64,000 nucleotides of DNA, from assembly GCF_003353065.1 (NCBI RefSeq), contig NZ_CP027806.1, positions 3,678,501 through 3,742,500 on the forward strand, written 5' to 3'. The notes below the pieces were generated by a model. That model was not told the origin of the DNA. It worked only from the letters and a program-made list of their open reading frames with translations, and made no database searches. Positions 1 through 64,000 of this stretch are shown piece after piece. The DNA comes from Cyclonatronum proteinivorum (GTDB lineage: Bacteria > Bacteroidota > Rhodothermia > Balneolales > Cyclonatronaceae). The stretch's first letter is position 1. Each line of letters opens with the position of its first letter. The translations under genes and the position numbers were made by a program.

Positions 1-1
1 A

Positions 2-805
2 TCGGGACGCGTGAACGAATCTCTGGCCGGAAGAAAAAAAGTTTTCACGCTTCTGCCCCTTTCCACAGGAGAACTCCTTCAGCACTACAACCCTTTTGAA
101 CTCAGCGAACAGCTCACTGACCGACTTATTTTTGGTTCTTATCCTGAAATCCTGAATCTCCGTTCGACAGCGGATAAACTGGAGTATCTTCGGGATGTAT
201 CCACTTCATACATTTTCAAAGATATTCTTGAACTTGAAAACATCCGTTACCCATACAAAATCAATGACCTGCTAAAGCTGCTTGCATGGCAGACCGGTGC
301 TGAAGTATCGATTCACGAACTGTGTCAAAAACTATCCCTGAACCGGGAAACGGTGGAGCGCTACCTTAACCTGCTTGAACAATCCTTTATCATTTTCAAA
401 CTGCGTGCCTTCAGCCGTAATCCCAGAAAAGAAATCAGTAAATCCGTCAAATATTATTTCTATGACACCGGTATCCGAAATGTTCTGATTGATAACATGA
501 ACCCACCGGATCAGAGAAATGATATCGGTGGGTTATGGGAAAACTATTTGATTGCTGAACGAAAAAAATATCTCCTTTTTGAAGGCATTCATGCATCCCA
601 ATGGTTTTGGCGCACCTATAGCGGGACTGAAATAGACTATATTGAAGAAAGGGATGGAAAACTCTTCGCCTATGAAATTAAGTACCGGCAAAAAAAAGCT
701 TCAGCACCGCCCAGCTGGAAGGAAAACTATGGCCATCACTTTGAGTCCGTTAACAGCGCCAACTACACCGGTTTTCTAAACCCGAAAAAAGACCCGGACC
801 AATAA
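2..805 (+). CDS. DUF4143 / AAA_14 ATPase, C-terminal part (5' end outside window)
   Basis: The frame is open to the first base (SGRVNESLAGRKK...), so this is the end of a longer gene whose P-loop half lies upstream of the window. What remains matches the second half of the AAA_14/DUF4143 family: the NESLAGR-type turn, a winged-helix stretch (about residues 85-130), the conserved 'KSVKYYFYDTGIRN' region, then a PD-(D/E)XK-like domain with 'GTEIDYIEERDG...AYEIKY'. Such proteins are single-strand ATPases of unclear role, often found as accessory genes. Base composition is more AT-rich than the metabolic genes nearby. A second, broken member of the family lies at 19246-19683. Family assignment is confident; function is unknown. 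Confidence 0.85.
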   Translation, partial: SGRVNESLAGRKKVFTLLPLSTGELLQHYNPFELSEQLTDRLIFGSYPEILNLRSTADKLEYLRDVSTSYIFKDILELENIRYPYKINDLLKLLAWQTGAEVSIHELCQKLSLNRETVERYLNLLEQSFIIFKLRAFSRNPRKEISKSVKYYFYDTGIRNVLIDNMNPPDQRNDIGGLWENYLIAERKKYLLFEGIHASQWFWRTYSGTEIDYIEERDGKLFAYEIKYRQKKASAPPSWKENYGHHFESVNSANYTGFLNPKKDPDQ

Positions 806-830
806 GCACCGTTTGACCCGTAGCGCCGAA

Positions 831-1877
831 TCAATCCGGCTTGAGTGCCCGGGACCATTCCATCATTACCCGATAGGCTTCATTTCGTACGGATTCGCGG
901 GAGAGAATGAGATCATGCATGCCATTTTCAATTTCGGCCAGCTGCAGATCCGGTGTTTGCAGGTTCCGGGCACCGGCTTTGATGTGCGCAACATTCAGCA
1001 CGGCATCCCCGGTAAAGAGAATCTCATTCATTTCGTTTTCCGGCACCGTTTTATCGGAATGCATAACCAGAACCGGTACGTCAAGACGGAGTCCGCGGCC
1101 TACGCGTTTATGGCCCAGCCGGATGGCACGTATCCATCCGTAGTTGATACGCACACCCGAACCTTTCCAGGCGGTATCGAAATCCCATTCGCCTTCTTCT
1201 CCCGCATAAATACTTGCCCCGTAAAAGCCCGGTGCCCCCTCAGGCGTCAGCTTATCCGGGTTTGATTTTCCGCGCCATGAAATAAAGGGAATGACGACAC
1301 GGCGCATGAAAAAGCCGGCATTGAAATCGTAAAAAGGACTGTTAAGCAACAGCGCTTCGAACATGCCCTCCCCGTAGCGGTCGGCAGCATAAAGGGTTGT
1401 GGTGAGTCCGCCGGTTGAATGACCTTTGAGAATAATATGGCCGGCACCGGCTCCACGTATGTAATCCAATGCCTTGTCGAGATCTGCGTAGTACTCAGCC
1501 AAATCGCGCACATTGGTTATTTTCTGATGAGATCGCCACGAGCGGCCATATTTCCGGAGATCAACCGCATAAAAATCAATCCCCTCCGCATTAAAGCGCC
1601 CGGCCATTTCTGTCTGAAAGAAATAGTCGTTGAATCCGTGCACATAGAGCACTGCGCGCGCGGCAGCTTCCTCCGGATTAACCAAACTGCGAACAAGGGT
1701 TATGAACACCTCCCCCTCATAATCGGGATCCATTTCAAAAGTACGCTGCTCGAAAGGTGCGCCAAGCACATCGGTTACCCAGCCGTCTTCCGGAGAAGCC
1801 GCCTGAACCGCGGAATGTGTTATAATTACAGACAGGCCTGCAGTGATAAACATCAGCTTCAGAATCCGGCTATTCAT
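831..1877 (-). CDS. secreted alpha/beta hydrolase (serine lipase/esterase-like)
   Basis: The start is taken at the ATG giving MNSRILKLMFITAGLSV, which begins a clear signal peptide ending near THSAVQAA; an upstream in-frame start would add 15 residues before it. The mature protein has the oxyanion-hole segment 'YVHGFNDYF', the nucleophile elbow GHSTGG (Ser near residue 154 of the chosen start), a later acidic segment 'VLVMHSDKTVPEN', and a C-terminal 'ENGMHDLILS' holding the likely catalytic His. This order fits the hydrolase_4/monoglyceride-lipase type. It is probably a periplasmic or exported esterase; substrate cannot be told. It is convergent with the DUF4143 gene, with only 25 bp between stops. 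Confidence 0.82.
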   Translation of the reverse strand: MNSRILKLMFITAGLSVIITHSAVQAASPEDGWVTDVLGAPFEQRTFEMDPDYEGEVFITLVRSLVNPEEAAARAVLYVHGFNDYFFQTEMAGRFNAEGIDFYAVDLRKYGRSWRSHQKITNVRDLAEYYADLDKALDYIRGAGAGHIILKGHSTGGLTTTLYAADRYGEGMFEALLLNSPFYDFNAGFFMRRVVIPFISWRGKSNPDKLTPEGAPGFYGASIYAGEEGEWDFDTAWKGSGVRINYGWIRAIRLGHKRVGRGLRLDVPVLVMHSDKTVPENEMNEILFTGDAVLNVAHIKAGARNLQTPDLQLAEIENGMHDLILSRESVRNEAYRVMMEWSRALKPD

Positions 1878-1956
1878 TGGTGAGAACAATTGTTTTTTAA
1901 GGAATTCAGGAAAACCATGCACCGCATTGCAGCATTAAAGTTGCGCATTTTGCGGC

Positions 1957-2451
1957 TTAAAAATCAGGCGTTTCAGGATCAGCATAAAATACGGCAACCA
2001 CTGCGCTCTCGCGGTCTGAAAACTGAAGCATGCCTTCAATCATAACAGCATGGGTTGTTTGCTCGAGCGCTTCCATGTAGCGGTCTTCAACTTCCATATC
2101 AGGGCAGAACATTTTGGTTGAAGCCATCTGCGTAAAACTAAGTCTGCCGGCTTCCTCAAGGGTGAAGCCACCGGTGAACTGATTGCAGCCCGCAAAGCCG
2201 TAAACGCGTTCCTCTGCACCGTCAAAGGTAATACCCGGCTGCCGCGCCCCTTCCATCGTGAGCGTAAACTCTTCGCCGTGCAGGTTTACAAGCACCCAGT
2301 TTGATTCACTTAAGGTTTGAGTCGTGATGGATTCAGGCACTGCCTGCTGCATACTTTCGGCGTCGGTGCTTTGTGTTTCATGACTCTCACAGGCAGCCAG
2401 AAACAATAAGGCTGCTGTGCACAGCAAAACAAAAATTTGGATCGGTTTCAT
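1957..2451 (-). CDS. META-domain lipoprotein (HslJ-like)
   Basis: A lipoprotein signal (MKPIQIFVLLCTAALLFLAAC) is followed by one META/HslJ-like domain: 'LSESNWVLVNLHGEEF', 'GITFDGAEERVYGFAGCNQFTGGF', 'LSFTQMASTKMFCPDMEVEDRYMEAL'. This pattern, with the GCN turn and the T-x-M-x-C motif, is typical of the family. The ATG at 2451 is preferred; a TTG two codons upstream would overlap the preceding stop. The gene lies directly downstream of the NlpE-like lipoprotein (stop and start within a few bases), so the two are very probably one transcript. META proteins are linked to envelope or antibiotic stress, but the role here is not known. Confidence 0.8.
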   Translation of the reverse strand: MKPIQIFVLLCTAALLFLAACESHETQSTDAESMQQAVPESITTQTLSESNWVLVNLHGEEFTLTMEGARQPGITFDGAEERVYGFAGCNQFTGGFTLEEAGRLSFTQMASTKMFCPDMEVEDRYMEALEQTTHAVMIEGMLQFSDRESAVVAVFYADPETPDF

Positions 2452-2453
2452 AC

Positions 2454-2927
2454 TCAATTGCCCTCCGATTCGGATTGCTTACGCAGAATATACAGATCAG
2501 CAAGATCGCCGGTCACGCGCTGACCATCCATATCCAGCTGAATCACCGCATTTTCGGCCACAAAAAACTGCGCAGGTCTGTTTTCCACGCCTGCAAGCGT
2601 TACGGTATTTCCGGCCTCATTCCAAAAGAAATCGCCCTCCGTAGTTTGCGGTTCATCATCCTTGCCGAGATATTGTATGGTCAGGACGAAGCTTTCATCA
2701 CGCGTGAGCTCAAGCGTAGTGTCAATACCCTCACAATCGGCACAGGGCGTGACACCATGATAGGTTCCGAACCAATCCAGTGAAACGCGGGCATAGCTTG
2801 AAGGTGAAGGATTTGTTTGCTGCTGCGTCAGCAATTCGGAATCTGTTTCAGGAGTGTCGGCTGATCCACAGCCCGAAGCTATAACCAGCACAAAAACGGA
2901 GATAAAGCTGATGATAAATCTGTTCAT
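2454..2927 (-). CDS. NlpE-N-domain-like lipoprotein
   Basis: The signal peptide ends in a lipobox (FVLVIASGC). The mature part carries the NlpE N-terminal signature: 'WFGTYHGVTPCADCEGIDTTLELTRDESFVLTIQYLG', including the CxxC pair seen in copper-homeostasis NlpE proteins, then 'GDFFWNEAGNTVTLAG' and a C-terminal 'LADLYILRKQ'. It is about the length of stand-alone NlpE_N proteins (157 aa). It is first in a two-gene unit with the META-domain lipoprotein. The likely role is outer-membrane stress or metal sensing; this is inferred from the family. Confidence 0.8.
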   Translation of the reverse strand: MNRFIISFISVFVLVIASGCGSADTPETDSELLTQQQTNPSPSSYARVSLDWFGTYHGVTPCADCEGIDTTLELTRDESFVLTIQYLGKDDEPQTTEGDFFWNEAGNTVTLAGVENRPAQFFVAENAVIQLDMDGQRVTGDLADLYILRKQSESEGN

Positions 2928-3033
2928 GATCTAAATGTAGTTTAGGGTTCACAAGTCTGAAGCACCAAAAAGCGTTTGCTTCACGCTTTTCGAATATAAG
3001 GTGAATCAAAGAGAACCCTGCAACGGAACTTAC

Positions 3034-3046
3034 CCCGCATTATTCA
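3034..3046 (+). repeat. lone MITE end (CCCGCATTATTCA) preceded by TTAC
   Basis: These 13 bases match the left end of the MITE-like elements at 23142 and 47784, and they are preceded by TTAC, which fits the TTAn target seen at the full copies. No matching right end was found nearby, so this is a decayed copy or chance. Confidence 0.4.
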
Positions 3047-3200
3047 GCCTGAAAGCTGATAAGGCGATTCGAGATCAGAAAAAGATGCGTAAGCACAACG
3101 ACGCGGACTAAAACTGCCTTAAACCGTGAAAATACAAGCGGACCAGGAAAAGTCGGGACGTCTCCCCTTCGGCAGCTTAATGGTCTGGATGAACGCAAGA

Positions 3201-4454
3201 TTAAACCAGCTCCAGTGCCTGCTTCAGGTCCCAGATAATATCTTCATGGTGCTCAACGCCCACCGAGATACGTACGAGACTTTCGGTAATGCCAAACTCG
3301 CGACGGTGCTCGGGGTCAACGCCGGCATGTGTCATTGTAGCCGGGTGCTCAACCAGTGATTCCGTACTGCCCAGGCTCACGGCGAGCTTCATGAGCCGGA
3401 GCCCGTTCAGAAAGCGAAATGCTTCCTTCTCGCCCCCGTCGATTTCAAACGACATCATCGCACCCGGTGCGCTGTACTGCCGCTGATAAATTTTCCAGGC
3501 CGGTGAGCTTTCGGGTATAAGTCCCAGGTAGTACACAGATTTAATTTTGGGATGTGTACTGAGATAACGCGCAACTTCCTGTGCGCTGCGGCACTGCTGC
3601 TCCATTCTGATTTTGAGCGTTTCCAGGCTGCGCATAAGAAGCCATCCCGTATGCGGGGAAGCCATATTGCCAAGGAAGGTCCGCAGGGTTTTGACCCGTT
3701 TGATGACTTCTGCACTGCCCGTACACGCACCCGCAATCAGATCGCTGTGCCCGCCAAGATATTTGGTAGCCGAGTACAGCACCATATCTGCACCGTGCTG
3801 CAGCGGGTGCTGCCAAAGCGGTCCCATGTAGGTATTATCAACCGCCATATACACATGCTTATCAGTTGTGCCGTAATGATCTGCAATTTCGCGGCACATT
3901 TGGAGATCAATGATGGTATTGGTCGGATTGGCCGGTGTTTCCACATAAATCATGGCAAGACGATCGGCTTTACCGGTCGCTTCGAGCTTATCAATGATTT
4001 CATCTTTCTTCATTCCGGCCTTAAAGCACACGGACTCCACCCCGATTTTCTTCAAAAAGTAGTGGATGAAATGATCGGTACCGCCATAAACCGGTGCGCT
4101 GTGTAAGAGCACATCGCCGGGACTCAGAAATTCTAAAAGCACGGTGGTGATCGCACTCATCCCGCTTTCGAAAACCGCGCAATCATCCGCCTGCTCCCAA
4201 AGCGCGAGACGGTTTTCCAGGATTTCAAGGTCGGGATTGTTAATCCTGCTGTAAATAAGCCCGGGCTCTTCTCCCTCATCCTTTTCCCGGAGTCCGTAGG
4301 CCAGCTCAAAAAACGCCTTGCCTTCCTCCGCACTTTTGAACACAAAGGTGGAAGTCATAAAAATGGGAGATTTCACTGCGCCTTCTGAGAGTTCCGGCTT
4401 GTAGCCGTAGGACATCATCAGGCTTTCCGGCCTGAGCTTGTGTTGTGTAGACAT
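3201..4454 (-). CDS. trans-sulfuration PLP enzyme (cystathionine gamma-synthase/lyase or methionine gamma-lyase type)
   Basis: This is a 417-residue Cys/Met-metabolism PLP enzyme. Visible motifs are 'YSRINNPD' (about 68-75), 'FESGMSAI' (95-102, phosphate-binding), 'ETPANPTN' (172-179), 'VDNTYMGP' with the cofactor aspartate near 206, and 'YSATKYLGGHSD' with the Schiff-base lysine near 231; the end 'LVRISVGVEHHEDIIWDL' is canonical. The residues needed to separate gamma-synthase, gamma-lyase and methionine gamma-lyase were not resolved, so no symbol is given. It acts in cytosolic sulfur amino-acid metabolism. A TATATTTG box lies about 36 bp upstream of the ATG. The gene stands alone between lipoprotein and fasciclin genes. 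Confidence 0.9.
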   Translation of the reverse strand: MSTQHKLRPESLMMSYGYKPELSEGAVKSPIFMTSTFVFKSAEEGKAFFELAYGLREKDEGEEPGLIYSRINNPDLEILENRLALWEQADDCAVFESGMSAITTVLLEFLSPGDVLLHSAPVYGGTDHFIHYFLKKIGVESVCFKAGMKKDEIIDKLEATGKADRLAMIYVETPANPTNTIIDLQMCREIADHYGTTDKHVYMAVDNTYMGPLWQHPLQHGADMVLYSATKYLGGHSDLIAGACTGSAEVIKRVKTLRTFLGNMASPHTGWLLMRSLETLKIRMEQQCRSAQEVARYLSTHPKIKSVYYLGLIPESSPAWKIYQRQYSAPGAMMSFEIDGGEKEAFRFLNGLRLMKLAVSLGSTESLVEHPATMTHAGVDPEHRREFGITESLVRISVGVEHHEDIIWDLKQALELV

Positions 4455-4489
4455 GGATACATTATAAATTCAGGATACATTTCAGACCA

Positions 4490-4497
4490 CAAATATA
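4490..4497 (-). promoter_or_regulatory. Bacteroidetes-type -7 box (TATATTTG)
   Basis: On the minus strand this reads TATATTTG, a perfect match to the TAnnTTTG -7 element, and sits about 36 bp before the ATG of the trans-sulfuration enzyme. I saw no clear -33 TTG at the usual spacing. Confidence 0.45.
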
Positions 4498-4730
4498 CCT
4501 AAAAAAAGGCCCTTATGCGCAGCTATTTCGCCCAATAATAAACAAAAAAGCGGTTTTTTGTTCACCGCACTATTCATTCCAAAATTTTCCTTTGGCAGCG
4601 TGACAGCCATGTCAAAGTGAAATGACAACCGGGCAATCCATCAGAAATAGTAAACTTCAAAAACACGGACAGGCATTTTGAATTTCTTTGAACCATTGGT
4701 TTTGAAGTGATGCGGGAAAGTAAACTGCAT

Positions 4731-4763
4731 AAAAAAAGGATGCACCGAAACCGATACATCCTT
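4731..4763 (-). terminator. rho-independent terminator of the fasciclin gene
   Basis: Arms AAGGATG / CATCCTT (4736-4763) are followed on the minus strand by a run of T, about 30 bp after the fasciclin stop codon. Confidence 0.75.
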
Positions 4764-4793
4764 AATTGGCAATACGCCTAAAACTCTGTCAAA

Positions 4794-5396
4794 TTAATAT
4801 GAGCTTGAAGTGCGGCGCTGACGCTGTTCGTGATCCATGTTGCGGTCATTCCGGTGATACACGCCTTCTGCAGGGGGCATAATTACGGCGTCTACAACAT
4901 GCACGACACCATTCGAAGCCATGATATCAACATCTGTAACCTTCGCATTTCCGACTCTTACACCTGAATCATTAACTACGACAGGTAATACGTTGTTGGC
5001 TGCTGTCGGCGCTTCTTCAATTTGGGTCACTACATCAGAAGTTACGGTTGCGCCTATCACGTGGGTTAGTAAGACCTCACGCAATAAATCATGATCAGCC
5101 AAAAGGGCTTGTAGCTGGGTTTGTGATACCTGCTCAAATGCTGCGTTTGTTGGCGCGAATACGGTAATATCACCCGCTTCGCGCACCGTTTCTACAAGAC
5201 CGGCTTCTGTTAACAACATGGCAAGGGTGCTGAAATCATCATTGCTTGTTACGAGATCAACAATGTTTGGAGCTTCAGCTTCTTCAATTGCTGTTGCGCT
5301 TGCAGTCTGCGAGTAGCTGCTGTATTGCGCATTGGCTGTTGAAAATATAAATGCCAGGACAAAAAGTGATAATGCTGCTGTTTTTAGTGATTTCAT
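4794..5396 (-). CDS. secreted fasciclin (FAS1) domain protein
   Basis: A signal peptide (MKSLKTAALSLFVLAFIFSTANAQ) is followed by one FAS1 domain of about 130 residues: 'NIVDLVTSNDDFSTLAMLLTEAGLVETV', 'DITVFAPTNAAFEQV', 'LLTHVIGATVTSDVV', 'VTDVDIMASNGVVHVVDAVIMPP'. The FAPTNAAF and NGVVHVVDAVIMP motifs are the H1 and H2 FAS1 signatures. The tail is basic and low-complexity (NDRNMDHEQRQRRTSSSY). FAS1 proteins act in adhesion at the cell surface; the partner is unknown. It is a single gene with its own terminator. Confidence 0.9.
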   Translation of the reverse strand: MKSLKTAALSLFVLAFIFSTANAQYSSYSQTASATAIEEAEAPNIVDLVTSNDDFSTLAMLLTEAGLVETVREAGDITVFAPTNAAFEQVSQTQLQALLADHDLLREVLLTHVIGATVTSDVVTQIEEAPTAANNVLPVVVNDSGVRVGNAKVTDVDIMASNGVVHVVDAVIMPPAEGVYHRNDRNMDHEQRQRRTSSSY

Positions 5397-5810
5397 GATG
5401 AGATAGTTTAGTTGAAGTTAGCCTGCATTTTGCAGTGTCGTCAATAAAAACTGATTGGTGCGATAGTGCGTTTACAATGACAAAAGTCAAGTTGTAAAAT
5501 ATTGAATTTATTGCACTTCAACTACTTAGCGATCTGTATCGCGGCTTAATTAAGTATACAACAAGCTATTTGTTTTCCTTTAACACTTGTATATCCGCCA
5601 AAATGCATGAAGATGGTCATCCTACAACCGCAGAGCTGATATCTGTCAGATAGCTTGTCTTTTTATGCCTGAAATTTATTTGCTGAGCAAAGCAGTGCTC
5701 CAGCGAATAGTTACCCCACCTGATTTTTAGTAAAAACGCACCTTTAGCCGCACATCATGAATCTCAGGAATCGTTCTGAGCCAAAAATATGGATGCCGTT
5801 ATCATGCACC
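5397..5810. other. intergenic region, 414 bp
   Basis: AT-rich spacer between the fasciclin gene start and the serine dehydratase stop. I saw no repeat, no strong hairpin and no plausible ORF. It presumably contains the fasciclin promoter. Confidence 0.5.
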
Positions 5811-7235
5811 CTAACACTCAATCACGTTTACCGGGATGGTCGCAAGACCGCCTTCGGAGGTTTCCTTGTATTTGTGATTCATATCGAGGGCGGTTTCCCA
5901 CATGGTTTTGATCACATCATCGAGGCTCACGCGGGCTGTGCTCGGATCTTCATCGAGGGCGATGTTGGTCGCGGTGATGGCCTTCATGGCGCCCATGCTG
6001 TTGCGCTCGATACAGGGCACCTGCACGAGACCGGCAATGGGATCGCAGGTCATGCCGAGATGATGCTCCATGGCGATTTCAGCGGCCTGCATCACCTGCT
6101 CGCGGGTGCCGCCGAGTACCTCCGTGAGCGCTGCAGCAGCCATTGAGCTCGAAACTCCGATCTCGGCCTGACAGCCGCCCATTGCCGCAGAAATGGTTGC
6201 GCCTTTTTTGTAGAGGGTTCCGATTTCTCCGGCTGTGAGCAGGAAATCCACCACGGCGTCATCATCGAAATTCGGGGTGAAGCAGTAGGCGTAGAGCATT
6301 ACGGCGGGGATCACGCCCGATGCGCCGTTCGTTGGCGCCGTGATGATGCGTCCGAAGCTTGCGTTTTCCTCGTTCACCGCAAGCGCAAAAATGCTCACCC
6401 ATTTGTTCACCGTGTTGAAATCCGTCGGACCATTTTTGATGGCTTCGAGCCATTCGTCTGCATTGCTGAATTTGCGCCCGTTCATCCGCTTTTTGGAGAG
6501 ATCATGCGCCCGGCGCCGGACTTTCAGCACCCCGGGGAGCGTACCCTTTTTGTTCACGCCCCGATAGACGCACTGCTTGATTTCCTCCCAAATGTACAGC
6601 GCATGGCTCCGGATCTCCCCGGGTGTGCGCCAGGCCTGCTCATTCAGAAACACAAGCTCCGAGACTTTGAGATTCAGTTTGCGGCAATTGTTGAGGATAT
6701 CCTGCGCCGTGTGGCAGGGATACTGCGTGCGGCGGGCGTCGTTCTGTATTTCGTAGTCATCGTCGCCTTCCCGCACCACAAATCCGCCACCAATGGAAAA
6801 GTAGGTAGCCCGGTAGGGTTCACGGTCTTCAAAGGAAGCTTCGAACGTCATCCCGTTCGGATGGAAATCGAGGGTGATGCCAAACTCAAAAACGAGATCG
6901 CGCGCATACTCGAAGGGGATTTCCCGCTCCCCGCCGACCACGATTTTATCAACCGCTTTGATGAAAGCTACACGCTCCGGGATGGTGTTGGTGTCCACCT
7001 GCGTGAAGTCGTGACCGGAGAGGCCCATCAGCACCGCTACATCCGTGCCGTGCCCAAAGCCGGTTTTGGCGAGCGAACCGTAGAGGAAGACTTTTAGCCT
7101 GGTCACTTTCTCCAGCATACCTTTACGCCGGAGGCTGTTTACGAAACGCTCTGCCGCATTCCACGGCCCCATAGTATGCGAGCTTGAAGGGCCAATCCCT
7201 ACCTTGATGATTTCAAAAGCGCTGATGGATTCCAT
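5811..7235 (-). CDS. sdaA: L-serine ammonia-lyase, iron-sulfur dependent, single chain
   Basis: 474 residues with alpha and beta domains fused, as in E. coli SdaA. The N-terminus 'SAFEIIKVGIGPSSSHTMGPWNAA' is the beta-domain signature. The C-terminal half carries 'ASFGRIITAPTNGASGVIPAVMLYA', 'GATISAAMGGCQAEIGVSSSMAAAAL' and 'MTCDPIAGLVQVPCIERNSMGAMKA', which give the cysteines expected to bind the 4Fe-4S cluster. It deaminates L-serine to pyruvate and ammonia in the cytosol. Length and motif order match the family, so the assignment is strong. It stands alone, with 317 bp before the divergent histidine-kinase gene. Confidence 0.93.
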   Translation of the reverse strand: MESISAFEIIKVGIGPSSSHTMGPWNAAERFVNSLRRKGMLEKVTRLKVFLYGSLAKTGFGHGTDVAVLMGLSGHDFTQVDTNTIPERVAFIKAVDKIVVGGEREIPFEYARDLVFEFGITLDFHPNGMTFEASFEDREPYRATYFSIGGGFVVREGDDDYEIQNDARRTQYPCHTAQDILNNCRKLNLKVSELVFLNEQAWRTPGEIRSHALYIWEEIKQCVYRGVNKKGTLPGVLKVRRRAHDLSKKRMNGRKFSNADEWLEAIKNGPTDFNTVNKWVSIFALAVNEENASFGRIITAPTNGASGVIPAVMLYAYCFTPNFDDDAVVDFLLTAGEIGTLYKKGATISAAMGGCQAEIGVSSSMAAAALTEVLGGTREQVMQAAEIAMEHHLGMTCDPIAGLVQVPCIERNSMGAMKAITATNIALDEDPSTARVSLDDVIKTMWETALDMNHKYKETSEGGLATIPVNVIEC

Positions 7236-7552
7236 GTCAGAAACAGTTTTTTAATTAAGCAGGTCGAATCAGAAGTATGTGGCACGAAGACTCCTTGCGC
7301 ACGAGGGTTTAAGGTATCATTAATTCAGGATTTTTTTGAGAAACCAAAGCGGTGTAATTGATTTATGATGCTTAAATCGCGTAAAGCTTTTTGTGATATG
7401 CCGCTTAAAAATTACCTAAATTCATTTCACTGTATAATATCAGCCGGCTATATCGATTTGCCTCTTTGCCTCAATCCGGGCTGTTCATGAATTTTGTTAT
7501 CTGCCATCACAAAGCATCGGATATACCGGCTTAGCAAATAGCTGTATCAACC
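7236..7552. other. intergenic region between divergent sdaA and sensor-kinase genes
   Basis: 317 bp, AT-rich, expected to hold both promoters. No repeat or strong hairpin was noticed. Confidence 0.45.
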
Positions 7553-9304
7553 ATGTTTTTCAATGTTTTCGCTGTACCGGTGATCCTTGCCGTTATGCTG
7601 GGCCTTTTGGTTGCGGCAAAATGCTACGCGCTTGGCAACGAGAGAGGGGAGCGCTATTTCGCGGCTTCGATGGCGGCTGCGTCGGTATATGGCTTTTTTT
7701 ATGCGCTTGAGCTCAGCACTGCAAACCTTGATCTGATGGTTGTTTTTCTCAAGCTGCAGTATCTCGGGGCACCTTTCATTATCCCGTTCCTTCTGTTCTT
7801 TGCCCTTCGCTACTCGAATCGTGATCGTCCGCTTACGACGCTCAAAATTCTGCTGATTTTGATGATCCCGGTTCTGATTATGATCGGCGTGCTGACCAAC
7901 AGCCTGCACCTGCTGGCTTACACGAGCTTCGAAACCCGACACAACGGCTTCTTCGACGTGCTCGTGAGCGGCAAGGGGCCGGTTTACAGCCTCCATGTGG
8001 CGTATGTGGTTATTCTGACCGCGGTGGCTGATTTCTACATTTTTATGCTGCTGTTCACCGTGCACCGGTACTTTTTCTGGCGGGTCTTTTTGGTTTTCAC
8101 GGCCGTGACTTTGTCGTGGATCGTGTACCTGCTGCACCTGATTGGCCTGATTCCGCTGGGGCTTGATGCCGTGCCGTTCATGTTTCTGATTACCGGCATT
8201 CTGTTTTATATCGGCCTGGTTAAGGTGCAGATTTTTGATGTCATTCCGGCGGCGCATAGGCAGGTGTTTCAAAACCTGAATCAGGGACTGCTCATTTTTG
8301 ACCATGATGACCGCCTGATCAGCGTCAATCCGCATGCCCAAAAGCTGCTCGGTATTCCGCCGGATTCTGTACTGACCAACATACAGGCCGTAAGCCGGAA
8401 ACTGCCCGGCATTTTAGCGCTGTACAGGGAAGCTTCCGGCAGTATGAGTGTGAATACGGAACTTTATGAACCGGAAAGCGGTCGCTGGTTCGAAATCAGC
8501 ATTCAGGTCTTTAAGAGCCGTCGCGATGAAAAGGCAGGCAAGGTTATTTCCGTGCGGGATATTACCAGCAGAAGAAATGCGGAAACAGAGCGCGAACAGC
8601 TGCTGCAGCTCACGCAGTCTCAAAACGACCGGCTTCAGCAGTTTGCCCATATAGCCTCCCACAACCTGCGCTCACACTGCACGAATATTTCGGCGCTGAT
8701 TACTTTTTTAGAGGAAGATGACAGCGCCCTTGCCCAAAAGGAAGATTTCGGCTATCTCCGGACTGCAGCCCAAAACCTGCAGGATACCGTGGAGCATCTT
8801 TCAGAAGTAGCCCGTCTGCACACCAATGACGGGCAGCCCCTGAGTCCGGTTCCCCTTACACAGACCATCCAACGTGCGGTTGCAAGCGTTGTGGCGGTAG
8901 CACGGGAGTCAGAAGTGCGCATCACAGAGGAGCTGCCCGGCGAGGTAACCGTCTGGGGAATTCCGGCCTATCTCGACAGCATCTTTATGAATCTGCTTAC
9001 CAACAGCATCCGCTACCGATCGCCCGACCGCAGCTCCTTTGTGCATCTAAGTTTCACCGAGGACAAATTCGGCGTAACGGTTCATGTTAAGGATAACGGC
9101 CTCGGTATCGATCTTGAAAGAAATAAGCGGAAATTGTTCGGAATGTTCAATACCTTCCACGAGCACCCCGACTCGCGGGGAATTGGCTTGTTTATGAGTA
9201 AAGCCCAGATTGAAGCCATGGGCGGTAAAATTGATGTGGAAAGCAGCCCGGGCGTGGGAACAACCTTCCATGTGTGGTTGCGAAAAAATCCCGACGGCGT
9301 TTAA
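7553..9304 (+). CDS. sensor histidine kinase, 7TM N-terminus + PAS + HisKA + HATPase
   Basis: Domains in order: seven hydrophobic helices (about 5-225) of the histidine-kinase N-terminal 7TM type, a PAS domain (about 235-345; 'NQGLLIFDHDDRLISVNPHAQKLLG'), a short coiled coil, then the dimerisation/phosphoacceptor H-box 'FAHIASHNLRSHCTN' with His370, and an HATPase_c domain with N-box 'NLLTNSIRYRS', G1 'VKDNGLGID' and G2 'GIGLFMSKAQIE'. It should autophosphorylate and pass phosphate to the response regulator 70 bp downstream. The H-box subtype (SHNLRSH) is that of phytochrome-like or Rcp-coupled kinases common in Bacteroidetes. The signal sensed is unknown. Confidence 0.9.
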   Translation: MFFNVFAVPVILAVMLGLLVAAKCYALGNERGERYFAASMAAASVYGFFYALELSTANLDLMVVFLKLQYLGAPFIIPFLLFFALRYSNRDRPLTTLKILLILMIPVLIMIGVLTNSLHLLAYTSFETRHNGFFDVLVSGKGPVYSLHVAYVVILTAVADFYIFMLLFTVHRYFFWRVFLVFTAVTLSWIVYLLHLIGLIPLGLDAVPFMFLITGILFYIGLVKVQIFDVIPAAHRQVFQNLNQGLLIFDHDDRLISVNPHAQKLLGIPPDSVLTNIQAVSRKLPGILALYREASGSMSVNTELYEPESGRWFEISIQVFKSRRDEKAGKVISVRDITSRRNAETEREQLLQLTQSQNDRLQQFAHIASHNLRSHCTNISALITFLEEDDSALAQKEDFGYLRTAAQNLQDTVEHLSEVARLHTNDGQPLSPVPLTQTIQRAVASVVAVARESEVRITEELPGEVTVWGIPAYLDSIFMNLLTNSIRYRSPDRSSFVHLSFTEDKFGVTVHVKDNGLGIDLERNKRKLFGMFNTFHEHPDSRGIGLFMSKAQIEAMGGKIDVESSPGVGTTFHVWLRKNPDGV

Positions 9305-9375
9305 GCCCCATCTGCCAGCATAGCTGAACAACAGCAATCGAGCAACCATGATTAAACCTTACACAACAGCTAACC

Positions 9376-9774
9376 ATGAAATCCGAACTCAAACTTGCGG
9401 TCGTGGATGACGACCTGATCTATCACCGGGTTGTAAAGCGGCTGCTGCAGACCTGCAGCTTCGGAGGGCAGATTATGCTCTACAAAAATGGGCTTGAAGC
9501 CTATCAGGCCCTGTCGCAAAGCAGTTCAGCGGCGGAGCTGCCACACATCATTCTGCTCGATATCAACATGCCGATATGGGACGGCTGGGATTTCCTGAAT
9601 GAGTATCAGCAGCTGAAGCTTCCCCTTGAACCGGCGATTTATGTGGTATCAAGCACTGTCAACCCGGACGAAATTTCCCGTGCAGTCAGCTACCCCGGCG
9701 TTCGCGGCTTCGTTGAGAAACCGCTTGACGCCGGGAAAATCAGCCGGATTATTTCAGAGACGGTGCCCGGCTAA
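9376..9774 (+). CDS. single-domain response regulator (Rcp1/CheY-like)
   Basis: 132 residues, a receiver domain only. It shows the acidic pocket 'VVDDD' (about 10-13), phosphoacceptor Asp62 in 'LLDINMPIWDGW', the switch serine/threonine in 'YVVSSTVNPDEI', and Lys115 in 'GFVEKPLD'. The LDINMPxWDGW motif is that of the Rcp1 subfamily paired with SHNLR-type kinases. No output domain is present, so it must signal by protein contact or act as a phosphate shuttle. It follows the kinase gene by 71 bp and its stop overlaps the convergent GGT gene by 4 bp. Confidence 0.9.
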   Translation: MKSELKLAVVDDDLIYHRVVKRLLQTCSFGGQIMLYKNGLEAYQALSQSSSAAELPHIILLDINMPIWDGWDFLNEYQQLKLPLEPAIYVVSSTVNPDEISRAVSYPGVRGFVEKPLDAGKISRIISETVPG

Positions 9775-11477
9775 AATCCGCGCGCGACCGAATCGCCCGT
9801 GCGGGTGTAATCGGCAACGCCTTTGAAGCTGCCATCTCCGAGCCGCTGAATGGCCTGCATCCGCCCGATTTGCGGGATGATGCGCAGCTCGTGCCCCAGC
9901 GCCTCCAGGGCGGCCTGACCCGCCTCATCCAGCGCGCCCTCTTCGAGCGTGATGACATCCGGCAGCCATTGCGCGTGCATTTTTTTGGCATCAACGGCCT
10001 GCTGCAGATCGAGGCCGTGCACCAGCAAGTTCATCAGCACCTGATACACATTGGTGATGATGGTCGAGCCGCCGGGCGTTCCGAGCACGAGGAAGAGCTC
10101 CCCGCCGCGCTCCACGATGGTGGGCGACATGCTGCTGAGCATGCGCTTGCCCGGTTCGATGGCGTTGGCTTCCCCGCCTACAAGCCCGAACTGATTCGGC
10201 ACCCCCGGTGCGGCGGCGAAGTCGTCCATTTCGTTGTTCAGGAAGAAGCCCGCGCCCTGCACCATCACCTTGCTGCCGAAGAAGCTGTTGACCGTTGTGG
10301 TGAGGGAGACGGCATTGCCCGCACCGTCCACAATGCTGAAATGCGTGGTTTCAAAACTTTCGATGCGCTCAACTTCGCCTTCTTTGATGAGGGATGACGG
10401 CGTCGCAGCGCTCATGCTGATATCCGCGTTGCGCGCGCTGATGTAAGCCGGATCGAGCAGCATCTCAAAAGGTACATCGAAGAAATCGGAGTCGCCGAGG
10501 TGTGTCGCGCGGTCGGCATACACGCGGCGCATCAGTTCGGCCATGAGATGGATGGTTTCGGGCGTGAGATGACCAAGAGAAGCAAAATCGAAGTCCGCGC
10601 TGCCGAGCATGAGCTGCGCAATGGCAATGCCCCCGCTCGATGAGGGCGGCATGGAGTGAATGCGATAGTCACCGAAATCAACAGAGACGGTCGGGCGCCA
10701 GACGGCGCGATAGGCAGCGAGGTCTTCATGCGTGATGATGCCGCCCCCGGCCTGCATTTCGGCTACGATGAGATCCGCGGTTTCGCCGGTGTAGAAGCCT
10801 GCCGCGCCCCCGTCGCGAATCCGGCGCAGGGTTTCGGCCAGCTCCGGCTGCACAAGCAGATCGCCCTCCTGCCAGCCGCCTTCCTTCATGAACAGAATCG
10901 GAGCACGGTTGACCTCCGCAAATTCATCCTGAAACCGGTTGCTTTGCTCTGCATTGAAGGCCGTTACGCGGTGTCCGTTTTCGGCAACCTGAATCGCCGG
11001 CTCAATGAGCTGTGCAAACGGCAGGCTGCCGAACCGCTCCCAGGCTTCTTCCATGCCAGCGACCGTGCCGGGCACGCCCGCAGACAGGTGTCCGATGCGG
11101 GAAAGCCCGTCGATCAGGTTGCCCTCCTCATCGAGGTACATATCGCGGTGCGCCGCTGCGGGTGCCGTTTCGCGAAAATCAAGGCTGCCGACTTCCCCCG
11201 CTGCCGTGCGATAAACCATGAATCCGCCCCCGCCGATGTTGCCGGCAATCGGATAGGTGACCGACAGCATGTACTTGACCGCTATCGCAGCATCGAAGGC
11301 ATTGCCGCCCTCCTGCAAAATCTGAAGCCCGACCGCCGTCGCCTCCGGATTTGCGGAAACGACCATCCCGTTCGCCCCAAAAGCCGGCGAGCGCGGCGGT
11401 TCCTGTGGTTCGGGGGAGGCGCAGGCTGCAAGTAATAACGCAAATAGAACAAAGACGGAGGTGCGGATTAGGTTCAT
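9771..11477 (-). CDS. ggt: gamma-glutamyltransferase, lipoprotein-type precursor
   Basis: About 568 residues. The N-terminus MNLIRTSVFVLFALLLAAC ends in a lipobox, so the enzyme is probably anchored to a membrane facing the periplasm. GGT signatures: 'EGGNAFDAAIAVKYMLSVTYPIAGNIGGGGFMVYR', 'SSGGIAIAQLM', and the autoprocessing/catalytic threonine in 'ETTHFSIVDGAGNAVSLTTTVN' (about residue 377), followed by 'PGKRMLSSMSPTIV' and 'GTPGGSTII'. It would cleave glutathione or gamma-glutamyl compounds. An ATG one codon inside the longest frame is preferred over an upstream TTG. It is convergent with the response regulator. Confidence 0.92.
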   Translation of the reverse strand: MNLIRTSVFVLFALLLAACASPEPQEPPRSPAFGANGMVVSANPEATAVGLQILQEGGNAFDAAIAVKYMLSVTYPIAGNIGGGGFMVYRTAAGEVGSLDFRETAPAAAHRDMYLDEEGNLIDGLSRIGHLSAGVPGTVAGMEEAWERFGSLPFAQLIEPAIQVAENGHRVTAFNAEQSNRFQDEFAEVNRAPILFMKEGGWQEGDLLVQPELAETLRRIRDGGAAGFYTGETADLIVAEMQAGGGIITHEDLAAYRAVWRPTVSVDFGDYRIHSMPPSSSGGIAIAQLMLGSADFDFASLGHLTPETIHLMAELMRRVYADRATHLGDSDFFDVPFEMLLDPAYISARNADISMSAATPSSLIKEGEVERIESFETTHFSIVDGAGNAVSLTTTVNSFFGSKVMVQGAGFFLNNEMDDFAAAPGVPNQFGLVGGEANAIEPGKRMLSSMSPTIVERGGELFLVLGTPGGSTIITNVYQVLMNLLVHGLDLQQAVDAKKMHAQWLPDVITLEEGALDEAGQAALEALGHELRIIPQIGRMQAIQRLGDGSFKGVADYTRTGDSVARGF

Positions 11478-11629
11478 CAAAGCGGAAATTTTTAGAAGGC
11501 GATGTGTTGATGGAGCAAGATACGGGCTATCCTACGATTTACGATTAGCTGCTTTAAAATCATTTTTCTAATGGGAAAGAGTCAGGTTATTTTTACCTTT
11601 ATTTTTTGGACTTAGCTCTTTACTCCGTC

Positions 11630-12058
11630 ATGACCCTATTTTTTCTCCTTTGTATCTTTTTTACCCCAGTCAGTCCTACAGAAACCGACACTACCCTTTC
11701 AGACGAAACCGATAGATTTGAGCTTACTGTCATTGCAGAGAAAATCAGAAATGATAATGGCCATATCATCATAGAGCTTTCTGATCATGGAGGAATTGCC
11801 CGTGCTGCCGGAAAAGCCGTGATTGAAGGCGATCGCGCGGAACTTACGTTCAAAAATCTCACTCCTGGTGAATGGGCGGTCCGCCTTTTCCACGACGAAA
11901 ACGACAACGAAATCTTCGACACCAATTTCCTGCGCATCCCCCGTGAAGGTTACGGGTTTTCGAACAATGTGAGGGGCAGGTTTGGTCCGCCGCCGTTTGA
12001 AGACCGGCTCTTTGAAGTGCGGGGCGATACGACCATCAGCGTCATGCTGATATATTGA
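11630..12058 (+). CDS. DUF2141 secreted protein
   Basis: The ATG at 11630 gives MTLFFLLCIFFTPVSP, a plausible signal peptide; a TTG eight codons upstream is also open. The rest is a DUF2141-like beta-sandwich: 'GHIIIELSDH...', 'AELTFKNLTPGEWAVRLFHDENDNEIFDTNFLRIPREGYGFSNNVRGRFGPPPFEDRLFEV', where the hallmark HDENxNxxxDTNxxGxPxEGYGFSN is clear. The function is unknown; family members are exported and about 140 aa. A 34-bp perfect palindrome starts just after its stop codon and may end transcription. Confidence 0.85.
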   Translation: MTLFFLLCIFFTPVSPTETDTTLSDETDRFELTVIAEKIRNDNGHIIIELSDHGGIARAAGKAVIEGDRAELTFKNLTPGEWAVRLFHDENDNEIFDTNFLRIPREGYGFSNNVRGRFGPPPFEDRLFEVRGDTTISVMLIY

Positions 12059-12092
12059 GTTGTAGAGACGCAATGCATTGCGTCTCTACAAC
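12059..12092. repeat. 34-bp perfect palindrome
   Basis: Each half is 17 bp, centred on CAATG|CATTG with arms GTTGTAGAGACG / CGTCTCTACAAC. It begins one base after the DUF2141 stop codon. I recall similar palindromes dispersed in many bacterial genomes. It would form a strong hairpin in RNA but has no T run, so terminator function is uncertain. Confidence 0.85.
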
Positions 12093-12460
12093 GGGTCTGC
12101 TACGGGCTATACGCCCGACCCCGCATGCGCGCCTTCGGTTGCTATAAACATGCCACTCCTTTGGAGTGGGTATCGCGCCAGCCCCGAGGTGCAGGTGTTG
12201 AAATCCCGCTCATCTTGTTTATCCTGTAAATCCTAAAAATCCTGTTCTAAAACGCGACGGCGGGTTTAATCCAGGACTTCCTCAGGCGACCACAAATTGG
12301 GCAATCACAAATTGGGCGACCACAAGTTGGGCGACCACAAGGGTCGCCCCTACGGGTGCCGGGGCTTTGTTCTTCACTCCGATATAATCCTGTCTATCTC
12401 GTCAATTTTAAAAATCCTGTTCTAAAATACGACGCGGGCCAATCCATCCCTCCCACAACG
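12093..12460. repeat. composite dispersed-repeat region
   Basis: This stretch holds four tandem 15-bp units (12284-12343; unit GGGCGACCACAAATT with variants) running into GGGTCGCCCCTACGGG. It also holds two direct copies (12211-12258 and 12387-12434) of a sequence ending AAAAATCCTGTTCTAAAA. Inverted relatives of both modules occur at 16675-16873. It has no credible ORF. It looks like a pile-up of non-coding repeats downstream of the DUF2141 gene. Confidence 0.75.
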
Positions 12461-12504
12461 AAAAAACCCCAAACACAGGGCACTGACCGCCGGTTTTGGG
12501 TTTG
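12461..12504 (-). terminator. probable terminator of the 12573-13460 gene
   Basis: On the minus strand ACCCAAAA pairs imperfectly with TTTGGGGTTTTTT, ending in six T, about 70 bp past the stop of the lipoprotein gene. Confidence 0.5.
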
Positions 12505-12572
12505 TTACAAAATATGCATCATTGATGTACCGCATTTCCCCCGCAATAACATAATGGGGAATGCCGTCGGGT

Positions 12573-13460
12573 TCAGCTCCGCTCTGCGGGCTCGCCGGTT
12601 TGGAGATAGAGCCGGAAAACCTGACTCAAACCGGTCACGCGCATCAGGGCCTGACCGTTGCCGTCGAGTTCGAGGGTGCCCCCAAATTCTCGGGTGCTGA
12701 CCTCTCCGTCGCGCAGGGTGCGGATGGTGATTTCGTAATCAATTTCGCCGGTAACGAGAAATGGCAGGCGGTCTTCGGAAGCATCCGGTTTCTGAATCTG
12801 TATGTCGTTGAGCGAAAACAGCATGTTATACTGTCGCCCCGCTACCGATTCACCTTCGCGGTTGGTGATGCGCAGACTGCCCTTATTCTGTTGAATGCCG
12901 CCGAGCTGCATGGCGTCGCTGCCGGGACCGAAGCCTTCGAGCACCCAGTTGGCGGTGCGCTCGAACTGCGAGCGGCGTACCGGTCCCTCGGTGAAGCCAT
13001 CGCGGGTACCGCTGAAGGTGATGGTCTCGATCAGACCGGCATCCTGTGCCGGACGCGCGACAAACCCGCCATCAGCATCCTGAAAAATATAGCTGAGCTG
13101 CGTGCGAACCATGCTCCGGAAATTCGGACGGTCAACGCCCCGGCGGAAGCGAATGCTGTGCTCACCGGTTTCCGGGTTGTAAGTGCGCACAAAATTATCA
13201 TGTCCGCCGCGACCTTCACCATGCGTGCGGAACAAATAGTTCAGGCCATCCTCGCCGGGCTGCGCAGTAAGGTCCATGATACCGGAAAGCAGGCCCTCAT
13301 GCTGATCGGAGATGGCGTTTCCGACAATGGTGAGCAGCATTTCGACCTCTTCAGCCGATGACTCAGGCTCATCGGCCTGTGTCGGCTGATTGCTGCATGC
13401 ACTCATAGAGTAGAGCATCACAGCGATGATTACCGCATAAAAGTGCTTCAGATGTTTCAT
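12573..13460 (-). CDS. hypothetical lipoprotein
   Basis: 295 residues. The N-terminus MKHLKHFYAVIIAVMLYSMSAC ends in a lipobox. The mature protein has no family I recognise; it is rich in beta-strand-like stretches ('FRTHGEGRGGHDNFVRTYNPETGEHSIRFRRGV', 'ANWVLEGFGPG', 'EIDYEITIRTLRDGEVSTREFGGTLELDGNGQALMRV'), suggesting a beta-sandwich or partial barrel. It has a terminator-like hairpin after it. Upstream, the direct repeat AAATATATGA(C/T)TT (13513-13525 and 13530-13542) may be a binding site. It is a single gene; its role is unknown. Confidence 0.75.
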   Translation of the reverse strand: MKHLKHFYAVIIAVMLYSMSACSNQPTQADEPESSAEEVEMLLTIVGNAISDQHEGLLSGIMDLTAQPGEDGLNYLFRTHGEGRGGHDNFVRTYNPETGEHSIRFRRGVDRPNFRSMVRTQLSYIFQDADGGFVARPAQDAGLIETITFSGTRDGFTEGPVRRSQFERTANWVLEGFGPGSDAMQLGGIQQNKGSLRITNREGESVAGRQYNMLFSLNDIQIQKPDASEDRLPFLVTGEIDYEITIRTLRDGEVSTREFGGTLELDGNGQALMRVTGLSQVFRLYLQTGEPAERS

Positions 13461-13512
13461 ATCGTGTCGGGTTTAGGGATTGTCTTTACAGCTCATGATC
13501 AAAGCAAAAATA

Positions 13513-13542
13513 AAATATATGACTTGTTTAAATATATGATTT
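13513..13542. promoter_or_regulatory. direct repeat AAATATATGAYTT upstream of lipoprotein gene
   Basis: Two 13-bp copies 17 bp apart, about 55-80 bp upstream of the start at 13460. They may be regulator sites or promoter DNA. Confidence 0.3.
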
Positions 13543-13564
13543 AATGAGAGATACTCAAAGCCAA

Positions 13565-13603
13565 ACAGCCGGTCCGCCGGTCATGACCGCGGAAGCCGGC
13601 TGT
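13565..13603 (-). terminator. hairpin after the Tat oxidoreductase gene
   Basis: Arms ACAGCCGG / CCGGCTGT lie about 42 bp past the stop codon at 13645, followed on the minus strand by TTTGG. The T run is weak. Confidence 0.5.
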
Positions 13604-13644
13604 GTGTACAGATCCCCTTCATTGGCACAAAGGCTCAGTAAAAA

Positions 13645-15162
13645 TCATGCGGGCATGGACGGCAGGTCCCAGCCCTCGCGGTAAGGCGTACGGATCAGGT
13701 TCTCAGCAAAATCACGCGCGTTCAGCGGATCGGTCATGGTGCGCCGGAAGCTCGGGTGCCCGTCCGTGATTTCAAAACCATCTTCAATAATAATCCGCAG
13801 CTCTTCATTTTCGCTGATGTTGGTGAAGCGCATGTTCGGGCCATCCCAGTGCAGCTCCTTGTTCAGGGCCTGCAGCCGCACCGCAAGCACGCCCATCACG
13901 ACCATCTCATTGAAGGGTCCGGCGAAGGCGAAATCCGACTTGCAGGGCACGCGGCTATCAGGACTCTCCTTACAGGCGCGCACAAAATCCATGTAGTGAT
14001 TGGTCTCCACGCGGCGCTCGGTTTGGGACACGCCTTCCGGCACCCGACCCGAAAGCAGCCAGGGATCGCGGCCATAGCAGCCGGCGATGAGCGTATCCTC
14101 CGAGCCGTGGAACAGCAGCCCGCCCCCGAGATGATTCATGCTGCGTCCCGCGGGCCAGCCTTCGGGCTTGAGCGGCTGCAGACCGCCGTCGTACCAGTCC
14201 ACTTTCAGCTCCGGCTGACGCCCCATTTTCTGCGTCTCACGCTCAGGGAAAATCAGCTGCACCCGCTGCGAAACCGGGGCCGAATCCAGCAGCAGCATGC
14301 TCGAGCTGCCCTGCACCCGCGTCGGATAGCCCGGCTCAAGTGCACGGTACAGTCCGTCGAGAATATGACACGCCATATCGCCCAGCGCGCCGGTTCCGAA
14401 ATCCCACCATCCCCGGAAATTCCAGGGCGTGTAAATCTCGTGATAGGGCCGCATGCGCGCGGGACCCACAAACAAATCCCAGTTCATCGTATCGGGCACC
14501 GCCATTTCTTCCTTCGGCGTGTTCAGCCCCTGCGGCCAGATCGGCCGGTCCGTGAACGCCTCCACGTGCCGCACCTCCCCGATCAGCCCGCTCTGAATCC
14601 ATTCCATAATCTGATTCGTGCCCTCGCCCGAAGCGCCCTGATTGCCCATCTGTGTCGCCACGCGGTACTTTTCGGCCAGGCGCGTGAGCAGCCGGCTCTC
14701 ATACACCGTGTGCGTGAGCGGCTTCTCCACGAAGACGTGCTTGCCGAGCGTCATGGCATGCGCCGCAATTGCCGCGTGCGTATGGTCAGAGGTCGCAACC
14801 ACCACGGCATCAATCGAATCGCCCATTTCGTCGAGCATCTTGCGCCAGTCCCAGTAGCGGCGCGCATTCGGGTAATGCTCGAAGCACCCGGCAGCATAGC
14901 GCCAATCCACATCACACAGTGCCACAATATTCTCGGATTCCTCCATGCCGCGCAGCACCCCGAACCCGCGTCCGCCTACGCCCACCCCGGCGATATTCAA
15001 CCTGTCACTCGGCGCCCGGTGTCCCAGCCCGCTCACCACACGGCTCGGCACAATGGTGAAACCCGCCGCCGCAATTAGGCTGCGTTTCAGAAAATCCTTG
15101 CGCGAAATCCCGCTCTTAGCGGGCAGTCCGCTCCCCTGCTTATCCGTCGAATCATACTTCAT
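13645..15162 (-). CDS. Tat-exported Gfo/Idh/MocA family oxidoreductase
   Basis: 505 residues. The N-terminal segment 'ISRKDFLKRSLIAAAGFTIV' resembles a twin-arginine signal (S-R-K-D-F-L-K with a hydrophobic core), so the enzyme probably acts outside the cytoplasm. A Rossmann domain follows: 'LNIAGVGVGGRGFGVLRGM', 'NIVALCDVDW', 'DAVVVATSDHTHAAIAAHAMTLGKHVFVEKPLTHTV', where EKPLTHT is the family signature. The C-terminal part includes 'WDFGTGALGDMACHILDGLYRALE'. Length and Tat signal fit the secreted sugar oxidoreductases of Bacteroidetes and Planctomycetes. GC is clearly higher than in neighbouring accessory genes. It is divergent from a cytosolic relative at 15489; the substrate is unknown. 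Confidence 0.9.
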   Translation of the reverse strand: MKYDSTDKQGSGLPAKSGISRKDFLKRSLIAAAGFTIVPSRVVSGLGHRAPSDRLNIAGVGVGGRGFGVLRGMEESENIVALCDVDWRYAAGCFEHYPNARRYWDWRKMLDEMGDSIDAVVVATSDHTHAAIAAHAMTLGKHVFVEKPLTHTVYESRLLTRLAEKYRVATQMGNQGASGEGTNQIMEWIQSGLIGEVRHVEAFTDRPIWPQGLNTPKEEMAVPDTMNWDLFVGPARMRPYHEIYTPWNFRGWWDFGTGALGDMACHILDGLYRALEPGYPTRVQGSSSMLLLDSAPVSQRVQLIFPERETQKMGRQPELKVDWYDGGLQPLKPEGWPAGRSMNHLGGGLLFHGSEDTLIAGCYGRDPWLLSGRVPEGVSQTERRVETNHYMDFVRACKESPDSRVPCKSDFAFAGPFNEMVVMGVLAVRLQALNKELHWDGPNMRFTNISENEELRIIIEDGFEITDGHPSFRRTMTDPLNARDFAENLIRTPYREGWDLPSMPA

Positions 15163-15488
15163 AAAATCCCTTTCCTAAATTTTGGTTTTGAGTTGATTGG
15201 CCTATGGGATATACTCATTTTTTGAAAAAAAATCCAAGCTGGTCATCATCCTTTAACTCCAGGAATTCATAGTATCAGCTTGCCCACCTGACGGATTTCC
15301 ATGAGACTTACAGTTCCGGCAAAACCTTTTACCTTACATGACTTGTTCACCTACCCAAACCAGTTATAAAGGTATTGTTTGGAGGGAAGTCCCAAAGCCA
15401 GTACACACCAATTTGGGCTGGTCAGCACCCAGCAATCCGAGCGTACAGTTCTTAATTTATAAACCTCAAACCAATTCTTGATTCCCAC
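15163..15488. other. intergenic region between two divergent Gfo/Idh genes
   Basis: 326 bp, AT-rich relative to both genes; it should hold both promoters. No repeat or clear operator was noticed. Confidence 0.45.
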
Positions 15489-16481
15489 ATGACCAAAACC
15501 CTGCGCTGGGGCGTCCTCAGCACTGCCAAAATCGGCCTCAAATACGTGATTCCGGCCATGCAGCACGCAGCCTTCACTGAAATCCGCGGCATCGCCTCGC
15601 GCAATGCGGAATCCGCCCAACAGGCCGCTGCCGTGCTCGGCATCCCCAAAGCCTACGGCAGCTACGAAGCCCTTCTGGCCGATCCCGACATCGACGCCGT
15701 GTACAACCCCCTGCCCAATCACCTGCACCTGCCCTGGACCCTCCGCGCTTTGGAAGCCGGCAAGCACGTGCTCTGCGAGAAACCGCTGGGCCTGAACGCC
15801 GCCGAAGTCGAGCAGTTTCAGCAGTCCGCCGCCGCGCACCCGAATCTCGTACTGGCGGAAGCCTTCATGTACCGGCATCATCCGCAGTGGGCCTACGTGA
15901 TCGGGCAGGTTCGCAGCGGACTCATTGGCCGGGTGCAGACCGTACACGCGCACTTCAGCTACTTCAACACCGACGCTGGCAACATCCGCAACAAACCCGA
16001 ATACGGCGGCGGCGGACTGCTCGATATCGGCTGCTACTGTGTATCCTCCTCCCGCTGGATTTTCGGCCGCGAACCCGACGAAGTTGCAGCCTTTATGGTC
16101 AACGATCCTGCCTTCGGAACCGACCGCCTCGCAAGCGGCATCCTCCGTTTCGGAGACGCGACCGCGACCTTCAGTAGCGCAACCGCCGCCAACCTCTGGC
16201 AGGGCCTCATCATCACCGGCGATGAAGGCCGCATCGAAATTCCGGTACCCTTCAACCCGCCGCCCGATCAGCCGGCCAAAATCCGCATCTTCGCCCGGGG
16301 CGAAGCCCGCGAAACCGAAATCCCGCCCGCGAACCATTTCACCCTGCAGGCCGAACACTTCGCCCGCCTCGTCAGCGGCGAAGCCACTCCGGTCATCCCC
16401 CTCGAAGAAAGCCACGCCAACCTCCGCATCCTCGACGCCATCCGCGAAAGCGCCCAAACCCGCCGCGTGGTGCAGGTATAA
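15489..16481 (+). CDS. Gfo/Idh/MocA family oxidoreductase, cytosolic
   Basis: 330 residues without a signal peptide. It has an N-terminal NAD(P)-binding fold ('LRWGVLSTAKIGLKYVIPAMQ', 'IRGIASRNAESAQQAAAVLGIPKAYGSYEALLADPDIDAVYNPLPNHLH'), the hallmark 'KHVLCEKPLGLNAAEVEQF', and the C-terminal domain with 'EAFMYRHHPQW' and 'GGGLLDIGCYCVSSSRWIFG'. The latter matches the D-xylose/glucose-fructose dehydrogenase branch. It probably oxidises or reduces a sugar with a nicotinamide cofactor. It is divergent from the Tat-exported homologue, which suggests a shared sugar pathway. An unassigned dispersed repeat starts 46 bp after its stop codon. Confidence 0.9.
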   Translation: MTKTLRWGVLSTAKIGLKYVIPAMQHAAFTEIRGIASRNAESAQQAAAVLGIPKAYGSYEALLADPDIDAVYNPLPNHLHLPWTLRALEAGKHVLCEKPLGLNAAEVEQFQQSAAAHPNLVLAEAFMYRHHPQWAYVIGQVRSGLIGRVQTVHAHFSYFNTDAGNIRNKPEYGGGGLLDIGCYCVSSSRWIFGREPDEVAAFMVNDPAFGTDRLASGILRFGDATATFSSATAANLWQGLIITGDEGRIEIPVPFNPPPDQPAKIRIFARGEARETEIPPANHFTLQAEHFARLVSGEATPVIPLEESHANLRILDAIRESAQTRRVVQV

Positions 16482-17058
16482 TAATTCTTCGAACTGACAG
16501 AACCAGCTTTGCAACCCAAAAGCCCAGCTACCCTGCCAATCAAGGCTTCTGTTATTTTAGGGGAAAACTCCGAGAGCATCACGGTCTGCAATGCTGGTTC
16601 GAGACATCCCAAATCGGTCTCATTGCTCCTTGCTTTTTGATGCAGGCGAACTGTGCAAATCAAACCCGTCCCATTTTTGAACGGGATTTTAAGGATTAAC
16701 AAGATAGCATCGGGCCCGGAACATGCCCCGAATCCGTAGGGGCGTACCCTTGTGGTCGCCCCACGAAGGCCGGAATTAAAACCGGAATCGTGAATTGCGA
16801 ATCGCGCCCAAGACTGCCCCGCGTGCCCCACGTTTTTGAACAGGATTTTTAGGATTTACAGAATAAACAAGATGAAATGCATGGCATCCCGATTTCAACC
16901 CGCCCCGACGCCAATACCAGCGACCAGCCGCGTAGCGGTGACATCTTTGTAGTAAACCCGGCGTTCCGTGCTATCCGCAAACACCGGCATGCACATGGCG
17001 TACCTACGGCACGCTGATTTTGTGGGGGCCGACCGGTTTTCTACCCACATGCTGCCCC
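16482..17058. repeat. repeat-rich intergenic region left of the IS element
   Basis: Besides copy A of the structured repeat, this region holds two copies (16675-16705, 16832-16873) of a GAACAGGATTTTTAGGATTT-type repeat, inverted relative to those near 12.2-12.4 kb. It also holds a GTAGGGGCG...GGTCGCCCC module (16735-16764), and one copy (16906-16953) of a CCAGCCGCGTAGCGGTG repeat that recurs on the far side of the IS at 19121-19167. No credible gene was seen. Confidence 0.7.
16527..16638 (+). repeat. copy A of a dispersed ~110-bp structured repeat
   Basis: Core GGGGAAAACTCCGAGAGCAT at 16560, preceded by a hairpin (AAGCC/GGCTT) and T-rich tract and followed by TCCC and TTGCTTTTT. Internal pairings: GGGA/TCCC, CCGaGA/TCaCGG, GCAATG/CATTGC and GAGAC/GTCTC. 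Other copies lie at 23433 (opposite strand), 42664 and 63083. It follows the Gfo/Idh gene in the same orientation. Confidence 0.7.
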
Positions 17059-17198
17059 TACAGGGCACTGGAGTTTGGCTTTTGCTTGTATTTTTGAGTT
17101 TTTCGTAAAAAAATCCCGGTCTATGATGCATATGACCGGATTTTTTAGGATATTATTGTCTAGTTATATCACTAGATTATTCTTAAATCCTACCGCAT

Positions 17199-17417
17199 AT
17201 GGGCTATCCTACCAAAATTCAACGCATCGACCGCAAAGCCAGCCAGCAGTGGTATGTCAATATGCCTGCCGCCGTGGCTGAAGCTATGGAATTCCAAAAA
17301 GGCGAAACCATCGAATGGATCATCGATGACCAGCAGCATATGGTTCTTAAGCGCGACGCCAAACTCGTCAGCAGCCTTAAAAAAAACTGCCTCAAACGCG
17401 CTGACAAGCCAGTTTGA
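17199..17417 (+). CDS. AbrB/SpoVT-like small protein encoded by the IS
   Basis: 72 residues: MGYPTKIQRIDRKASQQWYV, then 'NMPAAVAEAMEFQKGETIEWIIDDQQHMVLKRD'. The pattern of a swapped-hairpin AbrB-type DNA-binding fold is visible (W-Y-V-N-x-P ... F-x-K-G-E-x-I-E-W). It ends within the IS, overlapping the open frame of the transposase. An A8 run (17379-17386) lies near its 3' end, where a shift into the transposase frame would make a fusion protein. Comparable AbrB-like modules precede some IS4-like transposases. It may help bind the ends or regulate the promoter; this is inference. Confidence 0.7.
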   Translation: MGYPTKIQRIDRKASQQWYVNMPAAVAEAMEFQKGETIEWIIDDQQHMVLKRDAKLVSSLKKNCLKRADKPV

Positions 17418-17460
17418 CAGCCTGCTCCACGAATCCACTCACAGTAAACTGACGCCCAAA

Positions 17461-18834
17461 ATGCAAAGACTGGTACACGATCTTGCCTACGGTCTGGTTA
17501 ATTGTGGCGGTAAGCGCACGCTCACAGGCATGCTGAGCGGTAGCGGCAACCAGTTCTGTGACTGGACGGCCGCTTACCGGATGTTCAGCAAGCAGCGCTT
17601 TGACCCGCAGGACCTGCTGGATGTCAGCCTGCGCCACGGGGTCAGCCTGGCGCCTGACAACGCTCCGGTCATTGCCCATATCGACGATACCCTGCTGAAA
17701 AAAACAGGACGCAAAGTACATGGTGCGAAATGGCAGCGAGACCCGCTTGGACCCGCTTTCCACACCAATTTTATCTGGGCACAGCGCTTTGTACAGGCCA
17801 GTATCGCCTGCCCGGCCTCTTCGCAGCTTTGTCAGGCACGGAGTATACCGGTGAGTTTTGTCCATGCGCCCATGCCGGTTAAACCCGGCCGTAATGCGGA
17901 TCAGCTGCAAAAGGACGCTTACAAAGAAGCTAAAAAGAAAAGCAGGATAAGCTGTGTTGGCGCAAAGCTGGTGGGTTCATTGCGCCAGCGCCTCAACGAG
18001 TTGGGATCAGCCTCACGTCACCTGCTTGTAAGTTTTGATGGGGGGTATACCAATCGCGAAGTAATCCAAAACTTGCCGGCGCATACAACCTTCATCGGCA
18101 GGGTCCGCAAAGACGCTAAAATCTATGATCCACCTGCTGACCAGCCTGACACAGGGCGGCGGCGCTTGTACGGGGAGCCTAAGTTAACTCCGGACCAGAT
18201 TCGTACCAGTGATCAGGTAAGCTGGCAGAAGGTCAAAGCTTTCGCGGCAGGCAAGGAGCACGAGTTTAAATTAAAGGTAGTAGAAAACGTTAAGTGGAAG
18301 CCTGCGGGCGGGCACCAGCTACTCAAGCTTATTATTATCAGTCCTCTTGGGTACCGCTTGGCTAAAGGGGCGAACCTGTTGTACCGTAAACCCGCCTTTC
18401 TGATAACCAATGACCTGAAGTTACCGCTGCAAACCCTGCTTCAGGCTTATGTTTGGCGCTGGGAGATTGAAGTCAACTTTCGAGAGCAGAAAACCCTGAT
18501 GGGCTGCGGGCAGGCACAGGTGCGCAACCAGCACTCCGCCGAAGGTGTACCTAAGTTTGTTACAGCGGTGTACAGTCTGTTACTGCTTGCCGCTGAACAC
18601 TGCAGCAGGCAGAATGATCCACCGGTCCAAATGCTGCAACGTGCCAAGTGGTACCCCGAGAAAGAAAACAGTAGGTGGACGACAGGAGACATTTGTAACC
18701 GCTTCAGGGCGGAATACTACAGCAAAGCCATAGGGGTGAGTTTTGACGGCTTCATGAACAAAAGGTACCGAAAGCAGAACCACCTAAAACTGCTAAACCC
18801 GGCTTTATCGGCCATGATTAGCATCAGAACTTAG
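17461..18834 (+). CDS. IS4-family DDE transposase
   Basis: The ATG at 17461 (MQRLVHDLAYGLVNCGGKRT) gives 457 residues; the frame is open back to 17254, so a start further upstream or a frameshift from the AbrB-like ORF is possible. Catalytic residues, numbered in the 526-residue open frame: first Asp in 'IAHIDDTLLKKTG' (144/145), second in 'LLVSFDGGYTNREV' (262), and the YREK box Y399, R402, E406, K413 in 'AYVWRWEIEVNFREQK', an exact Y-2-R-3-E-6-K. The frame is intact with no stops, so the element could be active. The stop codon abuts the right terminal repeat. Confidence 0.9.
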   Translation: MQRLVHDLAYGLVNCGGKRTLTGMLSGSGNQFCDWTAAYRMFSKQRFDPQDLLDVSLRHGVSLAPDNAPVIAHIDDTLLKKTGRKVHGAKWQRDPLGPAFHTNFIWAQRFVQASIACPASSQLCQARSIPVSFVHAPMPVKPGRNADQLQKDAYKEAKKKSRISCVGAKLVGSLRQRLNELGSASRHLLVSFDGGYTNREVIQNLPAHTTFIGRVRKDAKIYDPPADQPDTGRRRLYGEPKLTPDQIRTSDQVSWQKVKAFAAGKEHEFKLKVVENVKWKPAGGHQLLKLIIISPLGYRLAKGANLLYRKPAFLITNDLKLPLQTLLQAYVWRWEIEVNFREQKTLMGCGQAQVRNQHSAEGVPKFVTAVYSLLLLAAEHCSRQNDPPVQMLQRAKWYPEKENSRWTTGDICNRFRAEYYSKAIGVSFDGFMNKRYRKQNHLKLLNPALSAMISIRT

Positions 18835-18854
18835 CCAAACTCCAGTGCCCTGTA

Positions 18855-19245
18855 AGGGCAGGGTCTTGTTCTGATCATCTTTCGGTGTGGAACGGTTCGT
18901 TCCGGCACAATAGCAACATCCATGATATGCCGCCCTTTCAGGGCTGATTGTGTTGGTTTGCGCCTGACACAGGGTTGGCACCCTGTGCTATGATATTTCG
19001 CCCTTACAGGGCTACAGGGCTGGAACGGTGATGGTAATTGTTACCTGGCTGCGTATCGGCATCGGCGCAAATCCGCTGGTTCGGGATCATGTCCGTCAAG
19101 GAACGCGTACCGGACGTGTACCGATGCCAATGCTAACACCCAGCCGCGTAGCGGTGCATTCTTCATAGAAATCGCATTTCGCCACCCCCATTAACCCGGG
19201 CGTACAGCCCGCAATAAACCCGCTATAGACGCGCGTAGTGACGCT
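18855..19245. repeat. repeat-rich intergenic region right of the IS element
   Basis: It contains several short hairpins of the GCCCTTnCAGGGC type (GCCCTTTCAGGGC, GCCCTTACAGGGC), an ACAGGGTtggcACCCTGT hairpin, and a second copy (19121-19167) of the CCAGCCGCGTAGCGGTG repeat in the same orientation as that at 16906. There is no gene. The IS seems to have landed inside an existing repeat cluster. Confidence 0.65.
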
Positions 19246-19683
19246 AAATTTTGCGTCATTCACAAATGTGAGCGCTATGAGATAAAGGGTAAAGACCTGC
19301 TATAAGGGAGCGTGAAATATTACCTGAATGATCTTGCCTTCAAAAATTATATGTTTCCGGGAGTACATCTTGGATGGGGACATCTCATGGAAAATCTTGT
19401 TTTCATTGAATTGCTGGCAAGGGGCTACACCATCTACACCGGTCAGTACCGTAATAAAGAAGTTGATTTTGTTATTCAGCGTGGTGATGAAGTCCAATAC
19501 CTTCAGGTTGCCTGGCAACTTACCGATGAAGCAACCCATACCCGTGAATATGCTTCCTTACTAAGCATTCAGGATGCCCATCCGAAAAGTGTTATTTCAG
19601 CGGATGACCTGGCGCTTGCTCCATATAAAGGAGTACCGAACCTGCTATACTGGGACACCTTCTCGGGTAATGTTTCACTTTAA
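19246..19683 (+). pseudogene. DUF4143 ATPase remnant with in-frame stop
   Basis: Reading frame 1 from 19246 gives KFCVIHKCERYEIKGKDLL, a TAA at 19303-19305, then GSVKYYLNDLAFKNYMFPGV...; this matches the continuous DUF4143 motif 'RYDIKGK.LL....KYYLND', so the stop breaks a conserved segment. The open part (19312-19683, GTG start) keeps the C-terminal nuclease-like domain: 'LMENLVFIELLARGYTIYTGQYRNKEVDFVIQRGDEVQYLQV'. The P-loop half is missing; upstream DNA is repeat sequence. It is most likely a dead fragment truncated by repeat or IS activity. A functional relative ends at 805. Confidence 0.85.
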
Positions 19684-19698
19684 GGAGACGCGCACCCT

Positions 19699-21150
19699 TC
19701 ACACAATCCGGTCCGGATCGCTTAGATCCGGCAGCGGGCCGCGGTAGCCGAAAATGCGTTTGAGCCATTTCACGAGGCCGACGCTTTGGTTTTTGATGTA
19801 CCACTGATCGGCGGCGCGGCGGGCGCCCAGGGCGTAGGTCGGATACGGAAAAATGGTATCGGCCATATTGCGCAGGGTGAGGCCGTTGCGCATGGCAAGG
19901 GCAAACTGCCCGATCAGGTCGCCGGCGTGTGCACCCAGGATATCGGCGGCCAGGATTTTGCCGCTGAACTTTTTCGCATACACATAAATCCAGCCGGTCG
20001 TGACTCCATCGGTGATGGCACGGTCATTTTTTTTGTAGGGAAAGCGGTAGGTTTCGTAGCGTGTACCGGCTGCGTCGAGCTCGGCTTTGGTCGGGCCCAG
20101 GTGCGCGATCTCGGGATCGGTGTACGTGGCCCAGGGTACGTGGCGGGCGTCGATTTTCATCGGCACTTTAAGGAGCATGTTGGTGACCGCAACCTTGGCC
20201 ATGTGTTCGCTCATGTGCGTGAACTGAAACCGCCCGGTGACATCGCCCGCCGCGTAGATGTGCCGCTGATTGGTACGGCAGCGGTCATTGACGCTAATCC
20301 CTGATTTCGTAACGTGCACCCCCGCCTGCCCGAGACCTAAGGTTTCCGTATTGGGCTGTCTTCCGGCAGCAACAAGAAGTTTTGCGGCGCTCAGTGTCTT
20401 TGTGCTTCCGTCCGCACAGCTAATGCTGACCATAATTCGCCTGTCATCCCCGCTTACCGACTGAATACTTCGGTTCAGATAAAAACGGACGCCTTCTTTT
20501 TCCATCTCATTCCGAAGCATGCCCGCAAACTCAGGCAGATCCTTGCCCAGAATTTCGTTGGCCCTATCCACGACCGTGACCTGCGTGCCGAGCCGCTGAA
20601 AGGCCTGCGCCATTTCGGTTCCGATGGGTCCGCCCCCAATGATGATCATACTTTCGGGCAGCTCACGCAGCTCAAAAAGGCTATGATTGGTGAGATAAGG
20701 CGTTTCATCGAGGCCGGAGATGGGCGGCACCATGGCCCGGCTTCCGGTTGCAATCAGAAAATAACGGCTCGTGATTTCGCGGCTGTTGCCGTCAGGCTGT
20801 TTCAGGGTCAGGCTGTGCGGTCCGGTGAAAACGGCCGTCCCAAAAGCCACTTCAACACCCATTTTGCGGAAAATATCAGGATGATCGGCGTCTTCGTACA
20901 CTTCATCCCGGATGTAATCGAGCGTTTGCCGGACTTCCGCCCAATCCGCTTTTCTTCCGCGGATTTTCGCTTTTTTGGCAAGGTTCAGCATGATTTTGCT
21001 GGGTACGCAGCCGTACCAGGTGCAATCGCCGCCGAGCCGGTCGCGCTCAATCATCAGGGTTTTGGCGCCAAAACCCGCGCCCATGCCGGAGGAAGTCAGC
21101 CCGGCAGCGCCGCCGCCGATGACGATGAGGTCGTATTCGTATGTTGGCAT
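19699..21150 (-). CDS. pyridine nucleotide-disulfide oxidoreductase (mercuric reductase-like, no Hg-binding tail)
   Basis: 483 residues. FAD-binding '[15 protein letters not shown]', a redox-active disulfide '[13 protein letters not shown]' (Cys43 and Cys48), NAD(P) site '[21 protein letters not shown]', and '[30 protein letters not shown]'. The C-terminal dimer domain has '[15 protein letters not shown]' but ends '[20 protein letters not shown]', lacking the His-x4-Glu of lipoamide dehydrogenase and the Cys-Cys pair of mercuric reductase. So neither function can be given; a thiol or quinone reductase is possible. It is convergent with the DUF4143 remnant (15 bp between ends) and lies downstream of no operon partner. 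Confidence 0.88.
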
Positions 21151-21241
21151 GGTTGAGATTTTGGATTAAAATAATTACTAAAAAACTTGACCAACAAGGC
21201 CCCAAAACAAATTTAGAACTGAATTTTATAGAAAATGATGT

Positions 21242-21748
21242 TTAGGTATCCAATAATAGCGCTGCAATAGTCTTCATTGGAAGAAACATTTTCACGCTGT
21301 CAGCCAGGTCAATAAAGCCGTATTTCAGATAAAAGCTTCGGGCAGCTTCATCAATAGGATCTACAATTACAGCCATCGATCCGATCGATTTAGAAGCAAC
21401 GTAGCTACGCTTTAAGGCATCCAGCAATAGACGCTCACCGAGTCGCTCTCCATCATATCTTTTGTCACGAGCCAATCTACCAAGTAAGGTAACCGGAAGC
21501 GCAGTATAGGAAGGCGGCATTTTCTTTATCACTTCAATTGGAAGAAGTTCTTTTTGAATGCCTGCATTTGAGAGGGTATAATAACCCTTGATCTCGTTAT
21601 GACTATTCACTATCACAAAACAAGCTGCTAACTTCCGCTTCATATCTTGATTAGCCTGTTTATGCAAGTATTGACTTAACTGACCTTGACTACAATCAAA
21701 CTTGTCTTTGATATGTTTTGTGGTTAGTAGCTCAGTAAGATAAGTCAT
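21242..21748 (-). CDS. GNAT acetyltransferase toxin (TacT/AtaT-like)
   Basis: 168 residues. GNAT core: 'FVIVNSHNEIKGYYTLSNAGIQ', 'VTLLGRLARDKRYDGERLGERLLLDALKRSYVASKSIGSMAVIVDP', and 'EAARSFYLKYGFIDL', with the acetyl-CoA loop RYDGERLGERL and the C-terminal Tyr in FYLKYGF. The N-terminus 'KFDCSQGQLSQYLHKQANQDMKRKLAACFV' matches toxins that acetylate aminoacyl-tRNA in DUF1778-GNAT modules. The start overlaps the upstream antitoxin by 4 bp (ATGA), a typical toxin-antitoxin arrangement. Visibly AT-rich against its neighbours, suggesting transfer. Confidence 0.88.
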   Translation of the reverse strand: MTYLTELLTTKHIKDKFDCSQGQLSQYLHKQANQDMKRKLAACFVIVNSHNEIKGYYTLSNAGIQKELLPIEVIKKMPPSYTALPVTLLGRLARDKRYDGERLGERLLLDALKRSYVASKSIGSMAVIVDPIDEAARSFYLKYGFIDLADSVKMFLPMKTIAALLLDT

Positions 21749-22026
21749 AGGTTATCAATCAGTTTTTTATACCGATCTGCGGCTTCTTTTAAATGCTTAT
21801 TGGGCTCAGCGGGGGATGTAATTGCTTCAAAGAAAATCTCCTGATCCCGCTTTGAAGCAAGTATTGTCTGATGCTCACTTACAATTAAGTCTGCTTTTTG
21901 CTGGGCAGCATGAAGTATAAAATCTGTTAGGCTTCGAAATCCACCTAACTGCGCTGCTTGCTCAAAAAATTGCTTTTGCTGACGGGGTACTCGTGCATTA
22001 ATTCTCTCAGTTGATAGTGATTCCAT
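21745..22026 (-). CDS. DUF1778 antitoxin (TacA-like)
   Basis: 93 residues. A ribbon-helix-helix N-terminus 'RINARVPRQQKQFFEQAAQLGGFRSLTDFILHAAQQKADLIV' is the DUF1778 pattern, followed by 'EHQTILASKRDQEIFFEAITSPAEPNKHLKEAADRYKKLI', the helical tail that wraps and blocks the GNAT toxin. It should bind its own promoter with the toxin; an inverted repeat TGTACG-9-CGTACA lies about 30-50 bp upstream. It is first gene of the pair. Confidence 0.9.
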   Translation of the reverse strand: MESLSTERINARVPRQQKQFFEQAAQLGGFRSLTDFILHAAQQKADLIVSEHQTILASKRDQEIFFEAITSPAEPNKHLKEAADRYKKLIDNL

Positions 22027-22055
22027 TTGATCTCAAATATTTATTCTCGTTTAAT

Positions 22056-22076
22056 TGTACGCACAATATACGTACA
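22056..22076 (-). promoter_or_regulatory. operator candidate of the DUF1778-GNAT pair
   Basis: Inverted repeat TGTACG / CGTACA with a 9-bp AT spacer, 30-50 bp upstream of the antitoxin ATG and overlapping a TATATTGT promoter-like box on the minus strand. The position fits autorepression. Confidence 0.5.
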
Positions 22077-22140
22077 TTGCTTTTTAAAAAACAGCAAATC
22101 TAAAAAAATTATCAGCTTTTCGGATCACAACCGATCTAAA

Positions 22141-22500
22141 TTAACCCCCACCCAATCCTTCCTGAATTTCGGCTTCTGCGGCTTCATTCATTTTTTTACG
22201 CGCTTTGCTGAGCGTGGACCAGACTGCATACAGGATGATGGCCACGATAAAAATATACACCCAGGCCGGTACATTTTCACCAGCAATGATCAGGTACACG
22301 TAGGCGGAAACCGCGCAGGCACTTGCCATGAGTACCGGGCCTGTGACCGGTTTTTTCTTTTTGATGTTGCGCGCCAGCCAGGCCATTGCCAGCCAGAAGA
22401 GGGGTATTGCGCCCACATAAATGCTGCCAAAAATGACCGGGTTAACCCCGTAGGGCTCACCCAGCCCCATAAACCAATCCACAAATGTTTGCCACTCCAC
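22141..22500 (-). CDS. small membrane protein, unknown function
   Basis: About 119 residues with three hydrophobic helices (roughly 24-43, 57-76, 79-100) and a charged C-terminal tail (SKARKKMNEAAEAEIQEGLGGG). A Shine-Dalgarno AGGAGG six bases ahead favours the GTG start at 22500 over the TTG one codon upstream; such a strong site is unusual in this window. I recognise no family. It is a single gene. Confidence 0.7.
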   Translation of the reverse strand: MEWQTFVDWFMGLGEPYGVNPVIFGSIYVGAIPLFWLAMAWLARNIKKKKPVTGPVLMASACAVSAYVYLIIAGENVPAWVYIFIVAIILYAVWSTLSKARKKMNEAAEAEIQEGLGGG

Positions 22501-22673
22501 CAATAACCTCCTCGTTCTGAAAAGATGGATTTACGATAATCTTAATTTTTTTCTTAACGTAATGATACCACAAAACGCCCTTATAGTTCTTAGCTGATTT
22601 CAGACAGAACTTCAGCGAATACAATAAATTAACACCATTCAACTGAAACAGCCGCTTCTACAAATTTGTATGT

Positions 22674-23141
22674 ATGCTTTCCATTAAATCAACAAATGGC
22701 TTCAAAACCAAATACGACATTTTCGATACAGAGGTCAAAATTGGTTCTATTGTAAAAAGTAATTGGACGAACACTTTCACCATTACACTGCCTGACCGCA
22801 ACCTGGTGATGCAAGCCGAAAAATGGTACCGCTCAAACCGGGTTGTGTTGGAAAATGAAGCGGAAATAGCAAAGGTCACCAAAAAGCTTTTTACGCTGAA
22901 ACCGCGCTTTTTTGTTGAGTACAACAAGCGGACTTTTGTGCTGCGTCCGACGAATTTTATGCAGACTGAATTTGCGCTCTCCCTGGGTGAGGAAGGTGCC
23001 TTTATCGGGAATATTACACGCAGCGGCGTTTTCTCCAACACCTATGAAGCCGACCTGCCGGATAGTATCGAGCTTTGGTTTCAGTGCGTGCTCATTTGTA
23101 TCATCGTTGAGTATAAGCTTACGCAAGCCGCTGCGTCTTAG
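22674..23141 (+). CDS. hypothetical protein, possible tubby/LURP-like fold
   Basis: 155 residues, no signal peptide. The sequence is beta-rich with alternating strands ('KYDIFDTEVKIGSIVKSNWTNTFTITLPDRN', 'KPRFFVEYNKRTFVLRPTNFMQTEFAL', 'GAFIGNITRSGVF') that recall LURP-one/tubby-like barrels, and a final hydrophobic helix 'IELWFQCVLICIIVEYKL'. I do not recognise the family firmly. A MITE-like element is inserted exactly at its end: the TAG stop is part of the TTAG target duplication, so the original C-terminus may have been longer. Confidence 0.7.
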   Translation: MLSIKSTNGFKTKYDIFDTEVKIGSIVKSNWTNTFTITLPDRNLVMQAEKWYRSNRVVLENEAEIAKVTKKLFTLKPRFFVEYNKRTFVLRPTNFMQTEFALSLGEEGAFIGNITRSGVFSNTYEADLPDSIELWFQCVLICIIVEYKLTQAAAS

Positions 23142-23367
23142 CCCGCATTATTCACAATTAAACAGGATTTATTTGCTAAGTGTTAGTTTAAATTTGGCTT
23201 AGCAAAAAACACCGGTAGCCCAAATTTGAGTGCGGTGTAAAAACTGCGAAATTTCCCCGCTGGCGGCGTTGAATCTGAAAACTCATGCTCAGGGTACTTA
23301 GGTACCCTTCCGCTGAGTTTTCAGCTTCGCCTTGCCAGCAAGAAAATTTCTTGGTGAATAATGCGGG
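23142..23367. mobile_element. MITE-like element, copy 1 (226 bp)
   Basis: Perfect 14-bp terminal inverted repeats CCCGCATTATTCAC / GTGAATAATGCGGG, flanked on both sides by TTAG. The inner part includes a long hairpin (CTGAAAACTCA ... TGAGTTTTCAG). The left and right thirds match copy 2 at 47784. No transposase inside. Confidence 0.85.
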
Positions 23368-23371
23368 TTAG

Positions 23372-23564
23372 CCCGCAAAACGCCGGTGTTAACACAGGTC
23401 CAGGGTCAGGACTCGCGGCTGGTCTATATCCCAAAAAGCAAGGGATTCATCTTTGACTTGGGAGCTCAGAAGCTGCCACGTAAGCATTGATGTTCTCGGA
23501 GTTTTACCTAAAAAAAACAAGCACGTATACGCAGACAGCCGGTTGCAGGGCTGCCCTGTTGGTA
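23372..23564. other. intergenic remainder beyond MITE copy 1
   Basis: Apart from repeat copy D it holds a short coding-like stretch (LVYIPKSKGFIFDLG... then a stop at about 23488) without start or context; it may be a relic. Nothing else was seen. Confidence 0.4.
23433..23536 (-). repeat. copy D of the dispersed structured repeat
   Basis: On the minus strand it reads T8, AGGTAAAACTCCGAGAACAT, ..., CCCTTGCTTTTTGG, matching copies A-C end to end. It begins about 29 bp past the stop of the BASS transporter gene and has the same orientation as that gene. Confidence 0.65.
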
Positions 23565-24455
23565 TTACGTGAGCTCGAGTTCCGGCTTTGGTCTATCGGG
23601 CCGGATGAATTTGTTTCCGAGGAAGATGACGAGCACCGCGGAGCCGTACATGAGGATGCCGTACATGGCTACGGGGATGACCATCACGGGGTTTTGGAGG
23701 AGAGTTGCGGCGATCATGATGCCCATGGTGCCGTTTTGGATGCCGCTTTCTATGGCTACGGTGAGCCGCTGCCGGGCCGATAGTCCGAAGGCGAGTGCGA
23801 GGGCAAAACCGGCGGACATGGTTACCGCGTTGAGGGTGAGCACGGCCGGACCGGTTTGCACGAAAAAGACGGGCAGGTTTTCGCGCTCTTTTATGAGGGC
23901 TGCAATGACGATGAGGGTGAAGAATACCGCGGAAATGATTTTGACAGGCCGCTCGGCATTTTTAGAGAAGACGGGGTTTTTGCGGCGGATGAACATCCCG
24001 ATGGCGACCGGAATGAGGGTTACGCCCATTATTTGCACGATGGTTCGCAGCACCGGCAGGGTGACGCTGCCTTCCTCGCCAAACCAGCCGATGGAGAGGT
24101 TCACGATGAGCGGGATGGTGATGATGGTGACGAGCGAGCTCACGGCAGTAAGGCTGATCGATAGGGCAAGATCGCCCCGCGCAAGGTGCGAAACGAGGTT
24201 AGAAGTAGGTCCGCCGGGACAGGCCGCGATAATCATGAGGCCGACGGCAAGCGCACCAGTGAGACCGAAGAGTTTTACCAGAAGGAAGCCCACAATGGGC
24301 AGCAAAATGAGCTGCGCGCCGAGCCCTACAATCGCCGCTTTGGGTGCGGTAGCAATACGGCGGAAATCATCCGGGCGCAGGGAGAGGCCCATCCCCATCA
24401 TAATGAAGGCAAGGGCAAGCGGCAGGAAAACCGCGGTGAGAATACTGGATTCCAT
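23565..24455 (-). CDS. BASS-family (bile acid:sodium symporter-like) transporter
   Basis: The ATG at 24455 gives about 296 residues (MESSILTAVFLPLALAFIMM...); a GTG 15 codons upstream is open but lacks support. Ten hydrophobic helices are visible. BASS motifs: 'MGMGLSLRPDDFRRIATAPKA', 'IIAACPGGPTSNLVSHLARGDLALSISLTAVSSLVTIITIPL' (the GGxxSN sodium-site loop), and 'ESGIQNGTMGIMIAATLL'. It probably moves an organic anion into the cell with sodium; the substrate is not known. Repeat copy D lies just after its stop. Confidence 0.88.
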   Translation of the reverse strand: MESSILTAVFLPLALAFIMMGMGLSLRPDDFRRIATAPKAAIVGLGAQLILLPIVGFLLVKLFGLTGALAVGLMIIAACPGGPTSNLVSHLARGDLALSISLTAVSSLVTIITIPLIVNLSIGWFGEEGSVTLPVLRTIVQIMGVTLIPVAIGMFIRRKNPVFSKNAERPVKIISAVFFTLIVIAALIKERENLPVFFVQTGPAVLTLNAVTMSAGFALALAFGLSARQRLTVAIESGIQNGTMGIMIAATLLQNPVMVIPVAMYGILMYGSAVLVIFLGNKFIRPDRPKPELELT

Positions 24456-25092
24456 CTGTGTGCGAGTAAGTTTGAAATTTGGCTTCCGCGAAAATAGCAC
24501 AAGCGGCTACAAGGATGAAATCTTAAGTTAGGAGAAGATAACCTGCCCTTTACACAGCCTTAACAGTTGGGAAATATACAGGCCTTAGATTGATGGTGCA
24601 TTGAAGATCAGAATCAGCTATCACGCCTATCATTCTGTGTGGCAGCTGGTTCCTAACCGTAAAGTTGGTTTCGTGACAGGTATCGATAGGGAGCAATGCT
24701 CCAATTAACGACCTCAAACAATCCTCAAAAGCCCGTCGGTCTGCCAGCCGGGGGGCTTGTTTTTTGGATTCCCGATTTTACGAGCCTGTCATGCAAAATC
24801 AGGATTTTGCACTGCGAATACAACTATTGCATATCCATCTATGAAAAATGCCCTAACGTTTCAGGTACTTTCATAAGAAACAGTCGCTTACCAAACGCAC
24901 TGTATTGGTTTTCGTGATGGTACTTCTGAGCTTTATAAGTCACGGATACAAACGCTGTTCACGCTTGGGATGAGGTTTTCACCTTTCACATCAAATGAGT
25001 TCAACAGGTCCGTTTAGGCCCATAATGTATTTGAATTGTCCCTGATACTAACATCTAACACATCGATCTAACACTAATCAACATCCGAATTT
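24456..25092. other. intergenic region, 637 bp, with an orphan terminator
   Basis: No credible ORF. A terminator-like hairpin at 24729-24765 points in the + direction although no + strand gene precedes it, so a small RNA ending there is conceivable. GGAGC-AAT-GCTCC (about 24690-24702) is a second small hairpin. The promoter of the LpxH-like gene should be in the last 100 bp. Confidence 0.45.
24729..24765 (+). terminator. orphan rho-independent terminator
   Basis: Arms AAGCCC / GGGCTT with an inner CGG/CCG pairing, followed by GTTTTTT. No annotated + strand gene lies upstream within the window for more than 1.5 kb. Confidence 0.6.
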
Positions 25093-26013
25093 ATGGCAGA
25101 AAAACGCCCGCTTGACCTTCTCGTCATTTCTGACGTGCACCTTGGTACTTACGGCTGCCATGCCGAAGAGTTGAACAGCTATCTCAAAACCGTAAAACCT
25201 GCGATTCTGGTGCTGAACGGCGACATCCTCGATATGTGGCAATTCCGGAAATACTACTTCCCAAAAAGCCATCTGAAGGTGCTCAAACGCATTATCAGCA
25301 TGATGAGCCAGGGCACGCAGGTGTACTATCTCACCGGCAATCACGACGAGAACCTGCGGCGCTTCACCAACTTTGAGACCGGCAATTTTCACCTTGTTGA
25401 CAAGCTGTTGCTCAGACTTGACGGCAAAACAGCTTGGTTTTTCCACGGTGATGTTTTTGATGTGACCATGAAACATTCCAAGTGGCTGGCTAAGCTGGGT
25501 GGTTTTGGATATGATTTGCTCACTATGATTAACCGATTTGTGAATTTTATTTCTACTTCACTCGGATATTCAAAAATATCCCTTTCAAAGCGAATTAAAG
25601 ACGGTGTAAAGTCTGCAGTTCGATTTGTGGATGACTTCGAAAAAACTGCCACCGATTTGGCGATTGATAACCGCTACGATTACGTGGTGTGCGGACACAT
25701 TCACCGGCCTGCAATTAAGACAGTCGAAAGCAGCAAAGGTAAGGTGACCTATCTTAACTCCGGCGACTGGATTGAGAACCTGACGGCACTCGAGTATCAC
25801 GAAGGCGAGTGGTCGATGTACCGGTACGACGAGGCCGCCTTCAGCCATGGGCCGGAAGAAGAACCGGATTCTGCAGAAGCGGAACTGGTGATGAACGGTA
25901 TTCCTGCCATTTCCTTCGGGGATATGGTACTGGAAGAACTTACTGCCGGGCAAATGATTCGCCGCGTAGCCGACGCGCAACCTTTTACTGCAAACGGTAA
26001 ATATCACGTATGA
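25093..26013 (+). CDS. calcineurin-like metallophosphoesterase (UDP-2,3-diacylglucosamine diphosphatase, LpxH-like)
   Basis: 306 residues. Metal-binding motifs in order: 'LLVISDVHLGTYG' (Asp14, His16), 'ILVLNGDILDMW' (43-45), 'VYYLTGNHDENL' (83-86), 'AWFFHGDVFD', 'YVVCGHIHRPA', and 'VTYLNSGDWIENLTALEYHEGEW'. The NSGDWxEN ending is the pattern of LpxH-like UDP-diacylglucosamine hydrolases, which make lipid X in lipid A synthesis. A tail of about 60 residues after the core is extra. It overlaps the next gene by 4 bp, so the pair is translated together; lipid or cell-surface glycan work is likely. Confidence 0.85.
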   Translation: MAEKRPLDLLVISDVHLGTYGCHAEELNSYLKTVKPAILVLNGDILDMWQFRKYYFPKSHLKVLKRIISMMSQGTQVYYLTGNHDENLRRFTNFETGNFHLVDKLLLRLDGKTAWFFHGDVFDVTMKHSKWLAKLGGFGYDLLTMINRFVNFISTSLGYSKISLSKRIKDGVKSAVRFVDDFEKTATDLAIDNRYDYVVCGHIHRPAIKTVESSKGKVTYLNSGDWIENLTALEYHEGEWSMYRYDEAAFSHGPEEEPDSAEAELVMNGIPAISFGDMVLEELTAGQMIRRVADAQPFTANGKYHV

Positions 26014-27140
26014 AAATTCTGTACGGCATTCAGGGCACAGGAAACGGTCACATGAGCCGGGCCAACGCCATTGTTCCGCGACTCAGCGAGTATGCGGAAG
26101 TGGACATTCTTGTAAGCGGTCACAGTAGTGAAATCAAGTCTGGTTTCCCTGTTAAGTTTCAGTATCCCGGGCTTGGTTTTTCCTTCGGAAAGAACGGCGG
26201 TATTAACTACTGGCAATCACTCGTGCGCTCGAAACCTGCACAGTTTATTAAAGACATCCGCAAGCTGCCCGTTCAAAGCTATGATTTTATTATTACTGAC
26301 TTTGAACCGGTTACAGCATGGGCTGCCCGCTTAAGCGGCACTCCGTGCATAGGCGTTAGTCATCAGGCTTCTTTTCTTTCACAAAAAACACCACGGCCTC
26401 GCAGCACGCAATGGTTTGGCGAAACTCTCTTCCAATGGTACGCCCCAGTTGATACCGCTATTGGTTTTCACTATCAGCCCTACGACTACAGTATTCTCAC
26501 ACCTGTTATTCGTGATGAAGTCCGCAGCCTGAATCCATCTGATGAAGGTCACGTCACCATTTACCTGCCTGCATACAGCCCCGACCGTCTTTTGCCCCAT
26601 CTTCAAAAACTGGGTTTACCGGTACACCTTTTCACCAAGCACGAGCACCTAGCACGAACTGCCGGAAACATCAGGATCATGCCTGTTAACAGCGAAGGTT
26701 ACCTTCGGAGTCTCGAAAGCTGCACAGCACTTGTGTGCGGCGCAGGGTTTGAGTCGCCTTCTGAAGGTTTATTCCTGGGCAAGCGTATGCTGTGTATCCC
26801 TATGAAACAGCAGTATGAGCAGCACTGTAACGCCGCCGCTCTTCAGCAAATGGGTATTGCTGTGCACCCAAAAGTTGATGACGGATTCACGGCTGAGCTT
26901 CAGCAATTGCTTGAAAGGCCTGCACCAGAACCACTGTGCTATCCTGATGTCCTGACGGAAGTCTGCGACACCGTCTTCTCCCTGTACAGCAATTTCGAAG
27001 TCATACGACTTTGTAGCATGAATCAGTACGCAGCAGATAACAGGCTTCTCAGCATGCCAAAGCCGGACTTCAGCAGCGAAAACTCCCACACGCCCGACTT
27101 TTCCTTCGGAACTACGGATCAACCAGCGGTTAACAGCTGA
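26010..27140 (+). CDS. MJ1255/VC2487-type glycosyltransferase
   Basis: 376 residues. The N-terminal fold 'MKILYGIQGTGNGHMSRANAIV' has the GxGxGHxxR motif of GT-B glycosyltransferases related to UDP-GlcNAc transferases. 'IITDFEPVTAWAARLSGTPCIGVSHQASFL' and the C-terminal sugar-nucleotide site 'SCTALVCGAGFESPSEGLFLGKRMLCIPMKQQYEQHCNAAALQQMG' match the MJ1255/VC2487 group. The start overlaps the LpxH-like gene (ATGA), so the two probably act on one glycolipid. A strong terminator follows. Donor and acceptor are unknown. Confidence 0.87.
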   Translation: MKILYGIQGTGNGHMSRANAIVPRLSEYAEVDILVSGHSSEIKSGFPVKFQYPGLGFSFGKNGGINYWQSLVRSKPAQFIKDIRKLPVQSYDFIITDFEPVTAWAARLSGTPCIGVSHQASFLSQKTPRPRSTQWFGETLFQWYAPVDTAIGFHYQPYDYSILTPVIRDEVRSLNPSDEGHVTIYLPAYSPDRLLPHLQKLGLPVHLFTKHEHLARTAGNIRIMPVNSEGYLRSLESCTALVCGAGFESPSEGLFLGKRMLCIPMKQQYEQHCNAAALQQMGIAVHPKVDDGFTAELQQLLERPAPEPLCYPDVLTEVCDTVFSLYSNFEVIRLCSMNQYAADNRLLSMPKPDFSSENSHTPDFSFGTTDQPAVNS

Positions 27141-27211
27141 AGGTCTAACTTTAAAAAATTATAAACGGATCACGTGCTGCAGCTTCAAAAAAAGCGCTCG
27201 CCATTATACAT

Positions 27212-27261
27212 AAAAAAAGCCCGCCCGGAATTTGCTGAGAAATTCCGGAGCGGGCTTTTTT
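27212..27261. terminator. bidirectional terminator
   Basis: Stem GCCCGC + CCGGAATTT paired with AAATTCCGG + GCGGGC, flanked by A7 and T6 runs; it serves both the convergent glycosyltransferase and PAS genes. Confidence 0.9.
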
Positions 27262-27287
27262 AGAATTGAGATGTTATCTGGCGCTTA

Positions 27288-28547
27288 CTAAACTGTTTTG
27301 AGCGCCTCCTTACCGGCAGCTACAAAAGAGCCTTTGAACTCACCGGACTTTTCGGTGTCAGGCTTGGAATAGTCCATCACCTGTACGGCTTCTCCGTTTT
27401 TTTTGAGAATCCGGAAGCTTTGCGTCGCTGATCTGCCTTCGCTCATGGCCTTGTAATGCTTTCTTACCGAGATCAGGTCTTCGGGATGAATCAGTTTGGT
27501 GAAACCGTCTTCTCCAAGACACTCATCTTTGCTGTACCCCGTAAGCTCCTGGAAACCGTCGGAAATCCATTTTACAGTAGGAAGCCCGTTTTCATTGATT
27601 TCAAATCCATAGGTGAAGTCGTTCTTACGCTCAAAAACTTTGTCGAAACCAAGATTCCGCTTCTTCAGGATTTCGAGCACGTTTTTGCGCATGCTCACAT
27701 TGGAAATGATAGCGCGGGCGATACGGTCTCCGTCGTTGGTGAGCACTTTAAGATTGAGCTCGGCCTGCACCGGCATTCCGTTTTTGCGGCGGAACATAAT
27801 AGTGAAAGCGTCCGCGTGATTACGGATATCGTTTTCTGAGCCGGTGAAAATTGCCTTGAGCACGGGGACATCGTTCGCTGGGGTAAATTCCCAAATGCTG
27901 GCATTTTGCAGCTCTTCGTTGGTGTAGCCCAGCATTTCACGGAAGGCTTTGTTCGCGTCGATAACCAGACCGTTAAGGCTGAGATCAACGTAAGTTTGTT
28001 TTGAACCTTCGAACAGATCGTCGAAATTGGTGTTGGTATCCATCACCTTTTTCTCGGAGCGTTTGCGCTCGGTGATGTCATGCTGATACGAAACCCAGTG
28101 CGTTATTTCGCCCCTGCGGTTGGTCAGCGGGTGAATATCCCACTGATTGATATACTCGGAGCCGTCTTTGCGGTAGTTGACGGTCTGACCAAAGAATGAA
28201 TTCCCTTTCTCCAGATTTGCACGAAGGCGATCCAGCGTCTTCCGATCTGTTTTTTCGCCCTGTAAGATTCTGGGCGTTTGCCCCATCACTTCTTCACGCT
28301 TATATCCGGTCATACGCTGGAATCCGTCGTTGACGTAGCAAATTCGCGGACCGGGATTGTTGAGCTCGAGATCGGTTACAATGATCGAATCATAATCATT
28401 GCGTACAGCTGACTCAAGTAGTTCGAGCCAGGTTTTGTACTGTTCGGCTTTTTTTGCTTCCGCTTCAAACAGTTGTTTAAGCGTTTCATAGGAAGCTTCA
28501 TCTTTGGCAAGGGCCTGAAGCTTTTGGGTCAGATCAGAATCCAGCAT
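27288..28547 (-). CDS. multi-PAS sensory protein without output domain
   Basis: 419 residues with three PAS domains: about 45-165 (ending in a PAC motif 'GEITHWVSYQHDITERKRSEKK'), 170-285 ('SLNGLVIDANKAFREMLGYTNEELQNASIWEFTPAND') and 300-410 ('GLPTVKWISDGFQELTGYSKDECLGEDGFTKLIHPED'). The first has the LOV-like layout 'VNDGFQRMTGYKREEVMGQTPRILQGEKTD', but the flavin-binding cysteine position is a proline (TPRILQG), so it is not a LOV photoreceptor. No kinase, cyclase or DNA-binding domain follows. A short coiled coil is at the N-terminus. It may sense redox or a ligand and pass the signal by contact. Confidence 0.85.
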   Translation of the reverse strand: MLDSDLTQKLQALAKDEASYETLKQLFEAEAKKAEQYKTWLELLESAVRNDYDSIIVTDLELNNPGPRICYVNDGFQRMTGYKREEVMGQTPRILQGEKTDRKTLDRLRANLEKGNSFFGQTVNYRKDGSEYINQWDIHPLTNRRGEITHWVSYQHDITERKRSEKKVMDTNTNFDDLFEGSKQTYVDLSLNGLVIDANKAFREMLGYTNEELQNASIWEFTPANDVPVLKAIFTGSENDIRNHADAFTIMFRRKNGMPVQAELNLKVLTNDGDRIARAIISNVSMRKNVLEILKKRNLGFDKVFERKNDFTYGFEINENGLPTVKWISDGFQELTGYSKDECLGEDGFTKLIHPEDLISVRKHYKAMSEGRSATQSFRILKKNGEAVQVMDYSKPDTEKSGEFKGSFVAAGKEALKTV

Positions 28548-28814
28548 ATCAGTAATTATTGAATAAAAAATCGGTGAGAATATAAACCTTTACAGCTAAA
28601 ATCAGAATTCTCAATTTCGCTATTAAAATCAGAAGGATAGAATTGCTGCAAATGACCTGTTTCAGGTGCGTTTTGGCTGCAGATTATTGGGAGTAACACG
28701 CTTGTCAGGCGTCATCATTCCAAAAATCAGTGACATTCGCAGGCAAAAGAAAAATGACCTGTAAGGAAAGCAGCTCTGGTGAATCATTACAGGAAATTTT
28801 AGTTTAGCCCCCCT

Positions 28815-30974
28815 ATGACAATGACTAAAGCAGAAAAAATTCTAAAAGAATACTTTGGGTATGAATCCTTCAGGCCCAATCAAAAAGACGCGATTGAATC
28901 CGTGCTCAGCGGCAGGGATACTTTTGTGCTGATGCCAACCGGGGGCGGCAAGTCCCTTTGCTATCAGATTCCGGCCCTACTCATGCCAGGGCTGACCATC
29001 GTCGTTTCCCCGCTTATTGCGCTCATGAAAGATCAGGTCGACGCCCTGCGCGCCAATGGTGTAGGTGCTGCCTTCATCAATTCAAGCACCGCGTACAATG
29101 AGCAGGTTGAAACCGCTATGAAGATCCGGCGGGGTGAAATCCGCCTACTTTATGTGGCACCGGAGCGCTTTAAAAGTAAAGACGCCGTTTTTAGCGACAT
29201 ACTCACCGGCAACACCATCAGCCTGTTTGCGGTTGATGAAGCGCACTGTATTTCGCACTGGGGACATGATTTCCGCCCGGACTATCTCGAACTCGCTTCC
29301 CTGAAAAAAAGGTATCCCGATGTTCCGGTCATTGCACTCACCGCGAGTGCTGATGAAACAACCCGGAAAGACATCACCGAAAAGCTCAGGCTGCAAGACC
29401 CGCAAACGCTCATATCGAGCTTCAACCGGAGCAACATACGCTATGAAGTACGGCAGCCTTCCGACGCTTTTGGCGAGCTTCTCGACTTTCTGAAAGATTA
29501 CCGCTCGGAATCAGGTATCATCTATACCCTGAAACGCAGCAGCACCGAAGAACTGGCCGAGCAACTGAAGGCCGAAGGCTTCAACGCCCTTCCCTATCAT
29601 GCCGGCCTGCCGCCTGAGAAGCGGGCGAAATATCAGGAGCTGTTTCTGCGCGATGAAGTGCCCATCATGGTGGCAACCATTGCATTTGGCATGGGTATCG
29701 ACAAGTCTAACGTGCGCTTTGTGGTGCACATGAATATGCCCAAAAACATCGAAAGCTATTATCAGGAAACCGGGCGCGCGGGGCGGGACGGCCTGGCAAG
29801 TACCGCGCTTTTGTTTCTCAATTATGGTGATCTGAACACCCTGCGCTTCTTCGCAACCATCGAAGACAATCCGCAGCAAACCGACATCATGATGCGCAAA
29901 CTGGATATGATGCTCGCTTTCTGCGAAGCCAAAACATGCCGACGCGAATATCTGATGCGGTACTTCGGGGAAGATCACCCTTCGTCCTGCGGTAATTGTG
30001 ATGTCTGCCTTAATGATTACATCAGCTACGATTACACCATAGAAGGACAAAAAGTGCTCTCAGCGGTAGCCCGCATGGGTCAGCAGTACGGCGCAGAAAT
30101 GGTAGCGCAGTTGCTGAAGGGCTCCAAATCCAAAAAGATGCAGTTTTGGATGCGTGACCTGAAAACCTACGGGGCAGGCCGCGATCAGCCGGTTTCCTTC
30201 TGGCGCGATATGATTAACGAGCTTACCGCGGCCGGCTTTCTGCAGCGCGTAACAGGATCGCTGCCGGTGTACAAACTCACCGCCAAAAGCCGCGCATTGC
30301 TTAAAGGCGAAGCGCGGTTCATGGTTCAGAAACCGCGTGCTGTGGCGAACATCAGCAATCAGCGAACAACCGCAGGTGAGCTGCGACATGACCGTGTGCT
30401 GTTTCAGAAACTGCGCCAATTGCGCAAGAGCATTGCCGACGCAGAGAGTGTTGCCCCCTTTGTCGTGCTCTCAGATGCTTCCCTTCAGGAACTTGCCGCC
30501 TATTTTCCGCAAAACAAAGAACAGTTGCTCAACATTACCGGCTTCGGCAGCAAAAAAACGGAGACCTACGGACAGCGCTTTCTCGATGTCATCATCCCGT
30601 ACTGCAGCGAAAATAATATTCGCCCCAGAACCATCCCGCCCAAAAAGCGGGGCAGCTATCCGCGAAGCAAGTCCAAGACCGCCAAAAGCGACACCGCGCT
30701 TCAAACCCTGCAGCTATTCCGTGCCGGGAAATCCATCCCGGAAATTGCAGAACACCGCGAGCTGAAGCCTTCTACCATTGAAAATCATCTCGCAGCCTTC
30801 GTAGAACGTGGCATGCTGGAAGCTGATGAAATCGTAGAAGCGGATAAAATTCAAACCATAGCCGAAGCTGTCAAACAAAACGACAGCGGCCTGATGCGCG
30901 AAATCAAAGATTCGCTGGGTGAAGGATACAGCTACGGGGAAATCAAAATTGTTATGGCAGCACTTCAGGCCTGA
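28815..30974 (+). CDS. recQ: ATP-dependent DNA helicase RecQ
   Basis: 719 residues. Helicase core: motif 0 '[41 protein letters not shown]' (Walker A GGGKS at 43-47), '[13 protein letters not shown]', DEAH at 141-144 in '[20 protein letters not shown]', 'VIALTASAD', and '[41 protein letters not shown]'. A RecQ zinc module follows (Cys in '[29 protein letters not shown]'), then a winged helix, an HRDC domain (about 530-600), and a C-terminal HTH_40-type helix-turn-helix (about 640-719). The layout matches the long RecQ form of Bacteroidetes. It unwinds DNA with 3'-5' polarity in recombination repair. Confidence 0.95.
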
Positions 30975-31158
30975 GCAGTCCCCAAAGCGCGCTTTTGCAA
31001 GGTGATTGCCGGTTTGTAGACAAGCATATCCTGCCCAAAAGCGGCGTAAACAGCATAACCGCTGAGCCAGATTCTCACCTTGGCTCAGGTTTTTTTTTGA
31101 GATAAATCCCCGGACTCCCCGAAAACGCAGGCTTGGTTTAGCTTCCCATCCGTACCAT

Positions 31159-31195
31159 AAAAAACCCCGGCAGCTTTTTAGACTGACGGGGTTTT
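31159..31195. terminator. bidirectional terminator between recQ and the sugar dehydrogenase gene
   Basis: Arms AAAACCCCG / CGGGGTTTT around a 17-bp loop, with A and T flanks. Confidence 0.8.
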
Positions 31196-31218
31196 ATGCT
31201 TTTGGGCACGTTTAAAAC

Positions 31219-32403
31219 CTATGAGCGCGGTACGGCTTCTACGCGAATCAGGGAACCGTTACTTTCGTCTGTCAACAGGTAAACGTGACCGTCGGGTCCC
31301 TGTCGCACATCACGGATACGTCCGAAGCTTTGGGTAAACAGCTCTTCGATGTGAAGCACTTCGGAGTCGCTCTTAAGAACGCGAAGCACGCGCTGCGGAC
31401 GCAAACCGCCAGCGAGTAAGTTGCCTTCCCAATTGGAAAAAGCGCCGTTTGTAATCAGCGCCAATCCGGAAGGCGCAAGGGTGGGCAGGAATTCAAAAAA
31501 GGGATCTTCAATACCGTCCATTTGGCGGGCTTCAGAACCCGGATACGGGCCTTCGGTGCGGTAATCAAAACCCTGCGTTACGGTTGGCCAGCCGTAGTTG
31601 CGTCCTGCCTGCGGACGATTCAGAAGGTCACCACCCCGCGGGCCATGATCGGTTACCCATATTTCATTGGTCTCAGGATCAACCACAAGACCCTGGATAT
31701 TGCGGTGTCCGTATGAAAAGATCTCCGGCAGCGCGTCATTGCGGCCCACGAACGGATTATCAGACGGCACAGAACCGTCATCGTTAAGGCGCAGCAGCGT
31801 ACCGGCATGATCCATAAGGTCCTGCGCGCGCGGCGGCTCAGCACCACGATCCCCAACGGACATCAGCAAGAAACCGTCGTTGGTCCACGCAATCCGGGAT
31901 CCGTAATGCCGGCCGGGCTGTGAAAAGCGATCCTGCACAAACAACTCTTCTACGTCAACAAGGCTGTCGCCTTCGATCCGGGCGCGAATGAGCGTTGTTG
32001 CGGTCAGCTCTTCATCATTAGCCTGTGAATAGGTCAGGTAAATCCAGCCATTTTCTTCATACTGCGGATGTACAGATACATCAAGCAATCCACCCTGACG
32101 GAAGGCATGAATGCGGGGGAGTCCGTCGATAGTGCGGCGCTCAGAGCCATCCTGACTGATATGATTGAGTCTGCCGGGCTTTTCGGTTACAAGCATGCTG
32201 CCATCCGGCAAAAAAGCCACACCCCATGGATTTTCAAGACCAGTAGCGATTGCCGTTGTTCGCACGCGGTGATACTCGGTATTGCGTTCAGTGTTAATAT
32301 TTGTGGTTATATCGGAAGTATTCTCCGAGCCTGATGAAGCTTCGTTGCAAGCTGTAGAAGCCAGCACGGAAACGCCCAACATGCTCAGCAATAGTTTGCG
32401 CAT
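31219..32403 (-). CDS. PQQ-dependent aldose/sorbosone dehydrogenase-like lipoprotein
   Basis: 394 residues with a lipobox (MRKLLLSMLGVSVLASTAC). A six-bladed beta-propeller of the soluble glucose/sorbosone dehydrogenase family follows: 'GLENPWGVAFLPDGSMLVTEKPGRL', 'GGLLDVSVHPQYEENGWIYLTYS', 'GSRIAWTNDGFLLMSVGDRG', 'AQDLMDHAGTLLRLNDDGSVPSDNPF', 'IFSYGHRNIQGLVVDPETNEIWVTDHGPRGGDLLNRPQAGRNYGWP', and 'GPDGHVYLLTDESNGSLIRV'. The GHRN-Q and HGPRGGDE/L-N motifs contribute to the PQQ and calcium site in the family. It probably oxidises aldose sugars outside the cytoplasm. It is a single gene with a shared terminator. Confidence 0.9.
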   Translation of the reverse strand: MRKLLLSMLGVSVLASTACNEASSGSENTSDITTNINTERNTEYHRVRTTAIATGLENPWGVAFLPDGSMLVTEKPGRLNHISQDGSERRTIDGLPRIHAFRQGGLLDVSVHPQYEENGWIYLTYSQANDEELTATTLIRARIEGDSLVDVEELFVQDRFSQPGRHYGSRIAWTNDGFLLMSVGDRGAEPPRAQDLMDHAGTLLRLNDDGSVPSDNPFVGRNDALPEIFSYGHRNIQGLVVDPETNEIWVTDHGPRGGDLLNRPQAGRNYGWPTVTQGFDYRTEGPYPGSEARQMDGIEDPFFEFLPTLAPSGLALITNGAFSNWEGNLLAGGLRPQRVLRVLKSDSEVLHIEELFTQSFGRIRDVRQGPDGHVYLLTDESNGSLIRVEAVPRS

Positions 32404-32753
32404 ATGATTCGGATTTAGAGTGATTAATTAGTTGTTGCAACACGGATAAAATAACCCATCAGCCTGAATTGGAGTGCCTTTTGAGTAGTATAATGTTGTA
32501 AGACGGCTTAATGTTTATTTGCATACCACTATCTTCAGAATAGCCCTGTATTCCCATTGCTATGAAAGGCCTCAGGCTGCGAAAGCATATCTAAGATACT
32601 ATTTATTTTGCTCTTAGTTAAATTACTTACCCTGAGTACTGACTTGTTTAGAAGTTTGCTCAATGCTACGCAGGAAAAAATCGTGCTGAAATATGGCGGC
32701 TAAGCTTATTATTTTGTGGCAAAGCTTTTTATTCCTTAACTCCACATCCGCCC
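32404..32753. other. intergenic region between divergent genes, 350 bp
   Basis: AT-rich; it should carry both promoters. No repeat, riboswitch or ORF was recognised. Confidence 0.45.
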
Positions 32754-33236
32754 GTGCGCACCATCAGAAACACCGTTTTTTTCTTCTTCTTCTTTATCAC
32801 ACTCATTTCGGCCTGCAGTTCCCAACAGGAAGACACGCAGCATGCGCCCGAAGCTGACCCTGCAACCGAGCTTTCCGACGCGGAAGCCCTTTCCCGTTTT
32901 ACAGGCGTTTGGATAACACCCGAAACCTATCAGCCCCTTGAAAGTGCGCGTCTACGTCTGCGCCTGATTGAAGCTGAAATGCGCGTTAGCGGCAGTTTAC
33001 AGTACCGGGATCTGACGGATATACAGGAGGCTGCCCCGACGCCACCGCAGTTGTTTATGAGTGCTGTTCTCAGCGGCAGCAGCTCGGCCCGCACCCTAAC
33101 CGCGGAAATCCGCAACGAAAGCGGCGACATTTTGGGGGATGCGCGCCTTGCCCTTCGCGAAGATCAGCTTCACATTCAGCTACTCAACCCCATCCCCGGA
33201 CTTTCGGCCATCTTTGTGCTTGAACGGGAAGGGTGA
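32754..33236 (+). CDS. hypothetical lipoprotein
   Basis: 160 residues from a GTG start that gives a basic N-end, a run of phenylalanines and a lipobox (FITLISAC). The mature part starts with an acidic linker, then 'FTGVWITPETYQPLESARLRLRLIEAEMRVSGSLQYRDL' and 'AEIRNESGDILGDARLALREDQLHIQLLNP', a small beta-structure resembling lipocalin-like repeats in pattern only. I recognise no family. It is convergent with the DUF1828-type gene, 36 bp between ends. Confidence 0.7.
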   Translation: MRTIRNTVFFFFFFITLISACSSQQEDTQHAPEADPATELSDAEALSRFTGVWITPETYQPLESARLRLRLIEAEMRVSGSLQYRDLTDIQEAAPTPPQLFMSAVLSGSSSARTLTAEIRNESGDILGDARLALREDQLHIQLLNPIPGLSAIFVLEREG

Positions 33237-33272
33237 GTGGGGTTTTAACTGATCAAACACAATATAGTAGAC

Positions 33273-34058
33273 CTAATTCAGGCTGATTTTTCGCAGCAGC
33301 TTTCTTGAAAAATCGCGCTTAGCATCCAACGAAGAAATAATTTCACCCCCGGCATTAGAAAGTCTTGCAAGATCTTGTTTTGGAATTGCACCCAGATCGG
33401 AGAAAATCAGCAAGCTGTCAAAATCCGCTTCAACTCTTAGCAACCTTTCAATAATCATGGTCGTCAGCCGTGCTTTATCTTTGTTTGGAATCCCAAAAAG
33501 AAAAAGCGGGGCATGCTTACCTTCAATACGATAGTCGATTGGGTAGTCCTGCGCATTTTCCATTTTGTCGTAGAAATAATCTTTCACCACCTTGTCTTCA
33601 CCGACAACCTTGAATAATTCTTCCTGAAGGTCTTCATAAAAAGTTGATTCATTTCGGGATCTGTTCAAAAAGGAAAGATCATAGACTTTTGTCAGCGCCT
33701 GGCCTAACCGAAAAATATTCTGTCCTATTTCTTCAATTGGGGTTTCAATAAAGAAAGCTCCGTTATCTTCTTCTACTGACATCTCAGCCAGGATTTGTTC
33801 TAAAAGTTTACCCCTTGTTCCGGTTCTGAACTTATCAACATCATTTTCATAGCTAAGGTGCATCATGGTATGACCCATATCAGAAAGTCTTATAAGACCA
33901 CCTGGCATTTCTTGAATGTATATCTGATACGGATCTCCGTCAGCAAAAAAGAATGGCGTTTCCACTGAAATCAGACACCCGTTTTTTGCTTCCAACTTAA
34001 CTTCAGCACACATATATGTGCTGAGTGCATGCTGCAGCTTTGTAATATCGAAGTTCAT
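33273..34058 (-). CDS. DUF1828/DUF1829 domain protein
   Basis: 261 residues. The N-terminal part (about 25-125) fits DUF1828: 'ISVETPFFFADGDPYQIYIQEMPGGLIRLSDMGHTMMHLSY', with the typical D-x-x-x-x-L-S-D-x-G turn. The C-terminal part (about 150-250) fits DUF1829: 'VDYRIEGKHAPLFLFGIPNKDKARLTTMIIERLL...DSLLIFSDLGAIPKQDLARLSNAGGEIIS', with a fold pattern like nuclease or Rossmann-type cores; here the visible stretch begins YPIDYRIEGK. Its ATG overlaps the stop of the upstream gene by one base (TAATG). AT-rich against the flanking genes. The biochemical role is unknown; the domains occur in phages and accessory islands. Confidence 0.7.
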   Translation of the reverse strand: MNFDITKLQHALSTYMCAEVKLEAKNGCLISVETPFFFADGDPYQIYIQEMPGGLIRLSDMGHTMMHLSYENDVDKFRTGTRGKLLEQILAEMSVEEDNGAFFIETPIEEIGQNIFRLGQALTKVYDLSFLNRSRNESTFYEDLQEELFKVVGEDKVVKDYFYDKMENAQDYPIDYRIEGKHAPLFLFGIPNKDKARLTTMIIERLLRVEADFDSLLIFSDLGAIPKQDLARLSNAGGEIISSLDAKRDFSRKLLRKISLN

Positions 34059-34555
34059 TAATCGAATAATTTAGTTTGTCCGGTTTCATCAGGCAATGTG
34101 CTTATCCCTGAAATTTTGCAGTCTGTTATCAGACAGTGAAACGCACCCTCCAATGAAGTGAATCTGTCGGTTTCAGAAGCGTAACCTTCAGGTTTTCTAT
34201 TGGCCTTAATGTATTTTTCGGTTGCTTCGTGAATATGACAGATGTAACCAAGCCTGTATTTTTCCAGCTGATTAAAATGGTTATGACTGGGCCCATTGTA
34301 TCTGCGCAGCGTTAAAGACTCGCCGTTTGGAGCAACCCAACTTATGCCACAAGAAAAATCATCTGTCATCCCTTCCCTAAGGTTTTGACGCTTGTAAACA
34401 GAGAAAACGCATGCTGTTTTATCTGATGAAACAACTTTGTAATTCACTTGTTCATGCCCGTCTCTGACTTTCTTCTTCGCTTGAGGGTTAACCAGTTCCT
34501 TAGGACAGTCTAAAAGAGCTGCAATTACGTCATCAGATAAAATCTCAAAAGCCAT
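34058..34555 (-). CDS. partner of the DUF1828/1829 protein (DUF6978-like)
   Basis: 165 residues, no signal peptide. It begins with a helical segment 'MAFEILSDDVIAALLDCPKEL' and continues with a beta-sheet core: 'QVNYKVVSSDKTACVFSVYKRQNLREGMTDDFSCGISWVAPNGESLTLRRYNGPSHNHFN', then 'YICHIHEATEKYIKANRKPEGYASETDRFTSLEGAFHCLITDCKI'. This pattern is what I recall for DUF6978, a family seen next to DUF1828 genes; the link is from memory and not checked. It is translationally coupled to the downstream gene and preceded by two nested dyads, as expected of an autoregulated pair. Confidence 0.6.
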   Translation of the reverse strand: MAFEILSDDVIAALLDCPKELVNPQAKKKVRDGHEQVNYKVVSSDKTACVFSVYKRQNLREGMTDDFSCGISWVAPNGESLTLRRYNGPSHNHFNQLEKYRLGYICHIHEATEKYIKANRKPEGYASETDRFTSLEGAFHCLITDCKISGISTLPDETGQTKLFD

Positions 34556-34910
34556 ACTTAATACTTTTATAAAACAGTACGGATTTACAATAGCTTTTCA
34601 CTGAGAGCCATTGACCTTATTTAAAATAAGGTTCTGTAAATAAAAACAGAACGGACGGTGAGCATAATAGAAAAGTCATTTTGTCTGGCACAATAGGCGC
34701 AAAGAATGATAATTTACCTGCAATCCCGACTGATAAGGAATCTCCCTTCTTAGGAATATGAGTCCACAATAATTAACACAAGAACAATTTCCGAACTTGT
34801 TGGAGGGGTTAAGTTCAGGCGGATTTACCGCTACTGACCGTAATGTGCAAGAAATTCCCCTTATCAAACAGAGACAAAGATGTTCCGATCACAGGGCACC
34901 TAAATATCGC
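34556..34910. other. intergenic region, 355 bp, upstream of the DUF1828 pair
   Basis: It holds the dyads described at 34615-34652 and otherwise AT-rich DNA up to the photolyase stop. No gene was seen. Confidence 0.5.
34615..34652 (-). promoter_or_regulatory. two adjacent dyads upstream of the DUF1828 pair
   Basis: CCTTATTT-A-AAATAAGG (34615-34631) is a perfect dyad and directly abuts GTTCTGT-8-ACAGAAC (34631-34652). They lie 60-97 bp upstream of the first ATG of the pair. Both could be operators for a self-regulating module. Confidence 0.5.
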
Positions 34911-36380
34911 TCAGAACCGCGCGTATTTTTTGAGGTATTCTTTGATTTTGACTTTTTTACGCGTGCTGTCGCTGGTCATGTAGCGGACCTTGCCGAAGAT
35001 TTTGCGCTCGGGACCCCAGGCGCGGTCGAAGCGGCCGAAAATCCAGAAGATGCCGGAGTAGCTGTTGGGGTCGCGGCCGTCGATGGCGTAGATGTTGTTG
35101 AGGCGGATGAGGTAGTCGAGGGCAGTGCGGGCGTCGGGCGTCCATTGGAGGACTTTTTTGCCCCAGAGCATGCGCAGGTAGTTGTGGATGCGGCCTTCTC
35201 GTACGAGCTGCCGCTGCGCTGCATTCCAGATGTCATCTTCCGTTTCGGCGTTCGCGAGCTGTTCGTAGGTGTACACGACGGGCCGCGGATCGGCCTCGTG
35301 CTCGGTGAGGGTTTCCTGAGCCCAGTCAGGCAGGGACTCAAATTGATCGTAGTTAGGGGTGTGGTGCGCAAAATGGAAGCCGACTTCCCGCCAGGTGATG
35401 AGCTCGTCGAGCCAGGCTTCGATGCCGGTTTCGCCGCCGAAGAAGCCGTCGCGCTTGCCGTTTTGGGGCTTGAGTGTATCCCGGCTCCAGTCACGCGGCT
35501 GACGCCGAAGCGCGTGATCGACCAGCTCGTGCTCGCTGATTTTGCCGAAATGCAGCCACGGACTCAGGCGGCTTGTGCCCTCGGTATCCGGATCGTTGCG
35601 CTCTTCGTCGTAGGCTTTGAGATCGAATTCGAGGAACTGCGTCGTACGCTCGAGTCCGGCTTTGCGGGTGCCTTCGATTGCGAGCGGCTTCACGCTTTGA
35701 TCGACATCAATGCCGGCAAGCCACTCCTTCGAAAAACGCCCTGCCGTTTTAGCGTCCGGATATTTTTGGGTTACGGATTCCCCGAGCTGAACCATGTCAC
35801 GGTTCTGGAGATCCGCCAGCGGATTTTCTTTCGGGGGATGCTCAAAGCAATGCCGGAATTGTTTCTGCATGGTTTTCCGGAAAATGTAGGCCGAATAGGG
35901 CGCTTTATCGGTCATTTTCATCGGGATGATGCCGTTGGAATCAATCGAGTAGTAGGGCACATCCAGCGTTTGCGGGATGCTCTCGTTACGCTTGCGCATG
36001 ATGAAAATCGGGTACTCGTCGGTCACGACCAGACAGGATTTCGCCGCCAGCTCGCGAAACAGCGCAGGATACTCGCCGGCTTCCTCCTCCAGAAAGCTGT
36101 AGTAGTTGAAGCCCTCTTTTTCGGCAATTTCCTGATGCTCGGCCATGCCCTGCATGATGAACCAATGCGTACGCGCCGTACGCCAGGGGTAGTCGCAGGA
36201 TAGCGCTTCGAAAACCAGCAGCGGCTTGCCGAGCTTGTTGGCCCAGGCGACGGCGTATTCGAGCGCGAAATTGTAGTGCAGCCGCCGGTTGATCTGCATC
36301 CAGTAGAGGACAAATTCGCCCTCGGGATTGGGTTCGTTTTCGTTGCGCTTGAACACGCGCAGGCTGTTGATGTTTTTCAT
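34911..36380 (-). CDS. class II CPD deoxyribodipyrimidine photolyase
   Basis: 489 residues. The N-terminal antenna-type domain starts 'EFVLYWMQINRRLHYNFALEYAVAWANKLGKPLLVFEAL'. The FAD-binding half has 'TSRLSPWLHFGKISEHELVDHAL', 'LDELITWREVGFHFAHH', 'IHNYLRMLWGKKVLQWTPDARTALDYLIRLNNIYAIDGRDPNSYSGIFWIFGRFDRAWGPERKIFGKVRYMTSD'. The LNNxYAIDGRDPNSYxGIFWxFGRxDRAWGPER block is diagnostic of class II enzymes. It reverses cyclobutane pyrimidine dimers in blue light. It lies 125 bp downstream of a (6-4)-type photolyase gene in the same direction, so the two cover both main UV lesions. Confidence 0.93.
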   Translation of the reverse strand: MKNINSLRVFKRNENEPNPEGEFVLYWMQINRRLHYNFALEYAVAWANKLGKPLLVFEALSCDYPWRTARTHWFIMQGMAEHQEIAEKEGFNYYSFLEEEAGEYPALFRELAAKSCLVVTDEYPIFIMRKRNESIPQTLDVPYYSIDSNGIIPMKMTDKAPYSAYIFRKTMQKQFRHCFEHPPKENPLADLQNRDMVQLGESVTQKYPDAKTAGRFSKEWLAGIDVDQSVKPLAIEGTRKAGLERTTQFLEFDLKAYDEERNDPDTEGTSRLSPWLHFGKISEHELVDHALRRQPRDWSRDTLKPQNGKRDGFFGGETGIEAWLDELITWREVGFHFAHHTPNYDQFESLPDWAQETLTEHEADPRPVVYTYEQLANAETEDDIWNAAQRQLVREGRIHNYLRMLWGKKVLQWTPDARTALDYLIRLNNIYAIDGRDPNSYSGIFWIFGRFDRAWGPERKIFGKVRYMTSDSTRKKVKIKEYLKKYARF

Positions 36381-36504
36381 TTCGGGAAGGATGTTGGATT
36401 AAAAGGCGGTCATCGGTTACCGGCACCCACGGAAAGGGATCGGCCCGGCACTTTTGATTTGAAGCAGGCAGGGGAACGGGCAAGGGGCGCATCCCCCGAA
36501 AAAA

Positions 36505-38058
36505 TCAGGTATGCTCGTAGCGCTCGAGGGCGTCGATGTAGCGCGCTGCATCCTCGCGGATTTGCTGCCGCTCTTCCGGGCTTTTTTTGTTGAGCATGTT
36601 CAGCATGAAGGAGACGCGTCCGTTTTCCTCGAAGGCCGGCTGATGGTTGTCCACAAAGTTCCAGTACAGGTAGTTGAGGGGGCAGGCTTTAGGGCCATTT
36701 TTCTTGCTGACCGAGTAGTGACAGTTTTTGCAATAGTCGCTCATCTTATTGATGTAGTTACCGCTCGACACGTAGGGCTTGGAGGCCAGCACGCCGCCAT
36801 CGGCAAAGGTGCTCATCCCGAGCACGTTGGGCAGCACGACCCACTCCCAGGCGTCAAGGTAGCCGTACCAGAACCATTTGAGCAGTTCGCGCGGGTCGGT
36901 TTCGGTAAGGTTGCTGTAATTGCTGAGGACCATCAGCCGCGGGATGTGGTGCGAGTAGCCGGTCTCAAGCACCGGTTTGACGCACTCGCTGATACACTTC
37001 ATATTGGTTTCGCCGGTCCAGAACGACATCGGCAAGCCGCGCTCAAAGCCGAAGGTGTTGGCCAGCCGCACTTCGGGCATCATGGCCTCGTAGTAGTTGC
37101 GGATGTACTCGCGCCAGCCGATAATTTGCCGGATGTACCCCTCGACCGAGTTGATGGGCGCGCTGCCGTTTTCCCAGGCTTCGAGGGCGCGCTCGCACAA
37201 CTCTTCGGCTCCGAGCAGGCCGTTGTTCATATAAATAGAGAGCGTCGAGTGATAAACCACATACTCGCCGGTGACGAGCGCATCTTCGTAAGGACCAAAT
37301 TCTTTGAAGCGGTTTTGGAAGAAGTCATCGGCAGCGTTGAGTGCCCCGGCGCGGTCAACGGCGTGATTAAATCCCGCGGTTTCACCCCAGTGATCGGGGA
37401 AACGGGATGCGACTTCCTCCATAACGGCTTGCGTGATGGCATCGGGCGCGAAAGTGACCGGCTTGGGCGGCTTTTTCCCTTTTGGGAGTTTTTTGCGGTT
37501 TTCCTTGTCGTAGTTCCAGTCCCCGCCTTCGGGTTTACCGTTCTGCATCAGATAGCCAGTCCGCTTGCGCATCTCCCGGTAAAAATACTCCAGGAGATAT
37601 CCCCCTGCCATTTTCTCCCTCCACTCCTCGGGGTCGGACATAAAAAAGGTGTTGGGATGGCATTCGAGCGTACCCGTCTTTTCGGCCAAAGCCGCAAGTT
37701 CCTGACGCAAATCGTATTCCGCGGGCTGCATATAGTGCAGCTCATGCTCTCCGGAAGCAAGACGCGCTTCAAGCTGTGCCGCAACAGCTTCTTCCCCTTT
37801 CAGATAGGCGACCTGCCAGCCTTCCTCCATGCACTCCGTCGCGAAATGCCGCTGCGCACTCCAGATGTAGGTGATTTTTTTCTTGTGAAAAGGCAGCTTC
37901 GAGACCTCTGCGGCTGACTCGCAAAAAATCAGGCTGTTTTTTTCGGGGGTAAAGGAGGATGGAATCTGAGCCCGGTTCAGCTGATCGGCATTGACAAACC
38001 AAAGCTGTTTATGGAGCCTGCCGGAGGAAGAAAATTCGGAAAGGGTATCGCCTGACAT
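36505..38058 (-). CDS. FeS-type (6-4) photolyase / bacterial cryptochrome (PhrB/CryB-like)
   Basis: Start taken at the ATG at 38058 (MSGDTLSEF...), since the longer frame begins with TTG close to the divergent gene. About 517 residues. The N-terminus 'QLWFVNADQLNRAQIPSS' resembles the DQLN opening of FeS-BCP proteins. The C-terminal half has 'NSVEGYIRQIIGWREYIRNYYE', 'FWTGETNMKCISECVKPVLETGYSHHIPRLMVLSNYSNLTETDPRELLKWFWYGYLDAWEWVVLPNVLGMSTFADGG' and 'YVSSGNYINKMSDYCKNCHYSVSKKNGPKACPLNYLYWNF'. The four cysteines (one in MKCISEC, CKNC, ACPLNY) fit the 4Fe-4S ligands. It repairs (6-4) photoproducts or acts as a light sensor. Confidence 0.92.
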   Translation of the reverse strand: MSGDTLSEFSSSGRLHKQLWFVNADQLNRAQIPSSFTPEKNSLIFCESAAEVSKLPFHKKKITYIWSAQRHFATECMEEGWQVAYLKGEEAVAAQLEARLASGEHELHYMQPAEYDLRQELAALAEKTGTLECHPNTFFMSDPEEWREKMAGGYLLEYFYREMRKRTGYLMQNGKPEGGDWNYDKENRKKLPKGKKPPKPVTFAPDAITQAVMEEVASRFPDHWGETAGFNHAVDRAGALNAADDFFQNRFKEFGPYEDALVTGEYVVYHSTLSIYMNNGLLGAEELCERALEAWENGSAPINSVEGYIRQIIGWREYIRNYYEAMMPEVRLANTFGFERGLPMSFWTGETNMKCISECVKPVLETGYSHHIPRLMVLSNYSNLTETDPRELLKWFWYGYLDAWEWVVLPNVLGMSTFADGGVLASKPYVSSGNYINKMSDYCKNCHYSVSKKNGPKACPLNYLYWNFVDNHQPAFEENGRVSFMLNMLNKKSPEERQQIREDAARYIDALERYEHT

Positions 38059-38155
38059 TCGGGATTGCTGTTTTTTGGGATTGGATTTACAGCTTTGTAA
38101 CTCTATACTTTGGGGCAATCATTCACGGAACCGGTCTAAACAAGCCCCGCAAAGG

Positions 38156-39241
38156 ATGTCCAAATCTCTCCTTTTTTACAGCCTGCTTTTCGTTTTCTCG
38201 CTGCTCAGCGGCTTCATCGTGCTTGAAGCCGGTCTGCGGGCGCTTGACCGCGCGCCGGTGCAAAGTACCTGGCTGGCCTTTCATGAACGGGGGGCTTCGA
38301 CCAACCTCCCTAACCTGCGCCCCCTGCATACGCATCAGGACATCCGAGTGCGCTACGAACTTTCGGAGCTCCGCACCCGCGGCGCGCTGCCCGAGCCACA
38401 GCACTACAACATCTGGATGTTCGGGGATTCCTTCACCTTCGGATTACTGCTTCAGGAAGAGGACACCTTCATCGCGCGGCTCAACCGGAAAGCGATTTGT
38501 CAGGATGACGGTTGCCTGGATCAGGTCCGCTTCATCAATGCCGGCGTTGGCGGAACCGGGCTCTCCAATTGGCCCGCCTGGCTGGAAGTTTTCGGGGAAG
38601 CTTTACCGATGGACGCCCTGTTTTTCGTGCACAACTACGACGATATGGAGCGCAGCTTCTGGTCCAATCACTACGTGCTGAAAGGCGACGAACTGCTGCC
38701 TTCTCTTCGGTGGATTGAGCGCCCCTCCAAACAGCGTCTTGACCGCTCCGGTTTCTGGCGCTGGCTCCGGGAAAACTTCCGGGCGTTCACCATGCTCCAT
38801 ACGCTGATGTGGGGCAGCGTCTTTTTTGAAGACATCATCAAAAGCGGGAACCCGGATTTTTTGCCGCCGCCTGTTTTTGAAACGATGGATGAGTGGGTGA
38901 ACTACAACATCAGGCTGAGCGAAGCGCTGTATCGCCGGAGTCTGGAAATAGCGGCTGAAACGGGAGTCCCGCTGTGGAGCGGCAGCACCGGATGGATCAG
39001 CCCACCGCACCTGACCGACGGCAACCGTGCTGTTTTTGAAAGCCTGCCCGAAACGCTGGCAGCACTCGGGGTGCCCTACTTTGACATCAGCCAGGCGATG
39101 TTTGAGCGTCTCGGCGGAGATTACGAGCCGGTAACGATTCCGGGGGACACGCACCCCGGTCCTGAAGGAGCTCAATTGATCGCGGAGCTTTTATGGGATG
39201 ATTTTGCGCCTTTTCTGCGGGCACATCTTGGGTGTGAATAA
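38156..39241 (+). CDS. membrane-anchored SGNH/GDSL hydrolase-like protein
   Basis: Start chosen at the ATG giving MSKSLLFYSLLFVFSLLSGFIVLEAGLRAL, a signal anchor; the longer frame would overlap the divergent photolyase. About 361 residues. SGNH blocks: block I 'NIWMFGDSFTFGLLLQEED' with the nucleophile Ser, a Gly in 'INAGVGGTGLSN', an 'HNYDDMERSF' segment in place of the usual GxND, and block V 'IPGDTHPGPEGAQLIAELL' with the Asp-x-x-His pair. This layout fits acyl-esterase or AlgX/DltD-like carbohydrate O-acylation enzymes acting outside the cytoplasm. Substrate unknown. It shares a terminator with the amylase gene. Confidence 0.78.
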   Translation: MSKSLLFYSLLFVFSLLSGFIVLEAGLRALDRAPVQSTWLAFHERGASTNLPNLRPLHTHQDIRVRYELSELRTRGALPEPQHYNIWMFGDSFTFGLLLQEEDTFIARLNRKAICQDDGCLDQVRFINAGVGGTGLSNWPAWLEVFGEALPMDALFFVHNYDDMERSFWSNHYVLKGDELLPSLRWIERPSKQRLDRSGFWRWLRENFRAFTMLHTLMWGSVFFEDIIKSGNPDFLPPPVFETMDEWVNYNIRLSEALYRRSLEIAAETGVPLWSGSTGWISPPHLTDGNRAVFESLPETLAALGVPYFDISQAMFERLGGDYEPVTIPGDTHPGPEGAQLIAELLWDDFAPFLRAHLGCE

Positions 39242-39335
39242 ATGTCACCCGTTTCACCATGCCTCCTTACACCGCCCGCAGAGCGCATAAAGGGGTCAGC
39301 AAGCTTCGGTTTTCCGGTCCTACCCCATCCAAAAT

Positions 39336-39371
39336 AAAAAACCCCGCCAACTTTCGTCGGACGGGGTTTTT
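39336..39371. terminator. bidirectional terminator
   Basis: Arms AAAACCCCGCC / GGaCGGGGTTTTT between the convergent SGNH and amylase genes. Confidence 0.85.
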
Positions 39372-39397
39372 ATCTGTCTCACAGCACCAATGGGGGC

Positions 39398-42300
39398 TTA
39401 TTTGATCAGGGTCATTTTTCGGGTGAGAACCTGTCCGCCGGTTTGCAGACGGTACAGGTACACGCCGCTCGCAAGGCGGGTTGCGTCAAAATTGAGCGTG
39501 TAAGTACCCGGCTGCATCACTTCATCAACAAGCAATGCAACACGCTGACCAAGCAGGTTGAAGACCTCCAGGGTTACCTGTCCCGTTTCCGGTACGGCGT
39601 AGCGGATGTTTGTTGTAGGGTTGAAGGGGTTCGGATAGTTCTGACTCAACTCGGCCTGTGTCGGAAGTTCGGAGCGGGTTTCCGGTTCAATGTTGGTCGG
39701 ATCGCTGATGGAGAACCATGGGGTGTGGAAGGGGCCGCCTTCAACAGTGCCGAAATCAGCATTGTATCCGAAGTTTTGGAAGGCATCAGCTGTACCATTG
39801 GCGTCGCCGGGCAGAAGCACGTTGGAGAAATAGCCTGTTCCCGATACGATAAAGGCAAAGGCACGGAAGCGTCCGCCGCTCACGCCAAGATCAGCGAGGG
39901 CAACCGCGAATTCGACCCCGTGATTGGCTTCGCCATCATTAAGCATCGCATAGCGGATACTGTTGGCCGGGAACAAACCGTCTTCAGCCGGACCCGTGCC
40001 TGTTGCTCCGTTACCACCAGGACTCGCTGAAGCCGGGAGTACCAGCTTGCCGAGCTTTTCATCACCGGTATAATCGGCAACTGACATCAGCACGCGGTTT
40101 TGTGCACCGATCCAGGCAAAGCCGAAATCAACTTCAAAGTCCATTTTGAAGGCCTGATTAACCGGATTCGGCGGATTCAGGAAGGAGACCGCACCTTCGG
40201 CACCGCCCAGCGGTGTGCCGGCCGGCAAGCCCTGCACCTCTTCGAAATCAAGAAAGATCCCGATACCATCGGCATCACCGAGCACCATTTCGGATTCGAT
40301 AGCAATATAAAGCGAATCTGAGTCCGCGAAATACCACAACGCGCGGACATCTTTGCCGGGCCCGAAACCAGCGTTATCGTTTTCCTTTTCAGCCATCAGA
40401 ATGTACTGCGGCTCGTTGATGACCCCGTCAATGCGGAAAGCGGTAGCTTCGTTGGGATCAACTACTTCGAATACAATTTCCAGAAGATTATCAGACGGGT
40501 CGCTGTCATCTTCAAAATCAATCTCCGCTACAGCCGTGTAGGTGCCGGGTAGCAGCAGCTCAAATCCTTCGAAAACCGCCTCGTTTGTTACGCCGGAACC
40601 GATCTGCGGGATGGTAATCGCATCGGCATAGACTACCTCGTTGCCTGATAGCACTGTAAAGGTAAGGCCAATGTTTTGCTGCGAGAACAGACTCTCATTT
40701 GTAAAGCTCACCCGCGGGGTGATGGTTTCTTCAATGAAGCGGGTGCCTGTCGGGCTCACGATTTCATTCAGCGCGATATTGGCCGGCGGCAGCTCGAGAC
40801 TGTATTCAACCGGTACAAAAATATGATAGCTTGATGGCTTGGTTTTAATACGCGCACGTCCGTCTTCAAACACTTCAATCGTACCATCAAAGTTACCGGT
40901 GAGGTCATACAGGGTGCGCTCGGGCCACTGTGTATCAACCCATACATCAATTTCGAATGAAGAGTGCTTGTTAATGGCAACGATCAGGCCGGTGTCGCCG
41001 CCGGTTCCGCTACGTTCCGCAATATAGACGTGCCGCGGATCTTCATCCGGATTGCCGGGGAAAAAGGGATTGCCGCCGCCATCGCCTGGACGCGTAAGCG
41101 CGCGGTAGCTGCCGCCGCCCAACTGATTGCGCACCTGAAGCAGCAGGTTGATTTCATCGCGCAAACCGTAATTAAAGTAATCGCGGTACCAAACCTGCGC
41201 ATAGCCGGGATGGGTTAGCATGTGGGCGTAAGCCAGCATTTTGTTGTTCACAACCGGGCTGTGACCGGGTGCTGTTACCGAGCCGGTGTAATCTGTGCGG
41301 TCGAAATCATGGTTATCCACAAAAAACACAATTTGCTCAAAAGGCACGCCAAACACATTGTGCAGACCGGCATTGTGCCAGTTCCGGATATCGTAATTAT
41401 CGCCGCCATCGCTCATGGCTTTATAGGCAAAACGCATATTGAAGTCGAAAATCGCACCGGGCTTGCTCGGTGGCGGGGAAGGACTGAATGGCGAATTGGT
41501 CGTATTCAGCATTTCCAGATACGCCAGTTTGCGTCCGATATCACCGTCGAAGAGCTCATGCACATGAAATTTTCCCTGCATGGCACCAAAATTCATAAAT
41601 GACTTGAAATATTCGGGATGAACGCCCTTCACGAAGTCAAAGCGGTAGCCATCCAGGCCAAGGGTATTGGTGAGCCAGTCACCCCAAACCTTCAGACTGT
41701 CGCCAACCGGCAGACTCTGCCCCGAACCCGTATGCAGTGCATTGGTGTACCCAAACTCATTCACATACATCTGATGAAAACCCGCCAACTGACTGCCGCT
41801 CAGGAAATCAGCGGTGTTGCTCTGATTGTGCACCGCATTCGGGAAAAAGAATTCGTTACCTTCCCCTACCGGCCAGCCGATACGACCTGACCCATGTGTT
41901 AGGGGGAAAGCCGTGAAGGTCGAATCCCCGTCGGGACTGAACAGCGAGCCGCCGTTGCGGTCCGTGTAAAACTCACCGTAAATATTGGGCTCCAGGTTTC
42001 CACCCGAGCGGTGATTAAGCACAATATCGGCATAGACCTTGAGTCCATTCGCCTTAAGGCGCTCTATCGCAAACTGAAGGTTCTCAAGGGTTCCGTATCT
42101 GGTCGGGATAAAAGCGCCTGTACCGGAAGTCTGATCACCGGCACGGCTGTCAAAGTTACCCAGATCATAGTAGTCATACGGGGTGTAACCGACATCGAAT
42201 CCGCCCGCAGCTCCTTTACTTGGCGGCGGCAGCCAAATGCTGTTGAACCCGGCAAGACCAAGAAGGTCCGCATTTACAGCCAGCGAGTCATACCAAACGC

Positions 42301-42412
42301 CGCCTGGCGTAACGTCCCAGTAGAAACCCTGCATCATGGTCCGGTCCTGCTGCGCTTGCGCAGCACCCGACACAATCAAAGTGAAAACAAAAAGTAACAG
42401 GTATTTTTTCAT
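39398..42412 (-). CDS. secreted GH13 alpha-amylase with C-terminal sorting domain
   Basis: 1004 residues: signal peptide (1-20, ...SGAAQAQ), a GH13 TIM barrel, a beta-domain (to about 480), CARDB/invasin-like and DOMON-like beta-sandwich modules ('AFRIDGVINEPQYILMAEKENDNAGFGPGKDVRALWYFADSDSLYIAIES'), and a C-terminal sorting domain from 'LPTQAELSQNYPNPFNPTTN' to 'RKMTLIK'. Catalytic regions: 'YADIVLNHR' (about 128-135), 'GYRFDFVKG' with nucleophile Asp259, 'KFHVHELFD' with acid/base Glu286, and 'FVDNHDFDR' with Asp369. It cleaves alpha-1,4-glucans outside the cell, probably after type IX-like export. The promoter carries a LacI-type operator, so sugar-dependent control is likely. Confidence 0.93.
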   Translation of the reverse strand: MKKYLLLFVFTLIVSGAAQAQQDRTMMQGFYWDVTPGGVWYDSLAVNADLLGLAGFNSIWLPPPSKGAAGGFDVGYTPYDYYDLGNFDSRAGDQTSGTGAFIPTRYGTLENLQFAIERLKANGLKVYADIVLNHRSGGNLEPNIYGEFYTDRNGGSLFSPDGDSTFTAFPLTHGSGRIGWPVGEGNEFFFPNAVHNQSNTADFLSGSQLAGFHQMYVNEFGYTNALHTGSGQSLPVGDSLKVWGDWLTNTLGLDGYRFDFVKGVHPEYFKSFMNFGAMQGKFHVHELFDGDIGRKLAYLEMLNTTNSPFSPSPPPSKPGAIFDFNMRFAYKAMSDGGDNYDIRNWHNAGLHNVFGVPFEQIVFFVDNHDFDRTDYTGSVTAPGHSPVVNNKMLAYAHMLTHPGYAQVWYRDYFNYGLRDEINLLLQVRNQLGGGSYRALTRPGDGGGNPFFPGNPDEDPRHVYIAERSGTGGDTGLIVAINKHSSFEIDVWVDTQWPERTLYDLTGNFDGTIEVFEDGRARIKTKPSSYHIFVPVEYSLELPPANIALNEIVSPTGTRFIEETITPRVSFTNESLFSQQNIGLTFTVLSGNEVVYADAITIPQIGSGVTNEAVFEGFELLLPGTYTAVAEIDFEDDSDPSDNLLEIVFEVVDPNEATAFRIDGVINEPQYILMAEKENDNAGFGPGKDVRALWYFADSDSLYIAIESEMVLGDADGIGIFLDFEEVQGLPAGTPLGGAEGAVSFLNPPNPVNQAFKMDFEVDFGFAWIGAQNRVLMSVADYTGDEKLGKLVLPASASPGGNGATGTGPAEDGLFPANSIRYAMLNDGEANHGVEFAVALADLGVSGGRFRAFAFIVSGTGYFSNVLLPGDANGTADAFQNFGYNADFGTVEGGPFHTPWFSISDPTNIEPETRSELPTQAELSQNYPNPFNPTTNIRYAVPETGQVTLEVFNLLGQRVALLVDEVMQPGTYTLNFDATRLASGVYLYRLQTGGQVLTRKMTLIK

Positions 42413-42463
42413 ATCAGAGATTAGGTTTGGCCGCTCCCCCGAATCTAATGGAAGCGGCTTGTA

Positions 42464-42491
42464 AAAATGTAAGCGCTTTCATAATACCCAA
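42464..42491 (-). promoter_or_regulatory. amylase promoter with LacI/CcpA-type operator
   Basis: On the minus strand: TTG (-33, 42491-42489), 17 bp, then TACATTTT (-7, 42471-42464), about 50 bp before the ATG. The dyad TGAAAGCGCTTACA (42468-42481) lies in the spacer and overlaps the -7 box; bound there, a repressor would block the promoter. The dyad matches the AAGCGCTT core of LacI-family operators. Confidence 0.65.
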
Positions 42492-42663
42492 AACTACGGA
42501 TAGAAACAACAGCTTCACGACATGCCCGCAGCAGCTTTTACAATTTCCAAAATCCCGACATCCCCGGGAAACAAACACAATCCCTTCTGGCTCTAAACCC
42601 TCCCAAAAGCGCAAACTTCCCCTGCAAGGTATGAGCATTTCCCGCAAGCATACCTTAAGACCC

Positions 42664-42769
42664 GCTTGCGTATCAGGTCCTTGTTTTATTTTTTGGGGAA
42701 ACTCCGAGAAAATCAATGTTGTCGAGGGAGGACTTGAGTCCCCAAACCTAAGATAGGTCCATTGCTTTT
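42664..42769 (+). repeat. copy B of the dispersed structured repeat
   Basis: Core GGGGAAACTCCGAGAAAATC at 42695, T-rich tract before it, TCCCC at 42739-42743 and TTGCTTTTGG at the end. Pairings: GGGGA/TCCCC, CAATG/CATTG, GGACT/AGTCC, ACCT/AGGT, and upstream CGCAAGC/GCTTGCG. It lies 283 bp from the amylase ATG. Confidence 0.7.
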
Positions 42770-42868
42770 GGGGAGGCCTTCAACAATAAACCCATGTGTT
42801 CAACATGCGCTATAGCAAAAAATGGCTTAAACTTTCTGTTAATTCGGATAAACCCACTCATTTTTACG

Positions 42869-43336
42869 CTACTGCTTGATCCGAAAATCGAACTTAAGGG
42901 GAATTACCGACACAACAGTTATACTTCGCGCGTCCGGGTGAAGGGGGTTGATGAGATAGTTGAATGATGCCGGAACAATGGCACTTGGTACTTTCAGGAC
43001 AGCCGCGCCCTGTTGCATTACAAAATCGTCCCCGATAAGCTGGGTCTCAGATGTCGGAGGCTTGGCGTCCCAAGTGTCCGGCAGATTATCCGGATTTAGC
43101 ACCTGAACAGAAACCGAATCAGGAATTTCTATTTCGACATAAACACGGTCGGTCGGTAAATCTTCGCTGATGTCGAGGTGCACGGAAATTTCAAGCAACG
43201 CAAGCGCACGGCTTTCAGAAGTGTACACAAGACGCGTGTAAAGGCTGTTCCACCTAAAACCTGAAGACCGCGCAGCTCCTATGCCCTGCAGAGTCGTTTC
43301 GAGATACTTTTTCCGCTCAACCCGAAATACGCGCAT
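42869..43336 (-). CDS. RES-domain toxin
   Basis: 155 residues. RES pattern: 'MRVFRVERKKYLETTLQGIGAARSSGFRWNSLYTRLVYTSESRALALLEISVHL', with the conserved Arg-...-Tyr-...-Glu triad (R in VFRV, Y in RLVYTSES, E in LLEISVH) and a final 'AVLKVPSAIVPASFNYLINPLHPDARSITV'. RES toxins degrade NAD+ by phosphorolysis. It lies 3 bp downstream of the Xre/MbcA-ParS-type antitoxin, the usual gene order. It is complete at about family length. Whether it is active here is inferred. Confidence 0.9.
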   Translation of the reverse strand: MRVFRVERKKYLETTLQGIGAARSSGFRWNSLYTRLVYTSESRALALLEISVHLDISEDLPTDRVYVEIEIPDSVSVQVLNPDNLPDTWDAKPPTSETQLIGDDFVMQQGAAVLKVPSAIVPASFNYLINPLHPDARSITVVSVIPLKFDFRIKQ

Positions 43337-43339
43337 TAA

Positions 43340-43828
43340 TCAGGCCAGATTACCGTACTCAAGGCGTAACAAAGCATTTTTGACTTCTGCAATGCCTGTC
43401 ACAGAATCGAAAAGACTAACAGGCGTGACCCCACCCAGTGAAATATTATTTTTTTTGAGCCAGCGCTGAAATTTCTTCTCATCATCATTGAACACAGACT
43501 TTCCAAAAGTCAGCAACTCAATAAGGATCAGCACCATCTCAGAGTCACGACTGCTGAGTAACTCCGGTGCACGTTTCTTTTTGTTGTAAGTTGTTTTATG
43601 AATGCCAATGAGTTCGAGTACCTGCTGAATCGGAACCCCTGCCTGCCGTGCGACTACTTCCAAAGTTTCTACGGGAAGCCTGTTTCGGATCAGATCAACC
43701 CGTTCCATTTGTGTGGCCCATTTATAGGTTTTACTTCGGGCATTGATTTGCCATCCGCCGCGATTTCGTCTCTGGCGCTTCAACTGGGTTGAAATTTTTG
43801 AAGGCTGAAAAATTTCTGTGCTACTCAT
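43340..43828 (-). CDS. Xre/MbcA/ParS antitoxin partner of the RES toxin
   Basis: 162 residues from the ATG (MSSTEIFQPS...); a TTG two codons earlier is less likely. It has an Xre-like helix-turn-helix ('LPVETLEVVARQAGVPIQQVLELIGIHKTTYNKKK', about 50-90) and a C-terminal MbcA/ParS toxin-binding domain ('DDEKKFQRWLKKNNISLGGVTPVSLFDSVTGIAEVKNALLRLEYG'), where 'GGxxPxxLxxxxxGxxxVxxxLxRxEYG' is the DUF2384 hallmark. It blocks the NADase and represses the operon in described systems. It is first gene of the pair. Confidence 0.92.
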   Translation of the reverse strand: MSSTEIFQPSKISTQLKRQRRNRGGWQINARSKTYKWATQMERVDLIRNRLPVETLEVVARQAGVPIQQVLELIGIHKTTYNKKKRAPELLSSRDSEMVLILIELLTFGKSVFNDDEKKFQRWLKKNNISLGGVTPVSLFDSVTGIAEVKNALLRLEYGNLA

Positions 43829-43972
43829 TGGCAATCAAAATGGTTTAAGACAAATAAGCTTAGACATTATATGTTACAATATTTCTGCTACCCAAGCAAC
43901 ATGCCCTCTGCTCGCTTACTTTGATATACACCAACCAAAACAGGTATTGAGTGCTACATCAAAATCACCACC

Positions 43973-45931
43973 TTATGGCTGACCATAGGGCGCGCGGGTT
44001 ACGATACCGGATGGTTCGGGAAGAAGCCGGACAAAATCGGGATGCTGTTCGGTGAGCTGCGCGGCGGTCCATGTGCCGGTAAGGAGCTGTCCGTCGGGGA
44101 GGGTGATTTGCCCCCTGATTTCAAGAACGGCTTCGGGCTTAAGGTACAGCTTTGCGCCGGGCTGCAGGGTGAGGCGGGCCTGCACGGGAATACGGGTGTT
44201 TTGTGTAAAGAACAAGTGCTGCCCGACACGCAGCGGTTCGTCCAAAGCGGAAAAGAACGGATCGGCGGAGAAGAACAGCCGGAGACGGCCTTCTTCATCC
44301 GGGGGATGGGGGATGTACGTGCTGAGGCCGGTGTACTGCCCCGCCCGGTCGAGGCTGCCCGGGTTGGTGTAGGCAGTGAACAGGGTTTTGCCGCCAGGGG
44401 AAGCGGGTCCGAAGGCGGTGTTGAAGTGCTGCCCCCTTTTATACGTGATGCAGCGGTCGGGATCATGGTTGGCGTAGAGGTAGAGCGCATACGGATTTCC
44501 GGCAGCAAGCACCGAATCTTCGGTGTTGAGATAGAAAGCGTCGCGGTACGAAATACCGTTGGGGTGCTCGCTCATACGACGAAGAATCGGTTGCGGACGT
44601 GAACCGCCGCAGGCCGTGCTGCTGCCTAAAAGCTCCCACTGATGATGCCCCGAAGCCGGAAACGTACGGATGTTGTGAATACGGCTGCTGTAGGGCGGGA
44701 AAAGTTCATAGATGAACAGGCCGCGGTCGTCGGGGTTTAGCGTTGCAAGATCATGGGTACCGGGTCCGCCCTGAAGCTGATGCTGTTTTTGCCGGTTTTC
44801 AAAGATGAGGAGGCTGCCGTCGGGACGCTCAAAAACGGCGGCTTCGCCGGTCGTGTAGTAATCGCCCAGCGTTATTTCAGTGAGCGCGTTTTCATCCGGC
44901 CGGATGCGCATCATGCGGTGCCACCCCAGGGCTTCGCGCTCCCAGGCGTTGATGCTTTGGTTGGCGAGGTAGGTGTGAAACAGGCCCCAGTAGGCCGGGT
45001 GCGTACCGGTCGCACCGATATACGGGTGAGGCGCGCCCAGAAGATGATGCCCGATTTCATGTATGAGGTAGCCAACGGCCTGTTCGGTACCAGTAAAGGT
45101 CAGGGTTTGCCCGCTGCCTTCAGACCAGGACGCGTTCACCCGGTAGCCGTCGGCAACAGGAATACTTCCAGTGCCGAGTGCAGCAATGCCGTTCCAGCGG
45201 GCGCCGAACGGATGCCTGTTTCGCTCAGGCCGGCGGTAAATGATGATGACGTAATCGAAGGCGCCATCCGGTTCGTGGATGTGGACGCCCGGAGATGCCA
45301 TGCGCCAGCGGTCGAAGTCGCCTGGAGACTGCCCGAGCTGACCCGGCCGGGCGTCGCCATCGCCGAGGAGGTTTTGGATGAGGTGCCGGTTTGCCGCCGC
45401 GTACGTGCCGCCATAAAAGGAATCCGGCACTGATACATAGGCAGCGGTGCCGGTGAAAGCAAACTGCCCGAGCGAGGCCTGATCGAAGTACAGGGTCAGG
45501 TTTTCGTAGCGGTTCTGCGCACGGGCTTCATCGGTCGTGGGACTGATGAAGCGGCTCATCCAGGCGGGGATATTTGTGGGGTCGCCGGGATCGGGATGCT
45601 CTTCCCAGCCCCGCATGGGGACGTCGTCGTTTTCGAAGCGTGCGAAAACGACCAATGCGTGCAGGGCGCCGGCAGCGGGCATGCGGTAGCCGGCGCGGAC
45701 GGTATCGCCGGGGGCAAGGGTGTTAAGCGGATGCGAGTGTTGCTTTGTGTCGGTCTGCGTGTTCACGGATCGGATGTTTGTGGCCTCCTGCGCACTGTGA
45801 TCAGGTTTGGGATGCAATCCCGACGACGTCCGGCAGTTGGTGAAGGCAAGGAGCAGACAAATTGCAACGCAGCCTGACAGAGGCCAGGCTGCTGCTTTTT
45901 CACAAAATCCCCAAAGAAAAGGTCTGTACAT
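43973..45931 (-). CDS. zinc metallopeptidase-like lipoprotein or secreted protein
   Basis: The start at 45931 overlaps the stop of the DUF389 gene (TGATG), so it is translationally coupled; a longer frame would run into that gene. About 652 residues with a signal-like N-terminus (PLSGCVAICLLLAFTNC). The zinc motif 'HEIGHHLLGAPH' is a full HExxHxxGxxH metzincin/M6-type site. Upstream are 'VIIIYRRPERN' and 'NRYENLTLYFDQASLGQFAFTGTAAYVSVP', which resemble M6-like peptidases. The C-terminal part ('ARLTLQPGAKLYLKPEAVLEIRGQITLPDG') looks like a beta-helix or adhesive module. Substrate unknown; the coupling to DUF389 is unusual. Confidence 0.78.
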   Translation of the reverse strand: MYRPFLWGFCEKAAAWPLSGCVAICLLLAFTNCRTSSGLHPKPDHSAQEATNIRSVNTQTDTKQHSHPLNTLAPGDTVRAGYRMPAAGALHALVVFARFENDDVPMRGWEEHPDPGDPTNIPAWMSRFISPTTDEARAQNRYENLTLYFDQASLGQFAFTGTAAYVSVPDSFYGGTYAAANRHLIQNLLGDGDARPGQLGQSPGDFDRWRMASPGVHIHEPDGAFDYVIIIYRRPERNRHPFGARWNGIAALGTGSIPVADGYRVNASWSEGSGQTLTFTGTEQAVGYLIHEIGHHLLGAPHPYIGATGTHPAYWGLFHTYLANQSINAWEREALGWHRMMRIRPDENALTEITLGDYYTTGEAAVFERPDGSLLIFENRQKQHQLQGGPGTHDLATLNPDDRGLFIYELFPPYSSRIHNIRTFPASGHHQWELLGSSTACGGSRPQPILRRMSEHPNGISYRDAFYLNTEDSVLAAGNPYALYLYANHDPDRCITYKRGQHFNTAFGPASPGGKTLFTAYTNPGSLDRAGQYTGLSTYIPHPPDEEGRLRLFFSADPFFSALDEPLRVGQHLFFTQNTRIPVQARLTLQPGAKLYLKPEAVLEIRGQITLPDGQLLTGTWTAAQLTEQHPDFVRLLPEPSGIVTRAPYGQP

Positions 45932-46947
45932 CAGCGGAAGTAGATGATGGCTCCCATGATCAGCAAGAGAATCACCCAAACGATGATGGCGTAGGGGCTG
46001 AATCGGGTTTGTTCGCGTTTTTCGCGCCAGGTTTTGGGCGTTACGCCTTGCGCAAGTAGGGTGATGATGCCTGCGAGGTTGAAACAGACGACGTAGGTGA
46101 ACATCAGCAATGCGGCGCCGAGGGCGAGTTCGGTTTCGCCGGTACCGAGGTAGAGTCCTGTGGCGACCAGGGGCGGGAGCAAGGCAACGGCTACCATCAC
46201 GCCAATCACCGCAGCGGAGATGCCGCGTGTGAAGGAGAGTACGCCTGCGACACCCGCCGCGATGCCCAGCGCAATATCCGCAAAGCTGACTTCCGTGCGG
46301 GAGAGAAGCTCGGGCACTTCCGCATTGACCGGCAGGAACAGGCCGAGGCCAACGGAGAGCAAAAAGGCCAGGGAAAAACCGGTGAGAAGTGATTTGAGGG
46401 ATTGTTTCAGAAGGTTCTGATCTCCCAGGGTTGTGGCGAGCGACAGCCCTACGTTGGGTCCGAGAAGCGGCGCAATGACCATGGCACCAATCACGATGGC
46501 GGGGTTATCGCGCAACATACCGGTAGCGGCTACAAGCGTGCTCATGGCCGTTAGGGTGACATACACCCAGGAGAGATCGATCATCTCTTTGACATCTTCG
46601 TACATCTCAACGATGGAGATGCGGTGCACCTTTTCGCCTTCGCCTACGGCGGGGTAGCCCGAAGGCCGGATAGCGGGCGTGTCGTCGGTGCTTTCTTCTA
46701 CTTCCGCCTTGGGGATGGTGGCTTCGGCGCTGAGAAGAATAACGCGAAAGCCATCATAGTTCTCGCCGCTTTCTGACACCTGCTGCATGAGCGATTCGGA
46801 GTACTCGACTTCGCAGAGCACGCGTACATGCTTGCTGCCATCCTGCTGCTCCGTAACCCACATTTCTATGATGTTTTCCAGGTCGAGCTGCTTGTGAAGG
46901 TCCGGCTTTTCGGCAGGCGTATAAATTTGGATCAGGCGCAGGGCCAT
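45931..46947 (-). CDS. DUF389 (TIGR00341-type) membrane protein
   Basis: 338 residues. A cytosolic N-terminal domain (about 1-115: 'LRLIQIYTPAEK...VLCEVEYSESLMQQV...FRVILLSAEATIP') is followed by seven hydrophobic helices with the DUF389 motif 'ATGMLRDNPAIVIGAMVIAPLLGPNVGLSLATTLGD' and 'GISAAVIGVMVAVALLPPLVATGLYLG'. DUF389 is a wide bacterial membrane family of unknown function. The stop overlaps the start of the metallopeptidase gene by one base, so the two are a coupled operon. Confidence 0.88.
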   Translation of the reverse strand: MALRLIQIYTPAEKPDLHKQLDLENIIEMWVTEQQDGSKHVRVLCEVEYSESLMQQVSESGENYDGFRVILLSAEATIPKAEVEESTDDTPAIRPSGYPAVGEGEKVHRISIVEMYEDVKEMIDLSWVYVTLTAMSTLVAATGMLRDNPAIVIGAMVIAPLLGPNVGLSLATTLGDQNLLKQSLKSLLTGFSLAFLLSVGLGLFLPVNAEVPELLSRTEVSFADIALGIAAGVAGVLSFTRGISAAVIGVMVAVALLPPLVATGLYLGTGETELALGAALLMFTYVVCFNLAGIITLLAQGVTPKTWREKREQTRFSPYAIIVWVILLLIMGAIIYFR

Positions 46948-47100
46948 GGCAGGAGTTTTTGGAGTAGATGGATGAGAGTGAAAACAATATAAACTTTGTG
47001 CAGCTTCTATTTATGAAGGAACAGGCGCAATAATTGGATGCATAGCTTTATATTTAGACCCTATTCCGAAAACTATAATCAAGGACTTAATCTCACAGTT

Positions 47101-47760
47101 ATGAGAACTTTATCTGCAGGTGCTATTCTGAAACTTGGACTTATTCTTTCACTGCTTTTTGCGGTCGGGTGCAGTAATATCGGTCGCGGCGCGCTGATCG
47201 GTGCCGGAGCCGGCGCGGGTGCAGGCGCAGTAGCCGGGGCAATACTGGGTGATACGGCCAAAGGGGCCATTATAGGCGCGGCCGTTGGCGGTGCAGCCGG
47301 AGCCATTATCGGCTCACAAATGGATCGTCAGGCCCGCGAGCTTTCCGAAGAAATTGAAGGTGCTACGATTGAGCGCGTTGATGAAGCCATTGCCATCCGC
47401 TTCGAATCAGGACTGCTGTTCGGGTTTGACTCATCCGAGCTTTCCGACACGGCACGCGGCAATCTGAACGCACTGGCTGAAAGCCTGGACCGCTTCGACA
47501 ATACCGATATCGTGATTGTGGGGCATACCGACAATGTTGGATCTGCGGCCTACAATCAGGGGCTAAGCGAGCGCAGGGCCGCTTCGGCAGCCGAGTTCTT
47601 GGCTTCGCTGGGCGTTGAGCGCAGCCGCCTTGTGGTTGAAGGACGCGGCCTGACCGAGCCCATTGCCGAAAATGATACCGATGAAGGCCGGGCCCTGAAC
47701 CGCCGCATTGAGGTCGTAATCGTAGCAAGCGAGACCTTCCGCGAGGAAGTGCAGGACTAA
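47101..47760 (+). CDS. OmpA-family lipoprotein with glycine zipper
   Basis: The ATG at 47101 gives MRTLSAGAILKLGLILSLLFAVGC, a lipobox; the longer upstream frame lacks support. 219 residues. A glycine-zipper segment ('ALIGAGAGAGAGAVAGAILGDTAKGAIIGAAVGGAAGAIIGSQMD', about 29-74) spans the outer membrane, then an OmpA peptidoglycan-binding domain ('FGFDSSELSDTARGNLNALAESLDRFDNTDIVIVGHTDNVGSAAYNQGLSERRAASAAEFLASLGV...GRALNRRIEV'). It links the outer membrane to the cell wall. A MITE-like element sits between its stop codon and its terminator. Confidence 0.92.
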   Translation: MRTLSAGAILKLGLILSLLFAVGCSNIGRGALIGAGAGAGAGAVAGAILGDTAKGAIIGAAVGGAAGAIIGSQMDRQARELSEEIEGATIERVDEAIAIRFESGLLFGFDSSELSDTARGNLNALAESLDRFDNTDIVIVGHTDNVGSAAYNQGLSERRAASAAEFLASLGVERSRLVVEGRGLTEPIAENDTDEGRALNRRIEVVIVASETFREEVQD

Positions 47761-47783
47761 GCTTTTATTTGTATTCCTTTTAA

Positions 47784-47943
47784 CCCGCATTATTCACAAT
47801 TAAAAAGAATTTATCACCTAACTTTTTGTTTAAATTTAACTTAGTTTATAAAAGCGGTAGCCCGAATTTGGGAGTGATGTAAAGACTGCGCACCGTGCGC
47901 AGCGATTCCCACGTAGTGAAAATTTCTTGGTGAATAATGCGGG
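47784..47943. mobile_element. MITE-like element, copy 2 (160 bp)
   Basis: Same 14-bp inverted ends as copy 1 (CCCGCATTATTCAC / GTGAATAATGCGGG), flanked by TTAA on both sides. Both ends and several inner blocks align with copy 1, but the inner hairpin is shorter (GCGCACCGTGCGC). No coding capacity. Confidence 0.85.
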
Positions 47944-47948
47944 TTAAC

Positions 47949-47984
47949 AGGCTGTCCGGAATTATTTTCGGATGGCCTTTTTTG
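47949..47984 (+). terminator. terminator of the OmpA gene, displaced by the MITE
   Basis: Arms AGGCtgTCCG / CGGAtgGCCT followed by T7. It is 190 bp past the OmpA stop because MITE copy 2 lies between. Confidence 0.8.
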
Positions 47985-48026
47985 TGAATGATTTAGCGCT
48001 CATTGCTATTGTTGTGATAGCTGTGT

Positions 48027-48048
48027 ATTATTTGTTTAAACAAATAAT
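48027..48048. promoter_or_regulatory. 22-bp perfect palindrome upstream of the DoxX gene
   Basis: Perfect dyad with centre TTGTTTAAACAA, 60-81 bp upstream of the DoxX ATG. It may be an operator; no regulator gene is adjacent. Confidence 0.5.
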
Positions 48049-48107
48049 GGCCTGACAGCTTCACCCTTTTCAACTGTCAACCTACCTTCACCCCTACCCT
48101 TACTGCT

Positions 48108-48539
48108 ATGAATTACTTTAATGATACGTTCCGCGACGCGGGCATACTGATGCTTCGCTTTGGTATTGGTTTTATGATTATGCTGCACGGCTACCCCAAA
48201 ATTACGGGCGGTCCGGAAACCTGGGCTTTCTTAGGCAGCACGATGGCCAATATTGGCATTACGTTCTGGCCTGTCTTCTGGGGTTTTATGGCTGCGGTGA
48301 CCGAGTTTTTCGGCGGCATTTTTCTCATGCTTGGCCTGCTGCACCGTGTTAGCGCTGCGCTGCTGACCTTCACCATGTTCGTGGCTGCCATGATGCACTA
48401 CAGCAATGGCGATCCCTTTATGCAGCCGGGCGGCCCAGACATTGCCTACGCGGTTGAACTGGGCATTGTCTTTTTTGCGATGGCGCTTATCGGTCCGGGC
48501 AAGTATGCGCTGGACAACCTGATTTTCAAAAAGAAATAG
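48108..48539 (+). CDS. DoxX-family membrane protein
   Basis: 143 residues with four hydrophobic helices. DoxX pattern: 'AGILMLRFGIGFMIMLHGYPKITGGPETWAFLGSTM', 'FWGFMAAVTEFFGGIFLMLGLLHRVSAALLTFTMFVAAMMHYSNGDPF' and 'AVELGIVFFAMALIGPGKYALDNLIF'. DoxX proteins are thiosulfate:quinone oxidoreductase relatives with redox-stress roles in some bacteria; here the role is not known. It has its own promoter region with a perfect dyad and a strong terminator downstream. Confidence 0.9.
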   Translation: MNYFNDTFRDAGILMLRFGIGFMIMLHGYPKITGGPETWAFLGSTMANIGITFWPVFWGFMAAVTEFFGGIFLMLGLLHRVSAALLTFTMFVAAMMHYSNGDPFMQPGGPDIAYAVELGIVFFAMALIGPGKYALDNLIFKKK

Positions 48540-48574
48540 ACGCACCAACTGCTTTACTATTGGTGATTTTTGCA

Positions 48575-48624
48575 AGGACTGTCCTGTTTACATCTTTGGA
48601 TGCAATAGGACAGTCCTTTTTTTG
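48575..48624 (+). terminator. terminator of the DoxX gene
   Basis: 12-bp stem AAGGACTGTCCT / AGGACAGTCCTT followed by a T run. Confidence 0.9.
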
Positions 48625-48654
48625 TTGAGCTGTTTTTTGCTATTCTTTCAGGTA

Positions 48655-49530
48655 ATGATTTTACGCTCCGCTATCTATCGTTTGCTCCCCATGCTCTACC
48701 GAACCCTTACCGCGCTGTTGTTTTGTGTGATGACTTTTGCTCCGGCACCGGCGCTGTACACGCCTACCGATGCTGTCGCACAGGAAGCGGATGCTGAAAG
48801 GGAAGCCCTGCCGGAAACAGAGGAAGTCATTACCCGCCTGATCGAAAGTCAACAGCACATGCTGAGCGGCCTGCGGGAAGTCGAGTTGCGCTACAGCTCA
48901 CTGGGCGAACCTTTTGAGACGGTACGGCTGCATAAAAAAACCGAACAGGGTCAGGCAGTGCTGGTCCCTGAAGACAACACGGAGCAACTGGCCTATTTCA
49001 GCCTGATGACATTTACCGAAGACGAGCTGCGCACTTTGCTGGGTCCTGCACAGCTTCGTGCGGATACGCTTTACAGCAAGCCGGTACTGCGCTTTACGCT
49101 TGATGCCGCCCTATTGGAAGGCACACCCCTGCTGCCGGACCTGCAGCAAACGCCCCTGCGCGAGGCCGTATTCTGGCTGGAAACCGAACAGCTGCAGCTG
49201 GCAGGCTTCCGGTTCCGTTCGGTGAACCGTTTCGGGCGCACCGTGACGCTGCAGGCGATATTTCCTGAATATCAGACACAGCATGGTTTTTCGGCCCCGT
49301 CGCTGATCACGCTCTCCCTAACCGGCGCCTATGCACAGATATCGGATGAAGAGTATGCTTCGCAGCTTGAAGAGCTTCACTTCCTGCTCGATAACCTTGA
49401 CACCTTCCCGATAGAGCGCCGCGCGCAGGCCGAACGGGAACTCCGCGAGCACAAAGGTGAACTGAAACGGATGGCTGAAGGACGCGCACTTCATACCGAA
49501 CTCCGCTTATCCGGTCTGATTGTGCGCTGA
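48655..49530 (+). CDS. hypothetical secreted protein
   Basis: The ATG at 48655 (MILRSAIYRLLPMLYRT...) is chosen over an upstream TTG inside the preceding terminator; an ATG at 48691 is also possible. About 291 residues with a signal peptide ending near PTDAVAQEAD. The mature part has three blocks: a helix-rich start ('EEVITRLIESQQHMLSGL'), a central beta-rich region ('LREAVFWLETEQLQLAGFRFRSVNRFGRTVTLQAIFPEYQTQHGFSAPSLITLSLTG'), and a helical tail. The central pattern resembles outer-membrane lipoprotein-sorting or LolA-like folds only loosely. No family is claimed. Confidence 0.7.
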   Translation: MILRSAIYRLLPMLYRTLTALLFCVMTFAPAPALYTPTDAVAQEADAEREALPETEEVITRLIESQQHMLSGLREVELRYSSLGEPFETVRLHKKTEQGQAVLVPEDNTEQLAYFSLMTFTEDELRTLLGPAQLRADTLYSKPVLRFTLDAALLEGTPLLPDLQQTPLREAVFWLETEQLQLAGFRFRSVNRFGRTVTLQAIFPEYQTQHGFSAPSLITLSLTGAYAQISDEEYASQLEELHFLLDNLDTFPIERRAQAERELREHKGELKRMAEGRALHTELRLSGLIVR

Positions 49531-49597
49531 ATTCAACCGCTACCTTCCTGCCCGGTCATGAGACATTTTGCAAGGGGAAGTACAATCCTGACAAAAT

Positions 49598-49626
49598 CTT
49601 ACGCGCCATCTGTAAGCGCTTTTTTG
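49598..49626 (+). terminator. weak terminator after the secreted-protein gene
   Basis: CTTAC / GTAAG stem and CGCTTTTTT, about 70 bp past the stop at 49530. Its TGTAAGCGCTT looks operator-like but is explained by the hairpin. Confidence 0.5.
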
Positions 49627-49720
49627 TTTATCTGACGGATATTTCAGTTTGCAAGAGTGAAGCGTGTTTGATAGATTCATCTCATAGTAGTTAAGACCTT
49701 CTTGTAGGTCTGAACTGAAC

Positions 49721-49758
49721 CCAAAAAGGCTGCTTCTGATACCGGGGCAGCCTTTTGG
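49721..49758. terminator. bidirectional terminator
   Basis: CCAAAAAGGCTGC / GCAGCCTTTTGG stem; it serves the ChaN-like gene and readthrough from the left. Confidence 0.8.
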
Positions 49759-49851
49759 TTTTAGCGGGATATATGATGAAGCTTGGTATTTCACTGAAAA
49801 GGGGTGTTCAAGTAGCCCGTTTAGCCCGGAGAAATCGGATGTATTTTCGCC

Positions 49852-51081
49852 TTACCAGTGCGGACTCACCCCGTGATCTTCGGGAGCGATGATTACAAAG
49901 TCCCAGTTTCGGATGGTTCGCAGTTCCGAAGCCGAAGCTGTTCCGGTAAGTTGTCCATCTTCAAACAGGGCTCGGATCGGGCGGATATCAATCAGCGCCC
50001 ACTGATCGCGCACGCCCACACTTAGCAAACGCTCCAGGCCTTCCCAGCCGCTCCGTTCCAGCACATCCCCGCCTTCCAGGAACCGGTTGTGATAGCGGAT
50101 GTGTACGCTCTCCTGATTCCGGGATTCGGCCAGCTGCGCCACATGATGTCCGATATCCTGCAGGCCACGCGGACTCTCATGCCGTCCCATGTGCCAGGAA
50201 CCCATTTTCAGGAACACTTTCGGCTGCGGATTTTCCGCCAGCGCTGCCTTAAAGTTGCGGTCGAAATTCTCTTTGAAATACGTGACCCGCACCGGGTCGC
50301 TGTCCCCGCCGCGTTCGTTCAGGCAGTAGATTTCGAGCGTTTTGTGCAGGGCTTCGCGAATAAGCTGAATGTCCGGGTGTCCAAACCCTGCAAAGCTATC
50401 CAGAAACGCCTGAAAAGTATCGTCGTCTTGCAGGCGGCAGCTTCGCTGAAAATTTCCGCCAAACAAATCTGCGACCTGATTCCGGCGGTCGAGCCAGTAC
50501 AGCCGTCTGCTGAGCGTACGGTGCATGCGTTGCTGTCCGGGACTGACTTCTTCCCCGCCCAGGCGCAACAGCTCATCAATCAGAAATTTGTACGAGAAGT
50601 AAAATTCCTGATCCAGACCCCAAAGCGTAAAGTGAAACGCATGCGCGGCTTCGAGAAAATCGAGATCCGTTTCTCCTTTAAAAAACGGAATCGGGATGAG
50701 ATCAAAAACCCGCGAAGCGTACCCCGCATAAAAATCCAAAACATCTGACCGTCCTTCCCCGATGAGAGCCTGCAGTTTTTGGGCTGCGTACGGACCTGTC
50801 TCCACCGCAAAATGCGCAAAGCCGTGCGGTGCCAGAAACCGAAGAAGTGAAGTCGCCAGCTCCCCAAGGTGCTTCCGGTTGTGCAGCTCCCCGAGAGCAA
50901 CAAAATGCGCCTGCGTCAAAGCCGCAAGCAAGGCGTCCGCCCCAACGATTTCGCCATCCCGAATCTCAAAATAAGTGGTATGCGCCGCGAATAAATTTTC
51001 GGAAAAGGGGAGCGGATCAGGGGGTTGATCAGCATGCACCTGAGGTAGAAACAGTAAGGCGAAGGTAATGGTGAATATCAC
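49852..51081 (-). CDS. ChaN/EreA-superfamily secreted protein
   Basis: 409 residues from a GTG start with signal peptide MIFTITFALLFLPQVHADQ (GTG read as Met). Superfamily motifs: 'LTQAHFVALGELHNRKHLGELATSLLRFLAPHGFAHFAVETGPYAAQKLQAL', where GExH and HFAVE-type segments carry the predicted active-site His and Glu, a middle helical domain, and 'PKVFLKMGSWHMGRHESPRG'. The layout fits the haem-binding ChaN / erythromycin-esterase fold family; the length is nearer to EreA-like members. Substrate unknown. Downstream is a terminator. Confidence 0.75.
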   Translation of the reverse strand: MIFTITFALLFLPQVHADQPPDPLPFSENLFAAHTTYFEIRDGEIVGADALLAALTQAHFVALGELHNRKHLGELATSLLRFLAPHGFAHFAVETGPYAAQKLQALIGEGRSDVLDFYAGYASRVFDLIPIPFFKGETDLDFLEAAHAFHFTLWGLDQEFYFSYKFLIDELLRLGGEEVSPGQQRMHRTLSRRLYWLDRRNQVADLFGGNFQRSCRLQDDDTFQAFLDSFAGFGHPDIQLIREALHKTLEIYCLNERGGDSDPVRVTYFKENFDRNFKAALAENPQPKVFLKMGSWHMGRHESPRGLQDIGHHVAQLAESRNQESVHIRYHNRFLEGGDVLERSGWEGLERLLSVGVRDQWALIDIRPIRALFEDGQLTGTASASELRTIRNWDFVIIAPEDHGVSPHW

Positions 51082-51163
51082 GGAATCAAGCCTGTACAGG
51101 TTGGGATGATTAGCTGCTATCTCCCGGAATCAGCTAACTATTGTTAGTTTACCATCTTCCAAT

Positions 51164-51209
51164 ACCCAAGAAGGCCGCTCCTGAAACAGGGCGGCCTTCT
51201 TGGGTTTTT
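51164..51209. terminator. strong bidirectional terminator
   Basis: A 15-bp perfect stem ACCCAAGAAGGCCGC / GCGGCCTTCTTGGGT plus a T5 run, between the surface-gene operon (minus strand) and the ChaN-like gene. Confidence 0.92.
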
Positions 51210-51231
51210 GACAGTATAAATAGCTCAACAC

Positions 51232-52566
51232 TTACTCAAAATCAGTGTTCAGGCGGAAGCGGGAAATGCGGTTGTTATTGGTGTCCGCGACATATACGAT
51301 GCGACGGAAGTAGGCGACGCCGGAGGGGTTATCGAATTCGCGTGCGCCGTTGCCGGTACCACCGAAAGATACATTGATGGCCCGCGTTGCGGATGATCCT
51401 GCCGGCGGGTTTACACCTTCTATGCCGTTCGACTGAAAAAGGTAAAGGCTGTCGCGGGCGGCGTCAACAACAAACAGATGTGCGCGCTCGTCACCGGAGA
51501 AGGCTACCCCGCTTGGATCTGTGAAACGGTTTTGATCATACAGGAAACTTCTCGCGCGGGTCGTGTCCCGGTTAAGCAGGTTGGGATTCGACCGGTACTC
51601 GATGCCGTCCGGCGTGTCAACAGCATTTACCCAAAGTACCCGAAACGGAATTTCGCGGGGATTATCAGGATCAGGTGATCCCTGCGTGATCAGGAAGCTG
51701 CGGTCTGAAGGGACATTGTCTCGCTGCGGCGGGGTTGCAAAAGATGCAATGTCGGTCAGGTCAATGGCACTGGTAAGCGAAGGGGAGTTCGGATTCAGGG
51801 CTCTGATCTGACTCGTGTTGCGCATGAGTGCGGGATTGTCAGAACGGGGTGACATGATGAGCACGGTGTTATCCTGCGTGATGGCTTCGCCTGTGCGGTT
51901 ACGGGGCCCGCGGCGGGTGACGTAGAGCTCGTTGTTGGCAAGGGTTGACAGCCCGGTGATTTCAACAAATTCGTCGTTATCCGGGATGTCGCGGTTCAGA
52001 CGGTTCCGCTGTGATGCGGCCGTTGCACGACTTGCGTCCATAAACGGATGCACCATTACCTGAAGGAGCTCAACAGGCCCGGCGCCGTTTGCATTTCGAA
52101 TTTTGTACACCGCAGGCAGGTTCCAGGTGATGTCAGGATCAACCGCTGCAATTACTGTATCGATGCGGGCTGCCACATATACATTGAGCAGGCGATCCTG
52201 TGTTACGGATACCGCGTTGCGCAGACTTGCAGCCTGCGAACCGGAGATGTCAAAATCTGCCGCTTCGCTTAGCGTGAGATATTTTCTGCCGGCGCGGTCG
52301 AGTACATGCAATCCGTCTTCATCGGTTACATACACGAGTTCGTCGTAGCCTACAAATATATCGGTGGGTTTGTTGAAGGTGTCCCAGAAGGGCAGCAGGG
52401 CGACATAGCCCACATCTTCCACAATCAGATTCGGATCGAGGCGCCCGTCCTCAAAAATCTCGTCGGTAATGCTGTCTTGCTTGGAACCAAACATATCCTC
52501 ACAGGAAATGAGGAAACCGGCGGAGATCACAAACAATAACAGTACGGTAAAAACTTGCTTCATCAT
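51232..52566 (-). CDS. NHL/6-bladed beta-propeller lipoprotein, end of the surface operon
   Basis: 444 residues with a lipobox (LLFVISAGFLISC). Six-bladed NHL-type repeats are visible: 'PTDIFVGYDELVYVTDEDGLHVLDRAGRKYLTL', 'NPSGVAYFRRIVYVADTNNNRISRFRLN' and 'TDPSGVAFSGDERAHLFVVDAARDSLYLFQSNG', with the PSGVA-x-x-x-x-x-YVAD pattern. Such propellers often bind glycans or proteins at the surface. It is the last gene of a six-gene minus-strand set, 18 bp after the PorV-like gene; the terminator follows. Confidence 0.8.
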   Translation of the reverse strand: MMKQVFTVLLLFVISAGFLISCEDMFGSKQDSITDEIFEDGRLDPNLIVEDVGYVALLPFWDTFNKPTDIFVGYDELVYVTDEDGLHVLDRAGRKYLTLSEAADFDISGSQAASLRNAVSVTQDRLLNVYVAARIDTVIAAVDPDITWNLPAVYKIRNANGAGPVELLQVMVHPFMDASRATAASQRNRLNRDIPDNDEFVEITGLSTLANNELYVTRRGPRNRTGEAITQDNTVLIMSPRSDNPALMRNTSQIRALNPNSPSLTSAIDLTDIASFATPPQRDNVPSDRSFLITQGSPDPDNPREIPFRVLWVNAVDTPDGIEYRSNPNLLNRDTTRARSFLYDQNRFTDPSGVAFSGDERAHLFVVDAARDSLYLFQSNGIEGVNPPAGSSATRAINVSFGGTGNGAREFDNPSGVAYFRRIVYVADTNNNRISRFRLNTDFE

Positions 52567-52584
52567 ATCGGTCGGTTGTCTTGC

Positions 52585-53622
52585 TTAAAGCGTGAATTTG
52601 AGAGCGAACCGGTGCAGACTACCAAGTCGGTCGCGGGTGCTGAAGCCGTAGTCGAGGCCAAGGCTGTAGTTGAGCACGGGTAGATTGAAGCCAACGCCAA
52701 AGCTGGGCAGGGAAGCTTCATCCACACCAAACTCATAGCCGGCGCGCAGATAAAACTGATTCAGGTATCCGAGTTCCGCCCCAAGGCTGAACTGTTCGGC
52801 ATTGTCGGCAGGGTTGGTAATTTGCGCGAGACCGGTAAGCGAAAGATTATCGCTGTTAAAGATGTCATAGGCGGCTCCCATTTTAAAGGTAGTAGGCGGC
52901 GAGACGTCTTCAAATTCGGTTTCAATAATTTCACCTTCCAGGTCGAGCCGGCGGATTTCTCCGGAAGGACTCGCGTCTATGCCGAAATTATTCAGACCTA
53001 CCGCAAAGCGGAGTCCGGTGTCGCCAACACGGTAGAAAAATCCCACATCAAAGACGACGGTCTGGGCTTCGAATTCGGCTATGCGCTCTTCCACATACTT
53101 GAGGCTAACGCCGTAGCTGAACAGGTTGGTAAGCTCCTGCGCAAAAGTGAGGCCCGCAGCCATGTTGATCGCCCGAAAGGTACGACCTGTGCCAAAGGGG
53201 TTGAACTCCGTTGTCTCATTCATATCGCCGGAATCGAGATACAGTACCGAAGCTCCGAAAGCCATGCTGCCGCGGCGGTGCAGATAGGCCGCGTAGTTCA
53301 GGGAGATATCAGTAAAGTACTGCGTGTGGCTGATCTGAATCTGATTGCCCTGCATTTGCGCAGCAAGGGCCGGGTTCAGGTAAAGCGATGAGGCGTCCGT
53401 CGCGTCGGCCACATTGGAGGCGCCAAGACCTGAAGAGCGGGCGTCCGGATTGATTTTGAGAAACTGAAAACCGGAAGTTCCGGAGCGGGAGTCACCCAGG
53501 CTGGGAATAATGCTGCGCTGTGCCACCGCTGTATCTGCAAAACCAACCATCAGCAGCAGCATGATTACGGCGGCAGACAGGATGTGATATTTTCTATGGG
53601 TATATAACATTGTGAAAGTCAT
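52585..53622 (-). CDS. PorV/PorQ-family outer-membrane protein
   Basis: 345 residues with a signal peptide ending at TAVAQ. PorV-type features: 'GDSRSGTSGFQFLKINPDARSSGLGASNVADATDASSLYLNPALAAQMQGNQIQISHTQYFTDISLNYAAYLHRRGSMAFGASVLYLDSGDMNETTEF', an alternating amphipathic beta-strand pattern to the end, and a final 'HRFALKFTL' strand. The N-P-D-A-R-S-x-x-L-G motif is diagnostic. PorV carries substrates from the type IX translocon to attachment in Bacteroidetes. It sits 6 bp after the TonB receptor stop. A nearby ATG (53610) would give a slightly shorter protein. Confidence 0.88.
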   Translation of the reverse strand: MTFTMLYTHRKYHILSAAVIMLLLMVGFADTAVAQRSIIPSLGDSRSGTSGFQFLKINPDARSSGLGASNVADATDASSLYLNPALAAQMQGNQIQISHTQYFTDISLNYAAYLHRRGSMAFGASVLYLDSGDMNETTEFNPFGTGRTFRAINMAAGLTFAQELTNLFSYGVSLKYVEERIAEFEAQTVVFDVGFFYRVGDTGLRFAVGLNNFGIDASPSGEIRRLDLEGEIIETEFEDVSPPTTFKMGAAYDIFNSDNLSLTGLAQITNPADNAEQFSLGAELGYLNQFYLRAGYEFGVDEASLPSFGVGFNLPVLNYSLGLDYGFSTRDRLGSLHRFALKFTL

Positions 53623-53628
53623 CCGCTA

Positions 53629-56559
53629 TCAGAAATTAATGGCGAGGCCAAACATAATGTGGCGCTGTTCGAGGAAGTTTGCCGGATTGAGGTATGCCGG
53701 GCTGTTGTTGTCGCGGGGATCCACATAGCGGGGATCGCGAACATTGGCCGGCACATCAAATCGGCGGTCATCACGGAGGGCGATTAGCGCCTGCGGATCG
53801 GTCGGGTAGTCGGTGCGATAAGCACGACCGGTTACCGGATTGATGATAGCAGCGTTTTTCGCATTGAAAAGGTTGGTGATTTCAAGCGTACCGCGAATGC
53901 GCGTGCTGCCAATATTGATCCAGCGCTCAAAGGTGAGATCGAACATCACCCATGACTCGCCGGTTTCGGAAAAGCGGCGGTTCGGATCAGGATCACGCTC
54001 GTAAATCGGGCGCCAGTCTTCAACGCCGGTTACCGGGTTACGCTCGTTGCCGCGGAAGACCATAGGCGTGTAGCGAATACCGCTACGATACATACCGGAC
54101 AGGAAGAGGCGGAACTGATTGAGGGGCGCAAGACCAAACAGCGGGTCGTTGGGGCGATCCCAGGTGAAGATGATGTTACCCTTGATATCCCACGGACGAT
54201 CCCAGGCCAGCGGGGTCTCGATGTTGTTTCCGAAATCCTGACCACCGGAGATGATGTTGCTGAGCGCGTCATTGGAAGTCGAGCTCAGACCTTCCGCGCG
54301 GGAGTAGGTTACGCTGAGCGAGCCCTGCAGGAAGTGCGAGTAGCGCTTCAGGTAGGAAAGCTCCAGACCGCGGACCCGGGCAAAGTCGCCGTTCACACGG
54401 AATGTACGCTCTGACTCCCGACCGGCAGCATCTACGATATTAACCCGCTCTGCAGTAATGAAGTCATATTTATCACTCCAGAAAGCGGTGACATTCAGCG
54501 CGTCATTGGCGGTGAGCTGATAGCGGAAGCCAATCTCATACGAGATGTCCATCTCGGGATTCAGGTTGGGATTCCCGAGATTGCTGAGGAATGAACGGTC
54601 CTGATAAAAGGGATCGAGACCCGCGTACACGTGTGTAGGGTGAGGCAGCTTGGACTTATGGCTGTAGTTGAAATACATCACCATATTTTCACGCACCGGG
54701 AAGGAGACGTTAATACGCGGAAGCAAACGCATTTTGAAGCGGCGACCAAAGAAACTATAGGTCTCGTTCATGTAAGCTTCACGCACAACGTTGGGAATGG
54801 GCGAAAGCGGATCATCTACGAAATTATCTACATAGCTGCCGGGGAACCAGTATTCGAGGCGGGCGCCGATATTGGCGATGAGTCCGCGGTATCTGATCTG
54901 GTCGCTCACAAACAGCGCTCCGCGTGCCGGTCTTACATTCCAGATATCTGAGGTAGCGCCAAGACGTCCGGTTTGGGTCTCGGTTTCGTCATCAATCTGA
55001 ATCGGTGCACCTACCCACGGCCGGCTGATATCAATCCACTGATAGTTTTTGAACTTCATCTCCAGACCTACACGGAGACGGTGATTGTTATCCGCCAGGA
55101 AGGAAGTCACGGTGCTTCTCAGGGTGATTTCTTCAGCAAAGTGATCATGCCAGAGGGAAGCAATACCTCCGTTGTTGGCAAAACCGTCACCGGGCAGGGC
55201 ATAGGTAAACTGATCACCGGCAGGAAACGGTGTGATGGGAAAAGTGATGATACTCGCCGCGTCAAACTCGCCGTCCACAAACTCCGGACGCCAGTTCCGT
55301 CCGTTGGCGTCAGCGCGGAGGCGCGTGAAAAAGCGGCTGAGCTGAACATCATAAAATGTAGCATTCGATACCGCATGGGTCCACTTGACGTATGCCATGT
55401 TACTGTCGTTGGCATAGGTGTTCGCGTTATCGAGGCTTTGCTCGAAAAAGAACTGATAGCCCGGACGAATCTGTACATCATCCCCGATAATCTGCAGCAT
55501 GCGGGTATTTTGGTTTACAACCAGCGAGCGGTTGTAGGCCGCTTCAAGCCGCATGCCCGGCTTAATGCGGTAGGTCAGTTTGAACAGACCGCTGTAGCGG
55601 TTATCCTGACGCGGTGACCACATGGTGTTGCTGATGAGTGAACTCTCCACCTGATCTGCGGTTTGCCGCATGAATTCATTGGTGATATTCATCTGACCAG
55701 CCATAAAAAAGGAGATCGAACCCGGCAGCACCCCGTCTAAAAACGGAACCGGTCCGCCCAGGGAGAAATCGTAGATATCCGTAAAAAAGTTGGACGAAGC
55801 CCCGGTCATACGGCCCGGATTGTCACGTTTGTGCGCAAAGTTACCGGAAAAGCTTTCGCCGCCTGACTGCGTTTCGACGCTTACCACGCCTGAAGTCGCG
55901 TTTCCGAATTCAACATCTACGCCACCGGTGGTAACTTCCACATTCTGGAAGGCATTGGCGCCGAGATCAAGCCCGAATCCGGTACCTGCAAGCGGGTTTT
56001 GCGCAGATACACCGTCGATTACAAAACCTGTTTCATTCGCCCGGCCGCCACGGATATACAATCCTGAAGGATCGCGTACAACGCCTGCGGTCATCCCAAC
56101 CACTTCATCTACGCGTCGCACGGGTGCCGCAGCAATTTGTTCGCGCGAGAGGCTGGTTGAGGTGGAAGACTTCTCAATATCAAAAATAGGCCTTTCCCCG
56201 ATTACGAGCACTTCATCGCCGGCCGTAAGCGGCTGCAAGCCCATTTCCACATCGAGCGTAGTGGTTTCGCCCGCAACAACACGCACGCCGGTAATCAGAA
56301 TCCGCTCATAGCCGATATAGCTGAATTCCAGAGCGTATTCACCGGGACGTATATTCCGGATGTTAAATTCCCCGTCGAGGTTGGTTGCGTCGCCGAAGCT
56401 TGTGCCGCGCACGATCACGTTCACCCCGATCAGGGTTTCGCCGTCGTCACGGTCGGTTACTACACCTGTGATATTTCCGGTAGCCTGTGCGTGTACCGCA
56501 GCGGGTAGTATCCATCCTGCCGCTGTCAGGATTAATAGCCAAAGTAGCGTTCTTCTCAT
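53629..56559 (-). CDS. TonB-dependent receptor with CarboxypepD-regulatory N-domain
   Basis: 976 residues: signal peptide (…PAAVHAQA), a carboxypeptidase D regulatory-like domain (about 28-105: 'GNITGVVTDRDDGETLIGVNVIVRGTSFGDATNLDGEFNIRNIRPGEYALEFSYIGYERI'), a TonB plug ('REQIAAAPVRRVDEVVGMTAGVVRDPSGLYIRGGRANETGFVIDGVSAQNPLAG'), then a 22-strand barrel ending 'HIMFGLAINF'. No SusD partner is adjacent; instead a PorV-like protein and lipoproteins flank it. It imports an unknown substrate with TonB energy. The ATG overlaps the upstream lipoprotein stop (ATGA). Confidence 0.92.
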   Translation of the reverse strand: MRRTLLWLLILTAAGWILPAAVHAQATGNITGVVTDRDDGETLIGVNVIVRGTSFGDATNLDGEFNIRNIRPGEYALEFSYIGYERILITGVRVVAGETTTLDVEMGLQPLTAGDEVLVIGERPIFDIEKSSTSTSLSREQIAAAPVRRVDEVVGMTAGVVRDPSGLYIRGGRANETGFVIDGVSAQNPLAGTGFGLDLGANAFQNVEVTTGGVDVEFGNATSGVVSVETQSGGESFSGNFAHKRDNPGRMTGASSNFFTDIYDFSLGGPVPFLDGVLPGSISFFMAGQMNITNEFMRQTADQVESSLISNTMWSPRQDNRYSGLFKLTYRIKPGMRLEAAYNRSLVVNQNTRMLQIIGDDVQIRPGYQFFFEQSLDNANTYANDSNMAYVKWTHAVSNATFYDVQLSRFFTRLRADANGRNWRPEFVDGEFDAASIITFPITPFPAGDQFTYALPGDGFANNGGIASLWHDHFAEEITLRSTVTSFLADNNHRLRVGLEMKFKNYQWIDISRPWVGAPIQIDDETETQTGRLGATSDIWNVRPARGALFVSDQIRYRGLIANIGARLEYWFPGSYVDNFVDDPLSPIPNVVREAYMNETYSFFGRRFKMRLLPRINVSFPVRENMVMYFNYSHKSKLPHPTHVYAGLDPFYQDRSFLSNLGNPNLNPEMDISYEIGFRYQLTANDALNVTAFWSDKYDFITAERVNIVDAAGRESERTFRVNGDFARVRGLELSYLKRYSHFLQGSLSVTYSRAEGLSSTSNDALSNIISGGQDFGNNIETPLAWDRPWDIKGNIIFTWDRPNDPLFGLAPLNQFRLFLSGMYRSGIRYTPMVFRGNERNPVTGVEDWRPIYERDPDPNRRFSETGESWVMFDLTFERWINIGSTRIRGTLEITNLFNAKNAAIINPVTGRAYRTDYPTDPQALIALRDDRRFDVPANVRDPRYVDPRDNNSPAYLNPANFLEQRHIMFGLAINF

Positions 56560-58052
56560 TGCTGAAACCCAAGTATTTCAATGCATGTTATTTCAATCAG
56601 TCGGTCGAGTTCACTGTCGGGGGTAAACTCTCTCAGATCAACCCCGAAGAACAAAATGCTTTCGTCAGGGTTGGTCGCAGATATTAGTTTTGAGCCGTCA
56701 AAGTCGTTGATAAATCCCGTTACGGCTGCACGGGTTTTAAAATCAGCTTCAAAGAGCGGCACGGTCTCGCCAAACGGGATAAGGGGATAATAAGAGAGGA
56801 GGTTTCTTCTGAATTGCAGCATAGGCGGGTTGTCCACAAATTCCGTCGGTTCGATCAGGGAATTGTTGGCAAGGAAGAAACTTTGCTGTCCGGACGGCAG
56901 AATTTCCATACGCTGGAAAGGCAGGAACTGGAACAGCGGATTATCAGCGGGCAGGTCACGTGTCGGGATGTTAATGAACATGGTACCGCCTTCTTCAAAA
57001 AACTGAACCGTGAGCTCGAGCGCGTACCCGATATTGCGGTCAAGATTGTTGGAAACCCAGTAAATATGGTCCCACTCTGCGAGCATTTTATTGATAGTAG
57101 GACTTCCCAAAGAACGGTCCGGGAAAGCACTCGAAAGCACTACACGCCTTCCGCCGGTTGTAACCCCGTCGGAAATGTCCATGATATCAAATTGCTGAAT
57201 ACCATTGTTGCGGAGCAGATCAAGGTGTTGCTGCAGAACCGCGAACTCGCTGTCACCCTGAATGTCGTTTAGGACCAGCACACGCGATGTTTGCTGTTTA
57301 ATGTACCATTCGTGCGAGACGGTCGGGCTGAGGGCACCGGCATTGTCTACAGCACGGATAAAAAAAGTATTGTCGCCGTTCAGGTTGATATTTTCAAAAG
57401 ACAGTTCTGAGGTGTTGAGCGCACGTCCCAGAAAAACCTGGCTTGTAGCCGGCGTGACCGTATCATCAATCCGTACGGTGAGAAAGGATACATCCGGTGG
57501 CACGGACTGCCAGCTCGTTGTATCGTTGAGCGCCATTTCAATACGGTTGAGGTTGGCGTCGCCGTCGGGGTCGGAAGCTTCCCAGCCAAAGCTGAACACG
57601 CGGTAGGTAGAATCGGGCGGTGTTTCAAGCCCTCTGAAGCGAATGTTGGGCGGGGAATTCCGGATGGGAAAAACAAGGCTTGGCGGATCGGGATCCACAG
57701 CGCCTTCATTGTCGACTGCCCGAACGCTAAAACGGACATCAGCGTCGGTGTTGCCTTCTTCAATCGGAAGCACAAACAGGCTGTCTGTTCTCGTAGTGAA
57801 GGTCCATGGCGCATCCGTATCATCACCGATCTGGAATTCATAACCCACGATGTATCCGTCGGGGTCATCGCCCCACCAGGAAATATTGATCTGACTCACA
57901 AGCCTGACGTCATCAGGCAGGTTAATCTCATTAACCGTCAGAAACGTGTTGGGCGGCTGGTTTTCATTGAAATTTCCGTCAAAACCGGCGTCACAGGAAG
58001 CCAGAAGAAAGGCGCCTGCAAGCAGGAGGACAACTGCGGATATCGTGCGCAT
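56556..58052 (-). CDS. surface lipoprotein with FN3-like domains and a class I amidotransferase-like module
   Basis: The ATG at 58052 gives MRTISAVVLLLAGAFLLASC, a lipobox; the longer frame uses TTG. About 498 residues. Two fibronectin III/Ig-like domains (about 25-220: 'INISWWGDDPDGYIVGYEFQIGDDTDAPWTFTTRTDSLFVLP', 'FGWEASDPDGDANLNRIEMALNDT') precede a Rossmann-like part ('SRVLVLNDIQGDSEFAVLQQHLDLLRNNGIQQFDIMDISDG...ILFFGVDLREFTPDSELDRLIEITCIEILGF') recalling glutamine-amidotransferase-like folds in adhesins. No catalytic Cys is evident. Coupled to the TonB receptor gene. Confidence 0.75.
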   Translation of the reverse strand: MRTISAVVLLLAGAFLLASCDAGFDGNFNENQPPNTFLTVNEINLPDDVRLVSQINISWWGDDPDGYIVGYEFQIGDDTDAPWTFTTRTDSLFVLPIEEGNTDADVRFSVRAVDNEGAVDPDPPSLVFPIRNSPPNIRFRGLETPPDSTYRVFSFGWEASDPDGDANLNRIEMALNDTTSWQSVPPDVSFLTVRIDDTVTPATSQVFLGRALNTSELSFENINLNGDNTFFIRAVDNAGALSPTVSHEWYIKQQTSRVLVLNDIQGDSEFAVLQQHLDLLRNNGIQQFDIMDISDGVTTGGRRVVLSSAFPDRSLGSPTINKMLAEWDHIYWVSNNLDRNIGYALELTVQFFEEGGTMFINIPTRDLPADNPLFQFLPFQRMEILPSGQQSFFLANNSLIEPTEFVDNPPMLQFRRNLLSYYPLIPFGETVPLFEADFKTRAAVTGFINDFDGSKLISATNPDESILFFGVDLREFTPDSELDRLIEITCIEILGFQQ

Positions 58053-58075
58053 GGATTCTGAAAAATTAAACAAAT

Positions 58076-58101
58076 GGGAAGGGCATCTGCACGCCCTTCC
58101 C
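58076..58101 (-). promoter_or_regulatory. hairpin inside the surface operon
   Basis: GGGAAGGGC / GCCCTTCCC stem in the 75-bp gap between the 58128 stop and the 58052 ATG; on the minus strand it is followed by ATTTGTTTAATTTTT. It may be an attenuator or an RNA processing site. Confidence 0.6.
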
Positions 58102-58127
58102 GTTGAAGTGTAAAGCTGTTGCTGCGT

Positions 58128-60599
58128 TTATTTAACGAGCATCATTTTCCGTGTAGATACGAAGTTACCGGCGTCAATGCGGTAAATGTAGGTACCGCTT
58201 GCCAGTCGTGAAGCGTCAAAGTTGATGATGTACTGACCGGCAGCCTGATGTTCGTTCACGAGCATAGCTACGCGACGGCCAAGTATGTCATATACAGACA
58301 GCGTCACATTTGTAGCTTCGGCCAGATTGTAGCGAATGTTGGTTGTGGGGTTGAACGGATTCGGATAGTTCTGGTCAAGCGAGAACTCGTTCGGACGCTC
58401 ACCCGGCTCCGTGCTTGTCGCACCAAGATCAAAGTCAGTGATGAAGCGCGGAACCATCTGAAGGGTACCGTTGAAATTACCCACGATAGCCGTCAGGGTG
58501 AATTCACCTTCCGGGATATCAAGACCAATGTAATCGGATTCAGGGAAATTGGTACGCAGAATAACAGTTTGGTCTTCACCCAGTGAAGGATCTGTAATCT
58601 GATAATTGGTACCGCCTTCAAACGCTCCTTCTGCCCCAACAAAGCTTACGTTAGGGATACGAACCAGCATGGATTCATTTTCAGTAACTGTAATGTCTGC
58701 AAGGCTGAATGTTGGCGGCACGAAATCAATATTTCCAACAGGTCCGCCGGGATCTGTAGCCGGGCGGAACTGAACGGTTCCCTGGAAAACACTCAGGTCA
58801 CCACGTACGTTAGACATCAGGTCACCAATAGCGTAGAATTCGGTAATCCGACCAGGCGCGTCATCGATGAGAATCGCTCCGGTTTCATCCTGAATGTATT
58901 TCTGATTTCTTGCTGTACGCCAGTAGGTTACAACAGCCTCACCAGTGTACTCGTAAAGTGTTCCGTCACGATCACCACCGCGAAGGCCTGCGAGCGTAGC
59001 AAACTCCTCGATTGCCACCTCTACTTCGTAGGTACGCTCGTTTACAGGGCTGTTTTCAACACCTGATACCGCTGCAATAGCTTTGATGGTTGTTGTTTGC
59101 TCAACCAGTATAGGTGCGGTGTAAAGCGGAGAATCCGTGGTAGGATCAGAACCATCCATAGTGAAGTAAATGGCGGCCTCTTCATCAGGAGAAGAAAGGC
59201 TGACTTCTACAAAGTTGATGTACTCACCAGCGGCAGGACTGAATACCGGCGGAAATGCCTGTGTTGCTGACTCGATAAAGATGGTGTCGCTAACCGTTGA
59301 AGCGGTTTCAATGCCCTCAGGAGTCGTTGTTACGACGCGAATGCTGAAATCAACAACATCAAAGGCGTCGAAAGAGCCGATTCCGGCACTAAAGGTGTTC
59401 CCGGCCGGGGTCATTTCCACAGTAATTTCATCAGCGGTATCAGCTGTGTACGGGCGGGCCGTATAGGTCAGGGTTACGCTGTTGAGGGTGTAGTCATCTT
59501 CAGGGAGGATGACATCAACAGAAATATCAACCGCCTGACCTGCAAGTGCTGGCTGTGGGAAAGTCAGGTTTTCAACGATGGGTGCAAAGCCGAGTACGAC
59601 CAGATCATTCGGCCATCCCGGAGGCGCAACACGGTCGTCAGGATTGTCACCATCGTTAATCCACACAAAACCGTCTTCAAAAGGATTAATACGAAGCGTT
59701 CGCGCTGTGGGAGACACGTCAATGTTATCAGGGTCAAATGTGTTTACCACAACAAAACCTGACCAGTCAACTACGGCACCTGCAGGCGGGGGAACATAAG
59801 GTCCGTCTACGGCAGGTCTGCGGTAGTTGTAGCCGCGTCCTTCACCAGTCTCTGGATCAAAAGCATAGTTGTCTCTGTCGTTACGAAAGCGTAAGGAGAT
59901 ATCGGTGGTTTGCGCCACAACGCCGTCAGCTGAACCAATAAACCGGGGACGGCCCGTTTCAGCTTCAAAACGGCTGATGATCTCCGCGCCTTCAATACGC
60001 ACATACTGACTAATAAAACGGCTGTAATTATTCACATTCCAGGTGAACTGTCCGTTGCCGGCAGGGCTGTTCAAATCAGAAAGCGGAATGGTGCGGGGCT
60101 GAAGCAATGCATCAAGACCTTCGTATTCAGGATCAATGAACACATTGCCAAGCGGGGTGACGAGCGAAGGATCGAACTGAACTACGATACCCTGGAAGAA
60201 TGTCAGGGTACCTTCAACGCGAACCACATCACCGCGAACCAGGTTCTCGAGGGTTTCACGCTGATCGCCGCCTTCTACAATGTGCATGGCCATACCATCA
60301 CGCCCCATATCCAGACCATTGATGTCTTCCACAAAAACGTGAATACGACCGGGCAGGTTGGCCTCTGTTGCGCTGGCAAATCCGGAGGATTTCGGGTAGG
60401 AAACTACAACGGCCTCGAATACAACCGGCACGCCGGTAAGCGGATGGCTGTCGAGGTCTTCAAAGCTTGTAAGGGGAGTCGGATATTCGTTAAGCTCGCG
60501 AATGATCACTTCCTGAGGACCATTCTGCGCCATAACATCCGTAAAGAGGAGAGCAGCTGTTAGCAATACAAACAGTGCCAGTTGTAAATGTTTAGTCAT
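58128..60599 (-). CDS. secreted protein with OB-like, chitobiase-like and C-terminal sorting domains
   Basis: The ATG at 60599 gives signal peptide MTKHLQLALFVLLTAALLFT...; about 823 residues. Two OB-fold-like DUF5689-type regions are seen ('VPVVFEAVVVSYPKSSGF...GDVVRVEGTLTFFQGIVVQFDP' and 'YTGEAVVTYWRTARNQKYIQDETGAILIDDAPG...RGDLSVFQGTVQF'), separated by an Ig-like module and a chitobiase/hexosaminidase C-terminal-type domain ('VEVSLSSPDEEAAIYFTMDGSDPTTDSPLYTAPILVEQTTTIKAIA'). The end is a type IX-like sorting domain ('LDQNYPNPFNPTTNIRYNLAEATNVTLSVYDILGRRVAMLVNEHQAAG ... KMMLVK'). It is an exported surface protein; the ligand is unknown. Confidence 0.85.
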   Translation of the reverse strand: MTKHLQLALFVLLTAALLFTDVMAQNGPQEVIIRELNEYPTPLTSFEDLDSHPLTGVPVVFEAVVVSYPKSSGFASATEANLPGRIHVFVEDINGLDMGRDGMAMHIVEGGDQRETLENLVRGDVVRVEGTLTFFQGIVVQFDPSLVTPLGNVFIDPEYEGLDALLQPRTIPLSDLNSPAGNGQFTWNVNNYSRFISQYVRIEGAEIISRFEAETGRPRFIGSADGVVAQTTDISLRFRNDRDNYAFDPETGEGRGYNYRRPAVDGPYVPPPAGAVVDWSGFVVVNTFDPDNIDVSPTARTLRINPFEDGFVWINDGDNPDDRVAPPGWPNDLVVLGFAPIVENLTFPQPALAGQAVDISVDVILPEDDYTLNSVTLTYTARPYTADTADEITVEMTPAGNTFSAGIGSFDAFDVVDFSIRVVTTTPEGIETASTVSDTIFIESATQAFPPVFSPAAGEYINFVEVSLSSPDEEAAIYFTMDGSDPTTDSPLYTAPILVEQTTTIKAIAAVSGVENSPVNERTYEVEVAIEEFATLAGLRGGDRDGTLYEYTGEAVVTYWRTARNQKYIQDETGAILIDDAPGRITEFYAIGDLMSNVRGDLSVFQGTVQFRPATDPGGPVGNIDFVPPTFSLADITVTENESMLVRIPNVSFVGAEGAFEGGTNYQITDPSLGEDQTVILRTNFPESDYIGLDIPEGEFTLTAIVGNFNGTLQMVPRFITDFDLGATSTEPGERPNEFSLDQNYPNPFNPTTNIRYNLAEATNVTLSVYDILGRRVAMLVNEHQAAGQYIINFDASRLASGTYIYRIDAGNFVSTRKMMLVK

Positions 60600-60728
60600 A
60601 ATACTGTTGAGGTTTTGGTTGGTGTGTTCACAGTATGATGTTTGGCTCACCTGGCAAAAAACGCCAAAGCCCGGGTTTGGGAAGATCCCTGTGATAAATC
60701 TCCCCTCCCACTTTCATATAAAATGCTG

Positions 60729-62831
60729 TCAGCGGATAATAGCAAACCGGCCGCGCTGCACATGGCCCGACTCGCGATCCCGCACAGTATATAGATAAAG
60801 TCCGGTTGAAAGGTTCTGATTGGCTGCCGAGAGCAAATCCCAGGCATGTTCGCCACCGGGCATCAGACGCTCGCCCGAAGCAAAATCTCGGAACCAGCGG
60901 GTGTCGCCCTGATAGGTGGCTGCGTCGTGCTGAAGGGTTGCGACAATTTCACCTGCAAGGGTGTACACGCGCACTTCGGCACGTGCGGGTAGGTTGTAGA
61001 ACATGATTTTCCGCGTGAAGGGCGTCCCGCCGTCCCAGGCCGCATTTACGCGGTAGGGATTGGGATATACCCCAACCTTAAATTCAGGATCACTATTTCT
61101 GAAATCCGGATTTGGCGCTGTACCCGGGAATACCCGCACAGCGTTGGCGTTAATGGATGATTCAAGCGGCGGCGATTCGCCATCACCGGCATCGAAGGCG
61201 GTTACGGCAAACAGATACTGCCAGCCGCTCAGCATGCCCGTTACATCAAAACGATAGTGATACTCAACCGGGTCATCTGGGAATGTCACCGGTTCAGGCA
61301 GGCGGATTTCATCAAAACCGGTTCCGAAACCCGCACCGCTCTCGGGCAGGTCCCACTCGCGTATCATCTGTGCCGAGGTGGAAATTGTACCCCGAAGATC
61401 ATCGCCAAGCTGAGAGCGGTACAGGCGGTAGCCTGCAAAGTCTTCTTCGCCTGAAACCGGGTCAATTGAAAATTCAGCGCGGTTATCCCAGTAAATGCTT
61501 GCAACGCCTGCGTCGAGTTCCACGCGGATACGCGGCACATCCGGCGGCTCGGGAACGAGAAAGCGGGTTCGGGTGCCATCGGGGTTTTCCTGACCATCAA
61601 ACAGACGGAAAGCCCAGTCAATGTTTTCGGCAAGAAGCGAGCGGCTTTCTTCATTATCCAGCTGATTCACATCATTCACCTGACCCGGCACCAGCCCCTG
61701 AAATTCAGGCGGCATAAGCGCGGTCACAAAAGCGATGTACACACTGATCGTTTCACCGGGCTCAACTTCCGGGAATGGGCCTATAGTGTTGAGCTGTATA
61801 TAGTTACCGTTGGCAAAGAAGCCGTCATTACGCAGGGCTTCGCGGTTTTGATCAATAGGCCAAACGGTCTGCATGCGCTCAAAACGCTCCAGATCATTCG
61901 AAGGGCGGGAGAAATCACCCGTTCCGGCGCCAAACAGCCAGAAATCAGGGCTCACGTGCGGCACCGGAAGTCCGGCAGCTTCAATTTCATCAGCCCTGCG
62001 CGGATGAAACTCAACCCCGCGATACTCGGACCCCAAAATTACCGAAGCGGCATAGGTATTGATTCGGGGCTGATCAAAAGAACCCCGGTCGAAAACGTAA
62101 AGGGCATACTGATCATCCAGCCATCCCAATCCGCCCTTGTTAAAAAAGTCTGAGCCGGTTTCAACGGTTGTATTTACGTTGCGGACAACCATGTCAGAAT
62201 AAATGCTGAAATAAAACTCATCCCAGACTTCACCATTTGGATTGCCCGACCAAATGTTCGAATTATTAGTAATGTCGTATCTGACAATGGAGATTCCTTC
62301 CGTGAAACCAAAATTCCAGTTGTAGGTCTCGAACCGGATGTCGGCATAGAGCGGATTTTCGTGTCCCGGTACCGGACGGTTGTTGCGAACCGTACGCCGG
62401 TCAGAAAATTCAGCCACAAGATCCTGATGGCTGACGGCAGACGGGCTGAAATTCGGACTGTCGCTCAGCGAAGAGCGCTCTGTAAACAGGGTTCCGTCAT
62501 TGGTAAACTCAAAACCGGCTACATTCTCGTTATAACCCGCCGCATTGGTAACCGATGAAGTTGAAACCCGGGTCTGACCGTCCACACGTGCACCAAGCCA
62601 GATTCCCGCTTCGAAAAGGTGCTCGGTACCGGAACCTCTCGGAAACTCCATGCTGGGCAGGCCCACCGGCTGATTCCGCACATTAGGTCGCCCAACCGTA
62701 CCCACATTCGAATAGGAAATGCCAAGATTACTCACGGTTACAGCACGGCGCTCAAAGACCTGTTGTGCCGAAGCCATCTCATAAAAAAACAAAAAGATAA
62801 AAAGGGCAAATAGTAGCCTGATAACGTTCAT
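60729..62831 (-). CDS. secreted surface protein with C-terminal sorting-like domain; first gene of the operon
   Basis: 700 residues with signal peptide MNVIRLLFALFIFLFFYEMASAQ. The body has repeated beta-sandwich patterns ('FEAGIWLGARVDGQTRVSTSSV', 'YNWNFGFTEGISIVRYDITNNSN', 'AGYRLYRSQLGDDLRGTIS...YRFDVTGMLSGWQYLFAVTAFDAGDGESPPLESS') consistent with FN3 or Ig-like modules. The end 'EFKVGVYPNPYRVNAAWDGG...MFYNLPARAEVRVYTLAGEIVATLQHD...LSTGLYLYTVRDRESGHVQRGRFAIIR' is a FlgD-type/type IX sorting-like C-domain. No enzyme motif was seen. It leads the minus-strand six-gene set; a TACCTTTG box lies 96 bp upstream of its ATG. Confidence 0.8.
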   Translation of the reverse strand: MNVIRLLFALFIFLFFYEMASAQQVFERRAVTVSNLGISYSNVGTVGRPNVRNQPVGLPSMEFPRGSGTEHLFEAGIWLGARVDGQTRVSTSSVTNAAGYNENVAGFEFTNDGTLFTERSSLSDSPNFSPSAVSHQDLVAEFSDRRTVRNNRPVPGHENPLYADIRFETYNWNFGFTEGISIVRYDITNNSNIWSGNPNGEVWDEFYFSIYSDMVVRNVNTTVETGSDFFNKGGLGWLDDQYALYVFDRGSFDQPRINTYAASVILGSEYRGVEFHPRRADEIEAAGLPVPHVSPDFWLFGAGTGDFSRPSNDLERFERMQTVWPIDQNREALRNDGFFANGNYIQLNTIGPFPEVEPGETISVYIAFVTALMPPEFQGLVPGQVNDVNQLDNEESRSLLAENIDWAFRLFDGQENPDGTRTRFLVPEPPDVPRIRVELDAGVASIYWDNRAEFSIDPVSGEEDFAGYRLYRSQLGDDLRGTISTSAQMIREWDLPESGAGFGTGFDEIRLPEPVTFPDDPVEYHYRFDVTGMLSGWQYLFAVTAFDAGDGESPPLESSINANAVRVFPGTAPNPDFRNSDPEFKVGVYPNPYRVNAAWDGGTPFTRKIMFYNLPARAEVRVYTLAGEIVATLQHDAATYQGDTRWFRDFASGERLMPGGEHAWDLLSAANQNLSTGLYLYTVRDRESGHVQRGRFAIIR

Positions 62832-62926
62832 TCAACCAATAATAAATAGATGGATAGCTTAAAATTCCGACCTGATTGATGTTTTAGAGAACATCTGTAG
62901 CACTTGCACTACATCCGATGACAGTC

Positions 62927-62934
62927 CAAAGGTA
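62927..62934 (-). promoter_or_regulatory. -7 box (TACCTTTG) of the surface operon
   Basis: On the minus strand TACCTTTG matches TAnnTTTG perfectly, 96 bp upstream of the ATG at 62831. I saw no clean -33 element. Confidence 0.45.
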
Positions 62935-63002
62935 TCGCTATTCTTTTCAATATGGAATGCATCCTCGTGCATTTTACAATATAATAACTTGCGCGCTAAA
63001 AT

Positions 63003-63016
63003 GGGAAGCGCTTTCA
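63003..63016 (-). promoter_or_regulatory. second AAGCGCTTTC operator-like site
   Basis: Minus strand TGAAAGCGCTTCCC, with the same orientation and following ATTTTA as the amylase operator, 172 bp upstream of the operon ATG. Confidence 0.45.
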
Positions 63017-63082
63017 GACCCTGCATTCTTTTATAAAACAGCCTGTACGTCGCCCATTAAGTTTTCACTTTGGTCGGCTGAA

Positions 63083-63196
63083 GCTTATGCCACAGGTATT
63101 TCCGGCTGTGTTTTTTTTGGGGGAAACTCCGTGAACATCACGGTCTTTCGTGGTAATACTGTCCCCGCAGCCCTAAGATCAACCCCTTGCTTTTTT
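63083..63196 (+). repeat. copy C of the dispersed structured repeat
   Basis: Core GGGGGAAACTCCGTGAACAT at 63119, an upstream CACAG/CTGTG hairpin and T8 tract, TCCCC then CTAAGAT, and TTGCTTTTTTGG at the end. CCGTGA/TCACGG forms a perfect 6-bp inner stem. It lies 289 bp from the operon ATG and 156 bp before DUF3098. Confidence 0.7.
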
Positions 63197-63351
63197 GGCT
63201 TCGGATACACATCACGCTACCAAAGTCAAATCACAGCTCCGTTTTTCATCTCACAGAATCCCGGAAAATCATTACCTTTGGTTCATAATTTAGGCCTTTA
63301 GATTTCTTTGCCCTACCAAGATCACTCGTTTTCCATTAAACATCATTCACA

Positions 63352-63609
63352 ATGCCCCGCAACACCCCCCGCAAAAGCAAGCGCACGCAGTCAAAACCAC
63401 AGGCCGAAAGTCCCGTTTTCGGGCCGGAAAACTACAAACTCATGGCAATTGCCGTAACGCTGATTTTCGTGGGATTTGCCATCATGGCGATTGAAAATGA
63501 GATCAGCGGCTTCTTTTCGCTATACATTTCCCCCATTCTCGTAATAGCCGGGTTTATTGTTTTTGGATGGGGAATCATCAAAAAACCAGCCGGACAGCAA
63601 ACAACCTAA
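63352..63609 (+). CDS. DUF3098 membrane protein
   Basis: 85 residues: a basic, polar N-terminus (MPRNTPRKSKRTQSKPQAE), then 'VFGPENYKLMAIAVTLIFVGFAIMAIENEISGFFSLYISPILVIAGFIVFGWGIIKKP', two membrane helices, matching DUF3098 in length and pattern (FGxxNYxLMxxG/AxxxIxxGFxxM). In Bacteroidetes this small protein is often near cell-division or undecaprenyl-phosphate genes; its function is unknown. It is followed 21 bp later by a DUF92-type gene, probably one transcript. Confidence 0.85.
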   Translation: MPRNTPRKSKRTQSKPQAESPVFGPENYKLMAIAVTLIFVGFAIMAIENEISGFFSLYISPILVIAGFIVFGWGIIKKPAGQQTT

Positions 63610-63630
63610 TTCCGAGGCGAGCGCGCAACC

Positions 63631-64000
63631 ATGTCAGAAAATCAGCTTACGTATGCAGCGGGTCAGCGCATGTTTGCATGGTTTAATCTCAACTTGCTGA
63701 ACTACTGTTTCTACGTTCTCCTGATTCTGATCTTCGTCCTCGTTGCAAGCCCTGTTGATAAGCTGCTGATTCTGCTGGCCCTTGGTGCGGCCTGGATCGT
63801 AAGCTACTTCAGCTTCCTGCTGCGCCTGCTTTCCCTTGACGGCATGCGCTCGGCCGTACTTGTTGGCACCATTACCCTGGGCTTAGGCGGGATTGAATAC
63901 ACGGCCTACCTGCTGTTTTTCTTTGTGAGTAGCAATATCGCAGGCTTCATCTTCAGTAAACCAAACCTGGAAAGCCGCCATCCGCTTGTTGAGCGGCGTT
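63631..64000 (+). CDS. DUF92 membrane protein, N-terminal part (runs off the window)
   Basis: Open from ATG 63631 (MSENQLTYAAGQRMF...) to the last base, 123 codons. The hydrophobic stretches ('YCFYVLLILIFVLVAS', 'LLILLALGAAWIVSYFSFLLRLLSL') and the motif 'DGMRSAVLVGTITLGLGGIEYTAYLLFFFVSSNIAG' match the DUF92/TIGR00297 family, whose plant members are phytyl-phosphate kinases (VTE6). The typical D-G-x-x-A-x-L-V-G and L-F-F-F-V-S-S signatures are visible. It probably phosphorylates or converts an isoprenoid alcohol, but this is inferred. The C-terminal half lies outside the window. Confidence 0.8.
   Translation, partial: MSENQLTYAAGQRMFAWFNLNLLNYCFYVLLILIFVLVASPVDKLLILLALGAAWIVSYFSFLLRLLSLDGMRSAVLVGTITLGLGGIEYTAYLLFFFVSSNIAGFIFSKPNLESRHPLVERR

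Follow-up and report, generated by a model that had tools for sequence, protein, structure and literature searches.

Strand asymmetry in bacterial genomes usually shows itself in gene direction or in short oligomers that are skewed. Among small dispersed repeats, BOX is modular in build, and we know of no replication-strand coding of a core in either BOX or RUP. REPs are described as short hairpins with a tetranucleotide 5′ to the foot, often with a Y1 (TnpA-REP) partner, and REP and BIME elements are described as insertion targets of IS110-family elements such as IS621, ISPa11, and ISPpu9/10 (PMC1525189). IS200/IS605 elements, by description, excise from and insert into the lagging-strand template, with tetranucleotides beside their ends serving as guides (PMC6006769); a process of this type could yield replication-polar copies and linked end sequences. 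No description of the repeat reported here was found by title or abstract opening, subscription papers falling largely outside this scope.

A repeat family of the host genome

The window, which is the whole 64-kb stretch of DNA analysed, contains four copies of the repeat (Table 1). The first-pass annotation had located four copies, and all were recovered at their places, with the core and the TTGCTTTT end common to all four; as a description of the family, however, "four-copy" did not hold, since the host genome carries about 224. Gene-context calls and counts rest on predicted six-frame ORFs. Copies A and D had been described as following a gene stop, which was borne out for A but not supported for D: in the predicted ORFs of the window, neither C nor D has a convincing same-direction gene end ahead of it, and D lies ~280 bp upstream of an ATG at 62831 (-). 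Copy B, which that description had omitted, likewise follows a stop. The core of copy D is the most frequent core of the family.

Table 1. Repeat copies and neighbouring predicted genes in the window (copy limits: T-tract start to the bases just past the 3′ T-run)
Feature	Position	Strand	Details
Copy A	16552..16641	+	T-tract TTATTTT, core 16567-16581 ACTCCGAGAGCATCA, 3′ end CCTTGCTTTTT; lagging-type orientation
Copy B	23430..23520	-	T-tract, core 23488-23502 ACTCCGAGAACATCA; leading-type orientation
Copy C	42681..42772	+	T-tract TTGTTTTATTTTTT, core 42701-42715 ACTCCGAGAAAATCA; lagging-type orientation
Copy D	63111..63199	+	T-tract T8, core 63126-63140 ACTCCGTGAACATCA; lagging-type orientation
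GFO/IDH/MocA-type oxidoreductase gene	15489..16481	+	stop 70 bp before copy A
SBF (sodium/bile acid symporter family) gene	23565..24500	-	stop ~45 bp before copy B, in the copy's own direction
Por_Secre_tail protein gene	39398..42412	-	flanks copy C
RES-domain protein gene	42869..43336	-	flanks copy C on the other side
Second, shorter repeat (one copy)	36490..36504	-	T-tract + CGGGGGATG, directly after TGA

The 15-base core pattern ACTCCGNGANNATCA had 113 exact matches across the genome and its reversed control had none, and a model built from 30 copies gave at least 150 genome matches, all with E ≤ 3.3e-12, when the best 150 of 1855 first-look candidates in the host genome (G000) were scored; together, these results exclude chance. 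The copy table comprises 224 rows (182 taken from the initial lists, 42 contributed by added patterns) and includes 110 of the 113 exact core places. Overlapping rows were merged, six chance-looking rows were dropped from the added-pattern lists (470340, 481862, 899677, 1912255, 2764479, and 4274964), and two doubtful rows (2133997 and 1471990) were kept; for CTT- and CTCA-type cores, the counts mean "at least".

The repeat unit, of ~90 bp, consists of a T-tract, GGGGGAAACTCCGTGAACATCA, a mosaic middle with CCCAAA, and then TTGCTTTTT. TCCC and CTCA variants of the core occur. Copies are mosaic and sit in spacers right behind T-tracts, often past the 3′ end of a predicted ORF. The 5′ tetramer and the 3′ triplet ahead of TTG covary between copies (p 5e-11), chiefly through CTCA with GCG, as matched transposon ends would. 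Examined by eye on aligned copies, the ends (T-tract GGGG... and ...TTGCTTTTTGGG) had no inverted look.

Replication polarity of the core

The feature of most weight is the replication polarity of the core, which is not visible from 64 kb alone. With GC-skew boundaries, computed from the genome stretches examined, CTCCGT cores were distributed 79:2 between lagging-type and leading-type orientation, a likely chance match (row 1401712) being counted among the lagging-type rows. Three other boundary choices gave 78:3, 74:7, and 72:9. The GC-skew result is reported first because ori/ter fitted to the elements is circular as a polarity reference; the skew places the origin near 0.33-0.35 Mb, away from dnaA at 691, and taking dnaA as the origin gives 72:9. 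Cores whose position 1 is T favored the strand opposite to that of CTCCGT (4 lagging-type, 28 leading-type), and TCCC, TTTC, and TTCC before GTGARC likewise occurred almost only in the opposite orientation.

In 148 copies the ends are separated by 61 or 62 bases. Within this set, diversity at core positions 1-4 was ~4-6 times higher in the leading-type (0.35 and 0.46) than in the lagging-type (0.06 and 0.12), whereas the two types differed little in the mosaic middle and in the CATCA/TTGC segments. The columns most tied to orientation were -4, -3, and core 1, 2, 3, and 6. With boundaries fitted to the elements, three CTCCGT copies were exceptions to the polarity: two map to the presumed terminus (2465136 and 2510467), and the third has the unusual flank GGGTAGA. 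Departures from a simple rule equating CTCC with the lagging-type were seen for CTCCGAGAAC (0 lagging-type, 6 leading-type) and CTCCGAGAGC (17:6), and non-CTCC GTGCRC cores were unbiased (10:7).

A bare polar motif of the KOPS or Chi kind was rejected for the 7-mer CACGGAG, which is unskewed outside the repeat (28:36); the 8-mer TCACGGAG has a slight lean in the opposite direction (8:16 under one pair of boundaries). The idea that replication orientation merely reflects gene direction was also rejected, as the orientations are not separated by which way the upstream ORF runs (p 0.13).

Relatives, absent sites, and an IS110-family element

When 128 genomes of the order were searched, with the best 32 candidates per genome and filters stricter than in the host search, only the host and one congener (G005) matched. 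The 15-base pattern alone was found at 0-3 places in other genomes; the congener has 92 places. One orthologous spacer is without the element in G001 (165 bp) and G003 (9 bp), and in G000 (446 bp) and G005 (334 bp) it carries a hairpin, the T-tract, and the element. At locus L240, reached through a conserved 516-aa protein whose search returned mostly distant relatives, there is no element and the next gene starts within ~20 bp.

Comparison of 53 host copies with an orthologous G005 junction revealed an element in the same orientation at 17, in the opposite orientation at 2, and none at 34; copies 827029 and 827251 have one common G005 partner, and the "opposite" match of 3539385 is possibly spurious. 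The 17 common sites show that some members of the family are old. Neither a target duplication nor an exact insertion boundary was established from the G000/G005 site comparison. Some G005 sites carry a short T-tract/GGGTGATG repeat in the element's place, and the list of 40 G005 sites includes some false regex matches.

The core sequence depends on replication orientation in the host species and not in the congener. Orientation in G005 was taken from synteny, skew, and an octamer, over 20 windows selected because they contain copies, and the 23 CTCCGT sites were unbiased, with 11 leading-type and 12 lagging-type combined (synteny 10:9 with 4 unassigned, skew 11:12, octamer 8:12 with 3 unassigned). 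At shared leading-type sites, CTCCGT in G005 corresponds to a non-CTCCGT core in the host at four of five, the fifth being a terminus copy; at shared lagging-type sites, a non-CTCCGT core in G005 corresponds to CTCCGT in the host at three of four. At the site orthologous to copy B, G005 has the element with CTCCGT where the host has CTCCGA.

A near-identical IS110-family element breaks the core at one fixed point in five repeat copies, and these five insertions are the only ones of this element found in the 0.70 Mb compared; the ORF of one matches PF01548 and PF02371. Insertion at one fixed point in several copies is what marks an IS110 target repeat, and the element is one that inserted into the copies. 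No cognate transposase or other enzyme was found. None of the five Y1/IS200-like genes of G000 is flanked by this repeat: their 350-bp flanks hold palindromes of other sequence (L320, L322, and L323), a long inverted repeat (L321), or direct repeats (L324, with one repeat copy ~0.3 kb off on one side). G005 has no Y1 genes. Neither genome had a reverse transcriptase (RVT_1) match, and a group II intron or retron derivative was rejected on this basis. The first-pass annotation had left three origins open: an RNA, a transposon relic, or decayed coding sequence. The suggestion that the repeat might be a transposon relic gains from its many copies in 2 of 128 genomes, the absent sites in relatives, and the mosaic copies, but lacks a parent insertion sequence.

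Weighing the explanations

The conserved core, the T-tracts, and the frequent position behind genes would suit a structured non-coding RNA or a riboswitch-like 3′ element, and paired helices had been proposed in the first-pass annotation, with covariation as their test. In 30 aligned copies, the outer GGGG/CCCC helix forms in 82.5% and CCGTGA/TCACGG in 76.7% of cells, but without compensatory change: none of the 10 pairs had both sides altered (shuffled mean 0.9). RNAalifold gave just two pairs and no covariation, and the folding energy of 56 copies equaled that of dinucleotide shuffles (z -0.05 sense, -0.31 antisense). The short GGGG-AAA-CTCC stem is lower in energy in the lagging-type (-3.8) than in the leading-type (-2.5) because of the core change itself. 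Rfam gave no match at gathering scores at the four window copies, and only far sub-threshold matches, in or near copies, at six loci. Having failed its covariation test, and with neither an energy excess nor an Rfam match over threshold, the RNA reading is very improbable. A Y1/TnpA-REP-associated REP was rejected on the same lack of compensatory pairs and folding excess, and on the lack of a Y1 partner flanked by copies. It is also improbable, if less so, that the repeat is a post-terminator sequence kept for transcription termination, with the T-tract and G-run part of the terminator. A hairpin directly precedes the T-tract in both G000 and G005 at the compared spacer; stems with dG ≤ -5 precede the tract in 85 of 182 copies (47%, versus 35% in shuffles and 31% in control windows); and T6GGG outnumbers T6CCC both outside masked copies in G000 (38 versus 9, a few unlisted copies being unmasked) and in the G005 windows (61 versus 8, copies unmasked). 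However, such a stem is missing from about half of the copies, and termination accounts neither for the replication polarity nor for the 80 conserved bp that follow the tract. A strict position behind intrinsic terminators was rejected, the stem excess being modest.

The dependence of the core sequence on fork direction suggests a reading or policing of the repeat as the DNA is replicated. It is somewhat unlikely that the repeat now serves as a functional directional signal to the fork or the chromosome, as a fork barrier or a site for segregation or recombination; a host protein would then read GGGGAAACTCCGTGA one way, with selection against wrong-way copies. The 79:2 polarity, the exceptions (two of three at the presumed terminus, one flanked by GGGTAGA), the orientation-dependent cores at shared sites, and the concentration of orientation-tied columns at a few positions all argue for it. 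Against it stand the unbiased congener (the polarity of a Tus/RTP-type fork barrier, or Ter, site is present in the host and absent from G005), the confinement of the family to two species, and the behavior of CACGGAG and TCACGGAG described above; no binding protein is known. On balance, we consider it probable that the family is an interspersed, non-coding DNA repeat specific to this lineage, broadly of the REP, MITE, or BOX kind (mobile but non-autonomous), whose core would be read, or counter-selected, on single-stranded DNA at the fork. It would have spread in the common ancestor of the host species and the one congener, and later, with movement and/or processing of its copies in single-stranded form as the fork passes. 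Leading-type copies would expose CTCCGT on the lagging-strand template, where it would be a target for cutting or excision or do harm in another way, and such copies would hence persist only with altered cores; the reverse arrangement would be tolerated. The first-choice candidate for the enzyme is an HUH/Y1-type nuclease. Weighing against the mobile repeat are the missing cognate transposase, the other repeats near the Y1 genes and the Y1-free congener, the age implied by the 17 shared sites, and the core groups that break the simple CTCC rule; a pure insertion bias, moreover, does not explain the core changes at shared sites or the opposite bias of T at position 1. We propose only tentatively that the core holds a replication-strand code rewritten at pre-existing sites within one species. 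If so, a fork-coupled reader (nuclease, transposase, or fork-barrier protein) would have edited or policed hundreds of sites genome-wide.

In contrast to REPs, the repeat spans ~90 bp, has no conserved hairpin, and occurs in a congener without Y1 genes. Unlike IS200/IS605 elements, it has no conserved subterminal hairpins and no transposase was found for it, and both of its orientations are populated, with different cores. It resembles BOX and RUP of Streptococcus pneumoniae, by description, as a small dispersed chromosomal repeat (PMC3049150). A family present in both directions and differing mainly in a six-base core offers many natural replicates in one genome, and with the unbiased sister species as a control, these provide a direct test bed for the reading of fork polarity. 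As with REP and BIME, the copies are short, numerous, species-restricted, mosaic, and targeted by an IS110-family element (PMC1525189), and they provide an example from the Balneolota lineage of an IS110 element landing in an interspersed repeat.

Anatomy and distribution of the repeat family

All four window copies described in the first-pass annotation were present and could be aligned by direct reading, through a T-tract, GGGGAAAACTCCG(A/T)GA(A/G)CATCA, a variable middle, CCCAAA, and TTGCTTTT, but they belong to a far larger family. The core pattern occurred at 113 places genome-wide, compared with 0 for a reversed control, and a model built from 30 copies matched all of the best 150 of 1855 first-look candidates, which were scored, at E <= 3.3e-12. 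The union of both lists gave 182 copies, the surroundings of which were retrieved, and two added searches that allowed a different base at core position 1 or 2 brought the count in the host genome (G000) to 224, a few doubtful ones included. Because CTT- and CTCA-type cores were not exhaustively covered by these searches, the true copy number is probably higher.

Features in the window (3678501-3742500 of the single-contig 4.29-Mb genome); lagging- and leading-type denote orientation relative to the replication fork
Feature	Position	Strand	Remark
Copy A	16552-16641	+	lagging-type
DDE-type transposase gene	17254..18834		
Acido-Lenti-1 RNA (Rfam)	18968-19013	+	E 3e-8; ~130 bp downstream of the DDE-type gene
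Copy B	23430-23520	-	leading-type
Shorter repeat	36490-36504	-	
Copy C	42681-42772	+	lagging-type
RES-domain gene (Pfam RES)	42869-43336	-	adjoins copy C; presumably the toxin of a RES/Xre pair
Copy D	63111-63199	+	lagging-type

The repeat spans ~90 bp from the T-tract to a 3' T-run. The T-tract comprises 6-15 bases in 177/182 copies, often interrupted by a single A; CATCA and TTGC are near-invariant, and the mosaic middle combines a small set of modules in many different ways. The distance from the core start to the 3' TTG is 59-63 bases in 167/182 copies, leaving no space for a gene inside the repeat. A weaker motif, CCTGNRMC, was located ~30 bases 5' of the T-tract in 41/167 copies (4/167 in a control window).

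A structured RNA was not supported. RNAalifold predicted 2 pairs without covariation in the aligned copies, the paired helices proposed in the first-pass annotation showed change on both sides in 0/10 pairs (shuffled mean 0.9), folding energy on each strand was on a par with that of dinucleotide shuffles, and Rfam gave no match at gathering scores at the four window copies. A relaxed Rfam search of six loci returned, besides one tRNA, far sub-threshold matches only; one sub-threshold match (AaHKsRNA41, 20.6 bits vs 97) fell on the hairpin 5' of a copy in the congener G005.

When 128 genomes of the order were searched, with 32 candidates scored in each, matches at E <= 0.001 were found in G000 and G005 only. 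At E <= 0.01, G005 had 92 places and nine other near relatives searched alongside it had zero; by a manual count of the listed matches, 13 pairs of G005 places face one another (+ then -) within 300 bases. The spacer behind a conserved 516-aa gene carries a hairpin, T-tract, and element in G000 (446 bp) and G005 (334 bp), with quite unlike hairpin sequences, and is free of the element in the relatives G001 (165 bp) and G003 (9 bp); the G004 contig ends there, and the G002 match ends at a contig end, 14 residues before the protein's end. For the 53 G000 copies with an orthologous junction available in G005, the latter held an element in the same orientation in 17 cases, in the opposite one in 2, and none in 34; part of the family was therefore inherited, and part was gained or lost after the split.

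Another repeat, shorter than the first (T-tract, (A/C)GGG(G/T)GATG, often then TTCCGG), occurs genome-wide, some copies directly 3' of stop codons and some within ORFs. After T-tracts, G005 had 74 sites in 0.80 Mb, against 1 and 3 for the controls, and G000 had 19 in 0.68 Mb, against 0 and 4; pattern counts per genome, overlaps included, were 163 in G005, 54 in G000, 12-31 in four other congeners, and 23 and 24 in two further genomes (G055 and G108).

Orientation of the core relative to replication

GC skew (0.70 Mb of G000 analysed) splits best at 0.33-0.35 and 2.30 Mb; in G000:1-390000, the origin indicated by skew and by repeat polarity lies near 0.33-0.39 Mb, although dnaA is at 691. With the skew boundaries, 79/81 CTCCGT cores were lagging-type and 28/32 cores with T at position 1 were leading-type. 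Other boundaries gave CTCCGT lag:lead ratios of 78:3 (repeat-fitted), 74:7 (skewed octamer), and 72:9 (dnaA as origin). Within the GTGAAC group, CTCC cores stood at 62:3 versus 8:27 for other tetramers (Fisher 4e-14), and TCCC cores of the GTGARC group at 0:10. Departing from the pattern were CTCCGAGAAC (0:6), CTCCGAGAGC (17:6), and non-CTCC GTGCRC cores (10:7); the three CTCC exceptions under fitted boundaries comprise two at the presumed terminus and one with an unusual flank.

Among 74 columns and features, the strongest ties to orientation were at core positions 1, 2, 6, and 3 and at positions -4 and -3. In a near-identical 17-copy subfamily, mean diversity at core 1-6 was 0.38 for leading-type and 0.14 for lagging-type copies (0.05 and 0.10 at the remaining positions). 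Outside the repeat, the 7-mer CACGGAG showed no skew (28:36), and the 8-mer TCACGGAG leaned slightly the opposite way (8:16, one pair of boundaries). Another octamer, GCCGGTGC, was strongly strand-skewed outside the repeat in the G000 stretches analysed (100:12 or 94:18 by boundary pair) and is a KOPS/Chi-like candidate.

CTCCGT had no orientation bias in G005 (11 lead:12 lag by inferred orientation, copies in 20 windows; 10:9 by synteny alone), differing from G000 (Fisher 1.5e-6). Where shared leading-type sites have CTCCGT in G005, 4/5, copy B among them, are non-CTCCGT in G000, and the fifth lies at the terminus. Four shared lagging-type sites are non-CTCCGT in G005, 3 of them CTCCGT in G000; at four others with CTCCGT in G005, G000 has CTCCGT at 2 and CTCCGA at 2. 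In these small numbers, old-site cores differ between the species in the direction predicted by orientation.

Fork-coupled readings and related repeats

These DNA repeats form a large, interspersed, lineage-specific family whose core is species-specific and replication-polar, and we infer a fork-coupled process behind that polarity. The repeat may be processed in single-stranded form on the lagging-strand template, the way PMC6006769 describes for IS200/IS605 and TnpA-REP substrates, in which case the CTCCGT core would be destroyed or lost wherever it is exposed on that template. Alternatively, a protein of C. proteinivorum might bind the core with polarity, wrong-way copies being selected against; this also fits and is only slightly less favoured, the mobile-element features and linked end sequences tipping the balance toward single-strand handling. 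The distribution of Y1 genes, five in G000 and zero in G005, is at least compatible with single-strand handling, although the flanks examined around those genes hold other repeats.

Among the five Y1/IS200-like transposase genes (L320-L324), REP-like palindromes (e.g. ATCCCGAAGGGAT) lie close to three, a long inverted repeat is found at L321, and a direct-repeat array at L324. In five copies of the family other than the 167 with a 59-63-base spacing, the core is broken directly after GAGCATCA by a near-identical IS110-family element (99-100% identity), the ORF of one copy (368 aa) matching PF01548 and PF02371. Its 282-base non-coding lead contains GAGCATCAC, identical to nine target bases; since 47/2000 shuffles equalled or beat this, the guide match is suggestive only.

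To our knowledge, and in the literature searched, no repeat with a replication-strand-coded core has been described. Of known repeats, the REP/BIME class comes closest to this one. The repeat shows neither the hairpin nor the Y1 partner of REPs and is therefore not classed as one; the likeness includes the use of repeats as a target by IS110-family elements, as reported in PMC1525189.

Follow-up and report, generated by a model that had tools for sequence, protein, structure and literature searches.

A mobile gene pair of the DUF6978-DUF1828 type in Cyclonatronum proteinivorum, with a predicted sliding-clamp-binding tail and a candidate role in phage defense

In the 64,000-nt stretch of Cyclonatronum proteinivorum DNA that was analyzed (contig NZ_CP027806.1, positions 3,678,501 to 3,742,500; hereafter, the window), two minus-strand genes form a compact cassette. 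Gene A (34058-34555), the upstream member, codes for a 165-aa DUF6978-like protein (phrog_27326) and is the putative effector, and gene B (33273-34058), downstream of it, codes for a 261-aa DUF1828 protein resembling PDC-M24B, the putative neutralizer. As an earlier sequence-only reading had it, the two genes are coupled through TAATG, a one-base overlap between the TAA of gene A and the ATG of gene B, and are AT-rich in composition, with a G+C content of 0.40 vs 0.52 for the window. The whole cassette (33237-34910) constitutes an insertion of about 1.7 kb, devoid of further element genes, between a gene for a 160-aa protein and a photolyase gene, two chromosomal genes which face it with their 3′ ends. 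In the sister genome G022, in which the photolyase is 91% identical to that of the window genome, the positions equivalent to 33223 and 34915 are separated by only about 55 bp, without the cassette, and a diverged A-B pair, its A broken by a stop codon, is present elsewhere; the cassette was therefore either gained in the window genome or lost in its sisters. No other recognized defense gene adjoins the pair in the window neighborhood. The photolyase gene and an adjacent photolyase-related (DPRP) gene beside the cassette (34911-38118, minus strand) are ordinary chromosomal neighbors, and a DDE-type transposase gene is located about 14 kb away (17254-18834, plus strand). The two known toxin-antitoxin pairs reported earlier for the window are indeed there, both on the minus strand. 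In one (21242-22026), the antitoxin is of the TacA type and its partner a GNAT protein; in the other (42869-43834), the toxin is RES and the antitoxin Xre/ParS.

About 60-97 nt upstream of the gene A start codon, there are two abutting inverted repeats, both exact and each unique in the window: a 9-1-9 repeat at 34614-34632, ACCTTATTT-A-AAATAAGGT (which contains CCTTATTT-A-AAATAAGG), and a 7-8-7 repeat at 34631-34652, GTTCTGT-N8-ACAGAAC. When the 355-bp spacer is shuffled (first order), a single dyad of such size is not rare, with one or more arising in 20% of cases; two or more dyads anywhere are seen in 2.8%, and two abutting ones in 0.13%. The repeats had been interpreted as nested operators through which the pair would regulate itself. 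This interpretation is not supported, since the same dyads were found upstream of A in 0 of 13 relatives examined, and no DNA-binding domain was recognized in the A-B pair. The second dyad scores as terminator-like on the minus, i.e. coding, strand. A LexA (SOS) box within that dyad was considered and rejected, in that CTGTN8ACAG is absent from the approximately 500 bp upstream of recA and lexA in the same genome. Throughout that genome, CTGTN8ACAG occurs at 69 places vs 16 for its reversed control, an excess of about fourfold, and one of these copies precedes a UmuD-like gene by about 145 nt.

Gene B is matched by DUF1828 (E 1.3e-24), by phrog_5059 (E 1.3e-42) and, over residues 5-149, by the PDC-M24B model (E 7.9e-18). 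DUF1829, which had been named for this cassette together with DUF1828, matches canonical relatives only and yields no match to window B. The B profile aligns with that of canonical DUF1828-DUF1829 proteins over 224 columns (99.4%, E 5e-21). Gene A is matched by phrog_27326 (E 2.1e-50), and taken alone has no significant Pfam match; however, DUF6978 is matched, at a permissive threshold, by 29 of the 32 aligned A relatives (best 7e-12), and profile-profile comparison gives a 136-column alignment of A to canonical DUF6978 (96.8%, E 2e-10), which identifies it at the profile level as a remote DUF6978 protein. A search for solved relatives by sequence found none.

PADLOC lists a phage-defense candidate, PDC-M24, that is made up of these families with identical gene order and coupling (PDC-M24A, DUF6978; PDC-M24B, DUF1828-DUF1829), and its A and B models match the canonical relatives. 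The window pair differs in that none of the PDC-M24A models matches its A, while its B lacks the DUF1829 match; in the A protein of one phage relative (L113), PDC-M24A is matched at 1.2e-8. With window A unmatched by PDC-M24A, yet homologous to DUF6978 at the profile level, the pair is best described by sequence as a divergent relative or branch of PDC-M24, not a strict member. The earlier suggestion of a third, unrecognized type of toxin-antitoxin pair holds insofar as the literature searched describes no mechanism for PDC-M24, DUF1828 or DUF6978, but as a defense candidate the family already has a catalogue entry.

The A-B pair is a unit. Of 394 genomes surveyed within the phylum, 31 contain A and 52 contain DUF1828, and all 29 solid A matches are followed immediately, on the same strand, by a DUF1828 gene B (tallied from two coordinate lists); most of the DUF1828 genes without a recognized A are directly preceded by a DUF6978-like gene, which in the usual case overlaps them by 4 nt. 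Viral contigs yielded 36 non-redundant A-B pairs, every one with this gene order; no matches to A were found in plasmids. Among broken copies, A is disrupted and B intact in eight cases, B is disrupted and A intact in four, and both are disrupted in two. We considered assigning the toxin from these copies, and rejected it, as eight against four is too weak a difference to tell the harmful partner. Frameshifts and stops disrupt both genes in Pseudomonas phage PACT201 (L009, 5961-7218).

In viral genomes, the pair resides in the lysogeny region, as exemplified by Pseudomonas phages 5399 and 5371, where it is placed behind cI. Of the 36 viral pairs, 30 are preceded within 1.6 kb by a repressor-type gene of the same strand; when two seed families unconfirmed by PHROGs are dropped, the count is 27. 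B also has an integrase gene nearby in a Latilactobacillus phage and on a plasmid from staphylococci that carries phage genes. A second type of context is provided by restriction-modification genes. In L005 (4352-10979), the pair, its A containing an internal stop, is placed between a DNA methylase gene and a ResIII-type gene, directly before the latter, and in L006 (1971-5295) it follows a DNA methylase gene, as if it were built into a restriction-modification operon; in L083 its neighbors are an N6 methylase gene on one side and a specificity gene on the other, and in L092 and L094 beside methylases or ResIII genes. In the neighborhood analysis for defense linkage that the sequence-only reading had proposed, restriction-modification-like genes accompany 8 of about 46 bacterial loci at distances of up to 8 kb, an observation rather than a measured enrichment, given the small seed set without control loci; most bacterial copies showed no such neighbor with these few seeds. 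A toxin-antitoxin or phage-defense module, as had been envisaged, agrees with an accessory mobile pair associated with PDC-M24, repressors, restriction-modification genes and an insertion, but the autoregulatory part of that proposal is not supported.

The predicted model of A (mean pLDDT 93) shows a large antiparallel sheet, helices close to either end, and a tail which appears flexible (pLDDT near 60). The fold search proposed earlier returned no confident match for A in PDB (best Z 5.5, 4.2 Å over 99 residues), a result which does not imply a new fold; in a viral structure library, the best hit is one uncharacterized phage protein (E 1.9e-3). Conservation is strongest at R56-Q57, S68, R85-Y86-N87-G88, H91, H93, N95, H107-I-H109 and A111-T112, and this R/Y/N/H patch resembles an active or binding site, with a catalytic role being putative. 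TumE-TumA (DUF6516; PMC10584680) is comparable in being a bicistronic system with a small alpha+beta protein that bears R-x-D-N and H-x-H and has no PDB match. We considered A as a TumE homolog on the strength of its R-Y-D-N/H-x-H residues and rejected it, as profile-profile comparison finds no relationship (hhalign probability 0.2% with both A6 and A9).

The C-terminus of A offers a concrete clue. Window A ends in GQTKLFD, with QTKLF (residues 160-164; codons at 34064-34078, minus strand) forming a Q-x-x-L-F motif behind the flexible linker. The motif is family-wide, and its variants at A C-termini, preceded by a linker that varies across the family, include QLDLF, QIDLF, QFDLF, QLSLL, QLSLI, QMSLGL, QLSLGI, QLSFF, QLSFDL, QMGLF and QTSLF. 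The bacterial clamp-binding consensus is likewise a C-terminal QL(S/D)LF (PMC9690074). Within the last 11 residues, the canonical motif was found in 16 of the 47 non-redundant A proteins vs 1 of 1033 control ORFs (at least 200 aa, from the same DNA), and a loose version, which includes the QTKLF of the window, in 29 of 47 vs 13 of 1033; the regular expressions were written after viewing the family, a post-hoc choice which inflates significance, though hardly by such a factor. In about one third of A proteins, the tail is degenerate or missing, and canonical PDC-M24 A proteins have less clamp-like tails than the window branch. Because the replicative polymerase DnaE of the host carries QFSLF at residue 914, and its Pol IV has QLELF near the C-terminus, both of the same type, the host clamp could plausibly accept QTKLF. 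Docking of A on the sliding clamp via its tail is well supported by sequence, from which we infer binding in vivo, and such a tail appears, as far as the literature searched shows, to be new for this family. In one phage A subgroup from viral contigs (L118, L156, L172 and L175), the motif glutamine is lost, and the C-termini read DMWGD or DLFGG followed by additional residues.

The predicted model of B (mean pLDDT 89, pTM 0.55) contains two domains. Residues 1-130 (33669-34058, minus strand), which include DUF1828, are predicted to adopt a type III secretion chaperone-like fold, matching ExsC (Z 9.0, 3.6 Å over 116 residues) and InvB (Z 8.9, 3.2 Å over 107), and residues 135-260 (33279-33656, minus strand) a PD-(D/E)XK-like fold, matching Cdn1 (Z 9.8, 3.5 Å over 118) and Can2 (Z 9.6, 3.2 Å over 116), with a best Foldseek E of 5.6e-3. 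These scores are only moderately above the usual background, with each list of matches dominated by one fold. As far as could be seen from the literature searched, both predicted folds would be new for B.

Taken together, these features suggest that the pair is a mobile module which resembles a toxin-antitoxin system and probably acts against phages, with A docking on the clamp and being kept under restraint by B; we consider this reading evenly balanced between right and wrong. A would be a compact beta-rich effector, with the R/Y/N/H patch as its candidate active site and the C-terminal QTKLF docking on the bacterial sliding clamp (DnaN). B, produced right behind A, would bind it in the role of a chaperone-like partner and thereby keep it in check; infection would upset the A/B balance, and freed A, presumed harmful, would act at the replication fork, blocking or damaging it, so that phage growth is aborted. 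Its extension to the family at large, i.e. that widespread DUF6978-DUF1828 modules confer immunity at the fork by means of an effector tethered to the clamp and held by a chaperone-like partner, is put forward tentatively, as somewhat less than an even prospect. The clamp tail provides the first concrete lead to a possible mechanism for this family, and, together with the predicted folds of B, it is directly testable.

Precedents exist for parts of this scheme. DUF1829 has recently become linked to phage defense through HipAD/DS-6 (PMC13092281), a validated defense system in which it occurs in DS-6B, the protein predicted to be on the antitoxin side; PDC-M24 itself is a defense candidate without a mechanism. 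HipAD/DS-6, composed of a HipA-like kinase and a DUF3037-DUF1829 partner, is also a two-gene module with DUF1829 on the predicted antitoxin side; it differs in its effector, a HipA-type kinase unrelated to A, and in that window B has DUF1828 without detectable DUF1829. Toxins acting on the sliding clamp are represented by SocB and by RipA of the RosmerTA pair RipA/RipB, for which suppressor mutations map to the hydrophobic pocket of DnaN (PMC12795458). By analogy with SocAB and RipA/RipB, the ligand pocket of DnaN would be the target of one small protein encoded in a two-gene module, although no sequence relation to either was seen, and clamp binding by the window pair is predicted from the tail motif alone. 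A conserved clamp-binding tail, if confirmed, would put the effector at the replication fork, and would add another kind to the few sliding-clamp-targeting toxins, one carried by many temperate phages.

The C-terminal domain of B allows for a different division of labor, in which A would be a clamp-riding adaptor bringing B to the forks, and the PD-(D/E)XK-like domain of B would attack phage DNA. Its fold is of the nuclease type, similar to that of restriction enzymes and of the CRISPR ancillary nucleases Can2 and Cdn1, some copies of the pair reside in restriction-modification operons, and D143, D175 and R232 are conserved, with D175 and R232 invariant in 32 of 32 aligned rows. However, no E/D-x-K catalytic motif was found in B, the window branch having F-G-V/I at the E-x-K position, so that B is probably not a standard nuclease; the fold may be structural alone, and we regard such replisome-guided attack as unlikely. 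Rather unlikely, too, is a function that is neither toxic nor defensive, with A and B tuning the replisome or repair machinery of the host on behalf of the element. Tails that bind the clamp are a typical feature of polymerases and of repair proteins, one further chaperone-fold match of B is the Deinococcus protein DR_1245, and some losses of a single gene, be it A or B, are tolerated; yet occurrence of the pair is patchy and mobile, and its sites behind phage repressors and inside restriction-modification operons are typical of accessory immunity genes.

Type III chaperone folds bind extended partner segments, and the flexible QxxLF tail might be the segment of A that is held by the chaperone-like domain, or else a C-terminal degradation signal, instead of a clamp tag. 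We consider this improbable in view of the five- and six-residue spacings of the motif in the family (QLDLF; QMSLGL, QLSLGI), which are those of known clamp ligands, the presence of the same motif in host polymerases, and the several residues which sometimes follow it, unlike in a strict C-terminal degron. A decaying mobile-element remnant with no present function in the host, as might be suggested by the absence of other element genes from the insertion and by the several broken relatives, is highly improbable, since both window genes are intact and retain the family-conserved residues and the tail.
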